Shown here one piece after another: positions 1-64,000 of a stretch of DNA of 64,000 bases (positions are counted from its first letter, which is position 1; each line of letters begins with the position of its first letter). Below the pieces are notes generated by a model. It saw only the letters and a program-made list of their open reading frames with translations, had not been told where the DNA came from and made no database searches. The DNA is from Tridacna crocea (lineage: Eukaryota > Mollusca > Bivalvia > Cardiida > Cardiidae). The translations under genes were made by a program, and so were the position numbers. The stretch lies in assembly GCA_943736015.1 (NCBI GenBank), contig OX031063.1, positions 38,456,672 to 38,520,671 on the forward strand, read 5' to 3'.

Positions 1-134
1 GCCTGCTATAAGCAATTTCTCCTGTTGCAACAATGCTTTCAGTTGAATCCATGTATTACAGTGACCCTTTGTAAAACAAAAGAATTTTAGGCTTGTTAGA
101 ACTCAAAGCAATTGCAGAAAACAAATATTGTTGC

Positions 135-335
135 TTAACCCTTTCTCAAACAATCCCTGGTTTTTACGACCCTGAAATAGAAACCTTTTGAAAACATTGT
201 GGGAAAAGGAGAAAATGCTGGTAACCAGCATTTTCTCCTTTTCCCCCAGTGTTTTCTACCCTGCTGGAAACAAATTTCAATTTTAGAAATTAGTCTGAAT
301 TAGTCTGAATTAGAATTAGTCTGGTAAAGGGTTAA
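135..335 (+). mobile_element. Family A MITE
   Basis: L half and hairpin are intact; the R side is diverged and contains a small local duplication of TTAGTCTGAA. Confidence 0.75.
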
Positions 336-340
336 ATGAT

Positions 341-445
341 GATAATTGCCTGTGAAAAGGTAGAAAACCTTGTGGGCAAAAAAAAGAGAGAATTGGCCTA
401 TTCCTTGGGGTTGCTATAATATGGGATTGTTTGGCAAAGTGTTAA
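341..445 (-). mobile_element. Family A MITE, partial
   Basis: Only the hairpin region and L end remain, ending GGCAAAGTGTTAA. Confidence 0.5.
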
Positions 446-518
446 AAGGTTGTCAGACGACAGGAATGTTTGCTAATGGCTAAAGTTATAGTCCATACAC
501 TATTGTTTGTGTACATAC

Positions 519-713
519 CTTGAAGCTTTGTCATAAAAAGTATCAGCATCCGGTGATGGACCCTGTATATTTATCTTTATTGGCTGTGACTGATGGTGGG
601 GAGCTACACTTACAGGTGCTCGAAACAGGTTTCCATCAGGGGGACTTGTAGAAAATGTCGTCGTACAGGACTCTTCACTCTGACCAGCAGTTTCTGAATC
701 ACTTGTACTGGAT
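519..713 (-). CDS. ATG13: ATG13 coding exon 3 (Ser/Thr-rich linker)
   Basis: This 195-nt exon lies between acceptor TTTTCCAG and donor AG|GTATGT. It encodes the disordered region after the HORMA domain, including ESCTTTFSTSPP and a Pro/Ser-rich stretch. It ends in phase 2, so at least one more exon follows to the left of the window. Confidence 0.9.
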
Positions 714-3700
714 CTGGAAAATTCAATCAAATAAATACAGAATGCTAAAATAGTATAGTAACTGTAGGCATAGTAAATTGAACAAATTTTGAAGAATTAA
801 AGTGCAAATGTGACCAATAATATGGACTGTAGTGAAATAAACAAAATAAGGTCATTAAATGGCTGGTTTTCCTAAATTGATAACTGGATTTTTTTATTTC
901 TGGCATGGTTCAACGCCTTGATGATAATACCAAGGGTTCTGAGCAAGTTTCTAGGGAACTGAATAAAAAATGCCCACTTAATCAGGCAACAAATATTGAG
1001 TATTTGATCACATTTCTTTTGAAATTTGCAGGGATTTTTCAATCCAATTTATACAGAAACCCAATCAAAATTTGCATGAATCCAGACTATTGGTTTTGAG
1101 AAATTGCTCTTCTATAATTTAACTATTTGTTCCAAAATTGTAGTATACATGTATTAGCACCTTGTGAGAATAGTGATTGTACCATTTAACCCTTTCCCAA
1201 ACGGCAAATTTTGGACCAGACCAAATTAAAAGCATTTTGCAGATGACAAATTAACAGTTGCTAAAAAGATGATTTTTCTATATGGTAGGGCAGAAAACAT
1301 TGTGGGAAAAGGAGAAAATGCTGGTTACCAGCATTTTCTTCTTTTCCCACAATGTTTTCAAAAGGCTTCTATTCCTGACCCGTAAAAACCAGGGATTGTT
1401 TGGGAAAGGGTTAATGTCATTTAGTGTTTCACTGTAAATCCTTTGGTATACAAGTAAGAGTGAATATGTCCAAAATACAATATGCAGAATCGAGACAAAT
1501 TGGTGTAAGTTGCAAAGCCTTGTTTCTCAATCAATGTAAAATAAGTATGTTTAAACTAAACTAAACTCTAAATAAAATGTGCAGTCTAGTGTTAACTCAA
1601 TGCAATAATAAATACATGGTATTAACCCTACCTAATAACAAAACTTTGACTTTTCAAGTGAAGGCATTAGCAGATGACAACTCTCAAATGAAGGATTTTA
1701 TCTGCGATTTTGATAGGCTGGAAAACGTACCGGTAGGTAAGATAGAGGAGAAAAATTAAAGCTGCTCTTCAGCATTTTCTCCTTTACCCACAATGCCTCT
1801 TTCTCAGGATTATTCAAACCCAGATTTTGTGGGACAAGAGGTTACCTTACTTCTTGGGCAGACAGAGCATAAAAGCAAACAGATTAAGAAAGAACTTCAA
1901 AGAAGTAATTTTTCATTACACTGAGCATGCAAGTCCTATGTTTTTTGTTATACATGTATAATCAATCACCTTCATAATGTTAAAACCACTTTCTTTTCCT
2001 GGCATTGCTACTCATATAAGTTTCCTTTACCACTCTATTCAAAGATTAACTCTTTACCAAACAACAAAATTTCAGACTTCTCCAAATTAGAAGCATTTGC
2101 AGACCACAAGATTTATGTAACTCCAAAACTGATATTTGTTTTGGAAAGGGTACCGTAGAAAACATTGTGGGAAAAGGAGAAAATGCTTATCTGCAGAAAC
2201 TATAAAAAGAAGTATACCTTCTATAGCCTAGAGAACATGGTTTTGGTGCTGTTGGTTTATGAATATTGTTGTCATCTTTAAAATGATCATCTTTCACTTC
2301 AAATGGTACATCTTTAGACCCACTGTGTGGGGATATTAACAGTTTTGTTCTGTATGATAAATTAATACTTATTGTTCCAAATGGGGAGGGAACACTCCCT
2401 ACTTTCGCTTTTTGATATCCCTCCCCTAAAATGTAAAACTGTGGATCACCAAGGTAAATCCTATAGCATATCACATAATCCACTGAACCCTGTCTCCTGG
2501 ACAGTTTGTAGGCTGGAGTTATTCGAGACACATTTAGAACAGATTTAAGTGCAATGCCCATTCTGTAGTAGCCTGTCTGTGAGACTCTTGCTTGTCGATC
2601 AACATGCTGGGTATCTAGACTGATATACCAAAGCTCTAATACCATAGTGTCTCCTTCAGCTGTCCGCAATGAAATCTCTATACAAACAGTTTGTGAAAGG
2701 GTGGAAGTTTGACCTGAAAGGGCCTTCTTTGCTTCTGAGTGAACTTCATTGTTGTCTGTGATTGCAAGATTGAACTGTAACAGAAAAAGAACAATCTGAT
2801 TATGTCTTAACCCTTTACCCCATAAGGCATATCTATGGTATCTCTGATTGACCCTAAATAACAGCAAGGATGAAGCCATTTCTTATGTGTATATGATACC
2901 GTTTGATAGTGTAGAAAACATCGCGGCAAAAGGTGAAATTGCTCGTCATGAGCAATTTCACCTTTTGCCACAATGTTTTCGAAAGGCTCCTTTAAGCAAT
3001 GAGTAGAAATGAGTATCTATGGAGTAAAGGGTGAAATCTTTGCGAAACAACAAAATTTTAGATATGCCAAAATTTGAAACCATTTTCAGATACTAATTCA
3101 GTTTCATTTGAATGATGTAATTTGCCTTTGAAATGGTTTGAAACAATGTTGGAAAAGGAGAGAATGGTGGTTACCAGCATGTTATCCTTTTCCCACAATC
3201 ATCAATGTTTTCAAAAGTTATCTATTCATAAGTTGTTGAAACCTAACATTGTGTGGTAAAGGGTAAACTATTCATCAAATGATAAAATTTTAGATTAATA
3301 CAAAGTACTTGCAGATGACAAATATATATGGGACTCAACAAATGAATTTGTTTTAAGAGGGATAGAAAACATTGTGTGAAAAGGACAAAAGGTTGGTTAC
3401 CAGCAATTTCTCCTTTTCTGAATTTCCTACAATTATTTCATTTTTTTTTGTTCAGATGGTTGTTAAAATGCATGATTGTGTGGTAAAGAGTTAAAGAGGT
3501 TATAAACTGACTTCATTTGTAAAGTCATTTTCATTCTTATCCCCACAGCCAATTAATATGTTGTGACCAAACAAAGAAACATAGCTATTTAACTCTTTAC
3601 CAAACAAATTTTTAGAGTGGTCCGAATTGAAAACATTTGTAGACAACAAAATAAATGTGACTGAAAAATCGGAATTTGATTTGGGAAGGATTAAAAACAT

Positions 3701-5421
3701 TGTGGGAAAAAGAGAAAATGCCAGTTACCAGCAATGTTTTCAAAAGGCTTCTACCTCAGGGTCATCAAAAGTCATCACTGTGTGGTAAAGGGTTAACACA
3801 TTGTGGAAAAAGAAGAAAACACTATAAATCAATATCTTTGTCGTCTTCAACAGATTTTATCATGATGGAAAGAGTTAAGTTCAGCCTACTATGAGGCAGT
3901 TAAATAGCAGTCTTAATGTGGGGATGGTTCTGTAATCTGGGTAACCTGTTGCATATTACCACTCTGATTTACTGAAACCTTTTTCTCTCGCCTAGTTTTT
4001 CTTTGTAAGCAAACAAACATGATAATGGGCCACCTTATGGATGTTCAAGTTGATAAAGAACCCATGTGTTACCCTTTCAAGAACAAATTTTAATTTTTCA
4101 ATCACACTAATTTTGTCATCTGCAAATGCTTTCAATTTTGACCAGTCTACAATTTTGTTGTTTGTTAAAAACTTAATTACTTTTTATCTCAATGGAAAAG
4201 AAAGCATGGTGGGAAAAGCTGAAAATGTGCATTTCCAACATTTTCACCCTTTTCCTTTGTGGACATTGTGGTTCCAAAAAGCCGTATTTTCTCGAGGGTC
4301 ATTAAATCAAACGTCAAAATTGTGAGATCACTTGTTTAAATATGAACACAGGAATTTGATTTCTATAGATAGAGGGAGTGATTTTGATTTCAAAATTGAA
4401 AATATTGATTATTCTCTACTAAACCCTACATTGTGGGTACTCATTAGAATCATCTCATTGAGACGATTCTAATGAGTACCCACAACATAGGGTTTCAAAG
4501 AGAAATAATGGATTTAGGATACCATTACTTTTTCTAATCTGGAACTCTGATAGAATTATATAAAATATATTAAAAAAAAAAATACCCCATATATATAAAG
4601 AAACACAAGGAATGCAATGCCTCAATTACCATCAACACCACATTAATGTCCTACCCACCCAAATTCACCAACAAAACAAAGAGTGATCACAACATCCTTT
4701 ACCCTAGTAACAGATAACACAAAAATGTACCTGTGACATTCCACGATATCAATAGAGTCACACCCCCTGATGGGCTTTTCCCTATTCATACAAGTTGCAT
4801 ATCTCTTCTTTAAAAAAGAATATTGAGAACTATTTTTACTAGGTGCCTCTAGAAAAATATGTGGTATCAACGATCTACATAAATATAGTTTAAAACGAAA
4901 ATCAAAATGAAAACAAAAGAAATATTTTCTGCAGATCGCGACGTCAGCGAATGGCTTTCTCGATGAATCAAAACTGTCCAAAAAATTTTAAAGCATGACG
5001 GATATCGCAGGTACATTTTTGTGTTGTCTATCACTACTGTAGGATTTAGGAAATTATGATCAATGTTTGTTTTGTAGGTGATTTTGGGTGGGAATGGCCA
5101 TGTTGTGCTGTCGACGGCAAGCGAGGTATTGCATTCTTTGTTTTTATATTATATAAAGGAGATTTTTTTTCATATTTTATGATTCATTTAATTAAAAAAA
5201 TGTCAAATTTCTATTTTGTGAAGTATTTCCATAGCAAAATTTTACTTATTATTGTCAATATGAAATCGCACCCAGTCAGTCCCCGACGAAAATGGTTTTG
5301 ATCTGGATTTCACTTTTTCTCCGAGTCTTGACTGCACAATGATTTGAATCCCTTTGTAAATAAAGAATTTGGTAAACTTGTCAAAATCTTTCTTCTCTTG
5401 AACGTTGTTTTTAGAAGACAT
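519..5421 (-). CDS. ATG13: Autophagy-related protein 13 (ATG13), N-terminal three exons, partial
   Basis: ATG13 is the HORMA-domain subunit of the ULK1/ATG1-ATG101-FIP200 kinase complex that starts autophagosome formation in the cytosol. Exons are 5272-5421, 2218-2774 and 519-713. All introns are GT/AG and phases agree (0 after exon 1, 2 after exons 2 and 3), giving about 300 residues in one frame. Conserved family blocks are visible: IIVQSRLGEK near residue 28, FNLAITDNNEVHSEAKKAL at 51, CIEISLRTAEGD, RITPAYKLSRRQG, YRIYLGDPQ, then a Ser/Thr-rich tail with CTTTFSTSPP that matches the vertebrate CTTSFSTSPP block. The remaining C-terminal half lies beyond position 1. The start ATG at 5421 has A at -3 and places the KDFDKF block about 11 residues in, as in other ATG13 proteins. 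Introns are packed with family A MITEs. Identification is from remembered family sequence; I am very confident. Confidence 0.93.
1186..1414 (-). mobile_element. Family A MITE, complete (CCCGTAAAAACC subtype)
   Basis: Lies in ATG13 intron 2. Shares diagnostic bases with the copy at 26872, including GATGATTT and CTATTCC, and has TTAACCCTTTCCCAAAC ends. Confidence 0.88.
1484..1556 (+). mobile_element. 3' fragment of a tRNA-type SINE
   Basis: Matches the tail of the SINE at 51592, from GAATCGAGA to ATGTTTAAAC, and lacks the promoter part. Confidence 0.6.
1622..1844 (-). mobile_element. Family A MITE, degenerate
   Basis: R-end block GGCATTAGCAGATGACAA and a decayed hairpin are recognisable. Confidence 0.6.
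2046..2189 (-). mobile_element. Family A MITE, truncated at the hairpin apex
   Basis: The R half and one arm are present and stop at AAAATGCT, 28 bp from the ATG13 exon 2 donor. Confidence 0.75.
2218..2774 (-). CDS. ATG13: ATG13 coding exon 2 (most of the HORMA domain)
   Basis: This 557-nt exon starts after TTCTGTTACAG and ends at AAG|GTATAC, leaving two bases for the next codon. It carries the bulk of the HORMA fold, from FNLAI to LGYRR. A family A half-copy ends 28 bp inside the downstream intron, and a full hairpin element starts 32 bp upstream of the acceptor. Confidence 0.93.
2807..3032 (+). mobile_element. Family A-prime MITE (sister family with its own flanks)
   Basis: Ends resemble family A, but the inner flanks (CCCCATAAGGCAT, TATGTGTATATGA, GAGTATCTATGGAG) are different. 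The hairpin arms read GGTGAAATTGCTCGTC and pair with GAGCAATTTCACC. The same layout recurs at 27872. Confidence 0.8.
3033..3267 (-). mobile_element. Family A MITE, diverged
   Basis: Recognisable R block and hairpin, with a small insertion in one arm (AATCATCAATG). Confidence 0.6.
3266..3494 (-). mobile_element. Family A MITE, diverged
   Basis: Abuts the preceding copy; ends GTGTGGTAAAGAGTTAA. Confidence 0.6.
3589..3796 (-). mobile_element. Family A MITE with one hairpin arm mostly deleted
   Basis: Left arm AAAACATTGTGGGAAAAAG is kept; the right arm is reduced to CAGCAATGTTTTC. Confidence 0.75.
4068..4176 (+). mobile_element. Family A MITE, R half only
   Basis: Carries TCATCTGCAAATGCTTTCAA and ends near TTAA. 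Confidence 0.6.
4180..4325 (-). mobile_element. Family A MITE, partial and diverged
   Basis: Hairpin plus an L-end remnant (GAGGGTCATTAAA). Confidence 0.45.
4363..4546. mobile_element. Family E palindromic MITE
   Basis: Ends carry AGATAGAGGGAGTGAT and its diverged inverse. The centre is a hairpin with GTACTCATTAGAAT and ATTCTAATGAGTAC. Three other copies are at 17946, 23055 and 44997. Confidence 0.8.
5272..5421 (-). CDS. ATG13: ATG13 coding exon 1 (start codon to GTDW)
   Basis: This 150-nt exon encodes 50 residues from MSSKNNVQEKKDFDKF to SSGTDW. The donor reads TGG|GTGCGA. The frame stays open upstream to 5556, so an upstream Met (for example at 5457) is possible, but 5421 best matches the family N-terminus. 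Confidence 0.9.
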
Positions 5422-5597
5422 CTTTGTTTCGTGCTTCTTAGTGAGGTGTTCCTTCATAGCAAGCGTCTGGTAGTCTGCACACTGCATATAACCACTTAAA
5501 CTGAAAAATGTCAAAGCTGTTAACAAACATGGTGTTTGAAAGGTTGAACAACACAAGACTTGTAAATGTCAGATCAGAGCAAAACGTCAACCTTTGA

Positions 5598-5637
5598 CCG
5601 GAAGTACGTTAATGGAACATAAATTGAGTGACTTCCG
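5598..5637 (-). promoter_or_regulatory. Pair of ETS-type motifs upstream of ATG13
   Basis: CCGGAAGT at 5598-5605 and the reverse form ACTTCCG at 5631-5637 sit about 180-215 bp upstream of the ATG13 start codon, in a short repeat-free stretch with more CpG than its surroundings. No TATA box is evident. Divergent ETS sites are typical of housekeeping promoters; the assignment here is inference. Confidence 0.4.
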
Positions 5638-6418
5638 TACACATTCGGTAAATCTCGGGTCATACTTTGATAGTTACTTCGGCATATCTCGGGTAATCCG
5701 TCGATTACAAACGGAATCAGTCGGCTTGTTACGAGTGTTCGTACCAAGATTTTTCGCTACCATTAATTTCAGCTAGTCTCTAGAAAATAAAATCCGCTAA
5801 GTCCGTTTAACTGCAAATCAACAACAGTAACATTTTATCTCGGACAATCACATCTTTAACAGCTAAATAAAAAGAATGATTTTTCCCCAGCCAATAGCAT
5901 ATTGTACGCGTCAACACATTTCCATGATAAAGCGCTTGTTGCAGGGACAAAAAAAAAAAACAACGTATACACACCGTATCGACCAGTACACTCTGAAGGT
6001 TTAAAATCAGGCAACATGTTCAGTGCATTTTGATTTTTATCTACACTGTCTGCAAATGAGTATTGAGTCCCGCTTAGCAGCCTTATGGTTTTCTTGTGAA
6101 AAAAAAAAAAAACTCTGAGAACAAATCTCACGACATTTTCGCATGAAAAGATAATAAATCTACATGTAATACTAATTTCTTTGGAGATTTTTAACTCAAA
6201 TTGTTGAGAAAATGTTGTAAAAGTTATTAGAGCATGCTCTATCTAAGTTGTTTTTTTACTACATTCCGTTGCGATATTCTGATGATTAGCCTTCAAAATT
6301 GCATTTGTTACATCCCAAACCAGTCGTTTTTGCTCACTTGGTAACGTGACAGTTAGAATTTGGGTTTTCATTAAAATTTAGATTGACAAATAAGGCCAAA
6401 AGACATTTTCCAGATGTA
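5638..6418. other. Unique sequence upstream of ATG13, no gene seen
   Basis: Short ORFs on both strands lack splice signals or family resemblance. There is a 10-bp A run near 5950 and another near 6103. Confidence 0.5.
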
Positions 6419-6545
6419 AACCCTTAGGCTGATAAATGTGAATCACTGACCTTTTGCGGACAGTACATTGGATCAAGTTCAGACTGCATAGAACGTGCAC
6501 TCTGATCTTTGATTTTCACTGTCTGATAAGGACATAATTTTCCAC
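6419..6545 (+). mobile_element. Family B hairpin element, partial
   Basis: Begins CCCTTAGGCTG and carries a decayed GATCAAGTTCAGACTGC hairpin, then CTGATAAGG. Confidence 0.6.
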
Positions 6546-6559
6546 AAGAAATATGTATT

Positions 6560-6748
6560 CTTAGGCTACTGAGTGTGACTCTAGAATCTTTTGCGAAAAA
6601 GTGTAGATCAAGATCAGACTGTATAGAACGTGCAGTCTGATCCTGGATCTACACTGTCCGATAAGGAATTAAAAATTGCAAAGTTGGGTTTCTACTATCA
6701 GCTTGTAAACAAGTTTCAATTTAACCCATGTAGCAGGATAAGGGTTAA
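6560..6748 (+). mobile_element. Family B hairpin element, near complete
   Basis: Runs from CTTAGGCTACTG through the hairpin GTAGATCAAGATCAGACTG to AGCAGGATAAGGGTTAA. The inner flank ATTGCAAAGTTGGGTT is shared with other copies. Confidence 0.75.
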
Positions 6749-6865
6749 AATAGCTCCAAGTAGACTTGTATATGTAACCCTTAGAACCCATAATAAGCTA
6801 TTAGACATTTTCCAGTCCAGAAATAATAATGAAAAAAAAAAATGACGGCGATTTCAAGATTGCTT

Positions 6866-6996
6866 TGGTTCTAGTACCTTCAGTCTGAAGGTGTCTGCTC
6901 CGATGCTATTTTTTGTGACTGGTCTTCGTGTTAGCGAAGACCAGTCACAAAAATAGCATCGGAGCAGACACCTTCAGACTGAAGGTATGGTTCTAG
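6866..6996. mobile_element. Element C: 113-bp fold-back with 9-bp target duplication
   Basis: The element is 6875-6987, almost a full palindrome from TACCTTCAGTCTGAAGG to its inverse around a short apex. Direct repeats TGGTTCTAG flank it (6866-6874, 6988-6996). A 9-bp duplication fits Mutator-type transposition. Confidence 0.85.
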
Positions 6997-7025
6997 ATGC
7001 CGTAACTCTTAATCTTCTTAATGAA

Positions 7026-7215
7026 GGAAATGGGATTTTAAAGCTGATAGTAAAACCCATAATTCTGCTAATTATGTGTTAGTGTGAGAGGAAATGAAAT
7101 TCCTTATCGGACAGTGTAGATCCAAGATCAGACTGCAAGTTCTGTGCAGTCTGATCTTGATCTACACTTTCTGCAAAAGATTCTAAAGTCATACTCAGCA
7201 GCCTAACAGTTAACA
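7026..7215 (-). mobile_element. Family B hairpin element
   Basis: Inverse of the 6560 copy, with the hairpin around 7115-7180 and CAGCAGCCTAACAGTTAAC at its end. A second small hairpin fragment follows at 7217-7256. Confidence 0.7.
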
Positions 7216-7256
7216 AAGTCCGGATAGCGTAGATCAAAGATCAGACTGCAGAAAAT

Positions 7257-7993
7257 AGATTGAAGAGTTTTGCGAACAAATGACATTCTAAATAACTTTT
7301 CTGTGATATTTGTCGTAGTTTAAAACCACTTAGATTTCATGTTGGAGATGAGAAGATCAATGATTGAGAGAACTAAGGATTCCAATCCTTAAAAGTCTAT
7401 ACCCACTCAGAATCGTGCTTGGATGTCATGGTAAAACAGTTCTGCTCTCAAAACAATTTTTAACATTTAAAAAAAGTTCTTTTTCTTACAGCGAATCCCT
7501 TTCTGTTTGATTTTTTACTCATTCTGACCTTACGATTTTATGTCTGGGGGAGAAATCTATTTACATCTTCAAAGGTTACCCCTTGTCAACCGGAGATCAC
7601 AAATTTATATTGCTGGTAAAGGGAAAAAACTCTTACATATAAATTTTTTTCTTTTTTTTTTGCAAACAGGGATCATATATAACACGTGTATATAGAATCC
7701 CCGGTGCAAAGCAGACAATGAAGACAAATAATATATGTAAGTTAATTGTAAGGGGGAGTCTATAGGGATGATCAGTATACAAAACGTTTTCTTCACGTCT
7801 AGATGAATTGCTGTATAATACTTTGATAGTATCACTAATTAATATCTGCGTATTGATGATAAAAGCAAAAAGCAGAAAAAGATAGCAAAAATATTTCGTA
7901 ACTAGAGGGTAGTCTCCCTTGCATCATACAAACATAGAGACCGCCAAAATTTAAAACCTGATATTACAATTGTTTGATATCATTTTTTTGATG
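7257..7993. other. Unique AT-rich sequence, no gene seen
   Basis: Contains T runs near 7650 and no supported exon or repeat. Confidence 0.5.
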
Positions 7994-8129
7994 TCATTTT
8001 CTCCTTTTCCCACAATGTTGTCTACCCTATCAAAGCCAAATTCACCAGTTGAGTTCTCTTAAATTTTGTTGCCTGCAAATGGTTTTGATTTGGACAAGTG
8101 TAGAATTTTGTCGTCTGGAAAAGGATTAA
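7994..8129 (+). mobile_element. Family A MITE, R half
   Basis: Starts inside the hairpin at CATTTTCTCCTTTTCCCAC and ends AAAAGGATTAA. Confidence 0.7.
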
Positions 8130-8546
8130 CAGTGTTCTTCTGTAAGATGACAGTTATTGTTAGCAGGTGCTACTGAAGATAGTAATGTAGATCTAATTCA
8201 ATACTTTATAGAATAGAAAAATGCTTCTTTTTTGATATAAAAACCGAAAAGGTACAATTAATAACATCTTAACATGGTAAAAACACAATAAAGTGCCTCC
8301 TACTGCTTGTGTAGGTGAAGATAAGACAAACAGAATGTGCAGTCTTATCTATAATCAACATATTCACTCATATACTTTGAAATCTTCTCGTCAAAATAGC
8401 TTTGAAACTGTCTAAATTTTTATCATTTTTCTGACTGAAAATCAGTCTACACATGTACTTCATTGACCAAGCTGATTGAGTTACTGGAAACCATTGAAGG
8501 CTTGAGGTACAGAAAGAATTTTAATCCATCACAAAACCAATTTTCT

Positions 8547-8775
8547 TTAATCCATTACCAAACGACAATATTTTAGACAGGTCCACATTGAAAGCATTTG
8601 CAGACGGCAATATAAAAGTGACTGAAAATTTGAAATTTGTTTTGTGAAGGGTAGAAAACATTGTGGGAAAAGGAGAAAATGCTGGTTACCAGCATTTTCT
8701 CCTTTTCCCACAATGTTTTCTAAAGGTTTCTTTCTCAGGGGCGTCAAAAGTAGAGATCGTGTGGTAATGGGTTAA
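8547..8775 (-). mobile_element. Family A palindromic MITE, complete, near-consensus (type copy)
   Basis: This 229-bp copy defines the family. Both ends are TTAA followed by CYCATTACCA. One side (R) carries GGTCC, TTGAAAGCATTTGCAGACG and a GTGACTGAAA block. The other (L) carries GGGGCGTCAAAAGTAG and CTTCTTTCTCAG. The centre is a perfect hairpin whose arms run from GAAAACATTGTGGG through AAAATGCTGG to the apex. L at the left is called plus here. There is no coding capacity. TTAA ends suggest a piggyBac-type mobiliser, which is inference. Confidence 0.9.
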
Positions 8776-8999
8776 TTCTTTACCAAACAACAAAATGTAC
8801 TCTTGTCCGTACTGAAAGTATTTTGTAGACAACATTCAACATGAGAACTATATCAAAGGATTTGTCTTTGATATGATAGAAAACATTGTAGGACAAGGAG
8901 CAAATGCTTGCTACAATTATTGACTTGTTTTTCTGCAATATGTTCAGACGGCTTTTTTTTCAGAGTCATTGAAACTAGAGGATGTGTGGTGAAGGTTAA
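8772..8999 (-). mobile_element. Family A MITE, diverged, abutting the 8547 copy
   Basis: Shares the single TTAA at 8772-8775 with its neighbour. Its hairpin is decayed. Confidence 0.75.
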
Positions 9000-9512
9000 A
9001 CTTGGAAAAACTACACACATAATATAAGAAAGAAAAAAAAATGGACAATGTGGGAGACTTGACGAAAACTGAAAGGAAACTTCATTTGAATTGCTAAAAA
9101 ACCCTGGGGTAAAAGCACACCTTCTTTGTAGTAACAGGTTGTTCAATAAATTCACAAAACTGAAGAAAAGACCATGAGTATTAGTTGCGTCAGAGAGTTC
9201 AATATTCCATTGAGGGAAGGGCTAAGTCCATGGTTCTGCATAAATCCAGAGAAATCCAATATTTGGCTGAGTCATGCTGTCTGAAGTTTTCTAGCCCCAC
9301 CATGTCGCAGACATTTAACATTGTGGAACAATCCTTGTGACAAGCATTTCTGGTAAGTTTACAAACATGAATATCTGAATAATTTCTTGACTGTAATAGA
9401 TTAATAATTTGTAAGTCTGCTGAGTGAGGAATTAGATTCTCTATATGACAAAGTAAATCAGATGTGCATTTTTTTATGATTTTTTTTTCTAATGTATAGT
9501 CTTTCTATCAAG

Positions 9513-9670
9513 CGGCTCAAATGGTGCAACTTTTCTATGATAGGGTACGAAACATTGAGGTAAAAGGAGAAAATGCTGGTTAACAGCATTTTCTCCTTTT
9601 CACACAATGTTTTGAAAAGGCTTCTTTCCTAAGAGCATTCAAAGGCTTCAAGCCCAGGGTCATTAAAATA
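9513..9670 (-). mobile_element. Family A MITE, partial
   Basis: Starts in the R side (CTCAAATGGTGCAA); the hairpin is intact and the L side is scrambled by a short repeat. Confidence 0.65.
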
Positions 9671-9792
9671 CTTAAATAAAAATTCTTTGTTAAACACTGG
9701 TAAGTACTACAAAATATATATTTCCCTGAAAGCCAAAAGAATTCGATTATTCTCATCAGGGTTTAATTTTGGCATTTAAGACTACCATAAAA

Positions 9793-9985
9793 TCCCTAAT
9801 TTAGATGATCCCAAGTAGAAAAGCTTTTGATAACATTGTTGGAAAAGGAAACAAGCACCATTTTCTTCTTTATCCACAATGTTATTGTTTACTTTCAGAG
9901 TAAAATGTAATCATATTAGCCACATTAATTTGATATGTTGTCTGAAATTGCCTTAAGTTTTGAGGAGTCTGAAATTTTCTTGTTA
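9793..9985 (+). mobile_element. Family A MITE, degenerate
   Basis: Eroded hairpin; R side ends TGTTAAAACTGG. Confidence 0.45.
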
Positions 9986-10043
9986 AAACTGGGAAAAATA
10001 GGGAAATAATTCAATAAATTTGATGGGTGTTCTGCATGGGTAA

Positions 10044-10269
10044 TTAACCCATTACCACAATCCCTGCTTTTGTCGCCCCTGAGAAAGAAGCCTTTAGAAA
10101 ACATTGTGGGAAAAGGAGAAAATGCTGGTCACCAGCATTTTCTCCTTTTCCCACAATGTTTTCTACCCTTCACAAAACAAACTCAAATTTTCAGTCACTT
10201 TTATTTTGTCGTCTGCAAATGCTTTCAATTTGGACAAACCTAAAATTTTGTCGTTTGGTAATGAGTTAA
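10044..10269 (+). mobile_element. Family A MITE, complete
   Basis: Clear L to R copy with perfect hairpin arms and TTAA at both ends. Confidence 0.88.
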
Positions 10270-10346
10270 GTTTTGAGGAGTCTGAAATTTTGTTGTTAAA
10301 ACTGGGAAAAAATTCAATAAATTTGATGGGTATTCTGCATGGGCAA

Positions 10347-10507
10347 TTTATCCATTACCACACAATGCTGGTAACCAGCATTTTCTCCTTTTCTCACAAT
10401 GTTTTTTACTCTTCAAAAAACGAATTTCAAATTTTCAGTCACTTTTGTCGTCTGCAAATGCTTTCGATTTTGACAAGTCTAAAATATTGTGTTTGGTAAA
10501 AAGTTAA
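10347..10507 (+). mobile_element. Family A MITE lacking the left hairpin arm
   Basis: L end CCATTACCACACAATG joins directly to the apex CTGGTAACCAGC; the right arm and R side are intact. Confidence 0.8.
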
Positions 10508-10532
10508 GGATAGGCACTCCAGTAGGATTTAT

Positions 10533-10693
10533 GTAACATCACCTCTCATCGCCAAAATCATACATATTTGGCTAAGACTCTGAAAATGGGTGATTCGTGC
10601 GGGGAAACAACCTGTATAGATGCTGACCCATTACGGGTTACTGGAGTCCTAGCCAAATCTGTATGCTTTTTCGGTGATAAAAGGTAAAGTTAC
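10533..10693. mobile_element. Element K: 161-bp terminal inverted repeat MITE
   Basis: Ends GTAAC...GTTAC. Arms of about 48 bp pair, including ATATTTGGCTAAGACTC with GAGTCCTAGCCAAATCT. No clear target duplication. Confidence 0.7.
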
Positions 10694-10719
10694 AAGAAAA
10701 CCATTACAGTGCACTGTCA

Positions 10720-10932
10720 TTAACTCTTTACCACACAGTCCCGACTTTTAACGAACCTGATAAAGAAGTCTTTAGAAAACATTGTAGGTAACCAGCATTT
10801 TCTCCGTTTCCTACAATGTTTTCTACCCTTCCAAAATTAAAATTCAATTTTTTTGGTCACTTTAATGTTGTTGTCTGCAAATGCTTTCACTTCAGACCAG
10901 TCCAAAATTTTGTCTTTTGGTAAAGATTTTAA
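10720..10932 (+). mobile_element. Family A MITE lacking most of the left arm
   Basis: GAAAACATTGTA joins GGTAACCAGC; the right arm is retained. Confidence 0.8.
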
Positions 10933-11026
10933 TACAATCCCACATAACCAGTGCATACTGCTGATCATTTGACATTCCCATGAGCCTTTGCAAGATACTT
11001 GAATGAGACCTTAAATTATTTTCATC

Positions 11027-11222
11027 CTTAACGAAACAACCCCGAGTGAGGCCCCTTTTTAAAACATAATGGGTAAAGCAGAAAATGCAGGTAAGCAGCA
11101 TTTTCTCCTTTTCCCTTAGTGTTTTCTAGTCTTTCAGGACCAAGTTTTATCAGCTCAGCTACATTTGCGGTAACAGCTTTGATCTTTGCCAAGTCTAAAA
11201 TTTTGCTGTTCGGTAAAGAGTG
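11027..11222 (+). mobile_element. Family A MITE, diverged
   Basis: Hairpin and R side are present, ending TTCGGTAAAGAGT. Confidence 0.65.
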
Positions 11223-11361
11223 TAGCTCTAGGCATTGCAGGGAAAACTGTTAAGTTTTGTTCTTATTCTATGATTGTCTGCTAGCTGTTGCCTAATTCAG
11301 ACTCATTGGTAAGAAATTTTATGAAATTTTGTTTGATTATAATATACTGAAAGGTCCTTTT

Positions 11362-11417
11362 TAACCCTTCACTGCACTTTTGGTAATTGAAAGAGAGAGG
11401 CCAATTTAAAACATCAA
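11362..11417 (-). mobile_element. Family A-like MITE, left piece split by a Helentron-like element
   Basis: TTAACCCTTCACTGC starts it and AAAACATCA ends it. The missing part resumes at 12660 as AAAAGAAGAAAATGCTAG. Confidence 0.4.
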
Positions 11418-12659
11418 ACAAGAGCGGCAAATTGTCGCAAGATACGCCCGTCTTACCCCAAATTGTAAAGCTGGGGCATGCACCGGACAAAATTCAAGTA
11501 TGAAAAACAACAAAAGGCAATAACACAAAAATTAAGCGAGCAAGAGTTATGATTCCTGTGTACTGCGCTCCCCCTTGATGAGATCTATCCACCCATGAAA
11601 TTTCATAACTCTAGCTAGTACAGTTTTGGAGATATCCTCCGGACAAAATTCAAGTATGAAAAACGACAAAGGGCAATAACCCAAAAATTAAGCAAGCAAG
11701 AGTTATGGTTTCTGTGCACTGCGCTTCCTTTTGATGAGATCTATCCACCCATGAAATTTCATAACCCTAGCTAGTATAGTTTTGGAGATATGCTCCGGAG
11801 AAAATTCAAGTATGAAAAATAACAAAGGGCAATAACTCAAAAATTAAGCAAGCAAGAGTTATGGTTCCTGTGCACTGCACTCGCCCTCTATGAGATCTAT
11901 CCACCCATGAAATTTCATAACCCTAGGTAGTATAATTTTGGAGATATGCTCCCGACAAAATTCAATAATGAAAAACAACAAAGGGCAGTAACTCAAAAAT
12001 TAAGCAAGCAAGAGTTATGGTTCCTGTGCACTGCACTCGCCCTCTATGAGATCTATCCACCCATGAAATTTCATAACCCTAGGTAGTATAATTTTGGAGA
12101 TATGCTCCGGACAAAATTCAATAATGAAAAACAACAAAGGGCAGTAACTCAAAAATTAAGCAAGCAAGAGTTATGGTTCCTGTGCACTGCACTCCCCCTT
12201 AATGAGATCTATCCACCCATGAAATTTCATAATCCTAGCTAGTATAGTTTTCGAGATATGCTCCGGACAAAATTCAAGTATGAAAAACGACAAAGGGCAA
12301 TAACTCAAAAATTAAGCGAGCAAGAGTTATGGTTCCTGTGCACTGCACTCCTCCTCGATAAGATCTATCCACCCATGAAATTTCATAACCCTAGCTATTA
12401 TAGTTTTGGAGATATGCTCCGGACAAAATTCAAGTACGAAAAACAACAAAGGGCAATAACTCAAAAATTAAGCGAGCAAGAGTTATGGTTCCTGTGCACT
12501 GCACTCCCCCTTGATGAGATCTATCCACCCATGAAATTTCATAACCCTAGCTAGAATAGTTTTGGAGATATGCTCCGGACAAAGAACTGGACGCCGCCCG
12601 CCCGCCCGCCCGGACGCCACGGGTGATCCCATAATACGTCCCGTCTTCGACGGGCGTAT
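11418..12659 (+). mobile_element. Helentron/pearl-like non-autonomous element 1 with a 156-bp array
   Basis: The left terminus is ACAAGAG plus a stem GCGGCAAATTGTCGC, then ATACGCCCGTC. The right terminus is CCCGTCTTCGACGGG then CGTAT, so ATACGCCCGTC is repeated inverted at the far end. The core is a tandem array followed by a CCCG-rich run. Asymmetric terminal repeats and a tandem core match the pearl/Helentron type known in bivalves. No transposase is encoded. Confidence 0.75.
11483..12574 (+). repeat. Tandem array, 7 units of exactly 156 bp
   Basis: Unit starts (CCGGAC or variants) fall at 11483, 11639, 11795, 11951, 12107, 12263 and 12419, with a final partial start at 12575. Spacing is 156 bp every time, with no indel. 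Units include GAGTTATGGTTCCTGTGCAC and CCACCCATGAAATTTCATAA. Because 156 is divisible by three, some units read open; this is not evidence of coding. Confidence 0.95.
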
Positions 12660-12771
12660 AAAAAGAAGAAAATGCTAGTTATCCCCTTTTTTGTCTTCTA
12701 ATACAATTTTCTAGAAAATTCTTTTACTTCAAAGTCATCAAAGGTTGGTAGATGTTATTTAAGGGAAAAAA
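12660..12771 (-). mobile_element. Family A-like MITE, right piece after the inserted element
   Basis: Decayed hairpin and an L-end remnant (CAAAGTCATCAAAGG). Confidence 0.4.
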
Positions 12772-12917
12772 AAGTTTTCTAGCCCACCTAAGCAAATATT
12801 CGGATATGCTTTCATGCCATTCATCCATCCATAGCTCTGCCACACATACAGGATTAAATTTATTTCAGAAAAAAAACTGAAGAAAGTTTTTTTCAACAGC
12901 AGACTGCAGCATGACAA

Positions 12918-15113
12918 ACAAGAGGGCCATGATGGCCCTGAAATCGCTCACCTGAGTTTATTGACCAAACATGCACCATCTAGTTTCCCAGTGACCTAGT
13001 TTTTTATCAGACATTACCCATCATCAAACACTTTTGAGATATCAATAAGACAAACATTCTGGCCAAGTTTCATGAGTATTGGACTGAAAATGTGGCCTCT
13101 ACAGTGTACAAAAGGTTTTTCTAAGATTTCATCAAGTGACCTAGTTTTGGACCCGACAAATACCCATTATCAAACTCTTTTGAGACATCACCAAAACAAA
13201 CATTCTGACCAAATCTGAAGAGTATCAGGCAGAAAATGTAGCCTCTGGAGTGTACACAAGGTTTTTCTAATATTTGACCCATTGACCTAGTTTTTGACTC
13301 CACATGACCCATTTTCAAACTCATTCAAGGTATCACCAGGACAAATATTATGAACAAGTTTTAGGAGTATCAGACTGAAAATGTGTCCTCCAGAGCATAC
13401 AAAAGGTGTTTATAACATTTGACCTATTGACCCAGTTTTTGACCCAACATGACCCATATTCAAACTCATCCAAGATATTATAAAGGCAAACATTCTGACT
13501 AATTTTCAAGAGTGTTGGACTGAAAATGTGGCATCCAGAGCATATACAAGGTTTTTCTAAGATTTGACCTGGTGACCTAGTTTTTAACCCCCAATGACCC
13601 ATTTTCAAACCTGTCTGAGATATCATCAAGACAAACATTCTGACCAACTTACAAGAGTTTCGGACTGAAAATGTGGCCTCTAGAGCCTACAACAGGTTTT
13701 TCTAACATTTGACCTAGTGACCTAGTTTTTGACCCCACATGACCCATTTTCGTTCTTGTCCGAGATATCATCCAGGCAAACATCCTGACCAACTTTCATG
13801 AGTATCCAACTGAAAATATGGCCTCTAGAGCGTACAAAAGGTTTTTCTAAGATTTGACCTAGTGACCTAGTTTTTGACCCCACGTGACCCATTTTCAAAC
13901 TCGTCCGAGATATCATCCAGACAAACATTCTGACCAACTTTCATGAGTATCCGACTGAAAATGTGGCCTCTAGAGCGTACAAAAGGTTTTTCTAAGATTT
14001 GACCTGGTGACCTAGTTTTTGACCCCACGTGACCCACTTTCAAACTCGTCCGAGATATCATCCAGACAAACATTCTGACCATTTTTCATGAGTATCCGAC
14101 TGAAAATGTGGCCTCTAGAGCGTACACAAGGTTTTTCTAAGATTTGACCTGGTGACCTAGTTTTTGACCCCACGTGACCCACTTTTGAACTCGTCCGAGA
14201 TATCATCGAGACAAACATCCTGACCAACTTTCATGAGTATCCGACTGAAAATGCGGCCTCTAGAGCGTACACAAGGTTTTTCTAAGATTTGACCTAGTGA
14301 CCTAGTTTTTGACCCCACGTGACCCACTTTTGAACTCGTCCGAGATATCATCGAGACAAACATCCTGACCAACTTTCATGAGTATCCGACTGAAAATGCG
14401 GCCTCTAGAGCGTACACAAGGTTTTTCTAAGATTTGACCTAGTGACCTAGTTTTTGACCCCACATGACCCATTTTCAAACTCGTCCGAGATATCATCGAG
14501 ACAAACATCCTGACCAACTTTCATGAGTATCCGACTGAAAATGCGGCCTCTAGAGCGTACACAAGGTTTTTCTAAGATTTGACCTGGTGACCTAGTTTTT
14601 GACCCCACATGACCCATTTTCGAACTCGTCCGAGATATCATCGAGACAAACATCCTGACCAACTTTCATGAGTATCCGACTCAAAATGCGGCCTCTAGAG
14701 CGTACACAAGGTTTTTCTAAGATTTGACCTAGTGACCTAGTTTTTGACCCCACATGACCCATTTTCAAACTCGTCCGAGATATCATCGAGACAAACATCC
14801 TGACCAACTTTCATGAGTATCCGACTCAAAATGCGGCCTCTAGAGCGTACACAAGGTTTTTCTAAGATTTGACCTAGTGACCTAGTTTTTGACCCCACAT
14901 GACCCATTTTCGAACTCGTCCGAGATTTCATCGAGACAAACATCCTGACCAACTTTCATGAGTATCCGACCAAAACTGTGGCCTGTAGAGCGTACACAAG
15001 GTAAAAAGTTGATGACGGACGACGGACGACGCACGACGCACGACGGACGACGGACGACGGACACAGCACGATCACAATAGCTCACCATGAGCACTTCATG
15101 CTCAGGTGAGCTA
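12918..15113 (+). mobile_element. Helentron/pearl-like non-autonomous element 2 with a 145-bp array
   Basis: Left end is ACAAGAG with stem GGGCCATGATGGCCC, then CGCTCACCTGAG. Right end has a GACGGAC-rich run (15012-15062), the stem TGAGCACTTCATGCTCA and CTCAGGTGAGCTA. The subterminal CTCACCTGAG is inverted at the right end, as in elements 1 and 3. Confidence 0.8.
12991..14998 (+). repeat. Tandem array, about 14 units of 145 bp
   Basis: GTGACCTAGTTTT recurs every 145 bp (146 once) from 12991 to 14877. Units from about 13.9 kb rightwards are nearly identical, while the leftmost are clearly diverged. Minus-strand ORFs repeating every 145 bp are a by-product of the array. Confidence 0.95.
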
Positions 15114-15399
15114 AAAATATGGAAAAAAGTCCTCTTTAGGTAATGCATAAATATGGCATAAAAACCAAAAAGATACGTAAATAAATATGCAAGTTGGCCA
15201 AAGCGTATCTAAAATAATGCTGTGTATTGAAACAAGAGCTTTAGGTCACAGTTCTTGGATCTTGATTGATTTTCAAGCAAACGACCACAATGCATAATGC
15301 CCTGTCTATTGATTGACTGAGTGGTTACATTGATGCTGGATTTATTGATATTGGGAATGGAATTGCACTCAATGCATCTGCAAAGCATTTCTCCCTTAC

Positions 15400-15441
15400 C
15401 TTGCAATTTAGTCTGGCTTGCCAATTATCCTGGTGGGATAG
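15400..15441 (-). CDS. Candidate micro-exon of an unidentified minus-strand gene
   Basis: These 42 nt (14 codons) lie between acceptor TGTGTTCTGTCCAG and donor AAG|GTAAGG. Only the phase-0 frame is open, reading LSHQDNWQARLNCK. Phase agrees with the candidates at 24398 and 40983, so all three could belong to one transcript. Confidence 0.32.
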
Positions 15442-16372
15442 CTGGACAGAACACAGTTGGAAACATTCACCAACTGATTGTACTTTTTTTAATTTTTGAT
15501 TTTACTTTTATTTCAATATAATTCAGAATTAGTTGTTTTCATCAGTATTTGTGAGTTCTGATTGGCTGAAACAAAAAAAATTCCCAGCACCATGAAAAAA
15601 GAAATCCTGCATTGCCTAAACTTCTTTTGCAGTCAAACTAATATAAACAAACATGTACATCAGATTTCATAATCTTTTTCTTTCAAAAGTCAAAAGTTCA
15701 AAAGCTCCTGAAATGAGAAAAATAAGTAGCAATAAATGCTAAAGACCTAAAACTTATTATCAATTTATTGGATCTGAATTATTTAATTTTCATACTTCCA
15801 ATGTCTTGTGATGATGTCATGAATCATACTTTTTTTACATCATGAACAAACTTTGTACCACGCTATGAAAAACCAATGAACTGGGAATTAGAAACATTGG
15901 ATATACAAAAATAGAAAAACTGCAGTTAGTACTATTTCTGTTTGTATTTGTTGTCTGTGGTATTGAATTTTATTTTATTTTATAAAGCATGGCACATATA
16001 ACTTACCAGTATAAATTTAACTTTGGCATATAAGTACTGTACATAAAGCAATCTTTGTGCATTGGGAAATATTGCCTTATAATAGCAATTTTCCACCAAC
16101 CAGTCTTCATAAAGAAGTACCGTAACACTCATTTTGTATGTCTGCATAATTTATATGCACTCGTATATTTGCTTGTGCAACATACTTGGATCAGTTTGAA
16201 AGTTTTTTCTATGTCTTCATCACCAGAATTAAACATATAATTGTGTTTCACTATTCTAGTAAAAGACTTTATAATACAAAAACCTTATCTAAAATGATTC
16301 AACTGAACTTAGATATTGTTTTAAATCTAAATTCAAGTGTGATTTTTTAGATAAAGTTTTCTCTATCTTCAG
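15442..16372. other. Unique AT-rich sequence, no gene seen
   Basis: No recognised repeat family or exon apart from the flanking candidates. Confidence 0.5.
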
Positions 16373-16418
16373 AACTTGAATGGAGGAAAAACACTGAGGG
16401 GACAAGGGGCCACAACAT
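16373..16418 (+). CDS. Candidate plus-strand micro-exon
   Basis: These 46 nt lie between acceptor TTTTCTCTATCTTCAG and donor CAT|GTAAGT. Two frames are open, LEWRKNTEGTRGHN and NLNGGKTLRGQGATT. It lies in repeat-free sequence. Its first frame ends in phase 2, which fits the start of the candidate at 22218. Confidence 0.3.
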
Positions 16419-17164
16419 GTAAGTAATACTGAATTGAATCTGGCTGTTAAGTTCAATTAGTTTATTAAATAATATAAGTCTACATGTATACATGTTCAAT
16501 TTACATTATTTATATTTTAAACAATTCTTGGTCAATAGAGATTTAAATGTTGTTGAATCAAAGTTTCCGATTGCCCAACACTTTACTATTATGAGGATGA
16601 TGGTGTTTAAAAGAATTGTCGGTGAATTCCCAATTTTGTTTTCTAGCTTTCAAAAAGTATAATTATCTTGTCAAATAGGCTACATTCAAATTTTCTTCTG
16701 CATAATAATTTGCATGAGTTTAATTAGGATAAGTCTGCATTTGGAACTTGTTTAGAATCTGTTGTTTGGTAGAGTTAAATACTCACTAATCTGGTTAAAA
16801 CCCACAGTTATAGCAACATAAGTCTTACACAATGCTATTAATCACTTACATATATTTTGTTCACACATTACAGAGTTTTGAGTATGTGTTCTTGTTGAAT
16901 ATCAATTTTTTTTATTCCGTAAATTTTTCTGTAGTGACTAGTCTGATGTTTGTTCATTCACATGTATTCTCATACTTTGCATTAGATGAGAATTTGGGAT
17001 AAAAAAATCTCAGAATTCAGTTCCGATATAAATTTCCACAATACCACTCATAGTAAAATTATTATGATTGCAAACAATGGGGAGATAGTTGACATACACT
17101 TAAATATCAACCCTTATCACGGTACTGCTGCTTGAGCCTGACTGTTGTTAGAGCCCGAAATTTA
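16419..17164. other. Unique AT-rich sequence, no gene seen
   Basis: Only short spurious ORFs. Confidence 0.5.
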
Positions 17165-17330
17165 TTTAACTCCTTCCATATCCATAGATGACACCAGAAG
17201 CTTTTGTGGACAGTGTAGGTCAGAGATCAGACTGCACAGAATGTGCAGTCTGATCTCTGACCTACACTGTCTACTGCTTTATTCTGAATCATGACCATAC
17301 ACTGTCTTGATCTTGTAGTACATCTGTATG
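17165..17330 (+). mobile_element. Family B hairpin element with a perfect stem
   Basis: The stem at 17209-17271 is a perfect inverted repeat (GACAGTGTAGGTCAGAGATC and its complement). The flank GACACCAGAAGCTTTTGTGG is shared with 62776. Confidence 0.8.
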
Positions 17331-17578
17331 TAGCCTTTGAAAAAATGCAATTATATGTATTCAGTAATGACAGAATTAAAGGTTAAAGGTTGATCAATGT
17401 TTCTGGTCTTGTAACTCAGCTATTCAAAGAGCACTTCTAAATTACATTGCAGAATGCCAATGTTAGGATCAGAAAATGCTTGGCTCTTGCTTAAAGCTGG
17501 GCTGTCAAAAGGTGAGCCATTTAGATTACCATTTTACTAAAAGAATATCACAAGAATTTCGGCTATCAACATAATATT

Positions 17579-17828
17579 TATGGCCTGCAACACTTGAAAA
17601 GGGGCATTCATAAAGTGTCGTCTTGGATCAGCCTGTGCAGTCTCCACACGCTAATCCAAGATAGCAGTTTACGATTTCATTAGAATTTGTGTTACAGTAG
17701 ACTTGAGAAAAAAACAAAATACATTAAAACAGAAAGTGTTTTTTGGAATCAGCCTGCGCAGGCTGGTCCCAGACTACACTATATGCAAATGTTCGAATGC
17801 CCCTTTTTGTGTATTGAAGGCCATATAT
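17579..17828. mobile_element. Family F double-hairpin element
   Basis: Ends are TGGCCTGCAACACTTGAAAA and AATGCCCCTTTTTGTGTATT. Two internal GTGTCGTCTTGGATC/AGCCTGCGCAG-type hairpins are diverged. Confidence 0.75.
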
Positions 17829-17945
17829 GAGCCATGCTCTTTGATGCATCATAAAAAGCATGTCATCACACTATATGGCTTATAGGTTATCGCATCTTGA
17901 AAGAAACTTGAGCAAATTTATAAGTTTGAAACAGTTCCAGATAAA

Positions 17946-18118
17946 AAGGAGTGATAGTTTTCTAAAGCCTTTATTTCTCTTCAAAACCCTATGTTGTGGT
18001 GCTCATTAGAATCGTCTCGATGAGACGATTCTATTGAGTACCAACAACATAGGGTTTTAGTGGGAAATAATTTATATTTTCAATTTTGAAATCGAAATCA
18101 CTCCCTCTATCTGGAGCT
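17946..18118. mobile_element. Family E MITE
   Basis: Central hairpin ATCGTCTC...GAGACGAT near 18010; right end CACTCCCTCTATCTGGAGCT is intact. Confidence 0.8.
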
Positions 18119-18333
18119 ATGTTGAAAACATGTTACAACAGTACATTGAGCCATGCTCTGGAAAACAGGTTTTACTGTATCTCCATGAAACTTTACACCA
18201 AGCAAAGTAATCACATCCAGTTTGTCTAAAAACCAACTGAATTACAAGTCAAATTGGTAGTTGGACATGCTGAACATTTACAGGTAACAAAAACTTATCA
18301 GTTGAATCCGTTAGCCTGTTTGGCTGCCACGAA

Positions 18334-18562
18334 TTAACTCATTACCACACAAGAAAATTTTAGACTGGTCCAAATTGAAAGCATTTGCAGACGACAAAAG
18401 AAAGGTGACTGAAAAATAGAAATTTGTTCTGGGAAGGGGAGAAATCACTGGGGGAAAAGGAGAAAATGCTGGTTACCAGCATTTTCTCCTTTTCCCACAG
18501 TGTTTTCAAAAGGCTTCTTTCTCAGGGGCGTCAAAAGTAGGGATTGAGTGGTAATGGGTTAA
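18334..18562 (-). mobile_element. Family A MITE, complete
   Basis: Near-consensus in the CACTGTG/CACAGTG arm subtype, with one arm carrying CACTGGGGG instead. Confidence 0.88.
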
Positions 18563-18597
18563 TACTTTTCAAGTGCTTTAAATCTCTCTTTTACAGA

Positions 18598-18742
18598 GTC
18601 TTATTCATATTAGTTCACTTTAGTTAATACATGTGAAATTATTGTGGCAAAAGGAACTTTAGCATATAATGAGCAATTTATCTTTTTTCAAAATGCTTTC
18701 AAAAGCAGTCTTCAGCAAAAAGAAACTGAAGCCAAAGGGTTA
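18598..18742 (+). mobile_element. Family A-prime-like fragment
   Basis: ATTGTGGCAAAAGG and GAGCAATTTATC are recognisable. Confidence 0.35.
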
Positions 18743-18814
18743 AAGTTTTTTTTGTCAGAAGGCGGAGCATGTTTCCTTTGTCATTTTACTTTTGTTCATC
18801 CTTGCCTATAGACA

Positions 18815-18815
<1 letters not shown>

Positions 18816-18847
<32 letters not shown>

Positions 18848-18848
18848 G
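18816..18848 (+). repeat. (GACA)n microsatellite
   Basis: Eight uninterrupted GACA units. Confidence 0.95.
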
Positions 18849-19007
18849 TCAATTAGTCCTGATAACTTCATTATTAGTGTAACAATGAATCAGAGGATCA
18901 TGTGACAGATGCTGGTGCAAATGGGGGTTGAATGAGTTTTTCTAATGCACTATAAATGCAAGTAATATATATATGGGCCCATTTGTCTATAACCTGGGAG
19001 AATCATG

Positions 19008-19150
19008 AACTAGTTTGGTCTTTTGGCATGCAGAAAATTTAATAATAACTAAAAGTTTTGACCTTGGTCAGCCTGTACTGAATGTATAGGTTGATAGTGT
19101 GATGTTTTTTACAGATGCATTAAGCCCCCTTTTCACAGGACATGGTTCAT
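19008..19150 (+). mobile_element. Family G element
   Basis: GGCATGCAGAAAATT, GGTCAGCCTG and CAGATGCATTAAGCCCC in order, ending near CACAGGACATGG. Same order at 33440 and 50215. Confidence 0.6.
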
Positions 19151-19840
19151 GCTGCTATGAGGTGAATCAATTAGTGATGATTTTGTACAAGAAGAATGTG
19201 GGAGAGATAGAACTGTTTTGTAGATATGAACTATGTACATACAGTAATTAGATGTCAATTAGCCGATGTATATTGATAACAGTCTATGTCTAACATATGT
19301 ATCAGAAATTGTCCTTAAGTAAAGCCAAATCTTTGTTAGACACCAATCTGTGTTCCACTACCATCTGCATGAACCAGAATCAAGTTTAAGAGCGCAAGTC
19401 ACAGTCTTTATTTGAAAGATTACATAGTATGTTTTAAACAACTATTGCAAGAACAACTCTTCTAATTGATTCTTTACCAAAGAATCTCATGTTTTAATCC
19501 TTAGTAATCAGGGGCGTTACCAAGAAAAAGTAAGGGGAAGGGGGCGGTTGTTGGGGGGCATCCCCTAAGGAAATTTCAATATTCAAAATGGCTGTAGAAC
19601 GATAAGGAGCCTCTTCTGAAGTAGAAATTTGGTTTTTAAAGACTGGTTTGATTGTGCCTCAGCTATCGACCTATTCTCGATTTTTTTTTGTACATTACAC
19701 ACATGTGTGGTGTGCATAATAGAGTAATGCCTATGGTAATATCTAAAGCTTATAAAACTATTGTGGGAAAGGGACCTAGGTATTTAGTTCACATGCCATA
19801 ATTCAAAGTTTTTGCACAACACCATTAAATAAAACTACTT
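19151..19840. other. Unique sequence, no gene seen
   Basis: Contains a short G-rich patch near 19530-19560. Confidence 0.5.
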
Positions 19841-20293
19841 ATTTCATGCTTTCCGGTAGGATATCGAGAAATGGCAGTGAAAATATTTTTCGATCTTACA
19901 CTGGTATCACCAGTGAAAATACCGATTTTCACGTTCTTGTTGCCTAGGTAAATTGCGCGTGCCTAACAACCAGATGGGAAATATGACGTCATATACCTTA
20001 CATTTCACGCGCTTGACATAACGTTGCTATGCGGGAGGGGTACGCCACGGGGAATAAGGGAAAAGAACTGTACTGAATTTTGATAAAGCTCCTCCCAGAA
20101 AGGATTAAAAGCATAAAATAAATAGAATATTTGTTTTTTTCGGTGAAAGATTGAAATTTATTTCATCTCGTGAACACCATCGGTAATATTTTCACTCGTG
20201 GCTGCGCCACTCGTGAAAATAGATCTATTACCGATGGTGCCCACTAGATGAAATAAATTTCGATCTTACACCGAAAAAACCAAATATCCTCTA
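19841..20293 (-). mobile_element. Family H element (about 450 bp)
   Basis: Runs from TTTCATGCTTTCCGGTAGG to GATATTTGG inverse. Contains a CRE-type TGACGTCA, GCGCGTGCCTAAC, and a strong hairpin around ACCATCGGTAATATTTTCAC. Oriented opposite to its neighbour. Confidence 0.8.
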
Positions 20294-20339
20294 TATATAT
20301 TTTTCTGTACAACATCTAGAACTAAATGTATCAAATAAA

Positions 20340-20791
20340 TAGAGGATATTAGTTTTTTTTCGGTGAAAGATCGAAATTTATTTCATTAAGTGAACATCAT
20401 CGGTAATGTTTTCATGAGTGGTGCAGCCGAGTGAAAATATTACCGATGGTGTTTACGAGATGAAATAAATTTTGATCTTTCTCTGAAAAAAAACAAATAT
20501 TCTATTTATTTCATGCTTTTAACCCTTTTTTGGAGGAGCTTTTACCAAAACCCAGTTCAGTCCTTTCAGTAATTCCCCATGGCATACCCCCTCTACATAG
20601 CAATGCATTACAACATTTCGTCATGCACGAGAAATGTAAGGTAAATGACGTCATATTTCAATTTCGGTTGTTAGTCACGTGCATTTTACCTAGATAACTA
20701 AAAGAATCAGTATTTTCACTGGTCTTACCAGTGGAATATTGAAAAATATTTTCCCCGCTATTTCTTGGTATCCTACCAGAAAGTATGAAAT
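20340..20791 (+). mobile_element. Family H element, head-to-head partner
   Basis: Starts AGAGGATATT, with the same hairpin and GTAAATGACGTCATATTTC, and ends ACCAGAAAGTATGAAATAAA. Confidence 0.8.
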
Positions 20792-21167
20792 AAAAAAGTG
20801 CAATATTTATGTTTGAATAATGGGAAACTTATTTTGTAATCAGTATCTCAGTTTATTTTAATGAGATCAGCTATGAGACCATCATACTAATTTCAATATG
20901 AATACTTATAATTGACATGATTGTGTCAATTGAAAAAAGGACCATACATGTGTACACATGTGGCCCTATCAGGAAATACCATTGAAAAAAAGTTTTCCTT
21001 ATTTCTGCGTTTCTTCTTTTACTGAAAATTTGCCAGCTATTTCCAGTTATTGCCTTGCTTAATTCAGTGATATAATTTTTTGTGATTGATGAGATTGTAA
21101 AAATATTATTATTCACAATTCATGGCTCAGTTTGCCTCGTACCTGTTATGGTGTACATTTATTAAGG
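20792..21167. other. Unique AT-rich sequence, no gene seen
   Basis: A minus-strand ORF of 81 codons here has no splice signals or family resemblance. Confidence 0.5.
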
Positions 21168-21330
21168 AATAAAAGAAGAAAATACCTAGAAACAAGAAGT
21201 TTCTTCTCTTCCTCCAGTATTTTTACTTTTTGTCCCATCAGACAAATTCCAGCATTTTGGCAAAATTTGTGGTCTGTAAATGCCTTTGTAGTGAAGTCTA
21301 CAAATTTGTTGTCTGGGAATAGACTGAGAG
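21168..21330 (+). mobile_element. Family A MITE, degenerate
   Basis: R side GGTCTGTAAATGCC and CTACAAATTTGTTGTCTGGG are recognisable. Confidence 0.4.
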
Positions 21331-21639
21331 TTCTGTAGTATTTATAAATACATGTTTCATTGCAGTGGAACTACCGGTATTGATATTCATGAAATATACC
21401 CCAATCATACAGGTAATGAGCATTTTACAGAAACAGTGCATTGCAGACATGTTTTGTTGCCTTGTTATTACCCAGAGTGCAGTATATTGTAGAATCGTTA
21501 TGGTGGTATGAGGGTCTGTTTCAGATAACTAGACTGGTTATAAACACAATAACAAGGTATGTGATTGGAATTTCAGCTATTCTTGTGATGCAATCATGTA
21601 GAAATTTACATACAAGGGGCAACTCTAGCTACTGATGGG

Positions 21640-21672
21640 GATAGTGCAGATCATGCTCAGACTGTACAGATC
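21640..21672 (+). mobile_element. Family B fragment
   Basis: Short remnant AGTGCAGATCATGCTCAGAC. Confidence 0.35.
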
Positions 21673-21917
21673 TAATACATGTGTGCTATGATAGGTGATA
21701 AGAGAACTTCATGCATCTGCAACAGGTATCAATTCATGTCTGCCTGTGAAGTTATAGTGCAAGCCTACATGGATTGATACCTTTTGCTTTTTGTAAATTT
21801 TCTGTTTGTCCAAGGACCATTCTTCCTCAAGAATCAGACAATCAGTAGACAAAACAGGTTTTTCTGGATTGCTAATTATGTGACAACTTCCTTGGTAAAA
21901 TGTATTACAGATATACA

Positions 21918-22145
21918 TTAACCCTTTCCCAAACAAGCCCTGAGTTTTATGTGTGTGCTCTAAAAGTCTTTTGAAAACACTGGGGGAAAAGGAGAAATTG
22001 CTCGTAACGAGCAATTTCTCCTTTTCCCCCAGTGTTTTCTACCCTCTTTGAGAACTTTCTGCCATTTTCTCTAAATCTAAAATTGTCGTCTGCAAACTCT
22101 TTTGGTTTGGAAGAGTCCAAAATTTGTCGTTTGGGAAAGGGTTAA
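21918..22145 (+). mobile_element. Family A subfamily S2, complete, perfect hairpin
   Basis: Hairpin 21973-22039 is a perfect 33-bp inverted repeat with arms CACTGGGGGAAAAGGAG and apex GCTCGTAACGAGC. Ends are TTAACCCTTTCCCAAACAAG and GTCGTTTGGGAAAGGGTTAA. Confidence 0.92.
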
Positions 22146-22217
22146 ATTCCTTTTTGCAAGAGCATGCTCCGTATGTATGAGCTATTCTGATAGCTACCAT
22201 TTTGAAAATTGTCCTAG

Positions 22218-22283
22218 TTTCCCGAGATCTGTGAGATTAGCTGAGGCACTCTGTCACATACAGTCAGATGGCATGCCTTGGAA
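22218..22283 (+). CDS. Candidate plus-strand exon
   Basis: These 66 nt follow TTGTCCTAG and end GGAA|GTAAGA. The only frame open throughout starts with one base of a split codon and reads FPRSVRLAEALC then HIQSDGMPW. The acceptor has a weak pyrimidine tract. I do not recognise the product. Confidence 0.28.
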
Positions 22284-22375
22284 GTAAGAAGAAGAACTGA
22301 AATTACACTGGTTGCTGAATATATCCTCTTGGTCAAATAGCTGAATATGCTACATTTAATTCATTCTAAGTTCTG

Positions 22376-22412
22376 GAAGCAGAGCTCAGTAGCACAGTCA
22401 GAAGTGAACAGG
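22376..22412 (+). mobile_element. SINE head fragment (A-box part)
   Basis: AGAGCTCAGTAGCACAGT resembles the start of the SINE at 63434; the B-box part appears at 22575 after element D. Confidence 0.35.
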
Positions 22413-22574
22413 GTCTGTATTCACCAACCATTCTTAAAAACATTCTTTGTCTTATTCTTCGAGATATCCTGACTGTGAAAGTAACAGAACTTCGGATTGG
22501 CTAAAACCAAAGGGTTTAGCCAATCAGAGGTTCTGTTACTTTCGCATTGACAAAATTTTGAAGTATAAGACTAA
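22413..22574 (+). mobile_element. Element D hairpin MITE, right end missing
   Basis: Begins ATTCACCAACCATTCTTAA and contains a long hairpin (AAAGTAACAGAAC / GTTCTGTTACTTT around GATTGGCTAAA). A complete relative is at 54485. Confidence 0.65.
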
Positions 22575-22632
22575 GAGTTTCAAATCCCCAGCTCAGCCAT
22601 TTCTTTCTGAGAATTGACAAAGTTCAGTGGGA
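22575..22632 (+). mobile_element. SINE fragment (B-box part)
   Basis: TCAAATCCCCAGCTCAGCCA parallels the segment at 23755 in another SINE copy. Confidence 0.35.
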
Positions 22633-22637
22633 CAGGA

Positions 22638-22848
22638 TTAATTTCTCTCTAACCACTGATTGGAGTATGGGAGACCTTTCCAAGTTGAAAGTTTTTGCGG
22701 ACAACAAGAAAAAAGTTGTTGAAGATGAAGAATTTGCTCTCCCACAAAACTGTAAGGGAGAGCAAATCCATCCATCTTCAACAATTTTTTTCTTGTTGTC
22801 TGCGAAATACTTCAACTTTGAAAGGTCTATGATTTTGTAATGAAATTC
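22638..22848. mobile_element. Family A derivative with two R ends (fold-back)
   Basis: Both sides carry the R-type block (AAGTTGAAAGTTTTTGCGG on the left, the inverse CGCAGACAACAAG series on the right). The arms meet at GCTCTCCC around a 13-bp apex. The usual GTGGGAAAAGGAG core is absent. Confidence 0.7.
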
Positions 22849-23054
22849 TGAAAAAATGACCACATCTTCGAAACTGAACTAGGGTGCCCCTACAGTGAAG
22901 GATTGATAAGAATAAGGATTATCTCAAATCTGTTTGATAAGCTTCAGGAATTCTATGGTTTTGTACACTAGAATAACGTGCAGTATTGAATTTTCTGAAT
23001 AGCTGAATGGAAGCTGAAGCCTGACTGATGCGTGATTGTATTGATGATCTTACA

Positions 23055-23243
23055 GAGCTCCAGATAGAGGGAGTGATTTTGAATTCAAAATTGAAAATAT
23101 TAATTAGTCTCCACTAAAGCCTGTGTTGTGGGCACTCATTAGAATTGTCTCACCGATTGAATCTTATGAGTACCCACAACATAGTGTTTTGAAGACAAAT
23201 AATGGATTTAGAATATACCATCACTCCCTCTTACCTAGAGCTC
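23055..23243. mobile_element. Family E MITE, full length
   Basis: GAGCTCCAGATAGAGGGAGT at the left and CACTCCCTCTTACCTAGAGC at the right. Confidence 0.85.
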
Positions 23244-23301
23244 TTATTCTTAGATGTAAATTTCTCCTTACTGGCATTTTACAAATTGAAAGAAGTGGAA
23301 G

Positions 23302-23490
23302 TTAACTTTTTACCAGAGGATGAAAATTTAGACTTGTCCATTTTTAAAGCTTTTTCAGACGACGAATAAAAATTGGCTCAAATGATAGGGTTGGTTCCTG
23401 TAAGAGTAGAAAACATTTGTGGAAAAGGTGAAAATGTTTTGGAAAGACTTCATCCACAAGTTTATTAAAACTGGGGACCGTGTGTGTTAA
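23302..23490 (-). mobile_element. Family A MITE, hairpin reduced
   Basis: R side intact; one arm mostly lost (GAAAATGTTTTGGAAAG). Ends in the first TTAA of TTAATTAA. Confidence 0.65.
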
Positions 23491-23719
23491 TTAACCCATT
23501 ATCACACAATCCATATTTTTGACGCCCCTGAGAAAGAAGCCTTTAGAAAACATTGTGGAAAAAGGGGAAAATGCTGGTAACCAGCATTTTCTCCTTTTCC
23601 CACAATGTTTTCTACCCTTCACAAAACAAATTTCAAATTTTCAGTCACTTTTATTTTGTCGTCTGCAAATGCTTTCAATTCGGACAAATCTGTAATATTA
23701 TCGTTTGGTAAAGAGTTAA
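23491..23719 (+). mobile_element. Family A MITE, complete
   Basis: Starts at the second TTAA of the junction; near-consensus with clear L and R sides. Confidence 0.88.
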
Positions 23720-23735
23720 GGTTTAAAAAATTATC

Positions 23736-23992
23736 TGATAGCAGGAACTCGCTGGTCCAAATCCCCAGCTCGGCCAATGTCTTTGTGGGGTTTGATGACA
23801 GCCATTGGGAAAGGATTCATTCTTCTGTCATTGCTCCTCATGGGTTACTGTATAGGAAAGCAGCCATTGGTTTGGGTTGAACATTGTACAAAGTACTGGC
23901 AAGAGGAAATCCAAAAGAGCTTGGATATGTGCACTGGCTGCTGCAGTATTTCTGAAATAAGTTTGAAAAGATCAAGTAAACACCAAAACAAA
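23736..23992 (+). mobile_element. tRNA-type SINE, 5' truncated
   Basis: Keeps a B box (GGTCCAAATCC) and the body TGCACTGGCTGCTGCAGTAT seen in the 63434 SINE. The A box is missing. Confidence 0.5.
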
Positions 23993-24397
23993 CAAAAAAA
24001 TGATCAACAATATTGTACAGTAGATCTACATGTATACAGTGGCACGAAATCCCAAAATCTATCTGAATTCTACCCAAATTTACCAGACTCTTCCCCCCCA
24101 AATATGGGAGGAAGGGGTGGGGCTGGGGGGAATGAAATTCCCAGATCTTCCCAAATCTACTGAGATCTTTCCTAAATCTCCCAATTCCATTCCAAAATGT
24201 ACAAAAGTATATACATTTCAAACTACTATCTGATTAAAAGGTATACATTTATTTTTTCTTCTTACATTTACAAGTTTTAGCATCATTGTGATGCATATAA
24301 GTCGAGATTATTCGCATATTTCCTGTATCACATTAAATAAAGCAGGAGTATAATCAACATGCATAGGACATTATTATGTCTGACTTTACTCACTTAC
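23993..24397. other. Low-complexity and unique sequence
   Basis: A C-run/G-run pair near 24090-24130 can fold. Overlapping ORFs on both strands here look spurious. Confidence 0.45.
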
Positions 24398-24460
24398 CCA
24401 GGCACTCAACACTCCAGAAAATTCTTTGAAGTAATTCTGTTGTAGGCCCTGCAGCTCCGT
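24398..24460 (-). CDS. Candidate internal exon of an unidentified minus-strand gene
   Basis: This 63-nt segment has textbook splice sites: acceptor TTTCTTTTTACAG and donor TGG|GTAAGTGAG. It is free of repeats. The phase-0 frame reads TELQGLQQNY then FKEFSGVLSAW; a second open frame reads GAAGPTTELLQ then RIFWSVECL. The first has the helical L..L..Y..F...L..W spacing of a spectrin-like helix, which is only a weak hint. Its length is a multiple of three, so it could be alternatively spliced. Confidence 0.45.
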
Positions 24461-24568
24461 CTGTAAAAAGAAAACCAAATATTTAGGAATTTTCATGCTG
24501 CCCCATGTATACAACTTTGGTGCATTTTTCCTGGTCTATATCATTTTCATATGATTTAATTGTGTCTC

Positions 24569-24755
24569 TTAACCCACTACCACTCAATCCCTACTTTTGA
24601 TGCCCCTGAGAAAGAAACCTTTTGAAAAAGGTGGAAAACATTGTGGGAAAAGGAGAAAATGCTGGTTACCAGCATTTTCTCCTTTTCCCTGAATGTTTTC
24701 TAAAGGCATCTATCTAAGGGTCGTCAATACTAGGGATTGTTTGGTAATGGGTTAA
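24569..24755. mobile_element. Family A derivative with two L ends (fold-back)
   Basis: The left end reads ATCCCTACTTTTGATGCCCC, and the right end, read inverted, is ATCCCTAGTATTGACGACCC. So both sides are L type around the hairpin. Confidence 0.8.
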
Positions 24756-24837
24756 AACATCATCATTTTTAAAAAGCAGTTGTTTTTTTTTTCCCACCAG
24801 TACTTTACATGTGTCCAATACAGGATGTCCAATTATT

Positions 24838-25030
24838 GCTGCGTAAAAATATGTAGATATTTCCAAATGGAATGCTGTTGCAGATGACAAATAAATTGTG
24901 GTTCAAATGGTTGGATTTGCCTATGAATGGATAAAAAACATTGTAGGAAATGGAGAAAATGCTGGATACCAGTATCCTCTCCTTTCTCACAATGTTCTCT
25001 AAAGCTTTCTTCCGACAGGATGGTTATTAA
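24838..25030 (-). mobile_element. Family A MITE, diverged
   Basis: Shares the TTAA at 25027-25030 with the next copy. Confidence 0.6.
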
Positions 25031-25260
25031 CCCATTACCACACAATCCCTACTTTTGACGCCCCAGAGAAAGAAGCCCTTAGAAAACATGGTGTGAAAAG
25101 GAGAAAATGCTGGTAACCAGCATTTTCTCCTTTTCTCACAATGTTTTCTACCCTTCACAAAACAAATTTAAATTGTCAGTCACTTTTATTTCGTCGTCTG
25201 CAAATGCTTTCAATTTGGACAAGCCTAATATAATATTATTGTTGTTTGGTAATGGGTTAA
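25027..25260 (+). mobile_element. Family A MITE, complete
   Basis: Consensus-like; R end has a small TATAATATTAT expansion. Confidence 0.88.
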
Positions 25261-25692
25261 AAGTGTGCTGTGTGTGATCAAGAATGAAGCTATGACAAAC
25301 ATGCATTGATTTTTTTTTTGCTACTTGTATCATTCTAGATAAACAGCAGCTGCTGTGTGAATGTGTCTGCATAAATCATTAATACAGAACTAAAACTGTT
25401 TCGTTTTCATCATCAATGAGGGGTGCTACATTGTTGTAGATTTGACACAGATATCATTTTTTTCGTTTGTGCGTTTGTGTTAAATGTTCTGTGCTGTAAA
25501 TATGTGATATACGAGCATGTATCTAGTAAGTTCTGTCAGCTTGCCATATACTGATTCATTCCTGCTCTATGTTTGACATTTAGGAAGGATGAATATCAAG
25601 ATACTTTTATGAATATAATTATAACCATGTCAGACAATTTGAAATAAATGACCTTGAAAAAAAAATTGTAAAATAGGGATAAACAAAATGAA
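25261..25692. other. Unique AT-rich sequence, no gene seen
   Basis: No repeat family recognised. Confidence 0.45.
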
Positions 25693-25896
25693 CTAACTGT
25701 TTATCAAACAATCTTGAGTTTTAACAAACTGTAAAAAGAGACCTAATCAAAAACATTGTGGGACAAAGAGAAAATGCTAGTGACCAGGATTTTCTTCTTT
25801 TCCCAAAATGTATTCTAACCTATTGAAGACAAACTCCATACTCTGCACCCGATTTGAATTGTTGGTTACAAATGCATTCAATTTGGTTTTAAATAG
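25693..25896 (+). mobile_element. Family A MITE, R end missing
   Basis: L end TTTATCAAACAATC and hairpin present. Confidence 0.65.
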
Positions 25897-25992
25897 ATCT
25901 ATACATGTTAGCAAAAATAGTTATATATCTTGGCAAAAAAAAAAATTATTATACAGAAAATTGCTGTATTACTGTGCATCAATTTTTTTCAA

Positions 25993-26217
25993 TGAACTCT
26001 TTACAAAACCACAAAATTTTGGACTTGTCTATATCACAGGCATTTCCAGATGACAAATGAAATATGGGTCATATGGTAAAAATGGTCTGTGAAAGGTTTG
26101 ATAAATTTAGGGAAGAAGAAAATACTCGTTATGCGAATTTTCTTCTTCTTCTCAAATATTTTAAAGTCTCCTTCCACAGAATTTGGTAAAAGCTAGGGTT
26201 GTGTGGTATATGGTTAA
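25993..26217 (-). mobile_element. Family A MITE, diverged
   Basis: Hairpin reads GAAAATACTCGTTATGCG; ends TGTGGTATATGGTTAA. Confidence 0.65.
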
Positions 26218-26364
26218 TACATTTTTTTTTGTTACATGTAGATCCACATATACATGTATTTATATGTCAAAGCCAGGTTGATGCAGAGGAACTTTTTATA
26301 TGGCACCAGTCCTGTCAAGTTCATCAATTATTAGTCTACAGGAAAACAGGAGTGGACTGGATTG

Positions 26365-26573
26365 ACCCTTAGGCTGCTTAATGCGACTAACGGACCTTTT
26401 GAGGATAGTGTAGATCAAGATCAGACTGCACTGAATTCTGTGCTGTCTGATCTTGGATCTACACTATCTGATAAGGTGATATTTTCCCTCCTAAACAACT
26501 TTGAAATGGCAATATTTGGGTTTATACTATAAGCTGGAAAATTTCATTTCACTTATTTAGGAGGATAAAGGTT
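26365..26573 (+). mobile_element. Family B hairpin element, full length
   Basis: From CCCTTAGGCTGCTTAATG through the GATCAGACTGCACTG hairpin to AGGAGGATAAAGGTTAA. Confidence 0.8.
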
Positions 26574-26871
26574 AATTTGTGGTTATATTTTGGATACTCT
26601 TGAAAAACTTTGGTCATAGCTGGTTGTTGATAAAAACCACGTAGATCTAGATAGCTAATACAGACATGAATTAAGATAAGGCAACACATGCAGATATATT
26701 TATAGAAATAAACATCTTGATAAGAACCAGTAACACAGAATTTACATAGTTTCATGGTTGAAAATTGAACTGGAACAGTTAAAAAAGATGGATTCTATAC
26801 ATGAGAGGTATGTATTGTTTCTTGATAGAATATAGACCTTTGCTTCACATTTCAGTTATCTTTTAAATCCT

Positions 26872-27100
26872 TTAACCCTTTCCCAAACGACAAACTTTTG
26901 GACTTGACCAAATTGAAAGCATTTGCAGATGACAATTCAACTCTTGCTGAAAAGATGATTTCTGTCTATGATTGGGTAGAAAACATTGTGGGAAAAGGAG
27001 AAAATGCTGGTTACCAGCATTTTCTCCTTTTCCCACAATGTTTTTAAAAGGCTACTATTCCAGACCCGTAAAAACCAGGGATTGTTTGGGAAAGGGTTAA
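26872..27100 (-). mobile_element. Family A MITE, complete, perfect hairpin
   Basis: Same CCCGTAAAAACC subtype as 1186. Confidence 0.9.
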
Positions 27101-27240
27101 AAAACAATCCCAAAAATTAACTTGTTATCCTATGGCAAACTGTGGACTTGTCTTATTTGAGAGCATGAGCAGACGTACCTTTGATCCAAAGGGGAGCTTT
27201 GATTTTATTGTTTGATTTTTTCTACACTAAATACACTAAA

Positions 27241-27272
27241 TAGCATAGGAGCAAGCCTTCAGACAGAAGGTA
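27241..27272 (+). mobile_element. Element C, terminal fragment
   Basis: ATAGCATAGGAGCAAGCC then TTCAGACAGAAGGTA match the right arm of the copy at 6875. Confidence 0.5.
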
Positions 27273-27360
27273 GTGCAGATGTTGGTATTTATCTCTGAAG
27301 GGACAGGAAATACTGTTTACCTGTATCGTTGCCTTTTCCATCAGTATTTTCGAATACATG

Positions 27361-27584
27361 TACTTCCCAGATGACAAAATTTTAGCTTTGTTCAAATTGA
27401 GAGCAGTTGCAGACAAAAATTTCAATGTGACTCAAATGGTGCAAATTTTCTTTGATAGGGAAGAAAACATTGTGGGATAAGGAGAAAATGCTGGTTGCCT
27501 GCATTTTCTCCTTTTCCCATATTGTTTTGAAAAGGCTTCTTTCCCAGGGTCGTTAAAAGTCAGTACTCTGAGTTAAAAGGTTAA
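27361..27584 (-). mobile_element. Family A MITE
   Basis: R block, hairpin (apex GCTGGTTGCCTGC) and L side GGGTCGTTAAAAG present. Confidence 0.75.
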
Positions 27585-27621
27585 GAAGGTCATTAAAACA
27601 CAGGATGATGTGGTGATAGGT

Positions 27622-27832
27622 TAACAACCATGAAAAAGAATATGTTGAAAACATTGTGGGAAAAGGAAAAGAATATTCTGTTATACAGCATTTTCTCTAT
27701 TTTCCATAATGCTTTCTACTCTAGTTGAGAGACTTGTAAATTCTATCATTTTAGCTACATTTTCTTTTATGACATCAGCCTTATGCTGTCAACTTGGACC
27801 AGTCTAAAATTTTGTCTTTTGGTAAAAGAGTT
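27622..27832 (+). mobile_element. Family A MITE, diverged
   Basis: Hairpin eroded; R side TGGACCAGTCTAAAATTTTG clear. Confidence 0.65.
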
Positions 27833-27871
27833 ATTCATTATCAAACAAATGCCTAGGTCTGTTGACAGCTT

Positions 27872-28076
27872 TTAACCCTTTACCCCATAAGGCATTTCTA
27901 TGGTATCTCTAATTGACCCTTTTTTATGTGTATATGAGACCTTTTGATAGCATAGAAAACATTGTGACAAAAGGTGAAATTGCTCATCACGAGCAATTTC
28001 ACCTTTTGCCAGAATGTTTTCCAAAGGCTCCTACAAGCAATGCATAGAAATGAGTATCTATGGAGTAAAGGGTTAA
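27872..28076 (+). mobile_element. Family A-prime MITE, complete
   Basis: Same flanks as 2807, with apex GCTCATCACGAGC. Confidence 0.85.
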
Positions 28077-28449
28077 AAAAATTGAGAGAAAAGAGGCAAT
28101 TTCTTGTTACAAGGAGTTCTTGCATTTCGTCTCAACATGTTTCAGTGATATTTATAACTCTTTGGAAAAAACAATTTCCTCACGTTCAAATATTTCTCTA
28201 TAATTTTATCATTTGAAATACAGTCTGTAGCAATTGAAATATTTCTCCTCCAGTGTTACACTATTCAATGGTTATCAATAAATAATCTGTAGCGCATTAG
28301 GCTAACAAGTGCATATTCATGAATATGCTAGATATAGATCTACCTTTGCCGAACTTCCTAGTTTTTTTGCTATCGTGACAATTTCTATTCATAGCTTTCC
28401 ATCTTGTATATATTTGCTTTGTATGATAATGTGCTCTGTATATCAACAG

Positions 28450-28483
28450 GTTGGTTCTGATCTATTGAACAGATTGCAAGAGG
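28450..28483 (+). CDS. Candidate plus-strand micro-exon (weak)
   Basis: This 34-nt segment lies between TGCTCTGTATATCAACAG and GAGG|GTAAAC and reads VGSDLLNRLQE in phase 0. Its phase does not fit directly after the 22218 candidate, so it would need an intervening exon or a different gene. Confidence 0.18.
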
Positions 28484-28529
28484 GTAAACAATTAAAGGCC
28501 TGTACAAGAAAAGCTCTTAGTATTTACAT

Positions 28530-28647
28530 CCCTTCAAAAGAAAAACTCTTGAAAACATTGTGCGAAAAGGAGAAAATGCTGATAATCAGCATTTTTTTCT
28601 TTTCCACAATGTTTTTTACTCTATCAAAAATTAATCCAATCCTTTAA
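28530..28647 (+). mobile_element. Family A MITE, partial
   Basis: Hairpin with apex GCTGATAATCAGC; ends truncated. Confidence 0.65.
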
Positions 28648-28851
28648 CTCTTTACCACACAATCCCAACTTTAAACGCCCCTGAGAATGAGACCTTTTGA
28701 AAACATTGTAACCAGCATTTTCTCCTTTTCTCACAATGTTTTTTACCCTTCAAAAATCAAAATTCAGTTCTTGATTCACATTTATTTTGTTGTCTGCAAA
28801 TGCTTTCAATTTGGACTAGTCCAAGGTTTTGCCATTTGGTAAAGAGTTTAA
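28644..28851 (+). mobile_element. Family A MITE lacking the left arm
   Basis: GAAAACATTGTA joins ACCAGCATTTTCTCC directly. Confidence 0.8.
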
Positions 28852-29333
28852 ACCATTGTATTTCATATATCCTCCACAAAATTAATGCTCTTACTTTTGA
28901 CCAGTCTAAAATGTTATCATTTTCAGAAATGAGGCATATGAAAAAGTTATTCGTTTTAAGGGTTTCCCCACCCTTCCTAGAAAATGCTACCAACCCTGAA
29001 CTTTTTACGCTATGATTGAAAAGAAAAAGATGTGGCGGGTGTGACCCAAGTAAAAAGTTTTTGAATGAAAAAATCCTGTCTTACCCCAATCAAGGCATAT
29101 TGATATTTTTTGTCAGGCCTTAGTTGCCTTGGTTTTAAGTCTAAACACATCTATATGGAAAATTTTAACAATCAATTTCTCTACTTGCCATGATCTTTCT
29201 TTGTTCATTTATATGGAGATCAATATAATCAATACCATACCTTAATATCCTTTCTGTCATTCTTGGTTAACTCATTACCTCTTGAAACAAATTACAGTTG
29301 ATTTGTGGCAGTCCACTTAATCTTCCTATTATG
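28852..29333. other. Unique sequence, no gene seen
   Basis: Contains one R-type phrase (TTTGACCAGTCTAAAATG) near 28893 but no full element. Confidence 0.45.
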
Positions 29334-29529
29334 TTAACCCATTACCACACAATCCCTACTTTTGACGCCCATGAGAAAACACTATGGTAACCAGCATTTT
29401 CTCCTTTTCCCACAGTGTTTTCTACCCTTCCAAGAACAAAGTTCTGTTTTTTAGTCATCTTTTTTTTGTCGTCTGCAAATGCTTTCAATTTGGACAAGTC
29501 TAAAATTTTGTCGTGTGGTAAAGAGTTAA
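29334..29529 (+). mobile_element. Family A MITE lacking the left arm
   Basis: AAAACACTATGG joins TAACCAGC; the right arm is intact. Confidence 0.82.
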
Positions 29530-29623
29530 ATCATGATTACCAGCAGATTGGTCAGAAAGGAATTTGTTTAGGAAAATTTAACTGTCTAACAACCAGTTCC
29601 AAGTTTTATCAATCCTAACAGAG

Positions 29624-29745
29624 AAGGCTCTGCGTTTTCTTCTTTTCCCACAAATGTTTTCTTTCCTTTTCACTGACAAGTTCTATCATTTGAGCTACAT
29701 TAATCGTCTGCAAAGCTTTGAAAGTTTTTCAAAAGCTACAATGTT
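29624..29745 (+). mobile_element. Family A MITE, R half, decayed
   Basis: TTTTCCCACAAATGTTTTCT then a shortened R side. Confidence 0.55.
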
Positions 29746-29855
29746 TTTATTTGAGAAAAGGACTGGTATTCTATTTTCCTTTGTACAACAAAGATATTCA
29801 AGGTGATCTGCAGCTGCAAAATAATTGTAAGCAGTCATCTGCAAGACATAATTTG

Positions 29856-30060
29856 TTAACAATTTACCAAACAACAAAATTTTAGCCTTGTCCAAAATAA
29901 AACCATTTGCACATGACAATTTTTCTTTGATAGGGTAGAAAACGCTGTGGGAAAAGGAGGAAATGCTGGTTTCCAGCATTTCCTTATTTTCCCAAAATGC
30001 ATTCCAAAGGCTTCTTTCCCAGGGTCATTAAAAGTCTCAATTGTGCGGTAAAGGATTGAA
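29856..30060 (-). mobile_element. Family A MITE
   Basis: Arms share AGGAAATGCTGG/CCAGCATTTCCT, a paired variation from consensus AGAAAATG. Confidence 0.78.
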
Positions 30061-30123
30061 TAAAGGTAGTTGTAGCATGTCTATAACTCTGGCATCATAC
30101 GATGTTCTTTACCTGTTTTTTTT

Positions 30124-30392
30124 TTTATCCTTTACCAAACAATCCTGGGTTTTAATGACACTGAAGAGGAAGGCTTTTAAAAACGATGTTGGCAAACTGA
30201 AGAAAACCCTGATAACCAGCATTTTCTCCCTTTATCACAATGTTTTCTACTTTTCCACAGACAAAGTACACCATTGATTTTGGGCCAAATTCCAGTTCTC
30301 AAAATGCAAGTATTTTTTAATGTAGACGATTCCATTTTTTTTTTAAGGCTTGGTTAAGTTGGACTGGTCTTAAAATTTGTTGTTTGGTTTAG
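30124..30392 (+). mobile_element. Family A MITE, diverged with an R-side insertion
   Basis: L end CTTTACCAAACAATCC; R side stretched by unrelated sequence. Confidence 0.55.
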
Positions 30393-30682
30393 ATGCATTA
30401 AAATGGTTGTTCATCCACAGTCAACAGGTAAAATTCTTTGTTTCCTCATTGATCCATGGATAATTCTGGCAGACTGTCTGCTTCTGCCAACATTATATAG
30501 ATTTCTTTGTTCAGGGCAAATTAAAAAAAAAATTCCTGTCGGCTACCATGGTGCAAGGTATTCCAAATACATGTATTGATTTTTGCAATCATAATACAAT
30601 GGCTTTGCTTTGATTGGACAGTTTTTCATGACATTTTTATGAACCTTAGAGCTGGAATTGGCTTTTCAAAAAATAAGTTTGT

Positions 30683-30912
30683 TTAACCCTTTACCAAACA
30701 ACAAAATTTTAGACTGGTCCAAATTGAAAGCATTTGCAGACGACAAAATAAACGTTACTCAAAAATTGAAATATGCTTCCAGAGTGGTAGAAAACATTGT
30801 TGGAAAAGGGGAAAATGCTGGTTACCAGCATTTTCTCCTTTTCACACAATGTTTTCAAAAGGCTTCTATCTCAGGGTTGTAAAAAACCAGGGCTTGTTTG
30901 GTAAAGGGTTAA
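30683..30912 (-). mobile_element. Family A MITE, complete
   Basis: Near-consensus, with AATGCTGGTTACCAGCATT apex. Confidence 0.88.
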
Positions 30913-31133
30913 AAGACAGTGGTGAAATTGAGCAGTTCTTCAATATGCTGCAATGATTCTTTTACTGTCACTATGTCAAGTTTGTAATTATCCACAGAGA
31001 CACTTGCTTCATCTTGTCATTGGTTTGGTAAAATGGGTATTTAGCATCTTTGTCAACCATATAGGGTGAATTTTCAAATCTTGGAAAATACTTTAGATAC
31101 TACAACACGATCACGAGTCATGCTGAACCCATT

Positions 31134-31223
31134 ACCACACAATCCCTACTTTTGACGCCCCTGAGAGAGAAGCCTTTAGAAAACATAGTGGGAAAAGGAG
31201 AAAATGCTAGTAACCAGCATTTT
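31134..31223 (+). mobile_element. Family A MITE, left part, interrupted at 31223
   Basis: L end and left arm through the apex; stops at CCAGCATTTT. The rest resumes at 32709. Confidence 0.85.
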
Positions 31224-31420
31224 TAGCTCACCTGAGCACGAAGTGCTCAGAGTGAGCTATTGTGATCACTCACCGTCCGTCGGCGTCCGTCGTCCGTCCG
31301 TCCGTCGTCCGTCCGTTCACATTTTCTTGTTTACACTCTAGCATTTTGGGTCTTATCGGACCAGAACATCTGGAGTTATTTGCCCTTGAATTAGAAAAAT
31401 TGCTGTATTTCACTTTGTTT

Positions 31421-31870
31421 ACACTCTAGCATCTACAAATATCAACCAATCAGCACCAAACTTGGTCAGAGTATATATGATTATAAGATCTCGGATGAGT
31501 TCGATTTTGGGTGTAATCGGACCAGAACATCTGGAGTTATTTGCCCTTGAATTAGAAAAATTGCTGTATTTCACTTTGTTTACACTCTAGCATCTACAAA
31601 TATCTACCAATCAGCACCAAACTTGATCAAAATATATATGACCATTAGATCTCGGATGAGTTCGATCATGGGTCTAATCTGACCAGAACGACTGGAGTTA
31701 TTTGCCCTTGAATTAGAAAAATTGCTATACTGCACTTTGTTTACTCTCTAGCATCTACAATTTTTAACCAATCAGCTGTAAACTTGGCCAAAATATATAT
31801 AACCATAAGATCTTGGATGAGTTTAATTATGGGTGTAATTGGATGAAAACAACTGGAGTTATTTACCCTT
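31421..31870 (-). repeat. Tandem array, about 3 units of 161 bp
   Basis: ACTCTAGCATCTACAA recurs at about 31422, 31583 and 31743. Units contain GGAGTTATTTGCCCTTGAAT. Confidence 0.9.
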
Positions 31871-32600
31871 GAATTAGAAAGTTCTTTATAATAGTTCTTA
31901 ATCCAGAGCATAACTTTGTCATCTCCAGTCTGATTGACTTGAAACTTGACATTTGTATTTGTTGCAATAATGCAGAGTGCAATGTGAAAGATCCATAACT
32001 CTACCTTATACTGTCTGTAAGTTATTTCCCTTTGATTGTCATTTTTACAGCATTTTCTGCTCGTCTGGACTATAACTGTCATCTATAGCCTGAACATCTT
32101 CAAATTTGATGTGCATGATCGTTGTTTATTTATGGAGTGCAGTGCACAAGAACCATAACTCTTCCTAGCTTGAAGTTTGAGTTATTTCCCCTTTGAACTT
32201 CATTTTCATAGCATTTCTTGCTTGTCCGGAGCAAAACTTTGTCATCTTAAGTAGGAATGACTTGAAATTGGGTATGATTATTTGGTGCAATATTTGGAAG
32301 TGCAGTGCACAAGAATTATAACTCCAATTCCTGCTGTCGAGTTATTTCACTTTTAATGTCATTTTTACAGCATTTAGTGCCTGTCTGGAATATAACTTTG
32401 TCATCTCAAGTCAGAACGACTTCAAACTTGGTATGCATGTTTGTTGCAGTATTACAGAGTACAATGCGCAAGAACAATAACTCTACCGAGTGCGAACTTT
32501 ATGTAATTCCACATTGATCTTCATTCTTATAGTATTTCTTGCTTGTCTGGAATGGAACTTCAAAGGCTCAAGTCAAATTGCGACAGATCGCTGCTCTTGT
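31871..32600 (-). repeat. Tandem array, about 4-5 diverged units near 165 bp
   Basis: TAACTTTGTCATCT-type and GTGCACAAGAA-type phrases recur. Divergence is higher than in the 161-bp array. Confidence 0.75.
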
Positions 32601-32708
32601 TTCATTATCATTTAGCCTTGAACCTTGATATTTGGTATTTATCTTTATTGTAGACCTTTGCTGCATGGTACTCAGGTGAGCGATATAGGACCATCATGGT
32701 CCTCTTGT

Positions 32709-32840
32709 CTCATTTTCCCACCATGTTTTCTACCTTTCATCACTACACAAATTTCAAATTTTCAGTCACTTTTATTTTGTCGTCTGCAAATTCTTTCAAT
32801 TTGGACAAACCTAAAGTTTTGTCGTTTGGTAATGAGTTAT
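32709..32840 (+). mobile_element. Family A MITE, right part after the nested element
   Basis: Starts CTCATTTTCCCACCATG and runs through the R side to TAATGAGTTA. Confidence 0.85.
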
Positions 32841-33065
32841 CCCATTACCACACAATCCCTACTTTAGACGCCTCTGAGAAAGATGCCTTTTGAAAATGTT
32901 GTAGGAAAAGGAGAAAATGCTGGTAACCAGCATTTTCTCCTTTTCCCACAAAGCTTTCTACCCTATCAAAGGAAAATTGCGTCATGCGAGCCACTATGAA
33001 ATTGTAATCTGCAAATGCTTTCAATTGGGATAGGTCTAAAATTTTGCCATGTGGTAAAGGGTTAA
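32837..33065 (+). mobile_element. Family A MITE, complete
   Basis: Abuts the preceding copy at TTAT, a decayed shared TTAA. Confidence 0.85.
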
Positions 33066-33118
33066 GCAAGGGGGATTTCTCTGTGATGTATGAAACCAAG
33101 TAAGTAATCATATAATAA

Positions 33119-33205
33119 TGGATCCTTTTCCCACAATGTTCAATGTTTTCTAGAGGCTTCTTTCTCAGGGGCGTCAAAAGTAGGAATTGTGTGGTAATGG
33201 GTTAA
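33119..33205 (-). mobile_element. Family A MITE, L half
   Basis: Starts in the right arm and ends GGTAATGGGTTAA. Confidence 0.75.
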
Positions 33206-33428
33206 CTCTTTACCACACAATCCCAACTTTTGATGACCCTAAGAAAGACAGCTTTTGAAACATTGTGGGAAAATGAGAAAATGCTGGTAACCAGCATTTT
33301 CTCCTTTTTCCACAATGTTTTCTACCCTTCAAAACCAAATTTCAATTTTTCAGTCATATCTATTTTGTTGTCTGCAATTGCCTTCAAGTTGATCCAGTCC
33401 AAAAATTTGTTGTTTGGTAAAGAGTTAA
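33202..33428 (+). mobile_element. Family A MITE, complete
   Basis: Subtype with GATGACCCTAAGAAAGACAG, shared with 36494. Confidence 0.85.
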
Positions 33429-33439
33429 CTCTTTTTTTT

Positions 33440-33598
33440 GTCTCATGACTGGCTAAATCAAAAGGTAGAATAGCCCTTGGACATGCAGAAAATTTACAAG
33501 AAGCAAAAATTTTAGACACTGATCAGCCTCCACAGACTGCCTTGGGTAGATAATTTTTGAAAATACATTAAACCCCTTTCAATCAGAGCATTGTCCAT
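33440..33598 (+). mobile_element. Family G element
   Basis: GACATGCAGAAAATTTAC and GATCAGCCTCCACAGACTG followed by the CCCCTTTCAATCAGAGCA end. Confidence 0.55.
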
Positions 33599-33656
33599 TT
33601 AACCCTTTACCACACAATGCCAACTTATGAGGCTCCTAGAAAAGAAGCCTTTTTAA
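33599..33656 (+). mobile_element. Family A MITE, L-end fragment
   Basis: Truncated 58-bp piece sharing TTAA with the next copy. Confidence 0.7.
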
Positions 33657-33882
33657 CTCTTTACCACATGAGAAAATTTTAGGCTGGTCCAAACTGAAAG
33701 CATTTGCAGACCACAAAATAAAGGTGACTAAAAAATAGAAATTTGTTCTGGGAAGGGTAGACAACCACTTCGGGAAAAGGAGAAAATGCTGGTTGCCAGC
33801 ATTTTCTCCTTTTCCCACAGTGTTTTCAAAAGGCATCTTTCTCAGGGGCGTCAAAAGTAGGGATTGTGTGGTAATGGCTTAA
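33653..33882 (-). mobile_element. Family A MITE, complete
   Basis: Apex GCTGGTTGCCAGC; R end CACATGAGAAAATTTTAGG. Confidence 0.88.
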
Positions 33883-34049
33883 AAAAATTGTGGGAAAAGA
33901 AGAAAATGCTGGTAACCATCTCTTTTTCCCAGAATGTTTTCTACCTTATCAAAGAAAATTTGTACCATTTGAATCACATTGAAATTATCATCTGCAAATG
34001 CTTTCAATTTGAACATGGCTAAAATTTTTTTGTATGGTAAAGGGATAAT
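33883..34049 (+). mobile_element. Family A MITE, hairpin and R side
   Basis: The L end is missing; the right arm is partly deleted (ACCATCTCTTTTTCCC). Confidence 0.7.
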
Positions 34050-34228
34050 ATTATGAGGAAAAATGTAATTAGCCCATTGCTGCATAATTGTGCACCACTT
34101 GTTTACATCAAGGGACCAATATTATACATGCATATAAACTTAAAATATCTTCAAACCTTTAATGTGGGAAAAGTAGTTATCTCATTCACCAGCAATTATT
34201 CAGTTACTCTTATGGTTTTCCTACAATA

Positions 34229-34456
34229 GAAAACCCTTTCCCAAACAAGCCCTTCTTTTTATGTGTCTGCAGTACAAGTCTTTTGAAAACACTGAAGGAA
34301 AAGAAGAAATTACTCGTAACGAGCAATTTCCCCTTTTCCCACAATGTTTTCTACCCATTTGGAGAACTTTCTGCCATTATCATCAAATTTGAAACTGTTG
34401 TCTGTAAACTCTTTGAGTATGAAGGAGTCTAAATTTGTCGTTTGGGAAAGGGTTAA
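34229..34456 (+). mobile_element. Family A subfamily S2
   Basis: Apex ACTCGTAACGAGC; both S2 flanks are present. Confidence 0.85.
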
Positions 34457-34563
34457 GAAAGAATTAATAATTTCTAAAAAATTTATCCCTTTTGTCCCTT
34501 TAACCATTTAGAATCATGTTGAACTCATTCCATACCTTTGTATAAACTCATCCTTTTCTGAAG

Positions 34564-34983
34564 CCTGAAAATCATCTTTGCGAGCCAAGGTTACGATCAC
34601 TACGTGGATCTTACCTTGGCAGACTGAGCCCAATTTTGAGATTCCTTCGATGCGCCCTCTATTGGATGCTGGTTATTACGCCCCTTTAAATCATATTTCT
34701 AAAAGCCAATGAAATCTCATTTGACAAACCGCTTACGAATACACATGAAGCAATAAGCAGACATCCATGTGGGTTTCCATTTTTACCTTCTATTCGAAAG
34801 GTAGCCACCTTATTCTATTTTTATCAAAGATGAAATGCTACGAGCGATTTCATTCGTTGCAGTTAGAGCTGGCTGCATCCAATGAAAAGGCGTATCAGGG
34901 GAATGTAAAAATCAAGCTCGATCCGCCAAGGGTAGAGTAGCGTAGTGAATCGTCAGTCTTGGCTTGCGAAGATGCCTGAAAAT
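34564..34983. mobile_element. Element J: 402-bp TIR element with 9-bp target duplication
   Basis: The element is 34573-34974 with about 34-bp imperfect TIRs (CATCTTTGCGAGCCAAGG at the left, the inverse of CATCTTCGCAAGCCAAG at the right). Direct repeats CCTGAAAAT lie at 34564-34572 and 34975-34983. Mutator-like by duplication length; no transposase. Confidence 0.85.
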
Positions 34984-35039
34984 AGAATCCATTTGAGACT
35001 AGGAAGGATTTTTGTCTTGTAGGCTTGACTAAACAAGCA

Positions 35040-35133
35040 AGCAGAATAGAATAGAATGCTCTTTGCAGCCTGATCTTGATCTATGTTGTCTACAAACATT
35101 CCTGTTTTTGCCTCTGGTGCCAAAAGGGTTAGA
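35040..35133 (+). mobile_element. Family B fragment
   Basis: Right half only: TGCAGCCTGATCTTGATC then GTTGTCTAC. Confidence 0.5.
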
Positions 35134-35145
35134 ACTTCATTTTGG

Positions 35146-35262
35146 TTGAGACATTGGGAAAAGCACAAAAAATTATTAGTAAAAAGCATTTTCTCCTTTT
35201 CCTAGAATATTTTCAAAACTGTTTTTCCTCGGGGTAGATATTTGACAAGTAAAATTGTGTGG
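35146..35262 (-). mobile_element. Family A MITE, partial
   Basis: Right arm and an L-end remnant ending ATTGTGTGGTA. Confidence 0.55.
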
Positions 35263-35282
35263 TACAGAGAAAAAGAGAAAAA

Positions 35283-35506
35283 TATGAGCCATGCTTTGTG
35301 AAAAGGGGCCTTGATACATCTGCAAAAAAAGTACTGACCTGGATCAGCCTGCGGGACTGTGCAGGCTGATCTAGGCCAACACTTTTTGCTATTGATGAAT
35401 CTTCTATATGCCCAAGGACCAGTCTTTCTCATGATTGAGTTGATTGTAAAAAAGTGGTTTATTATGAATGTATGTATATGTGATGGCTTGCTTGGTACCA
35501 TGGATC
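35283..35506 (-). mobile_element. Family G element, long form
   Basis: Starts TGAGCCATGCTTTGTGAAAA, has hairpin GATCAGCCTGCGGGACTG, and ends near GGCTTGCTTGGTACC, as at 43560. Confidence 0.65.
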
Positions 35507-35517
35507 ATGGAGACATT

Positions 35518-35746
35518 AATTATTTACCACATAATCCCAAGTTTTAACGATCCCGGGAAGTAGGCCTTTTAAAAACACTGTGGGAAAAGGAGAAAATGCT
35601 GGCAACCATCATTTTCTCCTTTTCCCACAATGTTTTATAGCTTACCTGATTCAAATCTCATAATATGTGCCATATAAATATTGTTATCTGCATGAGCTTT
35701 CATATTGGACTCATCTCAATTAGAAATAATGTTGTTTGGGAAGTTA
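35518..35746 (+). mobile_element. Family A MITE, complete
   Basis: Moderately diverged; ends GGGAAGTTAA, followed by a G-family end fragment. Confidence 0.8.
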
Positions 35747-35779
35747 AGCCCCCTTTTGCCAGAGCATGGCTCTATATTA

Positions 35780-36268
35780 TAGAATTTTACACAGTGGCTG
35801 TACAACGTTGTCTGCGCATGTCATATTCTTCGCAGATTCGACTGTCTTATATGACGCATCACTACTAGCCCCGAAAGCGGGCTGACTGTAATATTTGTTA
35901 CGCTCTATAAAATAGCAATGTTGAAAATAGCTTTTACGTATCAATACGTTTGAGGAGAAATGAGACCTGCTTTAACAACAGATATCTCTAAGCTGGTGAT
36001 CATAGTTGAGTGAATTGCACGAGGTAGCGTTTTATTGGGTAAACTTTTTTTTTGGTTTTAAATTCAAAGTAACAGTTGTCGTGTAGGAAAGTGGTTCGGT
36101 TCTGTACCCAGGATGCCCATATCAGAAAGATGAGTATTTATAGAATACCATCTAGCGGGAGATAATGGGCTGTACAAAATACTGGTTTCCAATAACTCAT
36201 TCATGAAAAGTGGATACGGGATGTCTCCATAGTATTGATTTTGACAGGGAAGGAGAATTGTTCACCCT
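35780..36268. other. Unique, relatively CpG-rich sequence, no gene seen
   Basis: Carries a small inverted repeat AGCCCCGAAAGCGGGCT at about 35868. No supported exon. Confidence 0.45.
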
Positions 36269-36497
36269 TTAACTCATTACCAAACGGCAATATTTTAGAC
36301 TGGTCCAAATTGAAAGCATTTGCAGACGATAAGATAAAAGTGACTGAAAATGTGAAATTTGTTTTGTGAAGGGTAGAAAACATCGTAGGAAAAGAAGAAA
36401 ATGCTGGTAACCAGCATTTTCTCCTTTTCTCACAATGTTTTCTAGAGGCTTCTTTCTCAGAGGCGTCAAAAATAGGGACTGTGTGGTAATGGATTAA
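36269..36497 (-). mobile_element. Family A MITE, complete
   Basis: Near-consensus; shares TTAA at 36494 with the next copy, in opposite orientation. Confidence 0.9.
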
Positions 36498-36726
36498 CTC
36501 ACTTCGACACAATCCCAACTTTTGATGACCCTAAGAAAGACAGCTTTTGAAAACATTGTTTGAAAAGGAGAAAATGCTGGTAACCAGCATTTTCTCCTTT
36601 TCCAATAATGTTTTCTACCCTTCCAAACCAAATTTCAATTTTTCAGTCACATTTATTTTGTTGTCTGCATTAATTTTGCTTTCAAGTTGATCCAGTCCAA
36701 AAATTTGTTGTTTGGTAAAGATTTAA
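36494..36726 (+). mobile_element. Family A MITE, complete
   Basis: Close relative of 33202. Confidence 0.85.
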
Positions 36727-36789
36727 CTCTTTCACTACTAGAATAACAAGCAATTTCTTTGAAATGATGTCCCCTGGTCGGACACATGG

Positions 36790-36832
36790 ACAGACAGACG
36801 GATGAAGGACAGACAGACAGAAGGAAGGATGG
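36790..36832 (+). repeat. Imperfect GACAGACG/GAAGGA repeat
   Basis: Purine-rich short repeats. Confidence 0.7.
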
Positions 36833-36964
36833 ACAATTCTAAAAGTATATCCCTCCACCTTCAGTGGGGGATGATAATCATTACTTTTTTAATGGCTACA
36901 AATACAGTTCTGATGCAAGATGAAAAGACAGTTTGGTTATAAACTAGATTAAATGAGTTGATAA

Positions 36965-37010
36965 TTTAGATCTGATCTTGATCTGTACTGTTCATCAGAG
37001 GTTCTTGTGT
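36965..37010 (+). mobile_element. Family B fragment
   Basis: CTGATCTTGATCTGTACTG remnant. Confidence 0.35.
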
Positions 37011-37082
37011 CGTCAATGGTAAGCAAAGACTTGCATGTATTGCTGAACTAATTTTTTAATAAACAAAATTCTTTGTTTGGTG

Positions 37083-37180
37083 TATAACTTTACCAAACAA
37101 TCCTGTGCTTTGAGAAAGAACCCTTTTAAAAACATTTTCTCCGTTTTCCACAATGTCATCTTCCATACAAAAAAATTTAA
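37083..37180 (+). mobile_element. Family A MITE, internally deleted
   Basis: L end joins the right arm; the R side is lost. Confidence 0.6.
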
Positions 37181-37216
37181 CCCTTTACCATACAATCAGG
37201 AGTTTAACAACTTTAA
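37177..37216 (+). mobile_element. Family A MITE, L-end fragment
   Basis: Forty-base piece bounded by TTAA on both sides. Confidence 0.5.
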
Positions 37217-37440
37217 CTTGGTATCAAACTGCAATATTTAAGGCTTGTCCAAATCGAAAGCATTTGCAGACGACAAAATAAAAGTGAGTAAAAAACGGAA
37301 ATTTGTTTTTTGAAGGGTATAAAACATTGTGGGAAAAGGAGAAAATGCTGGTTACCAGCATTTTCTCCTTCTCCCACCATGTTTTCTAAAGGCTTCTTTC
37401 TCGGGTCGTCAAAAGTAGGGATTGTGTGGTAATGGGTTAA
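37213..37440 (-). mobile_element. Family A MITE, complete
   Basis: Near-consensus; TTAA shared on both sides. Confidence 0.88.
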
Positions 37441-37617
37441 GAAAGAGGCTGTTTGAAAACATTGTAGGAAAAGAAGAAAATGCTGGTAACCAGCATTTTC
37501 ATCTTTTCCCAAAATATTTTCTATCCTATAAAGATATAAATTGCAATACTTTATCTACATTTGATTTCTCATCTGCAAAATTAATGCAAATTTACTTTCC
37601 AAAGTTTGTCGTTTGGA
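37437..37617 (+). mobile_element. Family A MITE, L end shortened
   Basis: Hairpin intact; the R side contains AAATTAATGCAAAT. Confidence 0.7.
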
Positions 37618-37924
37618 GCACTCAGAGTCAATCATTTGGGCCACATTTTTTCAATTTTGTTTACTTCAAGTTCTCTAAATAAGGATGATTCTAATATATT
37701 ATTGTCATTTTCAGCAATAGGGAACATTTTGAAATCAACTATGTGCATCCTTCTACATTGTTTATAAACAATCATTAAGTGGTAATGACTAACAATAAAG
37801 TAGCAGGATAGTCTGTTAAAATATGAACATTTACAAACCATTTCCATCTGTAATGCTACATGAGGTGCGAGTTAAAAGACACAAAATGATGTGTATCTTA
37901 TTTGTTGCAATGACAGATTTGCTA

Positions 37925-38126
37925 TCTTTGAGCACAGGGGCTCGGCACATGATACTTTGAGTTGATTTGTGCTTACAGACAGCATTTCAATAAAAAATCC
38001 CAATGTCTGTATATAAATGGCTAAATGTAGATATTTATGTACAGGCATTGGAATTGTTTATTGAAATGCTGTCTGTAAGCACAAATCAACTCAAAGTATC
38101 ATGTGCCGAGCCTCATTGTCTTTGAG
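37925..38126. mobile_element. Element M: hAT-like 186-bp fold-back with 8-bp target duplication
   Basis: The element is 37933-38118. Arms of about 55 bp pair (GGCTCGGCACATGATACTTT and its inverse). TCTTTGAG repeats flank it at 37925-37932 and 38119-38126. Confidence 0.82.
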
Positions 38127-38328
38127 GGGCATATTCATCATCAGATGTGTTGCAAATTTGGACACTATTATTTTTTCGTTTGTCAGGGATACAGGTATGT
38201 ATTATTTTGCAGATTCGTATCTGTAAAAACAGCACTTAGCAGAACATTGCTATATGTATTTTCTTTTGCCAGATTCAGCATGCCTTTGTTACGCTTCCAT
38301 AAATCTTAATCTATCTTATGGATTAGAT

Positions 38329-38771
38329 ATAGAGGATATTTGTTTTTTTCGATGTAAGATCGAAATTTATTTCATCGAGTGGACACCATCGGTAATATTT
38401 TCACAAGTGGCGCAGCCACGAGTGAAAATATTACCGATGGTGTTCACGAGATGAAATAAATTTCGATCTTTCACCGAAAAAAACAAATATTCTATTTATT
38501 TTATGCTTTTAACCCTTTCTGGGAGGAGCTTTATCAAAATTCAGTACAATTCTTTTCCCTCATTCCCCGTGGCGTACCCCTCCCGCATAGCAACGTGACG
38601 TCAAGCGCGAGAAATGTAAGGTATATGACGTCATATTTCCCATCTGGTTGTTAGGCACGCGCAATTTACCTAGGCAACAAGAACGTGAAAATCGGTATTT
38701 TCACTGGTGTAAGATCGAAAAATATTTTCACTGCTATTTCTCGATATCCCACCGGAAAGCATGAAATAAAA
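38329..38771 (+). mobile_element. Family H element, complete
   Basis: Best-preserved copy, with the ATATTACCGATGGTGTTCAC hairpin, two TGACGTCA/GTGACGTCA sites and GGCACGCGCAATTTACCTAG. Confidence 0.85.
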
Positions 38772-39899
38772 TCAGGTATTCTTTTTTTCCCTAAACATCA
38801 ATGAACACATACCTTGATGATATATGGATTTAGATCTACAACCATGTCCTTTGAGTACACTTCAATTGTGCAGTGTCTATTTGTATCAAGGAGGATAGTT
38901 ATAGAAATTAGGGATACCTATTTAAAAACTAGGGATTCCTATTTTACATACCATATAGCACTGGATTCCATATTCATCTGTACAATAAAGCACTTTGAAC
39001 CTCTTTATCTCTAGGCCACTATCGAGTAATATGAATGTTGAACAACCTGGGAATAAACTGATAGAATAAATAAAGGAAAATACCGATGTTACTGATACCT
39101 ACACTACCCTAGAATTACGTTAACGTAATAATTACCATACCAAAAGAGAAGGTACAACAGATATAGCCATTTCTGAAATTATTTTTAACAATGACATCAT
39201 TGAATTCGTAGTATCCATGTGTAAAGACAGCATGGTGGCTATATTCGCATTTGTAAAATGTATTTTGTTTGAGAGGAATTGTTTTTTTTACTGTAAGTTA
39301 TTCACGGAAACATTGAACACTTTATTTTTATGTGTGCTGCACTCTGGGCTAGAGTGTTTAATTAATGTATACATGTATATGTAATACCAGTACATTATGC
39401 CAGACATAATAAATACACATTTTGTCCAAAAAAAAATCGCACCAAGCTAATTCATGAAGTGTGCAGACTGACATGGGTCAAGATACTGCATGCATCTGCA
39501 TTACGCCACCTTTCATTGAACATGACTTGTGTACATACAACTAAAAAGACATTTTAGATACACCGTAGGGAGTATTATCTGTACATAGTTCCATCAATAG
39601 ATGTTACATTCCAGTGACCAGTCTTGGATATTGATTGTTAGCATAAACAGTGAGATATACTTTAAAAGAACACCATCGATAGCAATTCTGAGATTATTTG
39701 TGTCATTTTTCCTCCAAGTTCTCTATGTTTACTATTATATGTCAGGTAGACAGGAGCACAAAATGATGGAAGTGGAAAGGTTTGTCATTTTTCTGTTTAT
39801 CATTCAAACTTCATGTATTGAAACTAGAAAGTCTTACTTACTTTCTTCAATCGTCAGAAGCTTATCCTATTTATACTGAAATAAGATGAAGTTTAACTA
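38772..39899. other. Unique AT-rich sequence, no gene seen
   Basis: A 92-codon ORF at 39601-39879 has no supporting signal. Confidence 0.5.
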
Positions 39900-40118
39900 C
39901 ATAATAAAAATTTTGACTTGAACAGATTGCAAGGTTTTTACAGATAACAAGTTAAGTGTAGCTGAAGTGATGGGTTTTGTTTCATAGGACAGACAACATT
40001 GTGGGGAAAAAAAAGAAAATGCTCAGGTTACTAGCATTTTTCTTCCTTTTTTCCCCCACAATATTTCAAAACTATTTTTCACAAGGTCATAAACACTTGG
40101 GATTGTTTGATAAAAGTT
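39900..40118 (-). mobile_element. Family A MITE, diverged
   Basis: Hairpin with expanded A and T runs; ends TTGTTTGATAAAAGTT. Confidence 0.65.
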
Positions 40119-40149
40119 CAATAGTTTCTTTGGCAGAAAAATGACCCAA

Positions 40150-40225
40150 ATTATATGACAGTATAGATCTTACATCAAAGTGCATGTTCTGTGATGTCTG
40201 GTTTTGATCTACACTAAAAGCCATT
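40150..40225 (+). mobile_element. Family B fragment
   Basis: GTATAGATCTTACATCAAAG and TTTTGATCTACACT. Confidence 0.4.
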
Positions 40226-40263
40226 GTAACACAATATTGCTCTTTGCACTCTTTAGAAGCTAT

Positions 40264-40469
40264 AATTCTTTATCCTGAAGATGACAGAATTTAAGGCTTG
40301 TCCATAGTTCTATGGAAGCATTGATAGGCAAAATTTTAATGGGATTCATCATAAAGAGAAAACATTGTAGAAAAAGAGAAAATGTCACAAACTTATCAGC
40401 ATTTTCTCTTATTGCCCAATTGATTTCAAAAGCTTTTGTCTCAGGTTCCAATAACTCTTGGGTTATTAA
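40264..40469 (-). mobile_element. Family A MITE, diverged
   Basis: Decayed hairpin; shares TTAA at 40466 with the next copy. Confidence 0.6.
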
Positions 40470-40692
40470 CTCCATACAAAACAATCCAAGGTTTTCATGA
40501 AACTCAGACAGAAGCCTTTGAAAACATTGTGGAAAAAAGGAGAAAATGCTGGTTACCAGCATTTTCTCCTTTTCCCACAATGTTTTCCACCTTTCCCAGA
40601 ACAAATTTCATCTGTTGAGTCACATAAATTCTTTGGTCTTCAAATGCTTTCAATTTGAATCAGTCTAAAATTCAGTTGTTAGGTAGAGTTAA
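40466..40692 (+). mobile_element. Family A MITE, complete
   Basis: Perfect arms except for one extra A. Confidence 0.82.
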
Positions 40693-40982
40693 GTAAAGGG
40701 TCAAAACTACTGTATATGGAAGCATTATCAAAGCGGTTGTCTACAATGTATGTAAACTTTTAACAACTGTCTTCTGATGAGTCAGATCATGAAACGATGT
40801 GAGTGACATTTAAAGTAAGGGAGACAATTCTATGGCTGTATATATTTTACATACTAAGGGAGGTAATTCATACCTCACAACCATAATATTATAGTTTTAC
40901 ATTTTAAATAACTTTTGTCTTGCATTGCAAAAAGGAACTTTACCTACATGTAAAGAGGATCAGATTGCATATTTGTATTTAC
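40693..40982. other. Unique sequence, no gene seen
   Basis: No repeat recognised. Confidence 0.45.
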
Positions 40983-41047
40983 AGCTTGATCATCTTCTTC
41001 ACACAAATATTTTGGTCTTGGCAGGATAAGAGCACAGGGCAGTATCC
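40983..41047 (-). CDS. Candidate internal exon of an unidentified minus-strand gene
   Basis: This 65-nt segment follows a pyrimidine-rich acceptor (CATCTGTTAACCTTTAACAG) and ends CT|GTAAAT. Two frames are open. The one that completes a split codon and ends in phase 0 reads ILPCALILPRPKYLCEEDDQA after breaking at residue 10 (ILPCALILPR, PKYLCEEDDQA). That phase fits directly onto the candidate exon at 24398. I do not recognise the protein. Confidence 0.35.
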
Positions 41048-41386
41048 CTGTTAAAGGTTAACAGATGAAAAAGGGAGACAACTAAAATCAGAAACTTATT
41101 TCAAAACTGAATGATCTCCCCTGTACAAAAAAACATGAAGAGTTAAATCGGGATGTTTTTCAGCCATTGTCACTGTAGTATAATCTTCATGATATTCTGG
41201 TCATGACAGCCTGAAAATAAAATACATGTACATCTATTCATATTTGTATTTGGATTTCGTCTTTATTACACAGATCTATGGGCAATATGGGGGGTGGGTG
41301 GTCTACTTGATGTCCAAAAATGTCATTCATTTGAGGAATAGTCCAGTCCTAAGGGTGTCAGATTTAGTATAATTACATTGATTTAT

Positions 41387-41525
41387 CTCTTAACCAAACA
41401 CATCAGAACTGACAGCAAGTGTAGATGACGAATTTCGTGTGGATTTTTTTCTACGGCTACAATGTTTTCAAAAGCCATCTCTAATGAGCGTTATCAAAAT
41501 TGGGGATAGTGTGGTAAAGGGTTAA
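41387..41525 (-). mobile_element. Family A MITE, internally deleted
   Basis: R end and right arm with L end remain. Confidence 0.55.
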
Positions 41526-41715
41526 GACATCTGTCACGTACTGGAGACAGATTACAGGTATTAAAGTGGATTGCGTCATCAACAGAATGAGTCAATGAGT
41601 TTAAGAAAGTGCAAGCTAACAAAATTATGATTTCGTAATGAGTTAGAGATTATTGTAATCTAGCAATAACTTTTCATTTATTAGAGTTCAACTAGTGTAT
41701 ATCTTTTTCATTCTT

Positions 41716-41770
41716 TATCTCTTTACCACACAGTCCCAACTTCTAAAGATGCCCATCTACAGCTGATAAG
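41716..41770 (+). mobile_element. Family A MITE, L-end fragment
   Basis: CTCTTTACCACACAGTCCCA then unrelated sequence. Confidence 0.5.
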
Positions 41771-42364
41771 CAAAAACGCTGTTAAATTTCAAACAATTTA
41801 GAATGTTACAGAAATCAGTCCTTTGTGTAAACATGGAAAAATTTCTGACATATGAGCATATATGGTGTAATTAAAAAAAAAAAGAAACATGAAGATTTGT
41901 ATTAGAAACCGATCATTGGTCAGAAGAAAACTGGCTGATGATCTAAGCTGTAGAAAAGGCGGTGCGTCACAGAAATTTATCGTTGGTGTCTGCCTAGAGT
42001 CAAATACCGTGCAATTCGCATCATAGGCCCCGAACTCCGTCTGAAAATCGAGGCTGCAACAGAAAAGCCTCTATTTTCCTTTGTTTACCTTATTAGACGC
42101 AGAGCAAAGGTCAAGTATAGTCACATGACAAAATGCATGATCTTTAAACGAATCTACCCGAGTGTACAACAGACATATGAAAATCTTCAAACAGGAAACA
42201 AGGAGTCTGTTTACAATGAAGGCCACAACTCAGTGAAATGCATTTTTTATCGACCGTAATCTAAGCAACCTTGCGAATGTCAGGCGCAATATTTGGCATG
42301 AAGATATAAGAATGACAACAGTTTGATAAAATAAAGACAAAATGAGTTGAAATTGGCTGAAAAT
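41771..42364. other. Unique sequence with raised CpG, no gene seen
   Basis: A minus-strand AAG|GTAAAC donor near 42091 could end a non-coding first exon of the candidate minus-strand gene; no coding frame supports it. Confidence 0.3.
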
Positions 42365-42596
42365 GAGTATTGGGGCCCCTTTGGCAACTCTGAGAAAATA
42401 AGCTTTTGAAAATATTGTGGGAAAAGGAGAAAATGCTTGTAACCAGCATTTTCCACTTTTCGCACAATGTTTTCCCACAATGTTTTCTACCCTTCCATAA
42501 TTGAATTTCAATTTTTTATTCACATTTATTTTGTTGTCTGCATAACGCTTTCAATTTGGACTAGTCCAAAGTTTTGTTTGTTTGGTAAAGAGTTAA
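42365..42596 (+). mobile_element. Family A MITE
   Basis: The right-arm end CCCACAATGTTTTC is duplicated in tandem. Confidence 0.78.
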
Positions 42597-42779
42597 GTCT
42601 TTACAAGACAGCCAAATTTATGACTTGTTCAAGTTAAAAAATTTGGAGACAACAGATTTGATGTGTATGGCTCACATGGTCCGATTTAGAAAAAAATTGT
42701 GGGCAAAAGAGAAAATGCTGGTCACCAGCATTTCCTCCCTCTTCTCCATTTTTTTCAAAAGCTGTCTCGGGGGCCTTAA
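42593..42779 (-). mobile_element. Family A MITE, L end shortened
   Basis: Joined by TTAA to copies on both sides. Confidence 0.65.
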
Positions 42780-42990
42780 TTTTTCACCAAATGACAAAAT
42801 TTTAGACTTGTCAAGGTTGAAAGCATTTGGAGATGGCCACAAAACTGACATTTGTTTATAGAGGGGTAGAAAACATTGTTGGAAAAGGAAACAAATGCTG
42901 GTAACCAGCATTTTTCTTTTTTCCACAATGTTATCCAAAGCTTACTTTCTCAGGGTCCTCAAAACTTCTGATTGTTTGGTAAGGGGTTAA
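42776..42990 (-). mobile_element. Family A MITE
   Basis: R block AGACTTGTCAAGGTTGAAAG; ends TAAGGGGTTAA. Confidence 0.78.
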
Positions 42991-43237
42991 ATAATTTATT
43001 ACCAAACATTTATTCAGACATAAAGTGACTCAATCCTTACATCATAAATACAACACAATTCATCTGTTATCTTCGTGATGAAATGAGGTGTGCAAACACA
43101 AAGCAAAAAGAGTTTCTCACAAATAAATTTTGACAAAGAAGACAGGTATTTTAAAAGAAAGATAGATAGGGTAAGAGATACGTGAGTGGAATGGGAATTT
43201 TGAAGCTCTCTGCCGTTCAATATGTAGAAGAAATAAT

Positions 43238-43290
43238 GAAAAGGAGCCTTACCAGCAATTGCTCCTTATCCCTCATTGTTTTGGCTATTA
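43238..43290 (-). mobile_element. Family A hairpin fragment
   Basis: AAAAGGAGCC and GCAATTGCTCCTTATCCC. Confidence 0.4.
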
Positions 43291-43328
43291 TTGAAAAGTG
43301 AAATTTCTATTAGACTCAAAGCTATACT

Positions 43329-43559
43329 TTAAATCATTACCAAATGACAACATTTTGGGCTTGTCCAAATAGAAAGCGTTTGCAGACGACAAAATGAATG
43401 TGACGGAAAATTTGATTTTCTTTTTTTGTGAACGGTAGAAAATATTGTGGGAAAAGGAGAAAATGCTAGTAACCAGCATTTTCTCCTTTTCAAACAATGT
43501 TTTCGAAAGGCTTCTTTCTCAGGATCGTCAAAAGTAGGGATTGTGTGGTAATGGGTTAA
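43329..43559 (-). mobile_element. Family A MITE, complete
   Basis: Apex GCTAGTAACCAGC; consensus L end. Confidence 0.87.
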
Positions 43560-43742
43560 TGCATTTACAAATGAAGTTGATCCATGTTAGCCTGCATGAA
43601 CTATAGAGGCTGACCTCAGTAAAAACTTTATGCTGCAAGTTAATTTTTTGCATGTCCAAGGCCCATGCTGCCTCATGATCCAGTGGCTTGTTTTGTGTGA
43701 TGACTTGCTTGGTAGAATGTATCTTCTACATCGCTAAGATGC
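43560..43742 (-). mobile_element. Family G element, long form
   Basis: CATGTCCAAGGCCCATGCTG and GACTTGCTTGGTAGAATG, as at 35283. Confidence 0.55.
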
Positions 43743-43744
43743 AT

Positions 43745-43960
43745 TAACACTTTACCAATCTCAGTGTTGGATGAGCCTAATGAAAGAGGCTTTTGAAAAC
43801 ATTGTTGGAAAAGGAGAAAATGCCAGAGTTGCCTGCATTTTCTTTGCGTTTCACAATTTTTTTTAACCAATTAGTGACAAATTTCATCATTTGGGCCACT
43901 TCAATACATCATCTGAAAATGCTTTCAATTTGGACCAGTCTAAAAAGTAAAGAGTTTTGA
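43745..43960 (+). mobile_element. Family A MITE, diverged
   Basis: Hairpin apex GCCAGAGTTGCCTGC; R side TTGGACCAGTCTAAAAAG. Confidence 0.65.
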
Positions 43961-44186
43961 AACTCTTTACCAAACGACAAAATTGTAGACTGGCCAAAAT
44001 TGAAAGCATTTGCAGACGACAAAACAAATGTGGCTGAAAAAATTAAACTTTGTGTTGGAAGGGTTGAAAACGTTGTGGGGAAAGGAGAAAATGCTGGTTA
44101 CCAGCATTTTCTTCTTTTCCAATAATGTTTTCAAAAAGCTTCTTTCTCAGGGTAGTCAAAAGTCGGGATTATTTGGTGATGTGTTA
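43957..44186 (-). mobile_element. Family A MITE, complete
   Basis: Perfect apex region; arms differ at a few bases. Confidence 0.85.
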
Positions 44187-44269
44187 AACCACCTTTTGCC
44201 ATGGCATAGCTCATATACATGTATTTTCAAAATTAGATTACTGCTGTAAAAGTGGCGAGTCTGAAAATA

Positions 44270-44549
44270 TACTAGAATGAAAAAGAAACGCAGGGTACCT
44301 TGCGCGATATTGAACAAGCTGTGAGTCTCCATTACGCAGTCAGTCAATACTTTTTTTCACTGAAGAGTTGGTACTGTCATTAAGAAACCATTTTCTCATT
44401 TCCTTTTGGCCACACTGAAATGAAATTTCGTCGAAATAGTCAAAAGTGATCAGTGGTAAACATAAAATCATAATTTAAAATTCTCAATCAAGTTATACAC
44501 CTCGGAACTACCTTGAAAGGTTACCCTGCATTTCTTTTTCGTCCTAGTA
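44270..44549. mobile_element. Element N: TA-flanked TIR element
   Basis: Imperfect TIRs CTAGAATGAAAAAGAAACGC and the inverse of CTAGGACGAAAAAGAAATGC, each bordered by TATA. Size and TA flank fit a Tc1/mariner-type MITE. Confidence 0.65.
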
Positions 44550-44579
44550 TATATGTAGGCTGTACAGCAGTGTGTTTAA

Positions 44580-44750
44580 GAAATAATCTTCTTTCTATCG
44601 TGGTATATTGTTCAATAAACCACAGATGTGAGTTATGCGGTGCAATAAATAATCCACAAGGGCAAAAGCCCCAGTGGGTTATTCATTGTGCCTCATAACT
44701 CACAACGTGGCATATTGAACGATAAAAAATTATAGAAAGAAGATTATTTC
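44580..44750. mobile_element. Element O: long fold-back
   Basis: Arms of about 75 bp pair (GAAATAATCTTCTTTCTAT with its inverse) around CAAGGGCAAAAGCCCC. Confidence 0.75.
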
Positions 44751-44996
44751 GAACCTAACATGGCCAATTCTTAGTGAAATGAAAACAAGTTCAAACTTAG
44801 AGTAAAAACGCTGATAAAGATTATGTTTCATTGAATAACTCACACTTTGAATGACATCACTCGAAATAGGATGACGTCACTCTACATGGACTGTCGCAGA
44901 TTTTACCACATTTTCCTTGCACTGTGTTTATAAAGCCAAAGTTGCATATCGTGTTAGAATATAGGGTAACCCATATGAAATACTGACTCATCAACA
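44751..44996. other. Unique sequence, no gene seen
   Basis: Short ATGACATCAC/ATGACGTCAC pair at about 44850-44880. Confidence 0.4.
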
Positions 44997-45188
44997 GAGC
45001 TCCAGAATAATTAGAGGGAGTGATGCTATTCTAAAGTCATTGTTTCTCTTTGAAACCCTATGTTGTGGGTACTCATTAAAATTGTTTCGATGAGACAATT
45101 CTGATGAGTACCTACAACATAGGGTTTAGTGGACAATAATTAACATTTTCAATTTTGAAATCAAAATTGCTCCCTCTGTCTGGAGCTC
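44997..45188. mobile_element. Family E MITE, full length
   Basis: Central ATTGTTTC...GAGACAAT; ends GAGCTCCAGA and its inverse. Confidence 0.85.
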
Positions 45189-45401
45189 TGCACAAATAAG
45201 TTCAAAGAAAAGAATCATGTCCTGTCATATTGATTGAAATGTGGATGCCACTAATTGCACAATCAAATATCTTTTATTTGTTGCAAGACTTGTATATTGG
45301 CGTCACAAATGGGTCCAAAAATAAGCCTGATGGGGCCCACTTTATTTCAAATCACAACTTACTTTATAAGCATTGAAGAATATCAAACTAAGACGTACCA
45401 T

Positions 45402-45602
45402 AGTGGTGTCCATGGTTTCGAGGTAGAGCATCCGCTTCAAAACCCGGGAGCAGGTGTCAACTTTGGGATTTTTCATAGGCCCACATGTTTGGTGCGAGTA
45501 CTGGTGAAGTTATCAGGAAGCTGAATCGAGAGACATTAACATAAGTTGTAAGAACTTAAAATAATTGTTCCTCAATTGATGTAAAATAAAAATGTTTAAA
45601 CT
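45402..45602 (+). mobile_element. tRNA-type SINE with promoter deletion
   Basis: Starts TGGTGTCCATGG and lacks the spacer to the B box relative to 51592. Body and 3' ATGTTTAAAC are kept. Confidence 0.7.
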
Positions 45603-45700
45603 AGAAGTACTGTAGGTCAAAAGCTATCTTCAAAAGTGTTTCATTACATGGCAGAACCTGTCCTAGATGACCACCTGTATTGAAAATCATAGATTCTTCC

Positions 45701-45969
45701 ATATGGTGTGCAACACGCGAAAAGGGACGTTCGGACATCTGCGTAAAGTGTCGTTTCGGATCAGCCTGCGCAGTCCGCGCAGGCTAATCCGAGACGGCAC
45801 TTTACGACTGCATTAGATTTTGTGCTACAGTAGACATGCGCAAAACAGAAAATTGCATGAAAACGGAAAGTGTCGTCTCGGATTAGCCTGCGCGGACAGC
45901 GCAGGCTAATCCGAGACGACACTTTACGCAGATGTCCGAATGTCCCTTTTCACGTGTTGCAGGCCATAT
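45701..45969. mobile_element. Family F double-hairpin element, best copy
   Basis: About 55-bp TIRs (CGTAAAGTGTCG...CGACACTTTACG, ATATGG...CCATAT) and two strong hairpins built on GGATCAGCCTGCGCAG/GGATTAGCCTGCGCGG. Confidence 0.88.
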
Positions 45970-46022
45970 TGTAAGCATTTGCATGTGACAAAATTAGTAT
46001 AGTTGCATTGGATGATTTTGTC

Positions 46023-46163
46023 TTAGCCCATTACCATACAAGGCCTACTTTTGATGACGCTGAGAAAGAAGCCTTTAGAAAATATTGTGGGAAAAGAAGA
46101 AAATGCTGGTAACCAGCTTTTCCCCCAAGGTCATTAAAACTTGGGATGGTGTGGAGCAGTAAT
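46023..46163. mobile_element. Family A derivative with two L ends, shortened
   Basis: Left CCCATTACCATACAAGG, and right inverted CACACCATCCCAAGTTTTAA, both L type. Confidence 0.6.
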
Positions 46164-46218
46164 ATACCCCCTTTTTCAGAGCATGACTTAGTTGATCAAT
46201 GGTCCTGTAATCTAGGTA
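46136..46218 (+). repeat. Inverted repeat, left copy (partner 47748-47826)
   Basis: About 80 bp from ACTTGGGATGGTGTGGAGCA to GGTCCTGTAATCTA recurs inverted 1.5 kb away. Confidence 0.75.
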
Positions 46219-46226
46219 CTGTGGTT

Positions 46227-46355
46227 CTCCTTTCCCCACCATGTATTCTACCCTTCACAAAACAAATTTCAAATTTTCAGTGACTTTTATTTTTTCGTCT
46301 GCAAATGCTTTCAATTTAGACCAGTCTAAAATTTTGTCATTTGATAAAGAGTTAA
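46227..46355 (+). mobile_element. Family A MITE, R half
   Basis: Starts in the right arm at CTCCTTTCCCCACC and ends AAAGAGTTAA. Confidence 0.75.
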
Positions 46356-46544
46356 AGGATGGAAAACAAAAAGAGCTACAGATACTAAAATACTGTATAG
46401 TAAGTATATGACAAACTTTTATACCAAACAAACAATAAGGGTTTTCATCTACATCAAAAGTTCCATATTTTTGAAATGGAATGATTTAAAGGTAAACACA
46501 TTTTAAGACCTTTCTTGTTTTCTTTTGGTCACCATTGAGCCTTT

Positions 46545-46758
46545 CAACTCTTTACCATACATCAAATTTATAGACTGGTCCAAATTGAATGCAGACGACA
46601 AAATAAGTGTGACTGAAAAAAATGTAACTGAAGGGTAGAAAACACTGTGGGAAAAGGAGAAAATGCTGGTTACTAGCATTTTCTCCTTTTCCCACAATGT
46701 TTTCAAAAGGCCTCTACCTCAGGGTCGTCAAAAGTCCTCATTGTGTGGTAATGGGTTC
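46545..46758 (-). mobile_element. Family A MITE, near complete
   Basis: Left arm has ACACTGTG while right has CACAATGT, an unpaired difference; ends are slightly eroded. Confidence 0.8.
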
Positions 46759-47118
46759 ATTAAGAAAAAAATGAAGCAAAAGAGAAACTGTTTCTGTTTG
46801 CAATTGTTAATATCTCAGTTTGTCACAACATTATTGTTTCTATTCATGGATGAAATCTCAAATTACAATGATACTGTGTTTTGTAATGTTTCAAAGGATT
46901 ACGAGAAAATTTGTTTTAGGAAGTAAAAGATATAAGATTTGATGAGATATTGACAGTTGACCACCATATGTTGACACATCAGGTGTTATGGCAGTGTGAC
47001 AGAGTGCTTTCACCCTGGGGTTAAAATTTACGCCCAATATCCATTAATAGCTTTTACTATAAATAATTGACTTTTTTACTCATTTGTACTCATTATGGAC
47101 TGGTTGTATATTTATAAG
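46759..47118. other. Unique AT-rich sequence, no gene seen
   Basis: No repeat recognised. Confidence 0.45.
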
Positions 47119-47325
47119 TAAACTCTTTACCTTATGAAATTAAGTTTAGTACTGCACATCTTGGCAAACACAGTACATATTTCATAGGAAAAAAATGTTT
47201 TGATACACAAATTAGTTTGAATAAATTCTGGCTGAATATTTGGAAAACAATGTGGTTAAAGGAGAAAATGCTATTTGTGACCAATATCTCTTTTTACCAC
47301 AATGTTTTCAATACCTGTTTTATTT
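47119..47325. mobile_element. Family A MITE, degenerate
   Basis: AAAACAATGTGGTTAAAGGAG and TACCACAATGTTTTC are recognisable. Confidence 0.45.
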
Positions 47326-47488
47326 GTGGTTGAGATCATTTGGTTGTAATTTATCAGAGAAATCAATTACGTTATATCTGTAAAGGTTTGTCGGAAATAG
47401 GATATTGAGGTGTTAAGACGATCACGATATGATAATGGGCTTGGTCATCATTAACTTTCTCATTTCAGTTTTGTACCTAGATTTATAC

Positions 47489-47748
47489 CATCCTCGGATA
47501 CCCCCGGGTCTCCCTATTTGCTACGCTACATCGACCCCTGGGACAATTAATTGAATTTCCCTCACTTTACCACTGGCCCAATGCTGGCATTTCATTGGTT
47601 CCATCATCATTTTGTGATGGGCGAGTGGACTGTACGCTATGACGTTTCGTATCGATTTTCGGCGGCTGATTCAAAGTTTTATTAGTCAATTGTCCCAGGG
47701 TCAATGTAGCATATAGCAAATAGGGAGACCCCGGGGTATCCGAGGATG
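47489..47748. mobile_element. Element I: 260-bp MITE with about 60-bp TIRs
   Basis: CATCCTCGGATACCCC, GTCTCCCTATTTGCTA and CCCTGGGACAATT occur in order at the left and inverted at the right. Confidence 0.85.
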
Positions 47749-47826
47749 TAGATTACAGGACCATTGATCAACTAAGTCATGCTCTGAAAAGGGCGGTATA
47801 ACTGCTCCACACCATCCCAAGTTTTA
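47748..47826 (-). repeat. Inverted repeat, right copy (partner 46136-46218)
   Basis: TAGATTACAGGACCATTGAT through TGCTCCACACCATCCCAAG. It begins exactly at the edge of element I. Confidence 0.75.
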
Positions 47827-48051
47827 ACCCATTACCACACAATCCCTACTTTTGATGCCCCTGAGAAAAAAGCCTATAGAAAACATTGTGGAAAAGGAGA
47901 AAATGCTGGTTACCAGCATTTTCTCCTTTTCCCACAATGTTTTCTACCTTTTACAGAACACATTTCAAATTTTCAGTCACTTTTATTTTGTCGTCTGCAA
48001 ATACTTTCAATTTGGATAAATGTAAAATTTTGTTGTTTGGTAATGAGTTAA
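47824..48051 (+). mobile_element. Family A MITE, complete
   Basis: Near-consensus; TTAA shared with the next copy. Confidence 0.88.
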
Positions 48052-48244
48052 TGACCTTGGGGAAAAAGCCCTTGGAAGACCTTGTGGGAAAAGAAGGATA
48101 TGCTGGTTACCAGCATTTTTCTTTTTACTACGTTTTCTACACTTTCCAATACGATTATCACTATTTCAAATAAAATTTATAGGTTGTTTGCAAATGCTTT
48201 TAATCTGAACCAGTCTAAAACTTTGTCTTCTGATAAAGAGTTGA
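48048..48244 (+). mobile_element. Family A MITE, L end shortened
   Basis: Begins directly at TGACCTTGGGG; R side TCTGAACCAGTCTAAAAC. Confidence 0.65.
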
Positions 48245-48394
48245 TGCATAGATCTACACAAAGAATCAACCTAGGTCAGCCTGATGTCAGTCTTTGCGGG
48301 CTAACATAGGTCAAAATGTTTTATTTTCGTTCAGTTTTCTGCATTGTCAAAGGGCCATTCCACACCATGATTAAGTCTGCTTTCAGACATGGGT
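48245..48394 (-). mobile_element. Family G element
   Basis: CAACCTAGGTCAGCCTGATG hairpin and CAAAGGGCCATTCCACACC. Confidence 0.5.
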
Positions 48395-48622
48395 TTAACC
48401 CTTTCCCAAACAAGCCCTGGTTTTTACGTGTCTGCAGTAAAAGTGCTTTGAAAACACTGTGGGAAAAAGAGAAATTGCTTGTAACAAGCAATTTCTCTTT
48501 TTCCCACAGTGTTTTCTACTCTTTTTGAGAACTTTCTGCCAATTTCCCAAAATCTAAAATTGTCATCTGCAGACTCTTTCGGTTTGGAAGAGTCCAAAAT
48601 TGGTCGTTTGGGAAAGGGTTAA
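48395..48622 (+). mobile_element. Family A subfamily S2, complete, perfect hairpin
   Basis: Hairpin 48450-48516 is a perfect 33-bp inverted repeat with arms CACTGTGGGAAAAAGAG and apex GCTTGTAACAAGC. It differs from the 21918 copy at three arm positions, all paired. Confidence 0.92.
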
Positions 48623-48737
48623 TGGACCCATACTATATTACGATATTTATATTATGATAAATTGCTTGGTTTAGGGCATCCTAGATCTATGTGTCTGTTG
48701 TGCCAGAGCAAGACTTGGTGTAACTGTAATGGTGATT

Positions 48738-48780
48738 TGACATGGTAGAAAACATTGTGGGAAAGGAGAAAATGTTTACA
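48738..48780 (-). mobile_element. Family A hairpin-arm fragment
   Basis: GTAGAAAACATTGTGGGAAA then AAATGTTTACACC. Confidence 0.45.
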
Positions 48781-49020
48781 CCTGTTGGTAAACACAAATG
48801 GAAACTGTTTGTTATTTTGTAAATTTTCTGCAAAATCAAGGAACATACAAGATCTACCGAGACATGATCCTGTTTGGTGTCAGACAAAGTGTTTTTATTG
48901 GATCCATAATTATCCACAATTTGCTTTGTAAATATATATGCTTGGCAAAACTTCTAACCTGCCACTTTTGTTTCTCCTGTAAATTTGACCAAATACATGC
49001 AATAGGTAAATAAAAACAAC

Positions 49021-49229
49021 TTAACCCATTACCACACAATCCCTACTTTTGACGCACATGAGAAAGAAGCCTTTTGAAAAAACTGTAGGAAAAGGAGAAA
49101 ATGCTGGTGACCAGTGTTTTCTACCTTTCCCAGAACAAATTTCAATTTTTAAGTCACCTTTATTTTTGTCGTCTGCAGATGCTTTCAATTTGGACGAGTC
49201 AAAAATTTTCTCGTGTGGTAAAGAGTTAA
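49021..49229 (+). mobile_element. Family A MITE lacking most of the right arm
   Basis: GCTGGTGACCAG joins TGTTTTCTACC. Confidence 0.82.
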
Positions 49230-49750
49230 AACACATATCTGGACAATAGACATGGTATTGTAATAAAAATATTTTAGATTTTGCCGATAAAATGCATCAG
49301 ACTCTTTTTCAAAAAAAGGAAAACAGATGATTTGCACATGTGTGGTGCCTATCAGACAAACCAGGTTAAAAAGAGAAGCATACACATCAGTTACTGAAAT
49401 TTTGTCAGCAATAAGGAAAAACATGTGAATTATTTTATGCACAAAAATATAATCCAAGACAAGGAGAGTAAAGTTTTCAAGAAAATGATTTTTCAATTTT
49501 CACTGTTAAGTGAATGAATGTTAAGTGAATAAATGTTTGATAACCTCATTTCAATAGAACAACAAGTCATAAAATTCACTTCAAACTTCTGCTGGAGTAT
49601 GCTTTTACACTAGTCAATTATTTTCCAGAACATCAATCTAAATAAATTCCCTCTTTTCTGGATGGCAGATGCCGAAAAAGGCCTACAAGGAATTCCGGCA
49701 AAAAATTGGCGGTATAGAAATTTAGTGTATAATTGCATCATAGGGATGCT
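49230..49750. other. Unique sequence, no gene seen
   Basis: A 103-codon minus-strand ORF (49185-49496) starts in the MITE's neighbourhood and looks spurious. Confidence 0.45.
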
Positions 49751-49979
49751 TTAACTCATTACCAAACTACAAAATCTTGGACTGGTCCAAATCCAAAGCA
49801 TTTGCAGATGACAAAATAAAAGCGACAGAAAACTTGAAATTTGTTTTGTGAAGGGTAGAAAACATTGTGGGAAAAGGAGAAAATGCTGGTTACCAGCATT
49901 TTCTCCTTTTCCCACAATGTTTTCTAAAGGCTTCTTTCTCATGGGCGTCAAAAGTAGGGATTGTGTGGTAATGGGTTAA
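49751..49979 (-). mobile_element. Family A MITE, complete, perfect hairpin
   Basis: Close to consensus throughout. Confidence 0.9.
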
Positions 49980-49984
49980 AACAC

Positions 49985-50107
49985 TTTTTGCCAAAGCATT
50001 GCTCAAGTATAATGTAGATATAAACTAAAGTGTTAGTAATAGCAACAGTTTGATGCGAGAAAATTTCATAACACAAAGGTTGAGCCATGCTCTGGCAAAA
50101 AATGGGC
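49985..50107. mobile_element. Family G-related fold-back
   Basis: TTTTGCCAAAGCATTGCTCA and the inverse TGAGCCATGCTCTGGCAAAA at the two ends. Confidence 0.65.
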
Positions 50108-50214
50108 TAAATACATCACTGTGATAAATCATATAGCCCGAAGTCATCACATACCATAATTATGGATCCAAAAGGGCCACTTTTTTCAAACAAAGGACTT
50201 AATAATGAGGTAGA

Positions 50215-50352
50215 CTGGTTCTTTGACAAACAGAAAATTGACCAATAGCAAAAGTTTCAGCCCAGGTAAGCCTGTGTGGACTGCGCAGGCTGACCTAGGT
50301 TGATACTTTTTCCAGATGCATTATAGCCAGCCTTTCACAGAGCATGCCTCTT
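50215..50352 (+). mobile_element. Family G element
   Basis: ACAAACAGAAAATTGACC, hairpin AGCCTGTGTGGACTGCGCAG, then the CACAGAGCATGCC end. Confidence 0.65.
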
Positions 50353-50358
50353 TTATAT

Positions 50359-50425
50359 TTAACTCTTAAATACCACATGACAAAATTTTAGACTGGTCCA
50401 AATTGAAAGCATTAAATGTGACTTA
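50359..50425 (-). mobile_element. Family A MITE, left part interrupted by element P
   Basis: R block through AATGTGACTT; resumes at 50966 with GGAAATTTGTTCTGGG. Confidence 0.85.
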
Positions 50426-50965
50426 AAGGTGGCCCTTCAGATTTTTGAGCGAAAATTTTACAAGAATACAAAAAAACCATCCTTATACTCCAAAAGCCTT
50501 ATAAATTTCATTCAAAAAACCCCAGTAGTCGAAAATCATCCTACAACATGAGAAATTAGAGATTTACTACAGCCCAGGTCGACACCGACGGGAAACGCAT
50601 TCTATTTTTACGTAAGCAACTCGCTCATTTACACACTGGAAATGTACAGACAAAGCTTCAAACATAGCGTCCGAAGAAGACATTATGGAAAATAATTACA
50701 TGTTTGTTATGTAATGGAATTTCAGAGCCACTAGTCACGTGCCAGTCACTTAATATTCCCACAATGCTTTTTTTTATTTTAGCGGGAAATCTAAAAATAG
50801 CTTAAGAGACTACGTAGCCTTTTAAGGGAATACCATCAAAAACATTTTTTTTTGTAATTTTATGATTATTAATTATTGATGATTTGTATTTTTTTTTCAT
50901 ATAAATTTCAGTGATATATATATTTCTCAATTTGGTGGGAAGTGAAAATTCTAGATACCCACCTT
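50426..50965. mobile_element. Element P, about 540 bp, nested in a MITE
   Basis: Short TIRs AAGGTGG...CCACCTT bordered by TTAA-like bases (ACTTA|..|TAAAA). No ORF; contains CACTAGTCACGTGCCAGTCA. Its limits are set by the split host MITE. Confidence 0.7.
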
Positions 50966-51117
50966 TAAAAATGGAAATTTGTTCTGGGAAGGGTAGAAAA
51001 CACTGTGGGAAAAGGAGAAAAAGCTGGTTACCAGCATTTTCTCCTTTTCCTACAGTGTTTTCAAAAGGCTTCTTTCTCAGGGGCGTCAAACGTAGGGATA
51101 GTGTGATAATGGTTTAA
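50966..51117 (-). mobile_element. Family A MITE, right part after element P
   Basis: CACTGTG/CAGTG subtype hairpin and L end. Confidence 0.85.
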
Positions 51118-51339
51118 GAAGTATCATGCAGTTTGAAATTTGGGTGGAGTACTTCAACACTCAATTAAATATAAAATCATGGGGTGATTGGGTACAATAC
51201 AAGATGTTTCACAATAAATTTATTAAAAGGCAGACCACTTTAAAATACAGATTACTTCTTTGTAAAATCCACTTAAAATTTTACCTTTTAATTTTCTTTA
51301 GACTTAGCCTCTGAAAACATCAGTTGTGCAGACTACCCA
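51118..51339. other. Unique AT-rich sequence, no gene seen
   Basis: A 62-codon plus ORF here has no convincing signal. Confidence 0.4.
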
Positions 51340-51567
51340 TTAACCCATTACTACATGAACCCTACTTTTGAAGACCCTGAGAAAGAAGCATTTAGAAAAC
51401 ATTGTGGAAAAAGGAGAAAATGCTGGTAACCAGCATTTCTCCCTTTCTCACAGTGTTTTCTACCCTTCACAAAATAAATTTCAAATTTTTAGTCACTTTT
51501 ATTTTGTTGTCTGCAAATGCTTTCCATTTGGACAAGCCAGAAATTTTGTTGTTTGGTACCGAGTTTA
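51340..51567 (+). mobile_element. Family A MITE, complete
   Basis: Slight loss in the right arm (CATTTCTCCCTTTCTC). Confidence 0.85.
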
Positions 51568-51591
51568 CTCATAACCAAACAACAGAATTTT
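51564..51591 (-). mobile_element. Family A MITE R-end fragment, left of the SINE
   Basis: TTACTCATAACCAAACAACA; continues after the SINE at 51810-51838 (GGTTTGTCCTAATCGAAAGC). Confidence 0.7.
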
Positions 51592-51797
51592 GGTGGTGTC
51601 GTGAGGTAGAGCATCGGCCTTATAACCTAAGGGTCCCGAGTTCGATACCTGGGAGTGGGCGTCACCTTTGGGATTTTTCATTGGCCCACACATTCGGCGC
51701 GAGTACTGGTGTAGTTCCCAGGAAGCAGAATCGAGAGAGATTAGTATAAGTTGTAAGAACTTGTTTCTCAGTCAATGTAAAATAAATATGTTTAAAC
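51592..51797 (+). mobile_element. tRNA-type SINE, full length, with target duplication
   Basis: B box AGTTCGATACC follows a GTAGAGCATCGGCC head. The 3' end is ATGTTTAAAC. Direct repeats CAACAGAATTTT lie at 51580-51591 and 51798-51809. Relatives at 45402 and 1484. Confidence 0.82.
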
Positions 51798-51838
51798 CAA
51801 CAGAATTTTAGGTTTGTCCTAATCGAAAGCATTTGATC

Positions 51839-53020
51839 TCTGTAGGAGTTCTAGATTTTAACCCATTTCTCTGACAAGCCCATTATGGCATATACGTGAC
51901 ACCCTGCAAAGCTCTTGTTTTCTTCATGAGGTAGCTCTTATGATTGATCAACTTGAAGAAATGTATACCATCTTGCAGTTTAGAATACAAAAATATAAAA
52001 GCCACATAAGACTGACAGTATGTTTTATTGATGAATTATGCAACATTGAGCAAGGTGAATGATTGTTGACAGAAAAGATTAATGAGTCTATGCAAGTTGT
52101 TGGTTATAGTTATTTTGTCTGACATTTAAGTGTGCTTCAGAATTAAAGGTGAACTGAATTCCTATTTTTGTGTGCTTTTCATCATGTTAGGGGATAGATT
52201 GATTTTATGGTGTTTAACACTGTTTCTTTCTTTGACAGTTAGTTGGTAATATTGTGCACCTATCCATGCTTTATGGAGTTTCTTTTAACAGTACTATGCA
52301 CAATATTCTTTCCAAGCCACTGGCTACTTTCCCACATAACCATAGTTAAAACAGAGGAGTGAATCTTGTTGCACTGACTATGACAAATCCTTAGAAAAAA
52401 ACTGGTCAAGCTGGGGATCAAAGTAGCAACTCTCTGCTCTCAAGTCCTACCATCTGAGATATTGGGGTTCGACTTTAGAATTAAACTTACAATGAAATAA
52501 AAAATTGGTTATAAATAGGAATCCTTGTATAAAAAGTATTGTTGGAAAGAAACAATACTACATGCACTAAACTTGTTTGATCGCTGTGAAACCATATAAC
52601 TTTCCAAGTGTACACTTCTTTCAGAAAGTGAAAATTTATATTTTGATTGCAACGTTTAATAATATTAATTTCAGTTGCCCTTTAAGGTAGTAGTCGGACC
52701 TCTATATAAAAATTTATTTAGCTTTCAAAGTGTACTGACATCATTTATTTCACATTTGTTGAGTTGTAGCTCTAGATGACACTAATGTCTTGGGATCTTT
52801 AAAAAGTCATTTTCTTTTTCGTATGTGCAGTGAAGATTTCTGTGTTGGTTTACCTCCATTATCATAATTTATTACTTGCAGCTGCATTTACTATCCAATA
52901 TAATGAAATAGAACCAGATCCAATAGTGTTGAAAAGTTTGTTAGTGCATTTAAGGCAATTCAAGCTTCAGTAATAGGTCTATGTGATTTACCTCATTGGA
53001 ATATTTTTCTTATGATAAAA
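51839..53020. other. Unique sequence, no supported gene
   Basis: The longest repeat-free stretch of the right half. A possible acceptor at 52882 (TTATTACTTGCAG) opens a 29-codon frame that ends without a donor. Confidence 0.4.
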
Positions 53021-53274
53021 CTCTTTTTATCAGATATTAAAATTTTGCACTGATCCATCTTGAAAATCGTTTGCAGAAAAGACAGTAAATTTTTTTATGT
53101 GGCTCAAATTATCAATTTTTTTTACTAGGACAGAAATCTTGCTGAGAACTAGAGTGAATGTTGGCTACCAGCGTTTCCTTCCTTTCTCATTATCATGACA
53201 ATGTAAGATGTTTTCAAAAACTTTTTTTTCCCCAAACTTGCTTAAGTACTGGATAATTAGGATCTTCAGGGTTA
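53021..53274 (-). mobile_element. Family A MITE, degenerate
   Basis: R block and GGTTAA end recognisable. Confidence 0.45.
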
Positions 53275-54027
53275 ATCTGTGTTAAAGTTTTGAATCAGTA
53301 ATTCTTTAGTCATGGATTAATTCTTGTAGGCCCCGAATTTTTTGAATTATTTCACATTCTATATGGTTTAGACTCCTCAGAACTCAGCCTACTTCTACTG
53401 TTGAAACATAGAAAACTCATTTTCTTGAAGGAATGAATGCCTCAATATGACTTAAAAAATTGAAACAGTGTTAAGGATCTACCAACCAACCAACCAACCA
53501 ATCAATCAATCAATCAATCAATTTTCTTTATCACTAAATTATACATAAATTGCATTAACCTAAAAAAAGCCTACTGGACAGACAAAGGCCCACTTTTTTT
53601 TTTGGCCATCATTCTGTGAATTATTACTTTATTTTCTGTATATGGGAAGAAGTAAAATGTCTGCAAATGTTGATAAGTTAGGTATTCAGTGGCCTTGATT
53701 TCACTTTACATTCTGTAGTATTTGACAAGCAATCTACCTTTACTAGTATTTATATAGACCTACAAATCCCACTTATTTATAAAGGTATACCTATACAATC
53801 ACCTGTCATTTTCACCTTGACAGTAAAATGACACTGGATTTTGAATTTAGAAAATATTTATAAATGCACCATGTAATGACACAGTTGACTTCAGAAATCG
53901 TGATGTCTCGTATTATTTCGAAATTAATTTTTTGCTTTGTGTAAACAGGATAAGGTGGATCTGCCCTATAGATAAAACAGACACAATAGTTTAAATTGTA
54001 TAATAATTTTCATCATTGTGAGGACCA
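53275..54027. other. Unique sequence upstream of the 54028 exon
   Basis: GTGTAAACAG at 53939-53948 could be an acceptor for the exon's 5' UTR. Confidence 0.35.
53481..53521 (+). repeat. (ACCA)n(ATCA)n microsatellite
   Basis: Four ACCA-type units then five ATCA units. Confidence 0.95.
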
Positions 54028-54459
54028 ATGATGAATGACACAATGCTCAGAAACAGCTTTAATAGTTTGACAAGAGGTGGAAGCTTTCAGGACATTACGA
54101 GAAGTGTTCCCTACAGACTAGAGTCCAGTGTGCATGGAAATAGAAAAAAGAGATCGAGTAATCAAGATTTAAGGGAGAAAATGGGGTTTGAAATAGATTA
54201 TTGTGGAAGGAGGAGCTATACTGACTTGAGAAAAAAGAGGGCTAGTAATCAGGATTTGAGAGAAAATATTGGTTTTGAGAAAGATTATTGTGGCAGAAGA
54301 AGCTATAATGATCTGTCAGGGAGGGGAAGTTTCACCAATTTGGGGGAGTTGCAGGGTTCTCTGAGTTTCCTTGATTTAAGAGAGCCAAGATTTTATGATG
54401 GAAGTTTTCAAGATCTGAGGGACTGTTGGAAAATTCAGATGTTCTTGGAGTCCACTCAG
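54028..54459 (+). CDS. Coding exon of a Ser/Arg-rich internally repeated protein, unidentified
   Basis: An open frame of 144 codons runs from ATG ATG to a donor CAG|GTACTG. The second ATG (54031) has A at -3. The protein contains two copies of a 29-residue unit starting RKKRSSNQDLREKMGF and RKKRASNQDLRENIGF, each with a YCGRRSY segment, plus variants of a short S-F/Y-x-D/N-L motif (SFQDI, SYTDL, SYNDL, SFTNL, SFLDL, SFQDL). Such Arg-x-Ser contexts suggest a phosphorylated, disordered cytosolic tail. No signal peptide or membrane segment is visible. Protein-level repetition with divergent codons argues for real coding. Downstream exons are not recognised in the window. Confidence 0.5.
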
Positions 54460-54484
54460 GTACTGTTATGAGTTTTATTTATCT

Positions 54485-54652
54485 GCATTCACCAACCATT
54501 CTGAAGAAAATTCAGTTTCATTCTCCAGATTTTGCCAAACATGAAAGTAACCCACCATTCAGTTTAGCCTATCAGAAGTTGTATTACTTTTAAACTCAGA
54601 AAGACCTTCAGAATAAGACAAGGAACTTTCTTAAGAATGTTTGGTGAATACG
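54485..54652. mobile_element. Element D, full length
   Basis: TIRs GCATTCACCAACCATTCT and TAAGAATGTTTGGTGAATAC; the inner hairpin is decayed. Confidence 0.78.
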
Positions 54653-54673
54653 GACACTGTGTTTTGATTTGAT

Positions 54674-54862
54674 TTCAACCCTATATCACACAAAAAGATT
54701 AAGATTTGTCTAGACTGAAACATATGCAGACAGAAAATTAGACAATTATACTGTGGGAAAAGGAGAGGATTCTACTTACTGTACCAGCATTTTCTTTTTT
54801 GATGTTTCAAAATGCAGTATTTAGTCAGGGTCACCAAAAAGTTTAAATTGTTACAGGGTTTA
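54674..54862 (-). mobile_element. Family A MITE, diverged
   Basis: ACTGTGGGAAAAGGAG and TACCAGCATTTTC persist. Confidence 0.6.
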
Positions 54863-54906
54863 TACACTGCCAGAAATGCAAGATGTGCAGAAATGTAATA
54901 TGTGCC

Positions 54907-55180
54907 TATATGGCATGCAACACACGAACAGAGGTGTAAAGATACTAAAAATACCATAAAGTGTTGTCCTGGATCAGCCTGTGGAGTCTCTGTTGACTAA
55001 TCCGAAACAAGTCTTTTCATTTTCATGTAATTTTTCTGTTTTGTGCAAGTCTTAGTAACTGTAGGATAAAATCTAATTTAATTGTAAAGTGCCATCTCGG
55101 ATAAGCCTGTACATACTGTGCAGGGTGATCCGAGACGACATCTAATGCAAATGCCTAACAGTCTATACTGGTGTGAGCAA
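54907..55180. mobile_element. Family F element, diverged
   Basis: GGCATGCAACACACGAACAG, AAGTGTTGTCCTGGATCAGC and GTGATCCGAGACGAC in order. Confidence 0.65.
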
Positions 55181-55333
55181 TTTTCGTCATTGCAAAGGCC
55201 GAAGGCTGACTATGAGGTTGATTATGAGGTACAGATTGGACACCTCGGCAATAAAAGATTACTATGATCTTAACAATTATTTTTATTTACATACTTGGCT
55301 AAGCACATAGAAAAGCACTCACATTTGAATGCA

Positions 55334-55550
55334 TTAACCCATTACCACACAATCCCTACTATTGACGACCCTTTAGAAAACATGGTGGGAAAAGGGGAAA
55401 ATGCTGGTAATCAGCATTTTCTCCTTTTCCCATAATGTTTTCTACCCTTCACAAAACGAATTTCAAATTTTCAATCACTTCTATTTTGTCACCTGCAAAT
55501 GCTTTCAATTTGGACAAGCCTAAAATATTGTTGTTATGGTAATGAGTTAA
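55334..55550 (+). mobile_element. Family A MITE, complete
   Basis: Apex GCTGGTAATCAGC; small L-side deletion. Confidence 0.85.
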
Positions 55551-55650
55551 AATCTGGCTGAAATGATAAATTTATATTTCTCAAAAGGATAGAGAAAATT
55601 ATGGGAAAATGATATGATTCTGGTTAGGTAATAAAACTTCCTTTCACCGA
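55551..55650 (-). mobile_element. Family A MITE, decayed fragment
   Basis: AGAAAATTATGGGAAAATG resembles one arm. Confidence 0.3.
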
Positions 55651-56169
55651 GACCCTTATCTGGCCACTGAAGTTGTTTTTTTTTAGGGTGCAGACAAGGA
55701 TCATACCATACACACCAGATGGGCAGAGCCGTGTACAAAATCAGTTGATGCAGGAAAAAGGGGGGGATATTAATACATGTACTTAATTTGGACCCTCCAA
55801 AAAGGGATATTTTTAGTGTAGACTGAAAATTAAAAGCTTTAAGTTCTAGCTCCCTAACCTACTACCACCACCAAAAAGGATTGTCGGAGTCAGGCCCACC
55901 CCCTTGCCGTTCATGTGCCAATAATACATGCAGTAATGCATTGGTCTATACTCTTCACTGAGAACAATACAGAAATAATTTTAGCAGTATTTTCCCATTC
56001 AAAACACAATTTACTCAACAAAACTTGATTTTGTGAAAGTCAACAGTTCTTAATGAGCACATAGCTTGCAGTTAAAAAAATTTCAGGAGCAGACATCCCC
56101 CCCCCCTTCGAAAAAAAAAAAACCAGTTGGTATCTAGTATCTTTGTACCTCAATTATAATTATTACATT
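55651..56169. other. Unique sequence, no gene seen
   Basis: Has a C run followed by an A run near 56097-56122. Confidence 0.45.
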
Positions 56170-56381
56170 AAAAAAAAAATGGACTTGTCTAAATTGAAAG
56201 CATTAGCATACAACAACCTTAATGTTACATAAGTAAAGAAGTTTGTCTTTGAAATGATAAAAAACTTGGTGGAAAAAGGAGAAAATACTGGTTACAAAAA
56301 CTTTCTCCTTTTCTCGCAATGTTTTTAAAAGTCCCCCTCTTTGAAGTCTTTAAAAATCAGGATTGTCGTGCAAAGAGTTAA
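56170..56381 (-). mobile_element. Family A MITE, diverged
   Basis: R block TAAATTGAAAGCATTAGCA; ends GCAAAGAGTTAA. Confidence 0.65.
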
Positions 56382-56429
56382 TACCGTCAGTATTTTGGGC
56401 TATCTACACCCCTGCATTTGATACTCATA

Positions 56430-56590
56430 CATTATGAAAGCATTAGCATACTAAAGTAAAATGTTGCTCTGAATGTAGGCCCATCTTTGATGGGAATGGA
56501 AAACATTGTAGGAAATGGAGAAAATACAGTTACAAGCATTTTCACCTTTTCCCACAATGCATACACATCCTAAAGTCTCTCTCAGAGGGT
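56430..56590 (-). mobile_element. Family A MITE, partial
   Basis: GAAAACATTGTAGGAAATGG and the paired arm; L end eroded. Confidence 0.55.
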
Positions 56591-56934
56591 AGTACAGGTA
56601 AAAAAATAAGGGGTCACAGCAGTCAAGGCATTTTTTACTGTGACCATGCAGCTAAAAGTAATTCTGGTGAGTATATAAAGCTATAAGGGAAAGCAGGTGA
56701 CCTTGGATAAAAGTATTTTTAAGACCTTGAGAACGGAAGTGCCAAAAGCTAATGAGCTTGACAGATCTTCATTAACATGGACTAATTATAGTTGACAAGT
56801 CACATAATTCTTTACATGATTTACCTCCTTGATATATACTGGTATAAAGCACTTTTGTTCTTACTGTGTCTTTACTCATGCAACTCTTTTACAACAAAAT
56901 TTTGGACTAGTCTGAATTCAACGCACATCAGCCA

Positions 56935-57130
56935 ACGATTCTGAACCTTTATAGCACCTTTCAAAACTAATTGGTTTCCTATGCAGTCAGAGTAGATCAA
57001 GATCAGGCTGCATAAAATATGCAGCCTGATCTTTGATCTACTTCATCTGCATTGAAGAAACACTTCAGACAACAGCCACCTTAAAATTGTGATTACTTTT
57101 AGCCTTATTTTCAAGACATATCTTTTGGGT
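56935..57130 (+). mobile_element. Family B element with paired arm changes
   Basis: Hairpin 56991-57042 with arms CAGGCTGCATA and TATGCAGCCTG, against CAGACTGCACA and TGTGCAGTCTG at 17209. Confidence 0.75.
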
Positions 57131-57149
57131 TTATTTGGCACTTTCAGGT

Positions 57150-57186
57150 TTAAAAAACATTCTTTGTCTTATTCTATAGAATTTCT
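57150..57186 (+). mobile_element. Element D fragment
   Basis: AAACATTCTTTGTCTTATTC matches the left side of the 22413 copy. Confidence 0.45.
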
Positions 57187-57418
57187 TATAACTCTTTACC
57201 ACACAAGAAAATTTGAGACTGGTCCAAATTGAAAGCATTAGCAGACGACAAAATTAAGGTGACTGAAAATTGAAATTTGTTCTGGGAAGGGTAGAAAACA
57301 CTGTGGGAAAAGGAGAATTTAATGCTGGTTACCAGCATTTTCTCCTTTTCCCATGGTGTTATCTAAAGGCATCTTTCTCAGGGGCGTCAAAAGTAGGGAT
57401 TGTGTGGTAATGGGTTAA
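57187..57418 (-). mobile_element. Family A MITE, complete
   Basis: Small insertion in one arm (GAGAATTTAATGC). Confidence 0.85.
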
Positions 57419-57435
57419 TTTGAAAATAACATGAT

Positions 57436-57590
57436 TGTCTTCTGATCAGCTAAACACAGTGCAGTCTGATCTTAGATCAACAGTGTACTCTTCTACATTT
57501 ATGTTCCATATTTCAATGCAAAAAACCCCCTTGAAACAGCAATATTTAGGGATGTCTTACCTGAGACAAAATTGTTCAAGTCATGAATTC
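57436..57590 (+). mobile_element. Family B fragment
   Basis: GTGCAGTCTGATCTTAGATC then CCTTGAAACAGCAATATTTA. Confidence 0.5.
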
Positions 57591-57604
57591 AGTGCTCTAA
57601 CAGG

Positions 57605-57836
57605 CTTAGCCCTTTACCAAACAACGAAATTTTGGACTGGTCCAAATTAAAAGCATTTACAGACAACAAAATTAATGTGGCTCAAAGGTAGAAATTTGTT
57701 TTGGGAAGGGTAGAAAACATTGTGGGAGAAGGAGAAAATGCTGGTTACCAGCATTTTCTTCTTTTCCCACAATGTTTTCAAAAGGCTTCTTTTCCTGGGG
57801 GTCATGAAAACCAGGGATTGTTTGGGAAAGGGTTTA
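57605..57836 (-). mobile_element. Family A MITE, complete
   Basis: Near-perfect hairpin; ends AAGGGTTTA. Confidence 0.87.
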
Positions 57837-57984
57837 TTGTACCTGTATTAAACAGCCACTTGCACTATGAGGCTGTTTTTGACTGTTTGCCTGGCTTGAT
57901 GCTTGCCTCTTTATCAAGAAAAGACTATGAATGTTTCATCTTCATCAGGATATTGAAACCCTTAATTTGCTTTATTATTTTTGA

Positions 57985-58080
57985 GGATAATGTAAATAAA
58001 GGTCAGGCTGCCTGTTGTAGACATAATGTAGATCAAGATCAGACTTATCTTGTATCTGTACTGTCTGCTATTTTGAGAAA
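57985..58080 (+). mobile_element. Family B fragment
   Basis: AATGTAGATCAAGATCAGAC then CTGTACTGTCTGC. Confidence 0.5.
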
Positions 58081-58083
58081 CTC

Positions 58084-58215
58084 TTTTCCTTGTGGGAAAA
58101 GGAGAAAATGCTTGTTACCAGCAATTTTTCCTTTTCCCACAATGTTTTCAAAAGCTTTCTTTCTCTGGGTCATCATCAGAAGTCTGGATTGTGTGGTAAA
58201 GATATCAGAGTTTAA
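58084..58215 (-). mobile_element. Family A MITE, hairpin and L side
   Basis: Unusual L end GTAAAGATATCAGAGTTTAA, repeated at 58692. Confidence 0.75.
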
Positions 58216-58441
58216 CCCATTACCACTCAATCCCTACTTTTGACGCCCCTGAGAAAGGAGCCTTTAGAAAACATTGTGGGAAAAGGAGAAAATGCTGGTA
58301 ACCAGCATTTTCTCCTTTTCCCACAATGTTTTCTACCCTTCACAAAACAAGTTTCAAAATTTTCAGTCACTTTTATTTTGTCGTCTGCAAATGCTTTCAA
58401 TTCAGACCAGTCTAAAATATTGTTGTTTGGTAATGATTTAA
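58212..58441 (+). mobile_element. Family A MITE, complete
   Basis: Perfect hairpin; opposite orientation to both neighbours. Confidence 0.9.
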
Positions 58442-58500
58442 GTATCATTGTCTGCAAATGCTGAAAAATATTGGACAAGTCTAACAGTCTGTCATCGGAG
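58442..58500 (+). mobile_element. Family A MITE, R-side fragment
   Basis: ATTGTCTGCAAATGCTG then GGACAAGTCTAACAG. Confidence 0.5.
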
Positions 58501-58711
58501 CAAGACTTACCCAATTTGAAAGCATTTTGCAGACAAAATAATGTGATTCGGAAAGTGTAATTTGTATTGGGAAGAGAAGACCACTTTGTGGGAAAAGGAG
58601 AAAATGCTTGTTACCAGCATTTTCTCCTTTCCCCACAATGTTTTCAAAAGCTTTCTTATTCAGGGTCATCATCAAAAGTCTGGATTGTGTGGTAAAGAGA
58701 TCAGAGTTTAA
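58501..58711 (-). mobile_element. Family A MITE
   Basis: Its L side duplicates that of 58084, including CATCATCAAAAGTCTGG. Confidence 0.78.
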
Positions 58712-58936
58712 CTCATTACCAAACGACAATATTTTAGGCTTGTCCAAATCAAAAGCATTTGCAGACGACAAAATACAGGTGACTGAAAATCTGAAATTTG
58801 TTTTGTGAAGCGTAGAAAACATTCTGGGAAAAGGAGAAAATGCTGGTAACCAGCATTTTCTCCTTTTCCTGCAATGTTTTCTAAAGGCTTCTTTCTCAGG
58901 GTCGTCAAAAGTAGGGATTGTGTGGTAATGGGTTAA
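58708..58936 (-). mobile_element. Family A MITE, complete
   Basis: Near-consensus; TTAA shared with 58501. Confidence 0.88.
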
Positions 58937-59060
58937 AAGATTTCAAAGATAGGGAGTTATATACCCCATCATTTATATCTCTGACATTGAGTATTGAATT
59001 TAGGTGTAGATTTTATTGTTGCAGGCCAGCTGATCAAATACAGTACAACTTAATCTTTCA

Positions 59061-59262
59061 GCTGTCAAGCACGACTTAAGAACTTTTTGTGGACAGTTTA
59101 GATCAAGATCAGACTGCACGGAACTTGCAGTCCAGTCTTGGATCTACAGTGTTCGATTTGGAGATTTCTTTTCTCCAAAAGAGCCTTTAAAACAGCAATA
59201 TTTTAGTTTTTAATAACATCTTGGAAATGTCATTTCTTTGATTTAGCAGCATAAGGGTTAAC
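59061..59262 (+). mobile_element. Family B element, full length
   Basis: Stem GATCAAGATCAGACTGCACG; ends TTTAGCAGCATAAGGGTTAA. Confidence 0.72.
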
Positions 59263-59370
59263 TTTCAACACAGGATAGATCTCCATTGCTCTAGGAGAAA
59301 TTTGTCAGGTGGAAAATTGAAAATCACTAGCTAGACATACAATTACCTTGTTATATTGCCGATTATTTCT

Positions 59371-59604
59371 TTAATTCATTACTAAACAACAAAATTTTAG
59401 ACTGGTCCAAAATGAGAGGATTTGCAGACAACAAAATAAAAGGGACTACAATATCGAATATGTTTTAGGAAGAGAAGAAAACATTTTTTGAAAAGGAGAG
59501 AATTCTAGTTTAAATACCAGCATTTTCTCCTTTTTCCAAAATGTTTTTAAATGGCTTCTTTTTATTTGGATGTTGAAAGTTGGGATTGAGTGGTAAAAGG
59601 TTAA
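59371..59604 (-). mobile_element. Family A MITE, moderately diverged
   Basis: Apex enlarged (CTAGTTTAAATACCAGC). Confidence 0.75.
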
Positions 59605-59851
59605 ACAAAACCACAAAACACAGTGCGACTTGTCCATAATGAAAGCAAGTCCGTAATGAAAGCAATTACAGACAGCAAATTAAGTATGACTCAATATCAC
59701 TACAATTAAATATTCCTAAAGAAAGGGTAAAAAATATAGTGGGAAAATGAGAAAGTGCTGGTAACCAGCAGTTCATCCTTTTTCTGTGATGTTTTAAAAA
59801 GGCAACTTCAATGGGGTTGTTTAAAGTTGGGATTGTGTGATAAAGAGTTAA
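59601..59851 (-). mobile_element. Family A MITE, diverged with short internal duplication
   Basis: ATAATGAAAGCAAGTCCG/TAATGAAAGCAATTAC shows a local repeat in the R block. Confidence 0.68.
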
Positions 59852-59924
59852 TATATTATGCCTTATCACTTTTTATGTCTTCAAACTTGCATGGATTGCA
59901 TTGTATAAAACAACCATCTGAATG

Positions 59925-60080
59925 ATGAGGTACATAGGTCCTTTGACATGCAGAAAATTGACCTATAGGGAAAAGGTTCAGCACAGGTCGGCCTGCAGAA
60001 ACTCAGGAGCTGACCTTGAAGGAATATTACTTCAAACAAATGGATTAAGCCAAATTTTCACAGATCACGGCTCATACATA
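59925..60080 (+). mobile_element. Family G element
   Basis: GACATGCAGAAAATTGACC, AGGTCGGCCTGCAGAAACTC and CACAGATCACGGCTCAT. Confidence 0.62.
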
Positions 60081-60094
60081 CATATCATAGGTCA

Positions 60095-60324
60095 TTTATC
60101 TCATTACCAAACAACATTATTTTAGGCTTGTCCAAATCTTAAGGATTTGAAGACGACAAGATAAAAGTGACTGAAAACTTGAAATTTGTTTCGTGGATAG
60201 TAGAAAACATTGTGGGAAAAAGAGAAAATGCTGGTTACCAGCATTTTCTCTTTTTTCCACAATGTTTTCTATTGGCTTCTTCCTCAGGGTCGTCAAAAGT
60301 CGTGATTGTGTAGTAATGGGTTAA
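60095..60324 (-). mobile_element. Family A MITE, complete
   Basis: Arms share GGAAAAAGAG/CTCTTTTTTCC, again largely paired. Confidence 0.85.
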
Positions 60325-60334
60325 CTCTTTCTCA

Positions 60335-60590
60335 TATAGCCAGCAATATGCAAATTTTTTGTAACGTTGTTTCAGATCAGTCTGGCAATCCGCTCAGGCT
60401 GGTCCAAGATGGCATTGACGTCAACAATAGATTTTGTCCCACAGCATACTTGTGGGAAACAGAAAATATCATGCTGTCAGAAAGTGTTGTCTGGTATCAA
60501 CCTGCTTGTACAGTGAAGGCTGACCCATCAGCCAACACTTTGCGCAAACGTCTTAATGCCCCTTTTTGTGTATTGCAGGCCATAAATCCA
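60335..60590. mobile_element. Family F element, diverged
   Basis: TAACGTTGTTTCAGATCAG, CAACACTTTGCGCAAACGTC and AATGCCCCTTTTTGTGTATT. Confidence 0.65.
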
Positions 60591-60624
60591 AATTTTGATT
60601 TGTTAATATCAAAACCACTTGCAG

Positions 60625-60815
60625 AGAGAAATTTATTTTTTCCATGAACGATGGAAATTTACGTACTTCATTGACTGATCAACATGGCTAATATATGTAG
60701 TTTCACAAATGGCACAGCCACAAGCAAAATTATTTCCAATGATGTAATAATTTGTGATGAAATTAATTGCTATCTTTCATTGAAAAAAAATTATTCTATG
60801 CTTCTCTGCCTATTT
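60625..60815 (+). mobile_element. Family H element, diverged 5' part
   Basis: GGCACAGCCACAAGCAAAAT and GATGAAATTAATTGCTATC echo the H hairpin. Confidence 0.5.
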
Positions 60816-60871
60816 TGTCGGGATTTCATCGAATTCTAGCACAGCTGTTTTTGGTGAGACATTGTATTATA

Positions 60872-60960
60872 ATAGTTTAGAAAGTAACACAAGTTCTGAT
60901 TGGCTCAACCAAATCCATTTGGTTTAGCCAATCAGAAGTCTAAAATTTCATTATCTTGTA
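60872..60960 (+). mobile_element. Element D hairpin core
   Basis: TTCTGATTGGCTCAACC pairs with GGTTTAGCCAATCAGAA. Confidence 0.65.
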
Positions 60961-61694
60961 CAGGATCTGGACGCATGTTCCTGCTTTACTACATAGGGTG
61001 TTGTACTTATTTTGGGGCTTGGCTATTTAATATGATGTCAAAACTAGTGTTTCTATGAAAAAAAAAAAACTGTATAACATTACAATGCAAACAATAAAAT
61101 GATTTCCTCCTTAGATGCTTGGTATTAATGTAAGATGATGGTATGCATTTAATGTCAGCTTGACATACAGGTAGATATGTGTGCACGCTTTTTCATTTCC
61201 TGTTGCATGTTCCCATCATATTAGCTCAGCTACTTTCAAAGAAAACATTATGTTATTGCCCTAGCCCTGTAACTGTTGTACAAAAACTTTGACATATTCT
61301 GAATCTCTGTCTGTACTGAAGATGTTTACCTTAAATTGGGATTAGTTCTTTAACTTTCGGAGGCAGAACCCATACCAAAAGAGTAAGTTACCTCTAGAAT
61401 ATTTTAGGAGCATTTATGTTCCCTTTTCAAGTAGAACTTTGACTGATGCAGCCAAAATGAGTTATGTTAAGCGATCGGGCAAAAAACATGTCACTCAGGA
61501 CCCTAAAACTTGAAGGAGGGTTTCGTTTTTGTAGTTATTCATATTTTTGTTTGTTTGCTTGTTGCTGATGCATAGCAGCTTACAGCAAATTTCTGCTTTA
61601 AATCAGTATGTTAGGCACGCGCAAAAAATCAGGTGCCTGCTGAATTCAAACATTTGCTCAAAATTTCACATTTCAAAATCTAGTTTCATGTCCC
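60961..61694. other. Unique sequence, no gene seen
   Basis: A H-like phrase GTTAGGCACGCGCAA lies at about 61611. Confidence 0.45.
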
Positions 61695-61918
61695 TATAAC
61701 CCTTTACCACGAAATCCCGACATTTAATGACCCTCTGAATGAAGCCCTCTGAAAACATTGTGGGAAATTATGCTGCTAATCAGCATTTTCTCCCTCTCCC
61801 ACAATGTTATCTACCCTTCACAAAACAAATTTCAAATTTACTGTCATTTTTATTTTGTTATCTGGAAATGATTTCAAATCGGTCCAGTCTAAAAATTTGT
61901 CATTTGGTAAAGGGTTAA
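61695..61918 (+). mobile_element. Family A MITE, left arm shortened
   Basis: GTGGGAAATTATGCTGC shows a short arm deletion; TTAA shared with the next copy. Confidence 0.78.
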
Positions 61919-62143
61919 CCATTTACCACACAATTCAGAGTTTTAACGACTCTTAGGAAGAAGCCTTTTGAAAACATTGTGGGAAAAGGAGAAAATGCTG
62001 GTTACCAGCATTTTCTCCTTTTCCAACAATGTTTTCTCCCCTATTATAGACAACTTCAATCATGTAAGCCAGATTGAAACTTTCCATTGCAATTACTTTT
62101 GATATGGACAAATCTTTATTTTGCTTGTGTGGTAGAGAGTTAA
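61915..62143 (+). mobile_element. Family A MITE, complete
   Basis: Near-perfect hairpin; R side diverged. Confidence 0.82.
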
Positions 62144-62775
62144 AGCTGTTTTTGTCACAAAAAAAAGTTGAAAAAAAAGCTAACAATGTAAATGTAATAT
62201 GGACTATATGTTCTGTGCAATCTATTCTGAAATACAGTATTTACATCACAATTTCTTTACAAACTGGAAATTTATATCTCTTTTGTTTTTTGGAGGGGGG
62301 GGGGGAAGAAGGGGTGGTTTAGTTTAAGCATATTTTATTCATCAATTACATGTAATTACAACGATCTAAAGACAACAAACTAACAAACAATAACTAACGA
62401 AATGGATCAGAACGAAAGCAAGCTTATATTGTTCTTCTACAAAATTCCAGGTACACAGTTACAGGTTGATAACTTAATAAAAAAATTATAACAGTATTTT
62501 GATTGCTATTGAAAGAAAACCGTGGGAAAGAAATACAGAACAGGAAAATAAGCTGAAAAATAAGCTGAAGGGTGGTTTAGAAAGACAATTTTAGAGAGAA
62601 TTTGAGTTTTTATTATCCTTAAAACAAAAAGGAAGTAATCAGTTATGACAAACACAAAAATATTATTTAAGGAAATTAATTACCATGATTGAGTACCATT
62701 GTATGTATGTATCAAAAACTGATGAATTGATTTTTGTTGACAAAGAGATGCCTCTGTAATGTAACTTTTTTCAAA
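62144..62775. other. Unique sequence with a G run, no gene seen
   Basis: A purine tract with a G run sits at 62292-62316. Confidence 0.5.
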
Positions 62776-62905
62776 CCTTAGACGACACCAGAAGCTTTTT
62801 TGGACACTGTAGATCAAGATCAAGCTGCACAGGACATGTAGTCTGATCTCTGATATAAACTGCCCACTGCATTATTCTTGGTTATAAACGAATTGTCTCT
62901 TGCTT
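62776..62905 (+). mobile_element. Family B element
   Basis: GACACCAGAAGCTTTTTTGG flank as at 17165; stem decayed. Confidence 0.65.
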
Positions 62906-62918
62906 TTGTAAAAGAACT

Positions 62919-63146
62919 TTAACTCTTTACCACACAAGAAAATTTTAGACTGGTCCAAATTGAAAGCATTTGCAGACGACAAAATAAAGGTGACTGAAAA
63001 ATTGAAATTTGTTCTGGAAAGGGTAGAAAACACTGTGGGAAAAGGAGAAAATGCTGGTTACCAGCATTTTCTCCTTATCCCACAGTGTTTTCAAAAGGCT
63101 TCTTTCTCGGGGGCGTCAAAAGTAGGGATTGAGTTGTAATGGGTTA
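62919..63146 (-). mobile_element. Family A MITE, complete, ACACTGTG subtype
   Basis: Arms read ACACTGTG and CACAGTGT, against ACATTGTG and CACAATGT in the type copy. Confidence 0.9.
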
Positions 63147-63296
63147 ATTTGTAGCTATTGAGAAAAAACAATTTATTTAATTAGTGAATTCAGGTACAGT
63201 CTTGCCATCAAGAGTCACTCATTATATGAAAATATCCTACTGAACTTTTTGCTGAAAATAGCAAAATTTTCAAGAGTGATCTACTCAACTCTGCAC

Positions 63297-63405
63297 TTGC
63301 TGATTACCAGCATTTTCTCCTTTTCCCATTTTCTCCTTTTTTGTGTTTTCTAAAACCTTCTTTCTCAAGGTCTTCAAAAGTAGGGATTGTGTGGTAGTGG
63401 TGTAA
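63297..63405 (-). mobile_element. Family A MITE, right arm and L end
   Basis: Right arm CATTTTCTCCTTTTCCCATT with a repeated TTTTCTCC; ends GGTAGTGGTGTAA. Confidence 0.65.
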
Positions 63406-63433
63406 TGTTTTCATGAGACTTCTGGAGTCTGCC

Positions 63434-63735
63434 GAGGCCTGATAGCTCAGTGGGTAGCATACAGAACTTGACTTGAGAACAGGGAGTTGTTTGTTCGATC
63501 TCAGGCTAGGCCAATTTCTGACCGAGGAGTGATGATAGTCATTGCTACACAATTTATTCCTCTCTCACTGCTGACAATTTTTTTTTAAAGGAAAGCCAGT
63601 AGCTTGGAGAGAATACTGTGTGGAGAACTGGTAAAAAAAACTCTATGGAAGAATGGATAGGTGCACTGGCCACTCCATTATAACTGAAATAATGTTGAGA
63701 ACAGCATTAACATCAATCAATCAATCAAGGAATCA
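63434..63735 (+). mobile_element. tRNA-derived SINE with A and B boxes
   Basis: A box TAGCTCAGTGG and B box TGTTCGATCTC at tRNA-like spacing, a body with GTGCACTGGCCACTCC, and a CAATCAATCAATCAA tail. Relatives at 23736 and 22376/22575. Confidence 0.8.
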
Positions 63736-63737
63736 AG

Positions 63738-63812
63738 TGTTTGGAAAACACACTGGGAAATTGGAAAAAGAAGAAAATGCTGACAACCTCATTAGAACTC
63801 GGGATCCCACGT
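63738..63812 (-). mobile_element. Family A MITE fragment
   Basis: GGAAAACACACTGGGAAATT and GAAGAAAATGCTGAC. Confidence 0.4.
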
Positions 63813-63924
63813 GGTAGGCCTGTTATTTGAAGCTGTCTAGGTGCTTACAAAATTTTTTTTGTGTTCAAATCAACTGAGCATGAAATTTCAAAATTATACA
63901 GAATTACTTTGATGCACCTGACAG

Positions 63925-64000
63925 AATAACCAGCATGTTCTCCTTTCCTGCAGTGTTTTCTACCCTTCCCAAACCAAATATTAATTTTTCAGTCACCTTT
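63925..64000 (+). mobile_element. Family A MITE, cut by the window edge
   Basis: Apex ACCAGCATG, right arm and start of the R side. Confidence 0.7.

Follow-up and report, generated by a model that had tools for sequence, protein, structure and literature searches.

Paired evolution of a central palindrome in the source lineages of a TTAA-flanked MITE family of Tridacna crocea

Introduction

The target site of the piggyBac and piggyBat transposons is TTAA. REPINs, whose hairpins are imperfect and whose transposase is of another type, are small dispersed hairpin elements maintained by source lineages, and in this they resemble the Tridacna MITE described here. They are bacterial elements (PMC3116915). 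The CMITEs of Acropora corals have a TTAA target and mostly CCCTTT-type ends, and several CMITE families with different ends share a 75-bp internal region that is better conserved than their TIRs and is suspected by the authors of having a role in transposition (PMC2872659). Compared by description, the likeness to the Tridacna MITE lies in the TTAA and in the variable ends around a conserved, shared core; CMITEs are about 100 bp in length versus 227 bp for the Tridacna MITE, and neither "palindrom" nor "hairpin" occurs in the main text of that paper (PMC2872659).

The preliminary description of this locus knew of no named system in which hairpin arms change together, a statement that does not hold at the level of mechanism: homogenization of arms by template switching between inverted repeats, with inversion of the spacer, is already published (PMC8604942), and in quasipalindrome correction compensatory changes can come from one event (PMC8604942; PMC8794818). 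Such template switching is described at fixed loci, whereas the Tridacna pattern follows the source lineages of a mobile element, with little of it in residents. Concerted evolution of perfect palindrome arms, seen across species as well as across individuals, is also described for nematomorph mitochondria, where template switching has been proposed; those palindromes lie in mitochondrial coding genes, whereas the Tridacna palindrome lies in a dispersed element (PMC6649704). The palindromes of piggyBac and piggyBat, bound by dimers of the cysteine-rich domain (CRD) of the transposase, are short and near the ends, in contrast to the central, 67-bp palindrome of the Tridacna MITE (PMC11707139). 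Among the titles and abstract openings listed in literature searches, largely of non-subscription papers, none described a MITE core whose arms change in pairs within source lineages.

A MITE family with a conserved palindromic core

The window, i.e., the whole 64-kb stretch of DNA analyzed, holds 110 profile matches (nhmmer) to a TTAA-flanked MITE of ~227 bp, together amounting to 30% of its sequence. At the center of the element is a 67-bp palindrome of two 33-nt arms with one unpaired base between them; a 32-mer of the arm occurs 89 times in the window with ≤3 mismatches, compared to a mean of 0.00 in 100 shuffles. TTAA, with a background frequency in the window of 0.0072 per position, stands at both ends of 30 of the 46 end-to-end copies and at one end only of 13 more. 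The terminal motif of the S2 and S3 copies is CCCTTT (TIR check for CC[C/T]T), while the 43 S1 left ends have CTCTTT (11), CTCATT (8), CCCTTT (7) or other motifs, and CCCATT (20) and CCCTTT (8) are found among the 43 S1 right ends. From its TTAA, the family is predicted to be of the piggyBac type. The element is short and non-coding, the 227-bp model being unable to hold a transposase. ORFs overlapping MITE copies reach 183 aa, among 245 ORFs listed in the window. Exact-pattern scans of viral and genome contig collections for copies beyond the window gave no matches.

Table 1. Coordinates of selected MITE copies and cores in the window
Feature	Position	Strand	Remarks
S2 whole element	21918..22145	-	TTAA both ends
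S2 core palindrome 33+1+33, GGGGG form	21973..22039	-	no arm mismatch
S2 whole element	48395..48622	-	TTAA both ends
S2 core palindrome, GTGGG / A18 / T30 form	48450..48516	-	no arm mismatch
Third S2 copy, decayed	34232..34455	-	C7 in one arm, T7 in other
S3 copy	2807..3032	+	core 2914-2980; mirrored C13, T20, T25, C30; ends differ; left flank vs S1a differs at 58/92 columns; core shared
S3 copy	27872..28076	+	core 27955-28021; mirrored C13, T20, T25, C30
S1a copy	8547..8775	+	perfect core 8654-8720, T7 form
S1a copy	49752..49978	+	perfect core 49858-49924
S1c copy	62919..63147	+	core 63026-63092; C7 both arms; one unmirrored change
S1c copy	18335..18561	+	C7 both arms; G10 single arm only
C7 + G10 copy, single arm only	136..333	-	possible intermediate or chimera
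Old copy	29858..30056	+	core 29938-30004; mirrored G22; 8/33 arm pairs mismatched
S1a copy	60099..60323	+	mirrored A18, absent from other 13 S1a copies
Core, center base A not T	36376..36442	+	one of seven in 46-copy tree
Other six center-A copies	47825-48050, 58815-58881, 43438-43504, 61970-62036, 40467-40688, 42778-42989		

The preliminary description started from hairpin pairs whose arms differ in concert. Its leading example stands in full: in each of the two S2 cores (21973-22039 and 48450-48516), the 33-nt arms match perfectly and leave a single base unpaired between them; the cores differ from each other at three arm sites (0-based 10 and 18, and 30 at the apex), each mirrored, with no unmirrored difference; and the flanks of the pair diverge (17/131 columns), with 0/28 end columns differing. 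The apex change, TCGTAACGA -> TTGTAACAA, sits at a CpG in each arm, and ordinary CpG decay could therefore explain it. The other two examples were borne out in part. The copies at 8654 and 63026 do show a mirrored T/C difference, but one unmirrored change is present in the 63026 copy as well, and the mirrored G in the core at 29938-30004 is present, but in a decayed copy. Perfect arms are not universal: only 7 of the 78 copies with both arms readable are without a mismatched letter, six of them gap-free.

Between subfamilies, the core has diverged less than the flanks, and by raw counts of arm and end columns this internal region is also more conserved than the TIRs. Thus, the S2 copy 21919 differs from S1a at 8/66 arm, 6/28 end and 49/131 flank columns, and the S3 copy 2808 at 11/66, 7/26 and 77/132 columns, respectively. 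Deletions of ≥6 columns were not significantly denser in the core than in the flank (11 versus 14 in 63 copies, P 0.30), and hairpin-driven deletion was accordingly rejected.

Covariation of the arms

The arm columns of the copies in the window covary in a test of the kind suggested by the preliminary description. In the 41 distinct sequences among the 43 gap-free cores, cells changed on both sides of a pair numbered 31 versus 7.9 (sd 2.5) in shuffled data, a value reached in none of 500 shuffles, and 12 pairs were changed on both sides versus 6.0 (sd 1.8; 1/500). The covariation score of 0.133 exceeded all 500 shuffles (0.083, sd 0.005) and all slid controls (≤0.058). Across the 67 copies with ≤3 gaps per arm, a subset of the 78 readable ones with ages and subfamilies pooled, arm mismatch was 0.148 within a copy versus 0.186 between copies, and no permutation was as low. 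Eight source-like cores were hand-picked, and a count from them carries no independent evidence.

Covariation of this kind, along with the strong folding of two whole elements treated as single-stranded DNA (z = -12.6 and -11.0), would be expected if the hairpin were selected as RNA, e.g., as a small-RNA precursor. This explanation has a very slim chance of being right: the wobble strand bias among one-arm transitions is not significant (90 to 72, P 0.18), an Rfam search gave no match at the gathering threshold, the apex loop is almost absent and resident copies decay. The small-RNA selection offered in the preliminary description thus finds no support.

Paired changes in source lineages

We placed the changes on a tree built from flanks only, using 46 near-full-length copies (score >130) with two S3 copies added for the change counts. 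The ratio of mirrored to one-arm changes was 7:11 on internal branches compared to 8:141 on tips (Fisher P 2e-4); with sites 25 and 30, which had been counted twice, merged, it was 5:11 versus 8:141 (P 0.004). Four of the seven internal mirrored sites map to the root branch that leads to S3 (support 0.51); the inner branches of the tree are poorly supported (6/43 starred). A regrouping of the counts as 10:11 versus 5:141 is post hoc, made after the data were seen. Paired evolution of the arms, for which the preliminary description offered arm rewriting or selected pairing, was confirmed mainly for the source lineages, and ongoing rewriting is supported only in part.

The consensus sequences of the source lineages show the same pattern. 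With one tied S2 column (R10) set aside, they have no unmirrored arm differences, compared to the 5.5 (S1a-S1c), 7.0 (S1a-S1b), 23.2 (S1a-S2) and 8.6 (21919-48396) expected at the flank rate. At R10, no two of the three S2 copies agree, so the consensus is tied and the changed S1a-S2 pairs are counted as three rather than four; the zeros for unmirrored differences are set from the core comparison, with R10 treated as a tie. The S1c subfamily (six copies) forms a clade by its flanks (support 0.94; 93/86), and all five of its copies keeping both sites have C7 in both arms. A hand count gives only about nine founder changes, including one at a CpG.

Such small numbers would fit a shared history only, with successive perfect founders and mirrored differences that are chance survivors, as exact matched pairs must arise somewhere by chance among very many copies. 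We regard this as scarcely probable at all, as it gives no reason why matched copies found subfamilies, and without a filter most founder changes should be unmirrored.

The rate of change bears on another alternative, in which conversion is built into transposition or amplification: at each multiplication, one arm would be rewritten from the other in a fold-back or hairpin intermediate, every new copy would start perfect and pairing would need no selection. It would account for the lack of unmirrored consensus changes, the one tied column aside, over the 8-35% flank divergence across the source lineages compared, for residents without a strong mirrored excess and for the changes at the center. 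However, arm-to-arm copying alone should not lower the rate at which arm pairs change, and it thus predicts a neutral rate. Between S1a and S2, 3/33 arm pairs have changed versus 46/131 flank columns (P 0.003), and three contrasts pooled give 6/99 versus 77/394 (P 0.0008), about a third of the flank rate, although these were chosen after seeing the data and the result is driven by S1a-S2. The other single contrasts are not significant (S1a-S1b, P 0.07; 21919-48396, 3/33 arm pairs versus 17/131 flank columns, P 0.77). Further, we know of no internal fold-back step in the cut-and-paste movement of piggyBac. We thus hold built-in conversion to be distinctly unlikely. A stricter form, in which the element multiplies via fold-back at its center with arm copying, so that each productive jump re-perfects the palindrome in an obligatory hairpin stage, is very doubtful; to our knowledge, no such stage is known for TTAA transposons.

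Alternatively, the arms could be identical half-sites of a symmetric protein, such as piggyBac-type transposase CRD dimers, kept equal by selection because one protein reads both, with hairpin pairing irrelevant. The core is indeed kept in sequence beyond pairing alone, and palindromes within the ends of piggyBac and piggyBat serve as binding sites for CRD dimers (PMC11707139). Nevertheless, mirrored sites span the whole arm up to the apex (7, 10, 13, 18, 20, 25 and 30), and the 67-bp match far exceeds the 19-bp and about 14-bp palindromes of piggyBac and piggyBat, respectively (PMC11707139). Moreover, the S2 pair, with its identical end columns, differs at three mirrored arm sites; altered end recognition therefore does not readily explain the arms. 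We consider the symmetric-protein explanation unlikely.

Decay of resident copies

Once inserted, copies seem to decay freely, with pairing kept or restored in the multiplying lineages. This follows from the tip counts given above and from the six youngest tips, where 12 one-arm changes were seen versus 11.1 expected at the flank rate. On long tips, in which source-lineage time may be concealed, the ratio of observed to expected one-arm changes drops to about 0.3. In S1c, arm and flank singleton rates are equal, which counts against the role in multiplication proposed below. The preliminary description had named, as evidence against its proposal, paired states that trace to masters with no later mirrored change, and this is largely what the residents show. 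A candidate for a mirrored change after insertion is the A18 of the S1a copy at 60099..60323. With age and site frequency corrected, S1 residents have 19 mirrored changes versus 12.7 expected (P 0.04, 58 of the 67 copies), and those with ≤8 derived sites have 5 versus 2.7 (P 0.12). A stronger S1 excess (30 versus 16.9, P 0.002, 62 of the 67) shrank to this weak one when old S2/S3-like copies and site 7 were excluded, and was set aside.

This weak excess would be expected if ordinary template switching during replication homogenized the arms in every copy, unlinked to transposition. Such switching is reported to give both arm homogenization and spacer inversion (PMC8604942), and changes of the center base in the Tridacna family point the same way. 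By parsimony, the center base has switched between A and T seven times, more than any other of the 145 A/T columns but only just exceeding the flank maximum of six (arms 2, ends 5). A single origin of the seven center-A copies is rejected by the AU test (p 0.0001, the group having been named after seeing the tree), while the four S1a center changes may go back to a single event (AU p 0.15). We take these frequent changes as a hint of spacer inversion by template switching. The founder mirrored changes are isolated sites, whereas a template switch typically leaves tracts of several bases, and adjacent mirrored sites (A18 and A19) were found in only one old copy, 39896. Overall, ordinary template switching is a highly improbable explanation of the pattern: one-arm changes far outnumber mirrored ones on tips, and mutations build up in the youngest tips as fast as in the flanks. 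Between jumps, a source copy is a resident too, and template switching alone should therefore not keep its arms perfect. The likeness of the arms is seen in source lineages and is weak in residents.

A possible role in multiplication

Taken together, the core is more conserved than the flanks, its arms covary, paired changes belong mainly to source lineages, and settled copies decay arm by arm. We propose, giving it an even chance, that the central 67-bp palindrome is a cis element for the multiplication of the MITE itself. A near-perfect palindromic core would be a condition for efficient mobilization or amplification, acting either as an extruded DNA hairpin or as a symmetric bound site. Copies with mismatched arms would then have few descendants, and new subfamilies would arise from matched double changes. 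Some of these changes might come from template switching between the arms, in which one arm can serve as the template for the other and the center base can be flipped.

At the copy density of the window, one genome should hold very many copies. The family is thereby a natural assay, in which founder and resident changes are separable and template switching and pairing selection become measurable apart. If the center must be a matched palindrome for multiplication, the ends alone do not decide the success of such a MITE, and the mobilization of TTAA elements would involve a hairpin or a symmetric site. This may also be relevant to the conserved core of the coral CMITEs, which the 2010 authors, in what their paper says of it, left unexplained (PMC2872659).

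The element and its surroundings

The window (G+C about 35%) is probably animal DNA, judging by one ORF that matches ATG13 and another with a weak sarcoglycan match (see Table). It carries one repeat that profile searches detect as 110 matches after overlap removal, some weak or partial, covering 30% of its length. The full MITE is about 227 bp long, with TTAA at both ends in 30 of 46 end-to-end copies and at one end in 13, and is centered on a 67-bp palindrome (the core) of two 33-nt arms with one unpaired base between them. Subfamilies S1 and S2 are alignable over their whole length; the S3 copies (2808 and 27873, named by approximate start) have the same core, different ends and a left flank with more than half of its aligned sites unlike S1a. 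Adjacent copies touch or have TTAA in common at several points (see Table), as if the element often inserts beside its own end. At least six core columns are lost in 13 of 78 core-spanning copies, and the breakpoints in arm- or apex-deleted copies vary by copy, some lying by eye at short direct repeats. The 156-bp tandem unit contains AAGGGCAATAACTC, a sequence common among molluscs, which hints at a bivalve or other mollusc as host.

Table. Features of the window and their positions
Feature	Position	Strand	Remarks
ATG13-like ORF	2187-2882	(-)	Pfam E 2e-7; solved ATG13 chains E ~1e-41; abuts the next feature
Truncated MITE copy	2047-2194
ORF with repeated RKKRSSNQDLRE-type units	54022-54471		Weak sarcoglycan match under curated cut-off; 87-bp tandem duplication
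Tandem array	11478-12583		Unit ~156 bp
Tandem array	12990-15002		Unit ~145 bp
Tandem array	31343-31880		Unit ~161 bp
Touching or TTAA-sharing MITE copies	8772-8775, 33203-33205, 36495-36496, 48048-48050, 61916-61917
MITE copies missing much of one arm or apex	3590-3795, 10721-10928, 23303-23484, 28645-28848, 29335-29528, 49022-49228
Core-less inverted pair of MITE left-flank segments	22672-22841		Unusual fold-back derivative
Other long fold-backs, outside MITE matches	37939-38112, 38322-38504, 20118-20503, 45701-45969		Arms 71-124 nt, 85-93% complementary; among best 25 of 154 inverted pairs
Perfect inverted repeat, outside MITE matches	6875-6987		39 nt, spacer 35 nt; among best 25 of 154 inverted pairs

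Paired changes in the arms

The copies and coordinates quoted in the preliminary description, which had proposed that one arm is rewritten from the other or that pairing is selected, proved correct. Among the 41 distinct gap-free cores in the window, 12 of the 33 pairs have changed on both sides (shuffle mean 6.0; reached in 1 of 500 shuffles), as have 31 cells (shuffle mean 7.9; reached in none of 500). On these cores, an arm covariation test of the kind called for in that description gave a score of 0.133 against 0.083 in shuffles, none of which reached it, and at most 0.058 when the arms were slid. Since relatedness among copies can inflate such shuffle tests, our argument is based on trees.

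A tree of 46 copies, built from the flanks only with the hairpin excluded, sets apart S2, the S1c clade and the S1a group. Site 7 (0-based in the arm) is C in both arms of five of the six S1c copies, namely those retaining it in both arms, and T in both arms of the neighboring S1a group, save for a single copy in which one of the arms has C. By parsimony with S3 added, internal branches carry 7 mirrored and 11 one-arm changes, compared to 8 and 141 on the tips (Fisher P = 2 × 10−4). Of the seven mirrored changes, the root branch leading to S3 (support 0.51) accounts for four, the S2 branch (0.999) for two and the S1c branch (0.94) for one. Sites 25 and 30 enter this count twice, once for S3 and once for S2; when each is merged into one change, the ratio becomes 5:11 (P = 0.004). 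Among the 11 internal one-arm changes, four cancel pairwise (L11, R8), two are both halves of the S2 site-7 change and the other five sit on branches supported at less than 0.7. The two perfect S2 copies hold three of the eight mirrored tip sites and have no one-arm changes on their tips; reassigning these changes to the source, a regrouping chosen post hoc, yields 10:11 versus 5:141 (P = 2 × 10−7).

Source lineages and resident copies

In the source lineages, i.e., the multiplying founder lines, the cores are paired and conserved; in residents, the copies settled at fixed loci, the arms decay singly. The subfamily consensuses show zero unmirrored arm differences, the tied S2 column R10 aside, whereas the flank rate would predict 5.5 to 23 (CpG sites are part of the flank counts, and three of the four contrasts involve S1a). 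On the youngest tips (six copies) there are 12 one-arm changes versus 11.1 expected at the flank rate. On long tips the one-arm/flank ratio is down to about 0.3, a drop that would be expected were part of their length hidden time in clean source lineages, though CpG sites in the flanks and undercounting by parsimony may make it look steeper than it is. With copy age and site frequency allowed for, S1 residents display a weak excess of mirrored changes (19 versus 12.7 expected, P = 0.04); those with at most eight derived sites have 5 versus 2.7 expected (P = 0.12). Given the flank-rate one-arm changes in young tips and this weak excess, continuous arm rewriting at fixed loci can play no more than a minor role.

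Selection and mutation

Mere arm-to-arm copying would be expected to leave each pair changing at the neutral rate. In three pooled contrasts of our choosing (S1a–S2, S1a–S1b and copies 21919–48396), however, arm pairs changed roughly one third as often as flank columns (6/99 versus 77/394, P = 0.0008); of these contrasts, S1a–S2 alone is individually significant (P = 0.003; the others 0.07 and 0.77). This points to a constrained core in the source lineages, perhaps in the manner of the transposon ends. Within S1a, in-group singletons occur at rates of 0.018 in the ends, 0.020 in the arms and 0.049 in the flanks (arms versus flanks P = 1 × 10−4); in the same order, the rates are 0.037, 0.045 and 0.059 in S1b, and 0.018, 0.031 and 0.031 in S1c, where arms equal flanks.

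Mutation may also contribute beside selection. The unpaired center base shows seven A/T changes by parsimony, the highest among the 145 A/T columns of the element; one origin for the seven center-changed copies is rejected (AU p = 0.0001), and the four S1a changes are compatible with one event (AU p = 0.15). Intermolecular template switching at perfect inverted repeats is reported to yield spacer inversion (PMC8604942), and PMC8794818 argues that template switching gives rise to RNA hairpins and preserves them. Palindromes in nematomorph mitochondria are a documented case of arms evolving in concert (PMC6649704).

Coral CMITEs likewise target TTAA and have variable ends, and part of their interior is better conserved than those ends, for reasons that their authors were unable to give (PMC2872659). 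Among the literature matches listed, we found no description of paired core evolution in MITE source lineages. The core might act as an extruded DNA hairpin, where pairing itself matters; mirrored sites spread over the entire arm, and the two S2 copies with identical end columns yet three mirrored arm differences, favor this. A symmetric protein site is the alternative, favored by the fact that piggyBac-type transposase dimers bind palindromes (PMC11707139). We infer that a near-perfect symmetric core would be required, or strongly favored, for multiplication, with template switching probably providing part of the matched double changes and center flips.
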